Shown: one piece after another, positions 1-25,075 of the stretch
Numbering within the stretch: the stretch's first letter is position 1
How the letters are laid out: the number at the start of each line of letters is the position of its first letter
IMG/VR virus record: IMGVR_UViG_3300027749_003432
Coordinates: 1-25,075 of that record
Length of the DNA: 25,075 bases
Direction: 5' to 3' (one strand)
Origin: a virus
Notes under the pieces: generated by a model
What the model was told of the DNA's origin: nothing
The model's input: only the letters and a program-made list of their open reading frames with translations
The model's database searches: none
Position numbers and translations under genes: made by a program

Positions 1-124
1 TTTTTAGTTTCCCAGGGGTTTGATAAATGTAGTTATGATGTTAACTTGTTACCTAGTCCCCGGGCCTCTTAAAGAATCTTCATTTGAACCGCGAATAATT
101 GTAGGATATGCTGGTACAAAACTT

Positions 125-142
125 ATGGCTAATGTTAGCCAT
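125..142. other. Perfect 8-bp inverted repeat (hairpin)
   Basis: ATGGCTAA and its exact reverse complement TTAGCCAT are separated by two bases (TG). No T-run follows, so this is not an ordinary intrinsic terminator. It could be a small RNA structure or an operator-like palindrome in the non-coding left edge. A short palindrome can also arise by chance. Confidence 0.3.
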
Positions 143-206
143 TGTCCGTTATGTTTCTGCATGTTACAAGATTTATTCATCATAGTTGTTTATTTAGTCC
201 TGGTTT

Positions 207-235
207 AAAAAAACATCAATTAAGATGTGTTTTTT
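207..235 (+). terminator. Intrinsic terminator, possibly bidirectional
   Basis: A run of seven A, then ACATC, loop AATTAA, GATGT, one bulged G and six T. The ACATC/GATGT stem extends through A-T pairing around the bulged G, giving about 11 bp and a T-tract on both strands. It would stop plus-strand transcripts entering from the left before the promoter of the gene at 324. The symmetry means it could act in both directions. Confidence 0.6.
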
Positions 236-312
236 GAATTTATGTATGTATTGTATATGAATTACCATTCATTGTCAACGCCTATCTTTTTTCATTTGCC
301 CAAAAGTTAAAG

Positions 313-320
313 TTAAATAT
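313..320 (+). promoter_or_regulatory. T4-late-type promoter element for 324-1859
   Basis: TTAAATAT lies three bases before the ATG at 324. It matches the T4 late -10 motif TATAAATA at most positions. With such a short gap the transcript would begin at or just beside the start codon, and no Shine-Dalgarno is seen. The same arrangement recurs at several operon heads in this window. Confidence 0.5.
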
Positions 321-323
321 CTA

Positions 324-1859
324 ATGAGCTTTGACCCCAATGACTACTCTATAGTGTTTCTAAGTTATGATGAGCCAAATTGTGAGGAAAACTATCAACA
401 CCTATTGTCTCTGCGACCAGATGCACTAAGAGTCCACGGGGTTACTGGTTCTGATACTGCACATAAAAAATGTGCTGAACTATCAAAAACAAGTAGGGTA
501 ATTATAGTTGACGGTGATAACATTGTCAAGCCTGATTTCTTCAATACTAAATTTGAATTACCAGAAACATATAATCCTGATACTTCTGTTTTAAGTTTCT
601 CTGCATATAACATAGTTAATGGTTGTCAATATGGAAATGGGAGTATCAAATCGTGGCCTATTTCATTGATTCAAACAATGAAAACACATGAAAACGGATA
701 TACAGAATCAATTGATTTTGATTTCAGCAACTATGTTCAATTAAATAAAATTGCGTCTGATGTTCATATAAACGCAAGCCCATTACAAGCATGGCGGTCT
801 GGCTTTAGAGAGGGTATCAAACTTACACTAGATAAAGAAATCAATTGGCGTAACTATGATAGACTATGGAGATGGATGCATTTGGGTGCAGATACTACTA
901 ATGGATTGTGGGCAATGCATGGTGCAAGGTTTAGTGTTTACTTAACCAAAGTAAGCGGTTGGGATTATATTGAAGGTGTTAAGAACTTTGAACTACTAGA
1001 TATGATGTTCCAACAATTAGGAGATTTGTCAGGAAATAAATTGATTGAAGATATAAATAGAATGGGAACTGGACTTAGACTATTCTTTAATGAAAAAATA
1101 ACAGAATCACTTTCTGCAAATGATAGCAAGGAGTATAAAGATTCTATTACTAGTATATTAAGAGTGCCTGACAATAAATCCTATGATATTGTTTTTATTA
1201 GTTATAATGAATCCTATGCTGATACTAACTATCAACGATTAATAAATAGATTTCCCGATGCAAAAAGAATCAACGGGATACCAGGTATTCATTCAGCCCA
1301 CAAAGAAGCAGCCAAAATATGTAGTTCAGACTATTTTTGGGTAGTTGATGCTGATGCTGAAATAGTTGATACATTTAACTTTGATTATAATGTCCCTTTT
1401 TATGAAGAGCCTAAAGTTAGAGTATGGCGTAGTAAAAATGCAGTTAATGATTTAATCTATGGAAATGGCGGTGTTAAACTGTTGCCAAGAATGAATGTAA
1501 TACGCATGTCTGATACAACAGTTGATATGACTACTAGTATAAGTAACTTGTATGAACCTATATTTGAATTGAGTAATATTAATAACTTTAACTCTGATGA
1601 ATTTAATGCATGGCGTAGTGCATTTCGTGAATGTGTAAAATTAAGTAGTCAAGTGATTGACCGACAGGTATCAGATGAAACTAAGCAAAGACTAGATGTT
1701 TGGTGTAGTGTTGGTCTTGATAAACCCTTTGGTAAGTATGTAATTGATGGTGCTAACGCAGGGCGTGAGTACGGTGAAAGACATAAAGACAATAAAGGTA
1801 TGTTAAACAAAATTAATGACTATACTTGGTTGAAGAAGAAATTTGAAAACAAGTATTAA
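324..1859 (+). CDS. Tandem GT-A-like glycosyltransferase domain protein
   Basis: A 511-residue protein made of two related halves. Residues 8-177 and 287-445 share the pattern YxIVFxSY, a region ending in an acidic triplet (VDGDN at 62-66; VDADA at 341-345), YGNGxxK (103-109 and 379-385) and WRSxFRE (157-163 and 430-436). The acidic triplets look like the metal-binding DxD of GT-A glycosyltransferases, with sugar transfer from a nucleotide-sugar as the likely role. The substrate is unknown. The ATG at 324 follows a late-type promoter element directly. It heads an operon with the radical SAM gene at 1861, the SGNH protein and the methyltransferase-like protein. The internal duplication is clear by eye; the enzymatic call comes from fold-level resemblance only. 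Confidence 0.7.
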   Translation: MSFDPNDYSIVFLSYDEPNCEENYQHLLSLRPDALRVHGVTGSDTAHKKCAELSKTSRVIIVDGDNIVKPDFFNTKFELPETYNPDTSVLSFSAYNIVNGCQYGNGSIKSWPISLIQTMKTHENGYTESIDFDFSNYVQLNKIASDVHINASPLQAWRSGFREGIKLTLDKEINWRNYDRLWRWMHLGADTTNGLWAMHGARFSVYLTKVSGWDYIEGVKNFELLDMMFQQLGDLSGNKLIEDINRMGTGLRLFFNEKITESLSANDSKEYKDSITSILRVPDNKSYDIVFISYNESYADTNYQRLINRFPDAKRINGIPGIHSAHKEAAKICSSDYFWVVDADAEIVDTFNFDYNVPFYEEPKVRVWRSKNAVNDLIYGNGGVKLLPRMNVIRMSDTTVDMTTSISNLYEPIFELSNINNFNSDEFNAWRSAFRECVKLSSQVIDRQVSDETKQRLDVWCSVGLDKPFGKYVIDGANAGREYGERHKDNKGMLNKINDYTWLKKKFENKY

Positions 1860-1860
1860 T

Positions 1861-2826
1861 ATGACAGACTTTACTAAAATTCCATTTAATAATATTATTA
1901 AGTTTGGACAAGAAACTATGCTAGATACAGACTTGTTTAATGTCAGTTGGATACTAGGTAGATTCTGTAACTATAATTGTAGTTACTGTTGGCCTTATGC
2001 TCATGGTGATAAGCCTGATTATCAAACATTAAGTATAAATTTAAAAACAATAGAATCAATAAAAAGTCAAGCAAACAATAATGGCTTTAATAATTTTCAT
2101 TGGTCGTTTAGTGGAGGAGAACCAACTGCATATAAGGAACTATTAGCAGTTATGTATGAGGTTTCTAATGATAGCATACATATGACTACTAATTTAAGCC
2201 CAGGCATCAATTGGTGGGACAGATATTTAACTATGACTAGAGCAGCAAGGCGTCGCAGTATCACTGCAAGTTTTCACCATGAGTTTGCCGATGAGAAAGA
2301 ATTTGGTGACAAGATTTTATACTTAATGAAAAACAATGTTTTTGTTACAATAAATCAAGTTATGGTTCCTTCAAAGTTCAATGAACTATATGAAAGATGT
2401 AGACGATTTAATGATAGAGGAATAAATGTTACATTAAAACCACAAAGTGATATTACTGCTAGTTTTGTTATTAATGAATATAATGACGACATGATTTATA
2501 AAATGCGTACCGGATTCCCTCAAAAAAGTTCAGAACAAGAAATATTACAAGTTAAACTAATTGATAACGAAAGAAAAGTTTATTTCATTGACCAAGCAGA
2601 ACGATTTAATAGTTATGGATTTAATAAATTTAAAGATTGGACATGTAATGCAGGTTATCAGGGTATAATAATTCGTAGTAATGAAGTTAAAAGAAGTTAT
2701 AGTTGCAAGGAAGAAATACTAGGGACATTAACAGAAGGGTTTATTATTTTTGATAGACCAAAAGTTTGTGTTACTGATACGTGTGTAAGTAGCGCAGATA
2801 GCAAGATACCAAAATGGAAAGAGTAA
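1861..2826 (+). CDS. Radical SAM protein, group A
   Basis: A 321-residue protein with the radical SAM iron-sulfur motif CxxxCxxC at C36, C40 and C43 (within CNYNCSYCW) and the SAM-contacting GGEP at 85-88. The C-terminal part has further Cys residues (WTCNAG, YSCKE, VCVTDTC), as in SPASM or twitch domains that bind auxiliary clusters. It is paralogous to 4071-4979 and 14224-15249: all three share the xWxxxxxCN lead-in and a C-terminal W-x-CN-x-G element. The ATG at 1861 is one base after the upstream stop; an in-frame TTG at 1843 inside the preceding gene was not preferred. It overlaps the next gene by 13 bases. The reaction is unknown. Confidence 0.88.
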   Translation: MTDFTKIPFNNIIKFGQETMLDTDLFNVSWILGRFCNYNCSYCWPYAHGDKPDYQTLSINLKTIESIKSQANNNGFNNFHWSFSGGEPTAYKELLAVMYEVSNDSIHMTTNLSPGINWWDRYLTMTRAARRRSITASFHHEFADEKEFGDKILYLMKNNVFVTINQVMVPSKFNELYERCRRFNDRGINVTLKPQSDITASFVINEYNDDMIYKMRTGFPQKSSEQEILQVKLIDNERKVYFIDQAERFNSYGFNKFKDWTCNAGYQGIIIRSNEVKRSYSCKEEILGTLTEGFIIFDRPKVCVTDTCVSSADSKIPKWKE

Positions 2827-3494
2827 TTACTTTTGGATGTTCATTAACATATGGGCATGGGTTGCCGGATTGTTTTTCTCCACCTAAAGATCCTGGACCA
2901 AATCCAAGTAATTTGGGGTGGTCATCTATAATTGCTAAATGCTTAGGTAGAGAATGTCTTAATATTTCTAGCCCAGGAGCAAGTAATAAAAAGATATGGA
3001 ATGATATTATACATTTTGATTACCAAGAAACTGATATAGTTTTTGTATTATGGAGTTATATAGAACGAACTGCAATCATACATAAAAATAGCACAACTGA
3101 TATCGGTCCATGGACTAATAATGAAGATTATTATAAAAAATATTATGATAAAAATGATGCAAATTTAATGTCCAGTTTATTTGTAACTCATGCTAATATG
3201 ATGTTACAATCTAAAAATATTAAAATATATAACATAATACCCGGAACAAGGGAATTACCCATACTTCAATTAAGCAGTATCACTATAAAACATATTCCAG
3301 TTTATATGACAGAGATGCGAGATTATTATCCATTTGCACTAGATAACCGACACCCGGGAGTTGAATGTCAAATAGCGTATAGTAAAAAGATTTTAAATTT
3401 TTTGAATATAGAAAATGATTTACCAGACGTAAAAGAATTGAATTTAATAGATAAAGTTAAAAGACAATTTATAGAAATGACAAGAGGTGATTAA
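2814..3494 (+). CDS. SGNH/GDSL-like hydrolase
   Basis: A 226-residue protein that begins with ITFGCSLTYG, a GDSL-like block I with Ser10 as the probable nucleophile. GASN at 55-58 may be block III (Asn58), and DNRHPG at 177-182 supplies the Asp177/His180 pair expected in block V. This fold is typical of esterases, lipases and carbohydrate O-acetylesterases, so removal of an acyl group from a sugar or other modified product would fit the surrounding glycosyltransferase and radical SAM genes. It overlaps the upstream gene by 13 bases and shares the TAATG junction with the downstream gene, so translation is probably coupled. Block II is weak, and the substrate is not readable. Confidence 0.72.
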   Translation: MERVITFGCSLTYGHGLPDCFSPPKDPGPNPSNLGWSSIIAKCLGRECLNISSPGASNKKIWNDIIHFDYQETDIVFVLWSYIERTAIIHKNSTTDIGPWTNNEDYYKKYYDKNDANLMSSLFVTHANMMLQSKNIKIYNIIPGTRELPILQLSSITIKHIPVYMTEMRDYYPFALDNRHPGVECQIAYSKKILNFLNIENDLPDVKELNLIDKVKRQFIEMTRGD

Positions 3495-4087
3495 TGTTAA
3501 TTGACACTGACCACTTACATCATTGGATTCAGGCTATTAGACAAAGCCCAGATCCTATGCGTACTATGGATGCATTTTGGGCAGGACAAATTAAAAGCAA
3601 AGAATGGTTAATTGATAACATTGAGATATATTTGGGATTTGAAACAACCATTGATATACACGGTGGTTGGGTAGGTGTTCTTGCTAGTATGTTGTTTCAA
3701 ACTTATCCTTATTTAGGTGTTATACGTAGTATTGATATTGATCCAGAATGTGAAAATATTGCAACTACAATGAATAAACTAGAAGAAATGAAAAAACGCT
3801 TTATAGCCATTTCAAGTGATATGTGTAATGTTGAAAGTACCGCAGATATAATTATTAATACTAGTTGTGAACACATAACACAACAACAATACGACTTGTG
3901 GCTAAACAAATTACCACAAGAGAGTTTGATTGTTTTACAATCAAATAATTTTAATATACCTGAACATATCAGAATTGCAGAAAATATAGAGAAATTTAAA
4001 CTTCAATCTAAATTAAGCAAAGTTCTATATCAAGGGGAATTAGATTTACCAAAATATAAAAGATTCATGCTTATAGGTTATCGTTGA
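3494..4087 (+). CDS. Class I SAM-dependent methyltransferase-like protein
   Basis: A 197-residue protein with a Rossmann-type methyltransferase core. Residues near 54-68 (DIHGGWVGVLASML) resemble the SAM-binding motif I, and SIDIDPECENIA, about 20 residues later, resembles the post-I acidic strand that holds the ribose. The C-terminal third contains strand-like segments but no named target-recognition domain. The ATG overlaps the upstream stop (TAATG), marking it as the last gene of the 324-4087 operon. Its last 17 bases overlap the 3' end of the convergent radical SAM gene. Motifs are partial, so the family call is moderate and the methyl acceptor unknown. Confidence 0.6.
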   Translation: MLIDTDHLHHWIQAIRQSPDPMRTMDAFWAGQIKSKEWLIDNIEIYLGFETTIDIHGGWVGVLASMLFQTYPYLGVIRSIDIDPECENIATTMNKLEEMKKRFIAISSDMCNVESTADIIINTSCEHITQQQYDLWLNKLPQESLIVLQSNNFNIPEHIRIAENIEKFKLQSKLSKVLYQGELDLPKYKRFMLIGYR

Positions 4088-4979
4088 ATTTAGTTATAGG
4101 TATATCGGCCGCGCACGTGCAATAATTTCTATCACATATAATCGGTTCAGTGGGTATCTTAAATGTACCATTATAAATATTGCCCAAACTTCCCCCAACT
4201 CTACATGTTGCTCGGTGTACTTCCCCGTCCCAATTAATCATCAAAGATTCAATACCAACATTACATATCCAATTTTTATATTGATTTAAATGTTTTTTAA
4301 TTATATCATTTGCATGATATTCTTCTTGTTTGTAATCTTTATATAAAACAATACAGTTAGGTTTAACAGTTGCATCATTTGATAGAATCCAATCTAAATC
4401 TTTTTGTTCATATTTCATATCATCAAACAAATCCTGAGATCCTTCTGTCCACCGTATCCTTCGTATACAGAATGGAATTTCTGTTTCAATTAAATTACTA
4501 ACAGCAAGTCTACATTCTTTCATTAAATCATGATGGGCCATTACATTTACCATTATGTTTAATCCATTAAATATTTTCAATTGAATTATTCGCTTTAATA
4601 TATGTTCCCATTCATTTTCAAAATGTAAACTAAAAACGAATTGGTCTACAATTCTACCTTGGGTCATATACCAATCTGAATTTCTAGTTCCATTAGTAGT
4701 AATGCTTAAGTACATTTCTTTATATTTTGTATGAAAAATTAGTTCATCTATATTAGGATGAACGCAAGGCTCACCACCGGTTAAACTAATACGTATAGGT
4801 TTTTCTAATTTACTTAATGTGTCTATCGTATTCTTTAATATATTAATGTCGGTATGTGGACTGAAATTATCATGTATTGCAGAAGGACAGTAACTGCAAT
4901 CATAGTTGCATCGTTTACCTAAATTCCATTCAACTTTAATAGAATCTTGATGTCCCCATTTACTAGTTACTTTTAACAA
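4071..4979 (-). CDS. Radical SAM protein, group A, TTG start
   Basis: A 302-residue protein with CxxxCxxC at C24, C28 and C31 (CNYDCSYC) and GGEP at 68-71. C-terminal cysteines (WICNVG, ATCRVGG, and ICDRNYCTC near the end) look like ligands for auxiliary iron-sulfur clusters. The start is a TTG at 4979: no ATG occurs near the N-terminus, and a strong AGGAGA ribosome-binding site lies about five bases upstream inside the preceding gene. It overlaps that gene by 17 bases and the convergent plus-strand gene by another 17 at the 3' end. It is the last gene of a four-gene minus-strand operon read from 8054. Paralogue of 1861-2826 and 14224-15249. Confidence 0.87.
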   Translation of the reverse strand: MLKVTSKWGHQDSIKVEWNLGKRCNYDCSYCPSAIHDNFSPHTDINILKNTIDTLSKLEKPIRISLTGGEPCVHPNIDELIFHTKYKEMYLSITTNGTRNSDWYMTQGRIVDQFVFSLHFENEWEHILKRIIQLKIFNGLNIMVNVMAHHDLMKECRLAVSNLIETEIPFCIRRIRWTEGSQDLFDDMKYEQKDLDWILSNDATVKPNCIVLYKDYKQEEYHANDIIKKHLNQYKNWICNVGIESLMINWDGEVHRATCRVGGSLGNIYNGTFKIPTEPIICDRNYCTCAADIPITKFNDNL

Positions 4980-5955
4980 ATTGTTCTCCTAATTTGTCAA
5001 AACTACCACATTGTTTACTACATTCTAATAACGGATCAGTTTCCCATGTTTTTGCAATCTTAACAAAATAATCACTATTAAAAATTTCTTCAATAGAACT
5101 ATCTATTAAGTTTGGGAACATGCCTATCTTATCCATAAAGTCTATTCTAGTATCTTGTTTGTGGAGTTTATATTTCATATCCATCCAACAACAGGGAGTA
5201 ACATTACCGGTAGCTGATACATAAATGCTACTGCCTTTAAGTACTTTACAAGTAATTTTTGGTTTAATATCTATTCTATAGTTAGAAACTTTACTAATCA
5301 TTTCTTTACTTCTATCAGTTGGATATAATATGTTAATAGTTTTACCATCATCATCTAATACATGAAATTTACCATGGTCAAATCTAGTAGTATGTTTAAT
5401 TTGAAAATGATTGAATCCAATTTCTTTACTTAAATTTCTACATTCTTCAATTTGATGTTCGTTATGTTGAAATATAAGCATATGCCATTCTGCTTTACCA
5501 CCTGCTTTAATAAATTCACTAGCATTCTCTATTATTTTATCAAAATCTGTTCCTATACGATATAATGCATGTGTATCTTTTAATCCATCTATACCAAATA
5601 CAACTCTAACGTCAATCTTTGCTAACTTCTTCCACCATTCAATACTTCTTGCACTACCGTTTGTATGCATACTTAGTACAATTTTTGAATTGACTTCTCG
5701 TAAATATTGAAATATTTCTAAACAATCTTTGGCTATAATAGGATCACCCAAATTACCACACATGAATAAACTATCTAATTGTTTTAAAAAATCAACAGGG
5801 AACCATAACTTAAATGTATCCAAATCTATTTCATCTAATGTAATCAACGGGTTCATTACACCCCCATTGATCCTACGCGGACACATTGGACATCGTGCTT
5901 GACATTTACTTGTTATTTCAAAATGAATATCACATATATCTGATAACTTATACAT
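4963..5955 (-). CDS. Radical SAM/SPASM protein, group B, ends in TAG-TAA
   Basis: A 330-residue protein with CxxxCxxC at C18, C22 and C25 (SKCQARCPMC). In place of GGEP it has GNLGDP at 67-72, which its paralogue at 10158-11198 shares (GNYGDP). A SPASM-like C-terminus holds C236, C255, C256, C312 and C316. I chose the ATG at 5955 because GGAG lies about ten bases upstream and the start overlaps the preceding stop by eight bases; an ATG at 5979 would add eight residues. It is the only gene in the window that stops at TAG, and the next in-frame codon is TAA, so readthrough would add just one residue. SPASM radical SAM enzymes often modify peptides; the target here is unknown. Confidence 0.86.
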   Translation of the reverse strand: MYKLSDICDIHFEITSKCQARCPMCPRRINGGVMNPLITLDEIDLDTFKLWFPVDFLKQLDSLFMCGNLGDPIIAKDCLEIFQYLREVNSKIVLSMHTNGSARSIEWWKKLAKIDVRVVFGIDGLKDTHALYRIGTDFDKIIENASEFIKAGGKAEWHMLIFQHNEHQIEECRNLSKEIGFNHFQIKHTTRFDHGKFHVLDDDGKTINILYPTDRSKEMISKVSNYRIDIKPKITCKVLKGSSIYVSATGNVTPCCWMDMKYKLHKQDTRIDFMDKIGMFPNLIDSSIEEIFNSDYFVKIAKTWETDPLLECSKQCGSFDKLGEQFVKSN

Positions 5956-7207
5956 AATTTTTAAACTCCGGAGTAACATCTGTGAAACTTTGATTACGTG
6001 ATAAATCTAACTTTTTGTTAAAACTGATAGTGTCAGTCCACTTATCACTTTGGTCTCTTGCTTTTAAATAGTTAATATTGTCTTGTATCTGATTTAAAGT
6101 GTATTGCAATAATTCTGGTTGTTTCTTAACCAACTTGAATTCATGTACTCTTAGACTAATAGTTTGTAATCGTTCTATTGCTATATCCTTTAATTCATTG
6201 GGCAAACATTGTGCAGATAATACTTTAGGATACTCTACTCTATGTGAATGAAATATAATTTCTAAATCATCTAAGAAGTATTCAATCATCTTGTCTAGTA
6301 TCAATACATTAGATACTTGTACGGTAACTGCACCCACGATCCTAGATATATTAGTAATATGTTGTATCTCTTTAATATTAGTAATTAACTGTTCCCAATT
6401 AGCGTTTCCTCTAATATATTCATATGACTCATTTAATCCATCTATACTTACATTGACTGCTACACTTTTAAACTTAGGCCAATATTCATATATGTTTCTT
6501 GATCCTTTACCTAACATAGATAAGTTAGTTGCATATTTTATTTCAATTTGATCTCCATATAGTGCCAACATATCTAGTATACGATAATGTTGCGGATCCA
6601 TTAATGGTTCTCCACCTGCAAACTCTACTCTACGAAAGTGTGGTAAATTCTTTTCTAAACTATTCCACCATTCTGGATTATCTTGAAATTTATCTAAGTG
6701 TGGGTTATTCTCTAAGTCATGTTCTTCAACAATATGAAACATTATATTGTTTTCTTTTTTATAAAAATCTTTAACTTCGCCCCAATCATTCCAACTTGTA
6801 CTATCCATTGGGTGACACATACGACATTTTAAATTACATAAGTTATTAAGTTTTAATTCCATGGTAGGTATTTCAAATGGCATAGTGAAATCGTGATTCA
6901 TTTTACTTAATGCATTTGGATATAAAGTAATTCTACTTTCCGGAATCTTAGGTTCAATATGTCTTTGTCTAAGACTTTCAACTCCTTGATCTTCTAAACT
7001 AAAACAAGGTTCACATTCAGTTGGTCGTTCTCCACGCAATACTTGTCTACGTATATTTTGTATCACTTCACCGTTCCAATGATATTCCAATGGCGCATCT
7101 TGTATAAATCCAATAGGATAACTACGACAGCAAACACATATTGCTCCGTCTTCTCTAGTTGCCAATCCAGTAAAAGGATGCATACAAAATGTTTTTGAAT
7201 TAGACAT
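5948..7207 (-). CDS. Twitch-domain radical SAM protein, group C
   Basis: A 419-residue protein. The N-terminal 70 residues have the cluster-binding pattern of this group: C8 in a CxxPF context, C24/C26/C27 after a DG turn, and CEPC at 65-68. The radical SAM core follows, with CNLKCRMC (C124, C128, C131) and GGEP at 198-201. Placing the SPASM/twitch-like module before the barrel is a feature shared with 8095-9513 and 13005-14195. It starts eight bases inside the end of the upstream PLP-enzyme gene and ends eight bases inside the next gene, so translation is probably coupled. The core chemistry (SAM cleavage to a 5'-deoxyadenosyl radical) is firm from motifs; the substrate is not. Confidence 0.86.
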   Translation of the reverse strand: MSNSKTFCMHPFTGLATREDGAICVCCRSYPIGFIQDAPLEYHWNGEVIQNIRRQVLRGERPTECEPCFSLEDQGVESLRQRHIEPKIPESRITLYPNALSKMNHDFTMPFEIPTMELKLNNLCNLKCRMCHPMDSTSWNDWGEVKDFYKKENNIMFHIVEEHDLENNPHLDKFQDNPEWWNSLEKNLPHFRRVEFAGGEPLMDPQHYRILDMLALYGDQIEIKYATNLSMLGKGSRNIYEYWPKFKSVAVNVSIDGLNESYEYIRGNANWEQLITNIKEIQHITNISRIVGAVTVQVSNVLILDKMIEYFLDDLEIIFHSHRVEYPKVLSAQCLPNELKDIAIERLQTISLRVHEFKLVKKQPELLQYTLNQIQDNINYLKARDQSDKWTDTISFNKKLDLSRNQSFTDVTPEFKNYV

Positions 7208-8054
7208 GTTCTATTAGATATCTTATTAATGGACTTATCCCAACAGGATGTCCATCTCTTAATGCTAGGTATATTGATTTAGTTGGAGTTAAATTAAAAT
7301 CATTACATATTTTATAGTATATATTACCATACGTATTCCATAAATAATCAATTGGGAACTTACGCATAAAATGTAATCCTATCTTAGTTGACACTTTGAT
7401 ATTCATATTATAGTCATTCATTATAGTAATAGAATCCTGTTTAAATTTTTTAGTCCATCTTAAACCTATTCTATTCCATCCTAAACCTAACCCTTTACTT
7501 AAACTTATTCCTACACTATGTATAACATCATTAGTTAAATCAAAATTAATATCTCTACAACAAGTTATCCAAGCACCGTCAATATGTACGGGTATATTTT
7601 TTAATGTACATTCATATAAAATTTCATCCATATCTGTGTGTTTCTCTCCTGTCTGTGGGAAAGGCATAGCAATAATTAAAGGGATATCAGGAATTAACTG
7701 TCCTACTTCTTTGATAAATGAATGACCCAATCGTTCGTGATATCTGTAATCATTTCTTATAGTTTGTACGGGTCCTGCCATATAAACATTATCAATGAAT
7801 TGTGTACATCCATTAATAATATCAACTCGGGTAAAGTTTTCTAAACCTGAAATTTTATTTATTTGAGAAGAAAGAATATATTCTTGCATTTCTTCTTTTA
7901 ACTCAACATAGACGTTATTGGTAATACATCTATCAAGTTTACCATTTAAGATATCTTGTATAGTTTCTTCTATTAGTTTATCTGTTAGTGGTTGTGGTCT
8001 TTCTACTTCTAAAAAATCAATAGAATAATCTGTAGCCACTTTAACACGATTCAT
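7200..8054 (-). CDS. PLP-dependent fold-type-I enzyme (aminotransferase-like)
   Basis: A 284-residue protein. The pattern IPVHIDGAW at 154-162 supplies the Asp159 that would contact the pyridoxal nitrogen, and SLSKGLGLGWNRIG at 184-197 holds Lys187, the probable Schiff-base lysine, followed by the Arg that contacts cofactor phosphate or substrate. This order and spacing is that of aspartate-aminotransferase-fold enzymes (transaminases, decarboxylases, some desulfurases). At 284 residues it is much shorter than the usual 380-430, with a small N-terminal region and a short C-terminal domain. It is the first gene of the minus-strand operon that continues with three radical SAM genes. Its ATG sits directly after a late-type promoter element. 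An amino-transfer or amino-acid step in the island's pathway would fit but is inference. Confidence 0.68.
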   Translation of the reverse strand: MNRVKVATDYSIDFLEVERPQPLTDKLIEETIQDILNGKLDRCITNNVYVELKEEMQEYILSSQINKISGLENFTRVDIINGCTQFIDNVYMAGPVQTIRNDYRYHERLGHSFIKEVGQLIPDIPLIIAMPFPQTGEKHTDMDEILYECTLKNIPVHIDGAWITCCRDINFDLTNDVIHSVGISLSKGLGLGWNRIGLRWTKKFKQDSITIMNDYNMNIKVSTKIGLHFMRKFPIDYLWNTYGNIYYKICNDFNLTPTKSIYLALRDGHPVGISPLIRYLIEHV

Positions 8055-8059
8055 TGAAA

Positions 8060-8066
8060 TATTTAA
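8060..8066 (-). promoter_or_regulatory. Late-type promoter element for the 8054-to-4071 operon
   Basis: On the minus strand TTAAATA is followed by TTTCA and the ATG at 8054. There is no Shine-Dalgarno. It matches the T4 late motif at most positions and mirrors the plus-strand element at 8082-8089. Confidence 0.5.
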
Positions 8067-8081
8067 TCCTGATATTTTTAC

Positions 8082-8089
8082 TATAAATA
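8082..8089 (+). promoter_or_regulatory. T4-late-type promoter TATAAATA for 8095-10205
   Basis: An exact TATAAATA lies five bases before the ATG at 8095, with no Shine-Dalgarno between. If used as in T4, transcription would begin within a few bases of the ATG, giving a leaderless or nearly leaderless mRNA. Confidence 0.65.
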
Positions 8090-8094
8090 TTTCA

Positions 8095-9513
8095 ATGAAT
8101 AAAACATTTTGGATGCAACCTATTGATACCCAAATAGGTAAATGGCAAGAACAGATTAAAGATATAACGGGTAGTCCGAGTATTTGTGTTCTACCTTGGA
8201 TTCATCTAGCAACAAGACCAAATGGTGATATGCGTATATGCTGTGTGGCTAACGCTAGTGGTGCAGACACCGGTGATTATGGTGTAGGATTAGTTAAAAT
8301 GGAAGACGGTAAGCCTGCTAACTTTGAATATGATTTACCATCAGATGCATTCAATAACGACTACATGAAATCAGTTCGTAAAACTATGATTGCCGGAGAA
8401 GTTCCGGCAAGTTGTACTAAATGTTTTAAAGAAGAAGCCGAGGGTATTGTTAGTAAACGTATTTGGGAAACCGGTACTTGGCATTTAGAAAAAAATATTA
8501 ATATACCAGAACTTGTAAAAGAAACAAAAGAAGATGGAAGTATTCCGCATAAACTTCAATATTTAGATTTACGTCTTGGACATACTTGTAATTTAAAGTG
8601 TGTTATGTGTAGCCCGCATGATAGTAGTTTATGGGTAGCTGAACATAAAAAAATATTTCCTATACTTTCTAGTCCCTTAATTAAAAAACAAATGACATGG
8701 GATCAAACTGAATTTAACAATAGCTGGCATGAGAATCCTAAGTTTTGGGAAGAAATATACGAACAAACTCCTAATATCAAAGAACTATACTTTGCTGGCG
8801 GAGAACCTTTATTAATCAAAGAACATAAAAGTTATTTAGAAGAAATTATCAAAAGAGGATATGCAGGTAATATAGGTTTACGATATAACACGAACGGAAT
8901 ATTAATCAATGAAGAAATGATTAGTATTTGGGAACAGTTCAAAAAAGTTAAAGTGGGAATAAGTTTAGATGGTATGAGTGATAAAGTTGAATATATAAGA
9001 TATCCATTAGATTGGAGAAATATAGAAAAAAATCTATGGAGACTAGAAAATACATCTGATAATATACATTTTAATATTGCATTGGCAGTTCAAATATTAA
9101 ACATTAAACATATTCCGGACTTCATTAAATGGAAGGTATCATCAGGCTTTAAAAAATTGAACTTTGAAAAGAACATAGTTGGTCAAACTAACGGTGGCGG
9201 ATTAATAGGAGTTCATCTGTTATGGATACCAACTTGGTTAAGTCTAAGAGTATTACCTAAAGAAGATAAACAAGAAGTACGTGAATTATTTGCTGAACTA
9301 AAACAATGGCTATTTGATAACTATACAAAAGATGAAGAATTTTGGATTACTAATCCATATGGATGGAAAAGATGGGAAGGTATATTAGATTGGATGGACA
9401 AAGAAGACCACACTAATCTGTTACCAGATTTTCGTGAATATATTAATGTGTTAGATAACCAACGTGGTACAAACTTCAAACAAATATTCCCTGAATTAAG
9501 TCATCTATTATGA
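8095..9513 (+). CDS. Twitch-domain radical SAM protein, group C
   Basis: A 472-residue protein, the largest radical SAM protein here. The N-terminal module has C31 in ICVLPW, C49/C50 after RPNGDMRI, and CTKC at 107-110. The core motif CNLKCVMC gives C165, C169 and C172, and GGEP is at 235-238. It resembles 5948-7207 most closely, including the CxxPW/F...NG...CC opening. About 45 extra residues near 51-95 separate the two N-terminal Cys sets. It starts directly after a TATAAATA element and shares an ATGA overlap with the downstream dioxygenase-like gene, which suggests a coupled pair. The substrate is unknown. Confidence 0.87.
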   Translation: MNKTFWMQPIDTQIGKWQEQIKDITGSPSICVLPWIHLATRPNGDMRICCVANASGADTGDYGVGLVKMEDGKPANFEYDLPSDAFNNDYMKSVRKTMIAGEVPASCTKCFKEEAEGIVSKRIWETGTWHLEKNINIPELVKETKEDGSIPHKLQYLDLRLGHTCNLKCVMCSPHDSSLWVAEHKKIFPILSSPLIKKQMTWDQTEFNNSWHENPKFWEEIYEQTPNIKELYFAGGEPLLIKEHKSYLEEIIKRGYAGNIGLRYNTNGILINEEMISIWEQFKKVKVGISLDGMSDKVEYIRYPLDWRNIEKNLWRLENTSDNIHFNIALAVQILNIKHIPDFIKWKVSSGFKKLNFEKNIVGQTNGGGLIGVHLLWIPTWLSLRVLPKEDKQEVRELFAELKQWLFDNYTKDEEFWITNPYGWKRWEGILDWMDKEDHTNLLPDFREYINVLDNQRGTNFKQIFPELSHLL

Positions 9514-10205
9514 TAACGAAAACAACCTATTCAACACAAATAGATTTAATCAATCAAGCACTTAGAGAAATACCAACTGATATTGTACTTAATGAACCAA
9601 CAGGAAATTTCTTCTATGATCCCTGGAATATAAAATCAGAATTTATTGGTACTGTTTGGGAAAAACTACTTAACTCGTTACATGTAACAGATATGGGTCA
9701 GGCTAGAATACTCATATTAGAACCCGGAGAAGTATATCAAGCACACTCTGATATTGATGATAGATGGCATTTAAATATTCTGGGAGAACAATCTTATCTT
9801 ATTGATTTAGATAATCAAACAATGTATAAACTTCAACAAGATGGATGTTGGTACTATATGAATACTGGATATATTCATACTGCATGTAACTTTGGTCCTG
9901 TGCCAAGAATACAACTAGTTGCTAGACGTTTACTAAAACACGGAACAATCAAAAATCCAATAGATGTAGTAATCAATCCATTAGAAATTACCAGCAATAC
10001 AAAATTTCATAGTGATACTAGTTATCGTTACAAGTTTGATAAAATCTTCAGCCCTTGGTTAAATCATGCTAATAAAGAAAATATATTAGATAACTTTTCA
10101 TTTGTAAATGTTACTGCAACATTTACCACCGAAATTGAACAATTAGAATATCTGAACTCAATCAATCAAGGGTTTAGTATTTCCACAAATGTTAACACAG
10201 GTTAA
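9510..10205 (+). CDS. Aspartyl/asparaginyl hydroxylase-like 2OG-Fe(II) protein
   Basis: A 231-residue protein. The double-stranded beta-helix motifs are visible: HSD at 79-81, where His79 and Asp81 would bind iron, a second His at 123 (YIHTACNFG), and Arg133, which could hold 2-oxoglutarate. The spacing suits the aspartyl/asparaginyl beta-hydroxylase cupin family, which hydroxylates side chains or small molecules using O2 and 2-oxoglutarate. The start overlaps the preceding radical SAM stop by four bases. Residues 150-231 lie beyond the cupin and match nothing I recognise. The last 48 bases overlap the convergent gene at 10158 on the opposite strand. It is one of three related proteins in the island, with 12395-13012 and 15235-16038. 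Confidence 0.7.
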   Translation: MITKTTYSTQIDLINQALREIPTDIVLNEPTGNFFYDPWNIKSEFIGTVWEKLLNSLHVTDMGQARILILEPGEVYQAHSDIDDRWHLNILGEQSYLIDLDNQTMYKLQQDGCWYYMNTGYIHTACNFGPVPRIQLVARRLLKHGTIKNPIDVVINPLEITSNTKFHSDTSYRYKFDKIFSPWLNHANKENILDNFSFVNVTATFTTEIEQLEYLNSINQGFSISTNVNTG

Positions 10206-11198
10206 ACACTTGTTGCTACCCGTCCATAACTGCTCTAAATTATTCCAAAACTTAATATTCTCTATATTACTTGAATATAGATTTATCATTCCTAATTTAT
10301 CTAAATGATATTGGGTATCTTTAGAACTAATATTGCGTAGAATATTAATAGTTGATGTTTCTTCTACTCCATTTTCTACATAATCTGAACCTAAATAACT
10401 ACAAGGATACACATTACCCCTGCAATCTATATAGATTTCATTATTACTCATACATTTAGGATTAACCGTATTATCTCTTGCTAAAATATCTCTATTCTCT
10501 TTTATTAATAACTTCTCTAAGTTTAATTTACTTTCAACTTTATATTTTGGAATAGTTGTCGGTAACAATTCGTATTCTTTAACACCGTCATTATTATATA
10601 CAGGAAAACTTTTCATATTATAGAAACGTGTGGTACTACGAAATTCAACTTGATTGACACCTAAGTTTTTTAAATACTTCTCAAGCAATAGTGTATCATT
10701 CTGATTATGTTCAAACACTAGACTATTGACTTTTACAGAACATCCTGTACTAATTACAGTTTTAATGTTATTGATTATTTTATCAAAATCAGTATTCTTT
10801 CTATATAGTTCATGCTTGCCCTTAAAGCCATCAACTGCAAATATAATTGTGCCATTAGATTTTATTATATTAGCGAATTCTATCCACCAATCATTATTAC
10901 GTAAACTACCATTTGTATGAATAGTTTGGTGTATTAAAGGATTAGATTCTCTTACATATTTGTAAATTTCTAAACAGTCTTTAGCAAATACTGGATCTCC
11001 GTAATTACCTGAAGCATAAAATAAATCTAATTTCTGTATGAAAGATTTCGGGAACCATTCTTTAAATTGAGTTATGGATACGTCATTATTTGTAATATGT
11101 TTTCTATCATTACCACCATTATGATTTCTAGCACACATTGGACATTGTGCTTGGCACTTATCAGTTAGTTCAATATGCACTTTCTTAATTTCAAACAC
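10158..11198 (-). CDS. Radical SAM/SPASM protein, group B, GTG start
   Basis: A 346-residue protein with CxxxCxxC at C15, C19 and C22 (DKCQAQCPMC), a GNYGDP motif at 64-69 in place of GGEP, and C-terminal clusters (PKCMSN, YPCSYLG, KCLTCVNICG) typical of SPASM auxiliary sites. It is clearly paralogous to 4963-5955: both share the KCQA-CPMC opening, the GNxGDP motif, the HTNGS strand and the F-x-VDG/FGIDG strand. The start is a GTG at 11198, preceded by GGAG six bases upstream and overlapping the previous gene by eight bases. Its 3' end overlaps the convergent dioxygenase-like gene by 48 bases, the longest antisense coding overlap in the window. Confidence 0.85.
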   Translation of the reverse strand: MFEIKKVHIELTDKCQAQCPMCARNHNGGNDRKHITNNDVSITQFKEWFPKSFIQKLDLFYASGNYGDPVFAKDCLEIYKYVRESNPLIHQTIHTNGSLRNNDWWIEFANIIKSNGTIIFAVDGFKGKHELYRKNTDFDKIINNIKTVISTGCSVKVNSLVFEHNQNDTLLLEKYLKNLGVNQVEFRSTTRFYNMKSFPVYNNDGVKEYELLPTTIPKYKVESKLNLEKLLIKENRDILARDNTVNPKCMSNNEIYIDCRGNVYPCSYLGSDYVENGVEETSTINILRNISSKDTQYHLDKLGMINLYSSNIENIKFWNNLEQLWTGSNKCLTCVNICGNTKPLID

Positions 11199-12408
11199 AC
11201 CAATCTCCGTTTTGATGATATGTGGGGGTCTTAAGACTATCTAATTCAATTATTGAAAAATGTTTGGCTATGTCAAAATATTTTACATCTGTAAAACCAG
11301 AACATGCTCTATTACAGAAATATAAGTAACTGTTTGGGAACTTATCTATAACATGATATATTAACTTATTTTCTCTATGTAATCTATATTTTAGATTAGC
11401 AAATGCTATAGTTCCCTCATAACAAAAAATATTTGATAAATTTATTAATGGATTAGTACTAGTTAGATACTGGGTTAAATCTAATTCCATAGACATTAAG
11501 TCAATCAATACAAATTCATAACTTACATTTGGATGTGCTTTGCAATTCTGTTTCCAATGATCCAATGACTGTTGATTATAATCATAGAATACAACTTTAC
11601 ATTTATCATCTAGGTTTAGATTGTTGAACCACCAATCACCACTTGCAGGGGTAAAGATTTCAGTAACTTTACTAGCAAAATTCTTAGGTGGAAATTCATT
11701 TGAATTCTTATGTACAAATATGTTTTGAGCATAAGATTGTCTAAAGTATATCCAAGATAATTCATCCAGACTATCATAATAATGATATTTTTTATGTTGA
11801 CGTATGTTCTTATCAAATACTCTGACAGGTATATCATTATCAAATGCTACACTTAATATATTATATCCATGCATCTTGTGACTATAATCTATATCATCTT
11901 CTCCACCGGATACACTAGTTGGAGTATAATCATCATGTATATTATCGTAACTACGCCAGGGCTTTGTTTGACGATGTTTACTACCCAATTGTTCTTGACC
12001 AATAATTGGTTTATTGAGGGTTTTATACAGTTTTAAGTTGATGATATAGCATTGCTTATGTAGTTCGTAGTATGCTTCTTTTCTGTCTAATATATGGCCT
12101 GCAATTAAAAAATCATTTTTAATATAATCTTCAATAGTTTCATAGAAGGCTTCACCGTTGATAAATTCTGTTCCGGTTGTAAACACTACGCAATGGGTAT
12201 AATCTAAATCACTGATTTGATTTAAGAATGAATCTTCATGTTGTCCATGAAACAAGTCATACCCTTTATCAGTAATATTACTAATAGTATAATCGGATAT
12301 ATTTTTTATAAGTTCTTTGATATAGTTATCTTTAATAAAAAATGTATCGTCAATCAATAGAAAACATATTGTTGATTTTCTATTAAACCTTTTATTATAT
12401 TTTATCAT
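11191..12408 (-). CDS. Two-domain protein: glycosyltransferase-like plus methyltransferase-like
   Basis: A 405-residue protein I do not recognise as a named family. The N-terminal part (about 1-230) alternates hydrophobic strands with acidic patches (a LLIDD segment near 17-21 and an FTTGTEFING segment near 75-84), in the way phage glycosyltransferase-like domains do. The C-terminal part (about 240-405) has PASGDWWFNN followed by a strand ending in an acidic residue (VVFYDYN), then a LINLSNIF strand, which resembles a Rossmann-fold methyltransferase. It overlaps the upstream gene by 14 bases and the downstream gene by eight, inside a four-gene operon read from 14195. Both domain calls are tentative; the gene itself is certain from its length and junctions. 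Confidence 0.55.
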   Translation of the reverse strand: MIKYNKRFNRKSTICFLLIDDTFFIKDNYIKELIKNISDYTISNITDKGYDLFHGQHEDSFLNQISDLDYTHCVVFTTGTEFINGEAFYETIEDYIKNDFLIAGHILDRKEAYYELHKQCYIINLKLYKTLNKPIIGQEQLGSKHRQTKPWRSYDNIHDDYTPTSVSGGEDDIDYSHKMHGYNILSVAFDNDIPVRVFDKNIRQHKKYHYYDSLDELSWIYFRQSYAQNIFVHKNSNEFPPKNFASKVTEIFTPASGDWWFNNLNLDDKCKVVFYDYNQQSLDHWKQNCKAHPNVSYEFVLIDLMSMELDLTQYLTSTNPLINLSNIFCYEGTIAFANLKYRLHRENKLIYHVIDKFPNSYLYFCNRACSGFTDVKYFDIAKHFSIIELDSLKTPTYHQNGDWCV

Positions 12409-13012
12409 AACTTCTTAATATTAAATCACAAAATTTTTCTATTCTATTTCCAGGTCTACCATATCCAATAAGATGAATTCTTCTGATATCAGAATTATTA
12501 ATAACACTATGTTCATTTCTAATGTTAACTAAAATTACTTTACCTGGTTTGAATGGCACAACTCCTATATCAGTTAATGTCATATAACAGTTATCAGGAT
12601 GAATGATAGCAATGTTTATAGGTATCATAAAATCTAAAATGTCAGTAATATTACTAGGTGGTAGGTCACGATGTTTTCCTACATAGCCATGTGGTTCTAC
12701 TCCCATAAAACGTACTCTAGTAAGATTTTCAAAAGGCATTCGTTCCCAAAATTTTCTGATGGCGGGAGTCTTCTCGGATAGTTTTGTCCAGCTATAATCT
12801 GTATAAGTTGCTGATATGTTGCTATATATATTTTCCCCTTGTCCATGTATTGCTACACTAGACCAACCATTGCTTTCATTTTCTCTATAGGGTATTAAAT
12901 AGTCACTTGCTATATTAGCTTCTTTTGTCCATTCTTCTAACTCAATAGATAAATCTAGTTCTAGCCAACTTAAGTGGTTTATTATTTCTCTTACTTTTTC
13001 TATTTTATTCAT
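12395..13012 (-). CDS. Aspartyl/asparaginyl hydroxylase-like 2OG-Fe(II) protein
   Basis: A 205-residue protein. HRD at 114-116 gives the iron-binding His114 and Asp116; EHSV places a second His at 168, and Arg177/Arg178 lie where the family binds 2-oxoglutarate. The segment IPINIAIIHPDNC and the strand PGKVILVN match the core of aspartyl/asparaginyl hydroxylase-like cupins. The N-terminal 90 residues are a helical region without a recognised motif. Overlaps of 8 bases with the upstream radical SAM gene and 14 with the next gene indicate one operon. Its iron site and order agree with 9510-10205, but overall sequence similarity is low. Confidence 0.68.
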   Translation of the reverse strand: MNKIEKVREIINHLSWLELDLSIELEEWTKEANIASDYLIPYRENESNGWSSVAIHGQGENIYSNISATYTDYSWTKLSEKTPAIRKFWERMPFENLTRVRFMGVEPHGYVGKHRDLPPSNITDILDFMIPINIAIIHPDNCYMTLTDIGVVPFKPGKVILVNIRNEHSVINNSDIRRIHLIGYGRPGNRIEKFCDLILRSYDKI

Positions 13013-14195
13013 AATGTTTTATAAAAGGAAACAATCTTTTATAATCTGTTTTACGTGAATCATCATATAGTTTTAAAACTCGTGTGCGTTCTTTAACTAT
13101 TTCTAGGAAATCATCTGGGGTAGAATCAAGCATCTTATTTATAGAATGCATATATTTTTTTATTCCGTTGTTTTCTTCTATTACTCTGTGTTTGTTATTA
13201 ATCATTTGTTGAACTATTTCTATAATGTATTCTTTTTGTTCAGGTTCAAGATAATAAATACTCCAATATTTTGGATCTAATACATAGTTAAAACTTATAG
13301 GTGTATTTAAAGTTTCAAAATAGTCAAATATCTCTTTAAGATCCATTATATTAAAGATACTAGCAGAAAAAGATATTTCTTTAGTATGTTTAATTTGTTT
13401 AAAGTTATTGATACATGTTTCAAAATTTAATGGGAATCTTATAAAATTAAACTTAGCCGTATCTATATGATCTATGCTTCCAGTAATATGTAAGTTATTA
13501 AATTTTGATAACAGTTGAAAATCTATTTCAGATAAATTTGTAATTATTTCTAAGTTTACATCAATGTTTTTTATTCTATTAAGTAATTCTTTAACCTTTG
13601 GATTTATCATGGGTTCTCCTCCGGCTATTCTAATTTTTTTAACCTCATCAATTAAATCAAAATTATCAATATTTATTGAATCAACTCTATAGTCATTGTT
13701 ATATGCATATACAGATTCTATATATTCTAATGTGCTAGGAAGTTTAATATCAGACTTTTTCCAAAATTTTATTTCATTTTCATGTTGACTACTGAATATT
13801 TGACAGCACATAATACATTTTGCATTACATAAGTTGCTTAATTTAATATCTAAAATTTGAGGTGCGATAGACATTGACCCATCATCATTAACGTATGGTA
13901 GAATATCATTAATATCAAAACAAGCAGACTCGCTTTTACGCATACTAAAATTGCCAGTGCTTTCGTTTTTCCAACAAAACTCACATGTTTTATTTTTAAC
14001 TCCGTTAATGGAATCTAATCGTAATTGTTTATAAAAATCAATATTCCAAACGTTACTTAGTTTTTCTGTTGTGGGTATACCTGTAGTGCCGGTTATTCCA
14101 TCACAGAATGTGCCCCATTCACCATTAGTTGCATTTCTAATATTTACAAATGGAACTGCACAAAACGTTGAGGGATCGGGTACAATATTTTTCAT
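13005..14195 (-). CDS. Twitch-domain radical SAM protein, group C
   Basis: A 396-residue protein. The N-terminal module has C12 (FCAVPF), C31 and CEFC at 71-74; it lacks the CC doublet of its two paralogues, having a single FCDG. The core motif CNAKCIMC gives C123, C127 and C130, followed by an extra C131, and GGEP is at 192-195. The ATG at 14195 comes four bases after an exact TATAAATA. This is the first gene of the operon 14195 to 10158 and overlaps the second by eight bases. Missing one N-terminal Cys suggests that auxiliary cluster binding differs between the three group C proteins. Confidence 0.86.
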   Translation of the reverse strand: MKNIVPDPSTFCAVPFVNIRNATNGEWGTFCDGITGTTGIPTTEKLSNVWNIDFYKQLRLDSINGVKNKTCEFCWKNESTGNFSMRKSESACFDINDILPYVNDDGSMSIAPQILDIKLSNLCNAKCIMCCQIFSSQHENEIKFWKKSDIKLPSTLEYIESVYAYNNDYRVDSINIDNFDLIDEVKKIRIAGGEPMINPKVKELLNRIKNIDVNLEIITNLSEIDFQLLSKFNNLHITGSIDHIDTAKFNFIRFPLNFETCINNFKQIKHTKEISFSASIFNIMDLKEIFDYFETLNTPISFNYVLDPKYWSIYYLEPEQKEYIIEIVQQMINNKHRVIEENNGIKKYMHSINKMLDSTPDDFLEIVKERTRVLKLYDDSRKTDYKRLFPFIKHYE

Positions 14196-14199
14196 AAAC

Positions 14200-14207
14200 T
14201 ATTTATA
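14200..14207 (-). promoter_or_regulatory. T4-late-type promoter TATAAATA for the 14195-to-10158 operon
   Basis: On the minus strand an exact TATAAATA is followed by GTTT and then the ATG at 14195. No ribosome-binding site lies between. The element for the opposite gene, at 14212-14219, is only four bases away. Confidence 0.65.
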
Positions 14208-14211
14208 TCAA

Positions 14212-14219
14212 TTAAATAT
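14212..14219 (+). promoter_or_regulatory. Late-type promoter element for 14224-15249
   Basis: TTAAATAT lies four bases before the ATG at 14224. It differs from TATAAATA at the second position. Again there is no Shine-Dalgarno between the motif and the start codon. Confidence 0.5.
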
Positions 14220-14223
14220 TTAT

Positions 14224-15249
14224 ATGCCTAAACTTATACAAATAAAAACCCTTCAACCCAATAATGAAATGAACATAACATGGGCACCCACAAATTTATG
14301 TAATTTCAAATGTAGATATTGTTGGCCGGGTGCAAATGAAGGTAATCATTTACCCATAAAGAACGTTGACCTTGTAACTAAGAACATGGATTATGTTCTT
14401 AAACAATTTACCGAACAGTTGAATAAAGAACATTTTAAGATTAACTTTGCAGGTGGAGAACCCACATTATGGAATGGGTTAGAACAGGTGATACAAGAGT
14501 TAAATAAAAATCATAAAATATATTGGGGCATAGTTACAAATGGATCTAGAACATATAGATGGTGGGACGAATATGGACATTTATTTGATAGTGTACAGAT
14601 TAGTTACCATATAACACAAACTGATATCAACCATACAATTCAATTATGTGATTTGTTATTTGAACGCGGAGTTAAGGTTACAGTAAGAGTTATGATGGAT
14701 GTACTTAATTGGGATAAAGGTATTGAAGTAATAGAGTTTATGAAATCTAATAGCAAACATAGATGGTTTATTGATGTTGCTGAAGTAATTGAAGACCATT
14801 TACAGCCATCATCAATAATCATTTATAAAGATGGTAGAGTATATAATGAAGAACAAAGAGAATTTTTAAAGAATCAAAATAAAAGAGTACCCGGTTATAG
14901 TTGGCTTAAAAAGAATATAAATCTTATTAGAGAAGGTAAGATAAAATTATTTGAAAGTTATGCTCATTATGATGATGGTGCGGTTGAGCCAGCCAAGGCT
15001 AATTATTATATGAATCGTAAATTAAATTATTTTAAAGGCTGGAAATGTAATATAGGGTTAGAACGAATCTATATAGATTATGATGGGGGAATAAAAGGAA
15101 GTTGTGGTCAACACATCTTTGATAATTGTAATATACTAGATGAAGATTTTATTGAAAAATTTGTTGTAGGTACAGAACCAGTAACATGTGAAATCAAAGC
15201 ATGTAATTGCGGACCTGAAATGCATATTACAAAATCAATAGAATTCTAA
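14224..15249 (+). CDS. Radical SAM protein, group A
   Basis: A 341-residue protein with CNFKCRYCW (C26, C30, C33) and GGEP at 77-80. The C-terminal cysteines (WKCNIG, GSCGQH, TCEIKACNCG) are the auxiliary-cluster type seen in its paralogues at 1861-2826 and 4071-4979. The reading frame stays open upstream to 14071, but that part is antisense to the divergent radical SAM gene; the ATG at 14224, directly after the late-type element, is the better start. It is a single-gene unit. Its last 15 bases overlap the convergent dioxygenase-like gene. Two of the three group A proteins have Trp after the third cluster Cys. Confidence 0.87.
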   Translation: MPKLIQIKTLQPNNEMNITWAPTNLCNFKCRYCWPGANEGNHLPIKNVDLVTKNMDYVLKQFTEQLNKEHFKINFAGGEPTLWNGLEQVIQELNKNHKIYWGIVTNGSRTYRWWDEYGHLFDSVQISYHITQTDINHTIQLCDLLFERGVKVTVRVMMDVLNWDKGIEVIEFMKSNSKHRWFIDVAEVIEDHLQPSSIIIYKDGRVYNEEQREFLKNQNKRVPGYSWLKKNINLIREGKIKLFESYAHYDDGAVEPAKANYYMNRKLNYFKGWKCNIGLERIYIDYDGGIKGSCGQHIFDNCNILDEDFIEKFVVGTEPVTCEIKACNCGPEMHITKSIEF

Positions 15250-16038
15250 ATGGTCAATACCTAATTTTTTTCTAAAATCTTCAGTAAATTTACCATCAAT
15301 ACGTAAACCATAACTCTGTTCCATAATACGTTCTCCACCGTGCCAATCAACATCATTCCACCATGCGGCTCTTGTATTTAGATACACTTTGTTTTTATGT
15401 TCAGGATCCCATACGTAAAATGCTTTCTTTGTATTAGGACGAATATGTATAAATTCATTACGATGAGGTTTTATCACATTGATTCCGTTTTTAGCATCTA
15501 AATCTCTATGCTCAAATGGGATGCCGTCTGCTTCACAATGAAAGAAAATAACACGTCCAATATTTTCAAAAATAGTTCCTTGTAATTGCTCTACCCACTG
15601 AACAACATTGGGGAAGTATTTAGCTTCTTCTGTCAATTTACGTGAAGATGTTCTATCGTCCCAACTACCGTCTTCCCATAAAAAATAATAGATATATGGA
15701 TCATATGCACCCATTGACATTTTAATATATCGTGTGAATTTATTACGTACACGAAAATCTTTAAAGTCTCGGTACAAATCAATACCGCCCTGTTTAATAG
15801 GATTATCATCCGGTAATGCTAGAAATTCTTCAATGGCTTTATAAATGGGTTTCCAAGAGTATATGTAACTCATATCTTCAAAAGTGAACCCAGGAGTCAT
15901 CCATGTTCCTTCTTTTGCAAATTCTCTTGCTTCAGCAAATCCTCTATAGATTTCGGGTTGTAATTCATTAAATCTATCCATATCTAAATATGGTTCTAAA
16001 TCTATATATGGTTTTCCGTTGATTCCTTTTAATGACAT
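15235..16038 (-). CDS. Iron/2-oxoglutarate dioxygenase-like protein
   Basis: A 267-residue protein. FEHRDLD gives His177 and Asp179; a His at 233 (DVDWHGG) and Arg246 (YGLRIDG) follow at the spacing expected for the distal iron His and the 2-oxoglutarate Arg. The strand YVWDPEHKN before the distal His fits a cupin-type oxygenase of the aspartyl/asparaginyl hydroxylase kind, although the N-terminal 160 residues (rich in aromatic and charged residues) do not match a family I know. It has its own promoter (CATAAATA at 16058-16065) and an AGGCGG ribosome-binding site six bases before the ATG, unlike the leaderless-looking units nearby. Confidence 0.62.
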   Translation of the reverse strand: MSLKGINGKPYIDLEPYLDMDRFNELQPEIYRGFAEAREFAKEGTWMTPGFTFEDMSYIYSWKPIYKAIEEFLALPDDNPIKQGGIDLYRDFKDFRVRNKFTRYIKMSMGAYDPYIYYFLWEDGSWDDRTSSRKLTEEAKYFPNVVQWVEQLQGTIFENIGRVIFFHCEADGIPFEHRDLDAKNGINVIKPHRNEFIHIRPNTKKAFYVWDPEHKNKVYLNTRAAWWNDVDWHGGERIMEQSYGLRIDGKFTEDFRKKLGIDHLEFY

Positions 16039-16057
16039 TATGTACCGCCTAGTTTAT

Positions 16058-16065
16058 TATTTATG
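16058..16065 (-). promoter_or_regulatory. T4-late-type promoter CATAAATA for 15235-16038
   Basis: On the minus strand CATAAATA is followed by a roughly 20-base stretch that carries AGGCGG and then the ATG at 16038. This unit therefore has a conventional leader, in contrast to the neighbouring operon heads. Confidence 0.5.
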
Positions 16066-16077
16066 CGACGGTATTTT

Positions 16078-16085
16078 GATAAATT
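16078..16085 (+). promoter_or_regulatory. Late-type promoter element for 16091-17325
   Basis: GATAAATT precedes the ATG at 16091 by five bases. It differs from the exact motif at its last base, so it is a weaker match, but the spacing equals that of the other leaderless-looking units. Confidence 0.4.
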
Positions 16086-16090
16086 AATAT

Positions 16091-16780
16091 ATGAAATACG
16101 ACTACTATTACAACAATGTTCCTGGTGACGAACCATGCAGGAATAATTTAATATATACTAGTCTTATAAGTGAAGATAAAAAGACATTTGTTCAATGGTA
16201 TTACAATGATACAGGTTACCATAAGGGTAAAAATCAAGTTGTTGATCCTACACTAATGGAAGAAAAATGGGAACGTGAGGTAAAGTTTCTAAAGATTATG
16301 CAAGATGTTTATCCCATGCATATTCCGTTAATACTTGATATTGATTATACTGAAAAGAAAATATATCTACAGGTTGATGGACCAGACTTTTGGGAATTGG
16401 GTAATTGCACTACTAGTAATTATGACAAAGTTTTACCAAATTGGCAGGAACAGATGTTAGATATAATCAAAGCACATAAGAGTTTAAATTTATTCAAATA
16501 TAGTATGCACCCATCAAGTTATTTCATAGTTGATGGAAAAATGAAATCTATTAATTATTTCTTTACATATAATAAAGATGAACCATATTTCTCATTAAAG
16601 AATGTTGAGAGCCATATATATTCTGAGAGACAAGATGAATTACGTAAGTATATAGGTGGTTTGGGTATTGATTGGAATACCCCTCAAAAGTTTGAAACAA
16701 TTGAAGAATTATGTTGGAATAGTTTTAGAAAGAATTATCCTAACGAATTTGTAGAATCGGTTTTAACATGTATAAAATAA
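16091..16780 (+). CDS. Protein-kinase-like fold protein, probable pseudokinase
   Basis: A 229-residue protein. EREVKFL at 61-67 resembles the helix C Glu region, and YSMHPSSYFIVDGK at 137-150 aligns with the catalytic loop HxDLHPxNxxVxDG of aminoglycoside-phosphotransferase/protein-kinase folds. The expected catalytic Asp and the loop Asn are replaced by other residues, and the following INYF stands where the metal-binding DFG would be. If the alignment is right this is an inactive or non-phosphotransferring kinase-like protein, possibly a binding or regulatory subunit. It overlaps the next gene by 13 bases, so the two are probably coupled. The gene is certain; the fold call is moderate and the loss-of-residues argument depends on it. 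Confidence 0.6.
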   Translation: MKYDYYYNNVPGDEPCRNNLIYTSLISEDKKTFVQWYYNDTGYHKGKNQVVDPTLMEEKWEREVKFLKIMQDVYPMHIPLILDIDYTEKKIYLQVDGPDFWELGNCTTSNYDKVLPNWQEQMLDIIKAHKSLNLFKYSMHPSSYFIVDGKMKSINYFFTYNKDEPYFSLKNVESHIYSERQDELRKYIGGLGIDWNTPQKFETIEELCWNSFRKNYPNEFVESVLTCIK

Positions 16781-17325
16781 TACCCTGGTCAGTTGATTTA
16801 GATTTAGATAATTTTTATAAAAAAGCTAGTGACAGAGGATTTGAAAATAATTCATCTAAAAAGGTATTAGTAGATTGTTTCAATAATGAACGGGAAAGTC
16901 AAGTATGGATACTATATCAAAACGATAATCCTATTGGATCAGTAGCGGCACATAGTTTAGATATATTAGGACCTAATAGCTATAGAATATGTGCTAGAAC
17001 TTGTACATTTGTGGAGGCAAATAATAGAACATCATTGAGTACCGCAAATATTATATTCAATCAACATCAAAATTTAACTGCACAATTTTTTATACCAACA
17101 TGCATAGATTGGTGTGGTAAAGATAACAATATGTACATATCTAGTAACGATAGTCTAATAGGTAGACAACGTTTAGTTCATAAATTATATTGTCCATCAC
17201 TAGAAAAGATTGGTACTCTTAAAAAATCAGGTGAGATACAATATAGGGGACATTTGCAAACTTTTTGGAAATTAAATGTTGAAACATTTAATGAACAATT
17301 AAGCAAATATCCCCGATGGATTTAA
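16768..17325 (+). CDS. GNAT-acetyltransferase-like protein
   Basis: A 185-residue protein. The alternating strand pattern (VWILYQNDNPIGSVAAHSL, then YRICARTCTFV) resembles the central sheet of GNAT acyltransferases, where the side chain donor acetyl-CoA is held at a later pyrophosphate loop. The canonical Q/RxxGxG/A loop is not clear, so the assignment is weak. It overlaps the pseudokinase-like gene by 13 bases and ends in a four-base overlap with ahpD on the other strand. An acyl-transfer step would suit a modification island, but this may be an unrelated phage protein. Confidence 0.45.
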   Translation: MYKIIPWSVDLDLDNFYKKASDRGFENNSSKKVLVDCFNNERESQVWILYQNDNPIGSVAAHSLDILGPNSYRICARTCTFVEANNRTSLSTANIIFNQHQNLTAQFFIPTCIDWCGKDNNMYISSNDSLIGRQRLVHKLYCPSLEKIGTLKKSGEIQYRGHLQTFWKLNVETFNEQLSKYPRWI

Positions 17326-17840
17326 ATTGCAACTTTACCTACTGCATTAATAACTGCAGCAATACGTCCAACAAATTGTAACTCTTGTACAGTCATACCT
17401 TCTGTTTTAAGAGTTTCATAATGAGACTTTACACAGAAATGACATTTACCAATAATGCTTGCAGCCAAAGCATACATTTCAAATTTCTTTTTTGAAACTC
17501 CACCATGTGTTGCATATGCATTCATTCGTAGTCCTGCCGGTAATCCTTTTAGATTAGGGTCATCACACATTTCAACGAATGGGTACCAAACATTATTCAT
17601 GCCCATCAGTGCCGCAGCAGTTTTTGCTGCCTCACGTTCTGCTACATATTCAAATAACGGTCCATTATGTTCAATCTCTTGTGCTAACCCTCCGTTACCT
17701 GATGCGATTGCTGACACATACGCAATTGCATGTGTATCAACTTCATCAAGAACACTACGATTAATAACTGCATCTAAGTTTAGACGAATATCTTTTGCAG
17801 TATCTGGAATACTTTCTTTTACTTCATCTACCCAAGACAT
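17322..17840 (-). CDS. ahpD: Alkyl hydroperoxidase AhpD
   Basis: A 172-residue protein that follows the AhpD family along its length. It has the catalytic set: Glu121, the redox CHFC at C133 and C136, and His140. The spacing Glu-x11-CxxC-x3-His equals that of the mycobacterial enzyme. AhpD uses these cysteines to pass electrons to AhpC, so it works in the cytoplasm in peroxide removal. The ATG at 17840 was chosen over an earlier in-frame start at 17879, because it shares the TAATG junction with the ahpC stop and the N-terminus (SWVDEVKESIPDTAKDI) aligns with the family. GC is about 40% in sampled lines, above the neighbours. The 3' end overlaps the convergent gene by four bases. Confidence 0.9.
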   Translation of the reverse strand: MSWVDEVKESIPDTAKDIRLNLDAVINRSVLDEVDTHAIAYVSAIASGNGGLAQEIEHNGPLFEYVAEREAAKTAAALMGMNNVWYPFVEMCDDPNLKGLPAGLRMNAYATHGGVSKKKFEMYALAASIIGKCHFCVKSHYETLKTEGMTVQELQFVGRIAAVINAVGKVAI

Positions 17841-18385
17841 TATAGAGTTTCTCCACCTATTGGACGTGAGCATGGGCATAGTTCGCCAGTTTGTAATGCG
17901 TCAAGAATACGCAATGTTTCATCTGGATTACGACCAACATCTAAATTGTTAACTGTAACATGTTGAATAATGTTATCAGGATCAACAATGAATGTTGCAC
18001 GTAATGCTGCACCTGCTGGCTTATAGAAAATACCCAATTGTTCTGCTAAACTATTGTCATCACGGGCAACATCAGCAAAACTCCAACTAGTTGTTTTCTT
18101 CAAATCTTCATGTGCATTACGCCATGCTAATTTACAGAATTCGTTATCAGTAGAACCGATTAGCAATACTGCATCACGGTCAGCAAAGTCTTGATTCAAC
18201 TTATCGTATGCTACAATCTCTGTAGGACAGACGAATGTGAAATCCTTTGGATAGTAAACAATTACTTTCCACTTGCCTTCAAAACTTTTATCTGTAATAG
18301 TTTCAAATGCACCTTCAGGTGTTAGTGCTCCTGGCTTAACTCCGGTTATTGCAAAACTTGTGATTTTGTTTCCGATTGTTTTCAT
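17840..18385 (-). CDS. ahpC: Peroxiredoxin AhpC
   Basis: A 181-residue 2-Cys peroxiredoxin. FVCPTE at 51-56 holds the peroxidatic Cys53, and ELCPCSRP near the end supplies resolving cysteines C170 and C172, the layout of AhpC proteins that pair with AhpD rather than AhpF. It reduces hydrogen peroxide and organic hydroperoxides, with AhpD the likely electron donor since the genes share a TAATG junction. The start is clear: AAAGGAAA lies about seven bases upstream, and a TATAAT lies on the minus strand at 18413-18418, a host-type -10 rather than the late motif. The higher GC and bacterial-type sequence suggest recent capture by the phage. Confidence 0.93.
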   Translation of the reverse strand: MKTIGNKITSFAITGVKPGALTPEGAFETITDKSFEGKWKVIVYYPKDFTFVCPTEIVAYDKLNQDFADRDAVLLIGSTDNEFCKLAWRNAHEDLKKTTSWSFADVARDDNSLAEQLGIFYKPAGAALRATFIVDPDNIIQHVTVNNLDVGRNPDETLRILDALQTGELCPCSRPIGGETL

Positions 18386-18418
18386 TTTTAATTTCCTTTA
18401 TTTTAATGAATTATTATA

Positions 18419-18559
18419 TCACTTATCTTTCTTAATTTCTTCTTTTTTGGCTACCTTTTCAATAGGATCAGGGAAGTAAGGTTCAATTATATAATGATTA
18501 CTTGTCCACCATCCTAATGCTGATAATGCGCCAATTACTACATATGTTGCTATAAACAT
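18419..18559 (-). CDS. Small single-span membrane protein
   Basis: A 46-residue protein. Residues about 3-20 are a hydrophobic span (IATYVVIGALSALGWW); the rest is charged, ending in a Lys-rich tail (KKEEIKKDK). The start at 18559 overlaps the upstream BPL_N-type gene's stop (TAATG) and is preceded by GGAGA. A longer in-frame reading upstream is antisense noise inside the neighbouring gene. Function unknown; such small membrane proteins are common in phages and could be anything from a holin-like to a membrane-anchoring protein. Confidence 0.65.
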   Translation of the reverse strand: MFIATYVVIGALSALGWWTSNHYIIEPYFPDPIEKVAKKEEIKKDK

Positions 18560-19218
18560 TATTTCTCCATTAGTTTGTTTACAAAGTCTAATAGTAGTGT
18601 ATGATGTTGCCCATGATGATATTTGCCAATCATCCAACTATAACTATCATACCAAAACTGTTCACTCTCAGGGTGACAGCCTATTAGGCCGATTCTATCT
18701 TGTATGATAGCCATCGGATCTCCGTTACTATATGTAGCAATAGTTTCAAACTTGGAATTATTTCCTACTAACGCACAACCATCATAAAAGAACATTTTAT
18801 GGGGTTCTATCATATTATTGTTGTTTTTCCACATTATAGGCATATTTTTAGCATGTGGACGTTTAGTGCAAGTATTTGGACGTTTTATGTACTGTACTGC
18901 ATCAATATCATCTAATATGTTAAAATAGTGTTTTGCCGCCCAATATGCCCCCATACAGATGCCTAAATATCTACCACCGTTGTGTACGAACTCTCTTATC
19001 GCTTTTTTATTTTGTTTTAACAAAGTATCGTATGTATCGCTATCCCCAAAACCTCCAGGAAATACAACCATATCAACTCCCTCAAAGAATCCTGTTTCCA
19101 TTTCATTCTTTGAGAATAGACGGAATTCATATTTTGAAGATAGGGCTTTGATTATTCCGTTAACAGATTGAACAGAACATCTCGGATCATGCACAAATAG
19201 TGCTATTTTGGGTTTCAT
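18559..19218 (-). CDS. BPL_N-type class I glutamine amidotransferase-like protein
   Basis: A 219-residue protein with the class I amidotransferase-like triad: GICMGAY at 86-92 places Cys88 in the nucleophile elbow, and CHPES at 181-185 supplies His182 and Glu184. The early PGGFGD turn is typical of the BPL_N (biotin-protein-ligase N-terminal) family, which is found as a free-standing protein in many bacteria and phages with no settled function. No synthetase partner domain is attached. The start uses ATG at 19218 with AAAGGAC upstream. It lies in the minus-strand unit with the small membrane protein and sits next to the Mpo1-like and lipid-remodelling genes. Confidence 0.72.
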   Translation of the reverse strand: MKPKIALFVHDPRCSVQSVNGIIKALSSKYEFRLFSKNEMETGFFEGVDMVVFPGGFGDSDTYDTLLKQNKKAIREFVHNGGRYLGICMGAYWAAKHYFNILDDIDAVQYIKRPNTCTKRPHAKNMPIMWKNNNNMIEPHKMFFYDGCALVGNNSKFETIATYSNGDPMAIIQDRIGLIGCHPESEQFWYDSYSWMIGKYHHGQHHTLLLDFVNKLMEK

Positions 19219-19240
19219 TTTATACGAATGTCCTTTACTC

Positions 19241-19247
19241 TATTTAA
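19241..19247 (-). promoter_or_regulatory. Late-type promoter element for 18559-19218
   Basis: On the minus strand TTAAATA is followed by AGAGT, an AAAGGAC ribosome-binding site and the ATG at 19218. The motif differs from TATAAATA at the second position. A conventional leader of about 20 bases follows. Confidence 0.4.
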
Positions 19248-19269
19248 TCTTTTGTAAATTCAGATTTTT

Positions 19270-19277
19270 AATAAATA
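19270..19277 (+). promoter_or_regulatory. T4-late-type promoter AATAAATA for 19294-19902
   Basis: AATAAATA is followed by CATC, then AAAGGAAAG as the ribosome-binding site and the ATG at 19294. This is a standard phage late-promoter plus Shine-Dalgarno start. Confidence 0.5.
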
Positions 19278-19293
19278 CATCAAAGGAAAGACC

Positions 19294-19902
19294 ATGAACG
19301 CAATATTACAAACACTCCGTGAGCAACGCTGGGACGATCACCGTTACTATCATCATAGTAGAATCAATCAATTTTTACACTTAATTTCAGCAACAAGTTT
19401 TTTGATTGCTTATGTATATCTATTTATTGACCCTGTAGTTAGTGCCTATATTGCTTGGTTGATTGCTATGACTACTCGTCAAGCAGGTCATTTTTTCTTT
19501 GAACCACATGGATATGATGAATATAATAACGCTACATTTGAGTATAAAGAAAAAATTAAAATTGGTTTTAATTTAAAACGTAAAAGAGTTTTGTTAACAT
19601 GTTGGGTTTTAGTTCCTATTTTAGCCTTTTTTGATGCTGAGTTAATGAATTTACTGATACCTGATAATGATCCTATGACATTTATTAATCGTGTGGGTAT
19701 GGGATGGTTATGGTTGGGTGTTGCGGGTATCATATTTAGGATGATTCAACTTACTGCATTACAAAGTAGAAAAGTTGCATTAGTATGGTGTCTTAAAATT
19801 TTAACTGATCCATTTCATGATGTATGGATTTATCGTAAAAGTCCAATATATCTACTGCGAGGTCAATTAATAGATCCTGATTTAAAACAAGATTACGCAT
19901 AA
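19294..19902 (+). CDS. Polytopic membrane protein, Mpo1/DUF962-like
   Basis: A 202-residue protein with about four hydrophobic spans (near 27-45, 46-60, 99-115 and 135-155). The N-terminal YYHHSRINQFLH and the RQAGHFFFE at 62-70 resemble the conserved His-containing H-x4-N...H and QxxGHxxFE motifs of the Mpo1 (YGL010w, DUF962) family, whose yeast member is an iron-dependent dioxygenase acting on 2-hydroxy fatty acids. The resemblance is by pattern only and the second motif continues as EPHGYD rather than ExxxPA. An AAAGGAAAG site supports the ATG at 19294. The 3' end overlaps agt by ten bases. A lipid-related role would suit its neighbours, but this is inference. Confidence 0.55.
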   Translation: MNAILQTLREQRWDDHRYYHHSRINQFLHLISATSFLIAYVYLFIDPVVSAYIAWLIAMTTRQAGHFFFEPHGYDEYNNATFEYKEKIKIGFNLKRKRVLLTCWVLVPILAFFDAELMNLLIPDNDPMTFINRVGMGWLWLGVAGIIFRMIQLTALQSRKVALVWCLKILTDPFHDVWIYRKSPIYLLRGQLIDPDLKQDYA

Positions 19903-20924
19903 TTATTTAAATCAACATGCTTATTACTAGGGGTAAGATTATCCCTAAATATTTCCCAGGCTTGTTGCCAACTCCAACGCTGACTACCCAATTGAACTGT
20001 ATCTCTATTCAATCCTAAACAATGTTGTATTGCTGTTGCTAAATCTTCTTCCATAAATCCTGTTATTCCTTGGTCAATAACATCTAGTGGTCCATTAGCA
20101 GGATATGCTGCTACCGGTGTTCCGCATGCCATACTTTCAATCATTACTATACCAAATGTTTCCCAACGACTAGGTAATACAAATACATCAGCCATAGCAT
20201 AATATTTTGCTAAATCTTTTCCTGTTTTAAACCCGACAAAATGAACATCCGGGTATTTTCCTTCAAGTTCTTTACGATAGGGACCGTCACCAACTATAAT
20301 TTTAGTCGCTCCTGGATAATCTAGTTTGCAAAAATCATCTAGGTTCTTTTCTTTACTGACACGGCCCACGCACAACAATATAGGTTTACCTGCAACTGAT
20401 TCGGTGCGATAACTAGAGTTGAATATTTCTCTATCTACTCCCTTAGTCCAGGAAACAATCTCACCATCAAATCCATGCTCTCTTAAATCTTTTACCATTG
20501 TATCAGTTGTTGTTAATACTTTGCCGGCATGTTTATGAAACCAACGTACATATGCCCATGATATTGTTTCAGGAAGACCTAATAACTTTTTTATACCTTC
20601 AGGAAACTTAGTATGGTAAGCAGTATTGTACCTAATACCACGTTTTGTAAGATACTTTCTAGCAGACAGACCAAGAGGACCCTCTGTGGCGATATGGATA
20701 TAATCCGGGTCAATCTCCTTAATCGTCTTGCCGATCTTCCTGGGGTAGGTAATCTTGACTTCATTGTACATAGGGCAATCAACATAGCTGTACCTCCCGG
20801 GGTCAATATATACAACATTATAACCATCACGAACCGCACACGCCTCAATGTTTTTGTATGTAGTAACAACACCATTGATTTGATTAGGTAAGTTGTCCGT
20901 TACTATTAATATCGTCTTTGTCAT
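19893..20924 (-). CDS. agt: GT4 glycosyltransferase, Agt-like (glycolipid synthesis)
   Basis: A 343-residue GT-B glycosyltransferase of family GT4. The N-terminal domain has NGVVTT at 17-22 and the HTKFP at 104-108, and the C-terminal domain has VGRVSKEKN at 186-194, GDGP at 212-215 and the E-x7-E pair (E255 and E263) that binds the nucleotide-sugar. It follows the pattern of the enzymes that add a sugar to diacylglycerol beside plcP in alphaproteobacteria. It starts at 20924, 41 bases inside the end of plcP, so expression is coupled. With PlcP supplying diacylglycerol it would produce glycolipid at the cytoplasmic membrane. Which sugar is used cannot be told. The gene symbol is by homology and neighbour, not proof. 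Confidence 0.78.
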   Translation of the reverse strand: MTKTILIVTDNLPNQINGVVTTYKNIEACAVRDGYNVVYIDPGRYSYVDCPMYNEVKITYPRKIGKTIKEIDPDYIHIATEGPLGLSARKYLTKRGIRYNTAYHTKFPEGIKKLLGLPETISWAYVRWFHKHAGKVLTTTDTMVKDLREHGFDGEIVSWTKGVDREIFNSSYRTESVAGKPILLCVGRVSKEKNLDDFCKLDYPGATKIIVGDGPYRKELEGKYPDVHFVGFKTGKDLAKYYAMADVFVLPSRWETFGIVMIESMACGTPVAAYPANGPLDVIDQGITGFMEEDLATAIQHCLGLNRDTVQLGSQRWSWQQAWEIFRDNLTPSNKHVDLNNYA

Positions 20925-21672
20925 TTTCTTTAGTCCAGGTTATTATTTCCCAATCACCATCATGTTTCTCTACCAGTGCAGTACAACTTTCTACCCAGTC
21001 TCCGTCATTCATATATACAATGCCATCAATTATTTTTATTTCAGCCTGGTGAATATGACCACATATGACACCGTCATAACCGCGTTTCTTGCAATATGCT
21101 ACTAGATTCTTTTCAAACTGAAATATAAAATCTATTGCTTTTTTTACTCTGCCTTTAAGGTATTGGCTAAGACTAAAGTAGCCAAAACCAAAACGATGAC
21201 GTATCCAATTAAATTTAGTATTGAATGATAGAATAAAATCATATGCTTTATCTCCTAAAAATGCTAGCCAAGGTGCTAGTCTTGTTATACCATCGAACAT
21301 ATCACCATGTATAACTAGATAATGTTTATCATTCAATCCTATATGCTCACATTGATTGCAAACTTCAACATTACCAAAGCCTATATTATATGGCATTAAC
21401 GGTCGCAAGAATTCATCATGATTTCCAGCTACGTATATAACCCTAGTACCACGCTTACTATGACCAAGAATTCTACGAATAACATTAGTATGACTTTGTT
21501 TCCATCTCCATTTATTCTGTTGTATTCTCCAAACATCTAATATATCCCCTACCAAATATAGATTATCACATGTATTATGTTTAAGGAAGTTGTTTAATGC
21601 ATCTGCCTTACTATCACGTGTACCTAAATGTACATCGCTGATAAAGATTGAGCGATAAGTTCTCTGTGTCAT
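20884..21672 (-). CDS. plcP: PlcP-type metallophosphoesterase (phospholipase C)
   Basis: A 262-residue calcineurin-like phosphoesterase. It shows DVHLG (Asp13, His15), GDILD (Asp43), GNHDE (Asn84, His85), HGD (His122) and GHIH (His206, His208), the complete two-metal site. GNHDE rather than GNRD, and the WLAFLGDKAYD and DGDWVESCTA segments, fit the PlcP branch better than true LpxH, although such genes are often labelled UDP-2,3-diacylglucosamine diphosphatase. PlcP cleaves the phosphate head group from phospholipids to give diacylglycerol during phosphate starvation; Agt then glycosylates it. The overlap with agt, and the PHO-box-like repeat 34 bases upstream of the ATG, support this. It also has a GATAAATA late element before the start codon. 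Confidence 0.8.
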   Translation of the reverse strand: MTQRTYRSIFISDVHLGTRDSKADALNNFLKHNTCDNLYLVGDILDVWRIQQNKWRWKQSHTNVIRRILGHSKRGTRVIYVAGNHDEFLRPLMPYNIGFGNVEVCNQCEHIGLNDKHYLVIHGDMFDGITRLAPWLAFLGDKAYDFILSFNTKFNWIRHRFGFGYFSLSQYLKGRVKKAIDFIFQFEKNLVAYCKKRGYDGVICGHIHQAEIKIIDGIVYMNDGDWVESCTALVEKHDGDWEIITWTKENDKDDINSNGQLT

Positions 21673-21677
21673 ACAGA

Positions 21678-21685
21678 TATTTATC
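21678..21685 (-). promoter_or_regulatory. Late-type promoter GATAAATA for plcP-agt
   Basis: On the minus strand GATAAATA is followed by TCTGT and the ATG at 21672. This is the leaderless-looking arrangement seen elsewhere, and here it lies about 20 bases downstream of the PHO-box-like repeat. Confidence 0.5.
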
Positions 21686-21705
21686 GCAAAAATCCGTTAT
21701 GATTT

Positions 21706-21723
21706 ATGACAAATGTGTGACAA
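21706..21723 (-). promoter_or_regulatory. PHO-box-like PhoB binding site upstream of plcP
   Basis: On the minus strand the 18 bases read TTGTCAC, ACAT, TTGTCAT: two 7-base direct repeats separated by four, exactly the layout of the PHO box (consensus CTGTCAT, four AT-rich bases, CTGTCAT/C). Each repeat matches at five or six of seven positions. The only open gene it can serve is plcP. In E. coli promoters the -10 lies about 10 bases after the box; here the nearest good match (GATAAATA) is about 20 bases away, so promoter geometry is atypical. Confidence 0.65.
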
Positions 21724-21725
21724 TC

Positions 21726-22265
21726 TTAACTATATTCGTAGAGTGTATCTTCATGGGAATAATCCACATTTATTGTGGTATTAGTACCATCATACTCTTT
21801 GTAGTAGGTTTCATTTGGTTTCATAATTCTAAAATCACCACTATACTTTAATGTTGCAAATGTGACTTCTTTTGGTTCTAACAAATCACATACAATATAA
21901 CCACTACTACATGCACCTCTAATATGTTTAATAGTACTATGTTGCAATTCATTATTAATTAATGCCACATGAAATGTACCATTAGCAATAGCAATGATAC
22001 GTGCATGAACTATTTTAGGATGATTTAATCTTAGGTTATCTAGTACATTACTTTTACTGATTGTAGCACAATTATCATCATCAATGGTTAACTTGCAATC
22101 TTTAAACTTAATACTACCTTTAGTATGTATATTATTTGGGGTTTCTTTTGTTGACCATGCAATGTCTGATGACAGATGGTTTATGTAAAATGTAACGCCA
22201 TGTGATTTGATGATCCACATAGGTACAGTTTCATCTTCTAAATGTTTCTTGTTGAAATGAAACAC
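21726..22265 (-). CDS. Uncharacterised phage-type protein, GTG start
   Basis: A 179-residue protein with no motif I recognise; mixed hydrophobic strands and charged loops without membrane spans suggest a soluble, beta-rich protein. The N-terminus (FHFNKKHLEDETVPMWI) and the KGSIKFKDCKLTIDDDNCATI segment look conserved-phage in style, but I cannot name the family. The GTG at 22265 is preceded by AAGGA about five bases upstream, which decides the start, and by a late-type TATAAATG at 22276-22283. It ends just upstream of the PHO-box-like site for plcP. Confidence 0.65.
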   Translation of the reverse strand: MFHFNKKHLEDETVPMWIIKSHGVTFYINHLSSDIAWSTKETPNNIHTKGSIKFKDCKLTIDDDNCATISKSNVLDNLRLNHPKIVHARIIAIANGTFHVALINNELQHSTIKHIRGACSSGYIVCDLLEPKEVTFATLKYSGDFRIMKPNETYYKEYDGTNTTINVDYSHEDTLYEYS

Positions 22266-22275
22266 TAGGTCCTTA

Positions 22276-22283
22276 CATTTATA
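22276..22283 (-). promoter_or_regulatory. Late-type promoter element for 21726-22265
   Basis: TATAAATG on the minus strand, then a TAAGGAC ribosome-binding site and the GTG start at 22265. It differs from the exact motif at the last base. Confidence 0.4.
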
Positions 22284-22297
22284 TTCAATCTATGCCA

Positions 22298-22546
22298 TTA
22301 GTTTTTCTCCTTTGAAGTAGCATTAGTATTTATCGGCCCGTTAAAGTGAGGTGCGATTTTCTCTATTTCTTCATGTGTCGCAAATCTATGAGGTTCACTC
22401 ATATAGTTAGGTAACCAAATTCTTACAGGTTTCCAAAACTTTGAAAATATATTGTTTATTATAACTAATACAATACAAAGTAATACTACACCTGATCCTA
22501 TTAAGATTGTTGATGCTAAAAATGTTGATGCTGAATCTACTGTCAT
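22298..22546 (-). CDS. Small membrane-anchored protein
   Basis: An 82-residue protein with one hydrophobic span at about 10-32 (LASTILIGSGVVLLCIVLV), followed by a soluble C-terminal part with acidic and aromatic residues (EPHRFATHEEIEKIAPHF). The ATG at 22546 has an AAGAGAAA stretch upstream as a weak ribosome-binding site and lies 15 bases downstream of the tRNA gene's CCA end. Function unknown; proteins of this size and topology are common in T4-like phages. Confidence 0.65.
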   Translation of the reverse strand: MTVDSASTFLASTILIGSGVVLLCIVLVIINNIFSKFWKPVRIWLPNYMSEPHRFATHEEIEKIAPHFNGPINTNATSKEKN

Positions 22547-22561
22547 AATTTATTTCTCTTT

Positions 22562-22636
22562 TGGTGCGCTAGACAGGGATCGAACCTGCTTTCTAGGGCT
22601 TTAGAGACCCTTGCTATTCCAATTAGCCTCTAGCGC
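22562..22636 (-). tRNA. tRNA with anticodon CUA (amber, UAG) including encoded CCA
   Basis: A 75-base cloverleaf on the minus strand. The acceptor stem is GCGCTAG/CTAGCGC with discriminator A and encoded CCA. The D-arm is GCTA/TAGC around a loop containing GG. The anticodon stem is AGGGT/GCCCT with loop CTCTAAA, so U33 is followed by C34-U35-A36, anticodon CUA, reading UAG. The variable loop has five bases (AGAAA), the T-arm is GCAGG/CCTGT with loop TTCGATC. Other anticodons would need a non-standard loop. Oddities: position 8 is A rather than U. The amino acid it carries is unknown: discriminator A argues against the usual glutamine tRNA, and the short variable loop against bacterial tyrosine or leucine tRNA. 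Confidence 0.88.
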
Positions 22637-22666
22637 ATATGTCTAAGTATATATTAATACTAATAA

Positions 22667-22966
22667 TTATTCATCCTTTTCGGGTAAACCATTACCATGT
22701 TTATCTGTTTTCTTTTCTAAATCTTGGAACAATCGTTTTTCTTGCATTGTTAATTTATCTTTTCGTGTTTTACGAGGATTACCGCAAAGATAACAATGCG
22801 GGTTACCACAATCCATAGCATGATGTTTTGCTAAACGATGGGGTTGTTTTATATTTGCTTGATTATAAGTACCATGTGACTTGGCTATCTTAACTTGTCT
22901 TGCAATTGCAACATCGGTTTTATGGCGACGGCGAGAGTTAAGAAATTTTGCGGTTTCGTTGCTCAT
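22667..22966 (-). CDS. Small Cys/His-rich zinc-binding-type protein
   Basis: A 99-residue basic protein. Cysteines C53, C58 and C61 in DCGNPHCYLCGNPRK, with nearby histidines (H48, H49), form a probable zinc-binding site. Both ends are rich in Lys and Arg. The CGNPxCxxCGNPRK signature is one I associate with widespread but uncharacterised small phage and bacterial proteins. It might bind nucleic acid, but nothing here shows that. It lies 30 bases upstream of the tRNA gene in the same direction, in a run of small genes. Confidence 0.65.
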   Translation of the reverse strand: MSNETAKFLNSRRRHKTDVAIARQVKIAKSHGTYNQANIKQPHRLAKHHAMDCGNPHCYLCGNPRKTRKDKLTMQEKRLFQDLEKKTDKHGNGLPEKDE

Positions 22967-22978
22967 ACAAATTTTACT

Positions 22979-23143
22979 TTAATTATTTTGAGATTTTATA
23001 GACTTTGGTGTATTTATATTCTTCTGCATCTTCGCTATTTCAGAAGAGGGTTGCATCAAATATTGTTTTAAATTTGGATTGTTATCTCTTAGTACCTTAT
23101 TTATTAAGTCTATTCCACTATTGGGTTTATTTAAATTTGCCAT
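22979..23143 (-). CDS. Short hypothetical protein, 54 residues
   Basis: An ATG at 23143 opens a 54-codon frame ending in TAA at 22979. GGAG lies six bases upstream, inside the 3' end of the preceding gene, and the ATG comes four bases after that gene's TGA, giving a coupled junction. The product (starting MANLNKPNSGIDLINK) is polar, Asn-, Lys- and Gln-rich and has no membrane span. Ribosome-binding site and tight junction argue it is real. Function unknown. Confidence 0.65.
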   Translation of the reverse strand: MANLNKPNSGIDLINKVLRDNNPNLKQYLMQPSSEIAKMQKNINTPKSIKSQNN

Positions 23144-23146
23144 ATA

Positions 23147-23713
23147 TCACTCCTTTTTTATATTTAGTACTGTCCAACCTAATGTTAACAAGTCTTGTTT
23201 TATTTCGTCAGTAACTACGCCTTCTTCAACATATCCTTTACTTTCAATATATGAATCTTGTTGTTCTTTGGAAAGTATATAGAATTCTTCATCAGTAATA
23301 TCAGGTGTATTTTGTATACCTGAACAATACCACTCAATGTAGTCACCTTTTTCTTGCATATTTGCTACAATACCGGCTGCATATCGCCAACTGCAACTCC
23401 ATTTCTTTTCAGTCAATAGAGGCCATAACTCATTTTTTATAAAATAAGAATTACACAATGCAGCATATAAGTTTTGTGCGTACACATTACTTTGTTTTGT
23501 TTTTTCTATTATCCAATCAGTACTACGTAAATCATATTCTAAGTTATCTTTTTGCCATTTTGGATCTGTTTCTTTCATCTCTGTTGCCAGCTTACTATTT
23601 TCCCATAATAAGATATAATCTAGATCAGGTTCCAAACCCGCTTGTACACACTTATCAATATGTAATTTTTTTAGAAAGGTATGTCGTTCAGGGCTACTTT
23701 TTAATTTAGGCAT
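23147..23713 (-). CDS. Uncharacterised phage-type protein
   Basis: A 188-residue soluble protein, acidic to neutral with several Trp and Tyr residues (DPKWQKDNLEYDLRSTDW; WSCSWRYAAG). I do not recognise a domain or catalytic motif. The ATG at 23713 follows the upstream SleB-like gene's TAA by three bases and the upstream ribosome-binding site is weak (GTGAG). It is co-directional with the genes on both sides, so it belongs to the lysis/structural unit read from the right edge. Confidence 0.6.
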   Translation of the reverse strand: MPKLKSSPERHTFLKKLHIDKCVQAGLEPDLDYILLWENSKLATEMKETDPKWQKDNLEYDLRSTDWIIEKTKQSNVYAQNLYAALCNSYFIKNELWPLLTEKKWSCSWRYAAGIVANMQEKGDYIEWYCSGIQNTPDITDEEFYILSKEQQDSYIESKGYVEEGVVTDEIKQDLLTLGWTVLNIKKE

Positions 23714-23716
23714 ATA

Positions 23717-24298
23717 TTAGGACTCACGTGTATACTTTAATTGTTTAACCTTCTTTTTATTTGATTTAGAATAAAATATATGATTACCAATTTTCTTTAC
23801 TTCATTATACTGTAATAATGGATTTACACTAGTATTATGGAAATATATCATTGATTTAGATACAACATCATTATATGCATCATGTGCCAAAACATTATAT
23901 GCTATAGATGTGGCTTGTAGATATTGTTGACTATTTTTATTAGGTTCACCTTTATTTTCACAAACCCAATGAAATTGACATAATCTTATGTTTTTTGTTT
24001 CACCCTCATCTGTCTCTCTTTTTACTGTAGAGGTTTGATAAATTACACTACAGGGTGTTGAACCAAAACCATATGATATACGATTTAATACTACCCTAGC
24101 AACAGCGGCTTGACCTATAATAGGTTCACCACCTGCTTCAAAAAATATATTTTTTGCTAAACATGTAAGTTGTTTTGAATCAACTTTTTTTACCATAGTT
24201 ACTTCATTAACTGGTTGTGCTAGATTATTTGTTAATGTAAAACCTAAAACCAACACCAATGTGTAGGTGAATAGTCTTACTGACTTATTTTCTATCAT
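23717..24298 (-). CDS. SleB-like cell-wall hydrolase with signal peptide
   Basis: A 193-residue protein of the Hydrolase_2 (SleB) family. Residues 1-27 look like an export signal or signal anchor (charged start, hydrophobic 10-23, then NNLA). The catalytic domain shows IFFEAGGEPIIGQAAVARVVLNR with Glu54 as the probable catalytic acid, and CQFHWVC at 107-113, the usual second family motif. SleB-type enzymes cleave peptidoglycan. With its own export signal it could act as a phage endolysin or a virion-associated enzyme. AAGGAAAA lies five bases upstream of the ATG at 24298. The lysine-rich C-terminal 20 residues look like a cell-wall-binding tail. No recognised holin gene lies immediately beside it. 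Confidence 0.8.
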   Translation of the reverse strand: MIENKSVRLFTYTLVLVLGFTLTNNLAQPVNEVTMVKKVDSKQLTCLAKNIFFEAGGEPIIGQAAVARVVLNRISYGFGSTPCSVIYQTSTVKRETDEGETKNIRLCQFHWVCENKGEPNKNSQQYLQATSIAYNVLAHDAYNDVVSKSMIYFHNTSVNPLLQYNEVKKIGNHIFYSKSNKKKVKQLKYTRES

Positions 24299-24311
24299 AA
24301 GTTTTCCTTTC

Positions 24312-25075
24312 TTAATTTATTTGCCAGCAGTCACAATTACATGTAATGACTTGATTAATTGCGTCATTTACATTATAAACTGATGGTAATAAGTTATTTG
24401 ATGTGTAGAATACATTCAAATTAGGCTGGGTTATATTTGAATATTGTGATCCTGCAAATGATCCGGGGACTAAACTTTCTCCGGTATTTACATTACCATT
24501 TCCATATACTGGATTAGTTGCTACAAATTTGTTTGTAGCAGAATCAAAATAACCTGCAGATTGCGACTGGATAGTATTTCCAGTTTGACAATCAACTTGT
24601 TTTAGTGCAGCAGGGGCACTAGTTGTTCCTGGTATGGAACCGTTTGCGATTAATTCCTTTCGTTGAGTTGGAGTCATTATACTAGGTATATTATTATCTA
24701 GTGGAATTCCTGCTTCGGCCAGTCTGGCTTGATTACGTGTTTCACGCATCATGCCTATCATACTCTGACCACCTGGTGTACATATATTTGCAACCGCTTC
24801 AAGTGATTGCGCTTGCATATTTGGCTCTGTGTTTAATGCAAAGCCTGGTATACTATCAACAAACGTAATTTGAGTAGAAGGTGCATATGCTGTTGTTTGT
24901 AACAAACCTGTATAAGGTACTTGTATTGGTAATGCAGTTGCTAATGTTTGTTGTTCTGATGATAATTGTTGTCCTATTCCACTCCATTGAGAATTTAATA
25001 GATTGGACTGATTCTGTTTTGCGCTTAAAATAATTCCTATTTCATTATTAGCTGAAACAATATAATTATTAATAT
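24312..25075 (-). CDS. Structural-type protein, truncated by window edge
   Basis: The frame is open from the window edge to a TAA at 24312, so the start lies to the right; a TTG at 24905 is internal, not the start. At least 253 residues are visible. The sequence is rich in Ser, Thr, Asn, Gln and Gly with few charged residues and a Cys-containing C-terminus (TCNCDCWQ), a composition common in tail or baseplate proteins, but no family is recognised. The ends (INNYIVSANNEIGIILS at the edge) show no export signal. It is in the same direction as the SleB-like gene and lies 14 bases upstream of its start. Confidence 0.65.
   Translation of the reverse strand, partial: INNYIVSANNEIGIILSAKQNQSNLLNSQWSGIGQQLSSEQQTLATALPIQVPYTGLLQTTAYAPSTQITFVDSIPGFALNTEPNMQAQSLEAVANICTPGGQSMIGMMRETRNQARLAEAGIPLDNNIPSIMTPTQRKELIANGSIPGTTSAPAALKQVDCQTGNTIQSQSAGYFDSATNKFVATNPVYGNGNVNTGESLVPGSFAGSQYSNITQPNLNVFYTSNNLLPSVYNVNDAINQVITCNCDCWQIN

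Follow-up and report, generated by a model that had tools for sequence, protein, structure and literature searches.

What would a phage do with a cluster of genes in which eight encode radical SAM proteins? This question is raised by a stretch of 25,075 nucleotides (IMG/VR record IMGVR_UViG_3300027749_003432), which will be referred to as the window. The phage carrying this cluster belongs to an uncultured, large, T4-like and mainly freshwater kind. Eighteen open reading frames occupy positions 324-17325 of the window, tightly packed with gaps or overlaps of a few bases, and an initial annotation read them as a multi-step modification island.

Gene content of the cassette

The cassette was translated using the standard genetic code. 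Recoding of TAG, which had been raised by a CUA tRNA, was dropped since TAG acts as stop codon in 103 of 763 cassette genes of relatives; it is used once as stop in the window. The start of g15 was set at the ATG at 14218 and not at the opening of the reading frame at 14071, as the longer version overlaps g14. The G+C content of the cassette is 3-4 points lower than that of the remaining window and of the remainder of two long relatives. The genes are as follows:

324-1859, plus strand: g1, predicted tandem GT-A-type glycosyltransferase, core (weak GT2 Pfam matches, AlphaFold/Foldseek)
1843-2826, plus strand: g2, radical SAM with C-terminal Cys-rich (SPASM/twitch-like) extension, core (PF04055, CX3CX2C)
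2814-3494, plus strand: g3, SGNH/GDSL-type hydrolase (invariant residues in family alignment)
3494-4087, plus strand: g4, predicted class I SAM-methyltransferase fold, core (AlphaFold/Foldseek, alignment)
4071-4979, minus strand: g5, radical SAM with C-terminal Cys-rich extension (PF04055, CX3CX2C)
4963-5979, minus strand: g6, radical SAM/SPASM, paralogue of g11, core (PF04055 and PF13186)
5948-7207, minus strand: g7, N-terminal-twitch radical SAM (NF033640)
7200-8054, minus strand: g8, short fold-type-I PLP enzyme, aminotransferase/aldolase-like (invariant PLP residues)
8095-9513, plus strand: g9, N-terminal-twitch radical SAM, best-conserved core member (NF033640)
9510-10205, plus strand: g10, Asp/Asn beta-hydroxylase-like Fe(II)/2OG oxygenase (PF05118 below cut-off, metal triad)
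10158-11198, minus strand: g11, radical SAM/SPASM, paralogue of g6 (PF04055, CX3CX2C)
11191-12408, minus strand: g12, large protein in which a second domain seems to follow a glycosyltransferase-like one (mostly adjoins g13)
12395-13012, minus strand: g13, Asp/Asn beta-hydroxylase-like Fe(II)/2OG oxygenase (PF05118)
13005-14195, minus strand: g14, N-terminal-twitch radical SAM, least conserved copy (NF033640)
14218-15249, plus strand: g15, radical SAM with C-terminal Cys-rich extension (PF04055)
15235-16038, minus strand: g16, putative Fe(II)/2OG-type oxygenase (conserved HxD...H...R, no Pfam family)
16091-16780, plus strand: g17, pseudokinase (kinase profile match, catalytic residues replaced)
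16768-17325, plus strand: g18, conserved protein nearly always adjoining g16/g17 (g16-anchored loci)

The initial annotation had counted eight radical SAM proteins in paralogous groups of three, two and three, and both statements were correct: all eight contain an intact CX3CX2C motif (at position 42 in g2), and the groups are g7/g9/g14, g6/g11 and g2/g5/g15. PF04055 (Radical_SAM) matches all of them; seven exceed its curated cut-off (with 37, 43, 31.5 and 48 bits for g2, g5, g11 and g15, respectively) and g14 stays below it. Taking a full-length match of more than 170 bits as membership in N_Twi_rSAM (NF033640), g14 passes this model instead with 224 bits, together with g7 (328 bits) and g9 (404 bits), each spanning essentially the whole model. 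The g6 protein is above the cut-offs of both PF04055 and PF13186 and is 35% identical to g11.

Most of the functional classes proposed for the remaining proteins were likewise supported. The 2-His-1-carboxylate motif expected of three 2OG-Fe(II) hydroxylase-like proteins is kept in g10, g13 and g16, in whose alignments the HxD...H metal triad was found; H79/D81/H123 are invariant across the aligned g10/g13 family, as are H177, D179, H233 and R246 of g16 in 15 sequences. PF05118 (Asp_Arg_Hydrox, cut-off 22.6) matches g13 with 35.9 bits and g10, just under the cut-off, with 21.0 bits. The proposed duplication of the glycosyltransferase g1 is evident from its tandem homologous halves, which relatives encode as separate genes. 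Its AlphaFold model (pLDDT 90) points to a GT-A fold, the best Foldseek match being the S-glycosyltransferase SunS (E 1.5e-4), followed by ArnC and GtrB, all three of them glycosyltransferases with peptide or polyprenyl phosphate as substrate. The model of g4 (pLDDT 93.7) argues for a SAM-methyltransferase fold, with 1132 PDB matches at E ≤ 0.001 (best MtNAS, 2.7e-11), and an INTSCEH motif is invariant in the family alignment. The PLP enzyme g8 retains the D...SLSK motif, with D159, A161, S184-K187 and R199 invariant, and weakly matches valine-pyruvate aminotransferase, allo-threonine aldolase and the aminotransferase of phage Mosig (28%). In the SGNH protein g3, S10, G55/N58 and D177/H180 are invariant; it has no Pfam match, and its PDB matches to SGNH esterases are weak (E 0.6). 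The profile of g17 matches protein kinase TTK (E 6e-7) and its alignment retains neither the catalytic Asp nor DFG, in agreement with a dead-kinase fold. Only the GNAT-like assignment of g18 found no support. Searches of Pfam, NCBIfam and PHROG with g12, the homologues of which adjoin g13 in phages and in Bdellovibrionota, gave no match, and PDB sequence searches with g4, g1, g16, g9 and g8 yielded nothing usable.

Conservation in phages and in Bdellovibrionota

The initial annotation had proposed examining whether these genes travel together in other phages or occur scattered and independently. The set is conserved in 80 phage loci anchored on g9 and in 80 anchored on g16, and its members co-occur in every long relative examined, supporting the reading as a multi-step island. 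Since relatives in which g9 is 57-82% identical (80 loci) keep the set, chance grouping is excluded. With g16 as an independent, non-radical SAM anchor, radical SAM genes were found nearby (median 5) in all 71 relatives with a length of 15 kb or more, and eight long phage contigs retain the set. Individual genes recur at high frequency (g2 in 64, g5 in 66, g7 in 62 and g4 in 76 of 80 relatives; g18 in 71 of 80 g16 loci); close relatives of g14 were not found in viral contigs. No match to g16, g1 or g15 was detected among 50,697 phage records, and megablast found no close cultured relative. Phage C48C1, which was reached via its IscU (75%), was rejected as a cultured relative because it lacks the cassette.

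Giant tail-fibre genes are located 13-20 kb from the cassette in four long contigs (G001, G004, G007 and G022) and are absent within the fragment in the others. Between the cassette and these genes, several relatives carry IscU/IscA and KdsA, which in G007 reach 222 bits (IscU) and 413 bits (KdsA), both above cut-off. IscU was present in 10 of 19 cassette-bearing records, compared to 6 of 1,352 marine viral genomes (PMC5332604). Relatives further encode an amidinotransferase (G001 and G003), a carbamoyltransferase, a B12-type radical SAM protein, and QueD-like, PP-loop and GT8-like proteins. A peroxidase pair and PlcP-like genes adjoin the cassette.

A new finding of this analysis is that g1, g2, g4, g6/g11 and g9 are also present in chromosomes of Bdellovibrionota, as a cluster of adjacent genes (g1-g9-g2-g6/11-g4). 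Match scores were 440-475 bits for g2 and 500-590 bits for g9, and homologues of g1 were found as well. In a tree of g9, the phage clade and the bacterial clade were each supported by 99/100. Phages and bacteria have an orthologous core in common; the bacterial version lacks the g16/g17/g18 part. Its distribution is patchy, g2 being present in only 11 out of 192 genomes, and no tail fibre was found near it. GT2 domains occur in 16 of 81 proteins neighbouring the bacterial core, and four whole genomes together contain 8 GT2 genes at up to ~10 kb from a twitch radical SAM gene compared to 1.9 expected (Poisson P 0.0008), a moderate enrichment that is absent in one of the four (G036, 0/14). Several copies are stand-alone operons amid housekeeping genes, outside polysaccharide loci.

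Relation to known radical SAM-rich phage clusters

The density of radical and oxygenase chemistry had been considered unusual for a phage. The density is real, but radical SAM-rich clusters of T4-like phages have been published for Campylobacter phage CP220 (PMC2853527), pelagimyophages (PMC7029224) and a 183-kb marine genome (PMC5332604). The cassette is a well-defined new version of this known but unexplained kind of cluster. CP220 and CPt10, in which a radical SAM/amidinotransferase module has been described (PMC2853527), are T4-like; their central cluster, which is interchangeable, combines many radical SAM genes with genes of GT-A fold. Among phage proteins, the radical SAM proteins of CP220 match g6, g11, g5 and g15 best, and the amidinotransferase recurs in cassette relatives G001 and G003. 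Nevertheless, identity over g6 is only 26%, and no homologue of the twitch radical SAM proteins, g16/g17/g18, g10/g13 or g8 was seen. The cultured pelagiphage Mosig (MT647606) possesses a hypervariable island next to tail-fibre genes with three radical SAM proteins, Asp/Asn hydroxylases, an aminotransferase, a methyltransferase, a carbamoyltransferase and a peroxiredoxin, but identity is about 25-28% in g6 and g8, and gene set and order differ. This region has been named the host recognition cluster in a study which states that freshwater pelagimyophages lack radical SAM genes (PMC7029224). By definition, such a cluster sits together with tail-fibre genes between VrlC and gp14; for the cassette, the giant fibres lie at the above distance in four contigs, and no VrlC/gp14 boundary was identified. 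TARA_ERS488813_N000010, compared by description only, likewise combines many radical SAM genes (12) with Fe-S assembly genes (an A-type Fe-S carrier) on one T4-like marine genome, but is described only in terms of Fe-S metabolism, without a defined cassette (PMC5332604). Vibrio phage K566 (OZ196521) has four twitch-type radical SAM genes amid genes reading as glycosyltransferases; however, identity is ~21%, and other cassette families were not detected in the stretch examined.

Candidate functions of the pathway

Compared with the other options of the initial annotation, modification of a virion or cell-surface glycan fits best, and we tentatively favour a pathway encoded by the phage for the assembly or tailoring of a surface glycoconjugate in the course of infection. 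A sugar-containing moiety would be made or attached by the glycosyltransferase-type proteins (g1 and perhaps g12); the methyltransferase-fold protein, the PLP enzyme, the Fe(II)/2OG oxygenases and the eight radical SAM enzymes would then perform C-H chemistry on this moiety. The SGNH protein may act on ester groups, and the pseudokinase may serve as a partner or scaffold without catalytic activity. For several relatives, the phage's own IscU/IscA could supply [4Fe-4S] clusters to the radical SAM set and KdsA could feed a Kdo-type sugar supply. The product might be displayed on the envelope of the infected cell, altering phage adsorption or superinfection; display there is favoured over tail-fibre display because the five-family core also occurs in bacterial chromosomes. 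Surface glycan clusters typically combine glycosyltransferases, sugar-nucleotide enzymes and export or polymerisation genes. Here, the predicted GT-A fold of g1 and the KdsA and GT8-like genes of relatives were found, and the window showed neither a full nucleotide-sugar pathway nor a flippase or polymerase.

Possible, though rather unlikely, is that the cassette modifies proteins of the virion, chiefly the giant tail fibres, with radical SAM enzymes and hydroxylases altering side chains and g1 glycosylating. The usual substrates of SPASM and twitch radical SAM enzymes are peptides or proteins, and SPASM and Asp/Asn hydroxylases are protein-acting families. The fibre genes near the cassette in four contigs and the SunS match of g1 are in line with such a role. 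However, the cellular core without a neighbouring tail fibre argues against a role confined to virions or phage DNA, and the radical SAM set is far bigger than one protein modification usually requires.

It is doubtful that the cassette makes a diffusible natural product, either a small molecule or a peptide (RiPP-like or aminoglycoside-like), directed against competitors or serving as a signal. The enzyme mix resembles natural-product clusters, as do the amidinotransferase, carbamoyltransferase and B12-type radical SAM genes of relatives. Yet, as already noted in the initial annotation, a precursor peptide was not seen: clustering of non-nested ORFs of at least 25 aa in 80 loci revealed no conserved short ORF beside the putative maturases. 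Moreover, no cassette radical SAM protein exceeded the cut-off of a curated RiPP model, and no transporter or self-resistance gene was identified.

Still somewhat more doubtful is an auxiliary metabolic role, in which radical SAM proteins and oxygenases replace or boost cofactor, lipid or Fe-S metabolism of the host. This has been proposed for CP220 (PMC2853527) and the 183-kb marine genome (PMC5332604), and IscU/IscA on the same genomes as well as the neighbouring peroxidase and PlcP-like genes would agree with it. Against this, no cassette radical SAM protein reached a curated cofactor-pathway cut-off, the sole exception being the function-less NF033640.

Hypermodification of DNA bases against host nucleases is very unlikely. 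Some thymidine hypermodifications of phages do involve radical SAM, PLP and acyltransferase enzymes, and relatives carry QueD-like and PP-loop proteins, but the HMUDK (5-HMU DNA kinase) domain of 5hmU-based systems was found in none of 13 records (up to 270 kb, many fragmentary), and the core is also chromosomal. Viperin-like antiviral nucleotide synthesis or counter-defence is least probable: viperin (NF038283) is the best NCBIfam model of g15, g5 and g2, but the scores of 68, 53 and 34 bits are far under the cut-off of 180, the proteins have extra C-terminal Cys motifs, and they belong to a multi-enzyme cluster with no nucleotide kinase partner.

Since 2010, phage genomes with at least ten radical SAM genes have been on record, but with no function assigned. 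The recurrence of one fixed set in numerous uncultured phages, together with an orthologous bacterial core and Fe-S supply genes on the phage genomes, turns this into a testable pathway. Going beyond the surface glycoconjugate favoured above, the five-gene core (GT-A, methyltransferase-fold, one twitch and two other radical SAM proteins) might even represent a radical-chemistry surface pathway of a new class that acts, both in large freshwater phages and in predatory Bdellovibrionota, on a single glycoconjugate of new chemistry, a proposal that we regard as unlikely on present evidence; if true, phage and predator would have a common way of dressing or disguising the cell surface. Study of the cassette may bring to light new C-H chemistry, on sugars or on proteins, and may explain the role of radical SAM-rich islands near the tail-fibre genes of T4-like phages.

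The cassette and its genes

Positions 324-17325 of the window, a linear IMG/VR virus fragment of 25,075 bases, are filled by eighteen genes (g1-g18). The initial annotation had claimed eight radical SAM (rSAM) genes in three paralogous groups (3+2+3), and both number and grouping were borne out. The Pfam Radical_SAM domain was found in eight cassette genes, seven of them above the curated cut-off, and g14 exceeded the cut-off of the NCBIfam twitch-rSAM model but not that of Pfam. All eight proteins contain CX3CX2C, and all-against-all BLAST resolved them into g7/g9/g14, g6/g11 and g2/g5/g15. The first group represents full-length members of the twitch rSAM family NF033640, which has no known function (328, 404 and 224 bits, respectively; cut-off 170 bits).

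Three further proteins had been described as 2OG-Fe(II) hydroxylase-like. In agreement with this, H79, D81 and H123 are invariant in an alignment of the Asp/Asn-hydroxylase-like proteins g10 and g13 with the small relatives c8 and c13, and g16, which matched no Pfam family, belongs to a family keeping H177, D179, H233 and R246 (15 sequences). The PLP lysine motif of g8 and the SGNH residues of g3 are likewise kept, as proposed. The predicted structure of g4 (pLDDT 93.7) matched SAM-methyltransferase folds, a nicotianamine-synthase-like enzyme being the best, and g17 matched protein kinases with the catalytic Asp and DFG lost, consistent with the suggested methyltransferase-like and pseudokinase-like proteins. 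The GNAT-like assignment of g18 found no confirmation, and neither g12 nor g18 was placed in any class. The modelled second half of g1 (pLDDT 90) matched GT-A glycosyltransferases, with SunS as best match (1.5e-4, TM about 0.46), which points to the fold class rather than to the acceptor.

Beyond the cassette, the window contains the following features:
17322-18385 (-), AhpD-like and AhpC-like peroxidase pair adjoining the cassette, also together in the related phage contigs G004, G018 and G022
19294-19902 (+), Mpo1-like membrane protein (Pfam score 20.2, under the cut-off of 24)
19893-20924 and 20884-21672 (-), overlapping g24 (calcineurin-like phosphoesterase; 48.6 bits against an LpxH-type model, under cut-off) and g23 (GT4 glycosyltransferase)
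22562-22636 (-), single tRNA with an amber-reading CUA anticodon, called tRNA-Pyl by ARAGORN
24312-25073 (-), g30, with the Cys-rich C-terminal tail CNCDCWQIN and homologues in the relative locus L009 and in G018

The g24/g23 overlap resembles that of PlcP and Agt, with which marine bacteria renovate their lipids under phosphate starvation (PMC4796936), and g24 and g23 are also adjacent in G004 (15693-17609). TAG ends one of the 30 window genes, and TAG stops are normal in relatives.

Conservation of the cassette among T4-like phages

Scanning viral contigs with g9 yielded 103 relatives, of which 80 were retained (identity 57-82%). Many of these loci are truncated, and within them g4 was present in 76, g6/g11 in 73, g5 in 66, g2 in 64, g7 in 62, g15 in 57, g10 in 55, g8 in 39, g3 in 34 and g16 in 32. 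Members absent from the window were the oxygenase-like small families c8 (40/80) and c13 (30/80), a PP-loop protein (c10, 36/80) and a B12-type rSAM (c16, 24/80). A 72-residue protein reading like translation initiation factor IF-1 (c18) lies near the cassette in 19 of the 80 loci. Since g9 is itself an rSAM gene, the scan was repeated with the non-rSAM gene g16. At least one rSAM gene was detected within 10 kb in all 71 g16-anchored loci of at least 15 kb (median five), and g17 and g18 were found in 77 and 71 of 80 g16-anchored loci. All eight long contigs (66-270 kb) hold g2, g5, g7, g9, g6/g11, g10, g16 and g17, with 7-17 rSAM genes per record. Whether the cassette genes travel together, a point raised with the initial annotation, is thus answered in the affirmative by both sets of loci and the long contigs, the phage relatives all being metagenomic fragments. 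As g1 is far more widespread (at least 600 matches) and less bound to the remaining genes, it may represent a shared module instead of a cluster-exclusive one.

T4-type portal, major capsid, terminase and clamp-loader genes were identified in G001 (270 kb) and others; the cassette-bearing contigs are therefore T4-like large phages. Giant tail-fibre genes follow the cassette in G001, G004, G007 and G022 across an intervening 13-20 kb of small conserved, glycosyltransferase-like and QueD-like genes, which in G007 includes KdsA (413 bits, cut-off 242), IscU (222 bits, cut-off 192) and IscA; KdsA is also encoded by G004. In G007 (L130:3147-5299) and G004, genes for a QueD-like protein, Kdo-8-phosphate synthase and a GT8-like protein are consecutive, with IscU/IscA and a tail fibre of 2,513 residues downstream of them. 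Of 19 cassette-bearing records, 10 encode IscU, sometimes distant from the cassette; in a published set of marine viral genomes, six of 1,352 do so (PMC5332604). A natural reading is that phage IscU/IscA would feed Fe-S clusters to the large rSAM set. Among three sampled groups, Alphaproteobacteria were nearest to the G007 KdsA (up to 68%, versus 60% and 57%), which may give a weak hint at the host.

A bacterial core in Bdellovibrionota and its proposed function

When bacterial and archaeal genomes were scanned with the twitch-rSAM alignment, matches came mostly from Bdellovibrionota. Profiles of the phage genes detected g9 (500-590 bits), g2 (440-475 bits) and g6/g11 (340-380 bits) with g4 and g1 adjacent in many of them, and some of these cores (g1, g2, g4, g6/g11, g9) lie on contigs of 349-937 kb amid ordinary bacterial genes. 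The argument leaves aside three entries (labelled Neisseriaceae, Gammaproteobacteria and Acidimicrobiaceae) that may represent wrongly binned phage contigs. Since phage and bacterial clades are apart in the g9 tree (support 99/100 each), the sequences suggest one old transfer, in either direction. The core is patchy: of 192 genomes sampled in this phylum, 11 carry g2. Thirteen of 14 searched bacterial genomes carry 4-33 twitch rSAM genes and the remaining one carries two; none of 14 control genomes had a match over cut-off. On contig C1 of the Bdellovibrionota genome G036, thirteen twitch-type rSAM genes are packed into 30 kb (745-775 kb), with 33 matches genome-wide.

A GT2 domain was found in 16 of 81 proteins neighbouring the bacterial rSAM genes. 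Across four whole genomes, 8 of 63 GT2 genes lay within about 10 kb of a twitch rSAM gene compared to 1.9 expected (P 0.0008), with none in one of the four. Hence the core operates in cells that make no virion, often near glycosyltransferases, which speaks for a function on a surface glycoconjugate and against a substrate restricted to the virion or to phage DNA. Proteins or a free small molecule may be the substrate instead, though with lower probability.

Relation to known clusters

Clusters rich in rSAM genes of this kind are already known. In the Campylobacter phages CP220 and CPt10, rSAM genes number 11 and 12, five of them in an interchangeable cluster plus an amidinotransferase (PMC2853527), and a 183-kb marine T4-like genome encodes 12 together with an Fe-S carrier (PMC5332604). 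Pelagimyophages possess rSAM cassettes within the host recognition cluster (PMC7029224), and the gene mix of the Mosig host recognition cluster is similar to that of the cassette. What is new is the fixed gene set, how broadly it occurs among phages not yet cultured, and the presence of an orthologous core in Bdellovibrionota.
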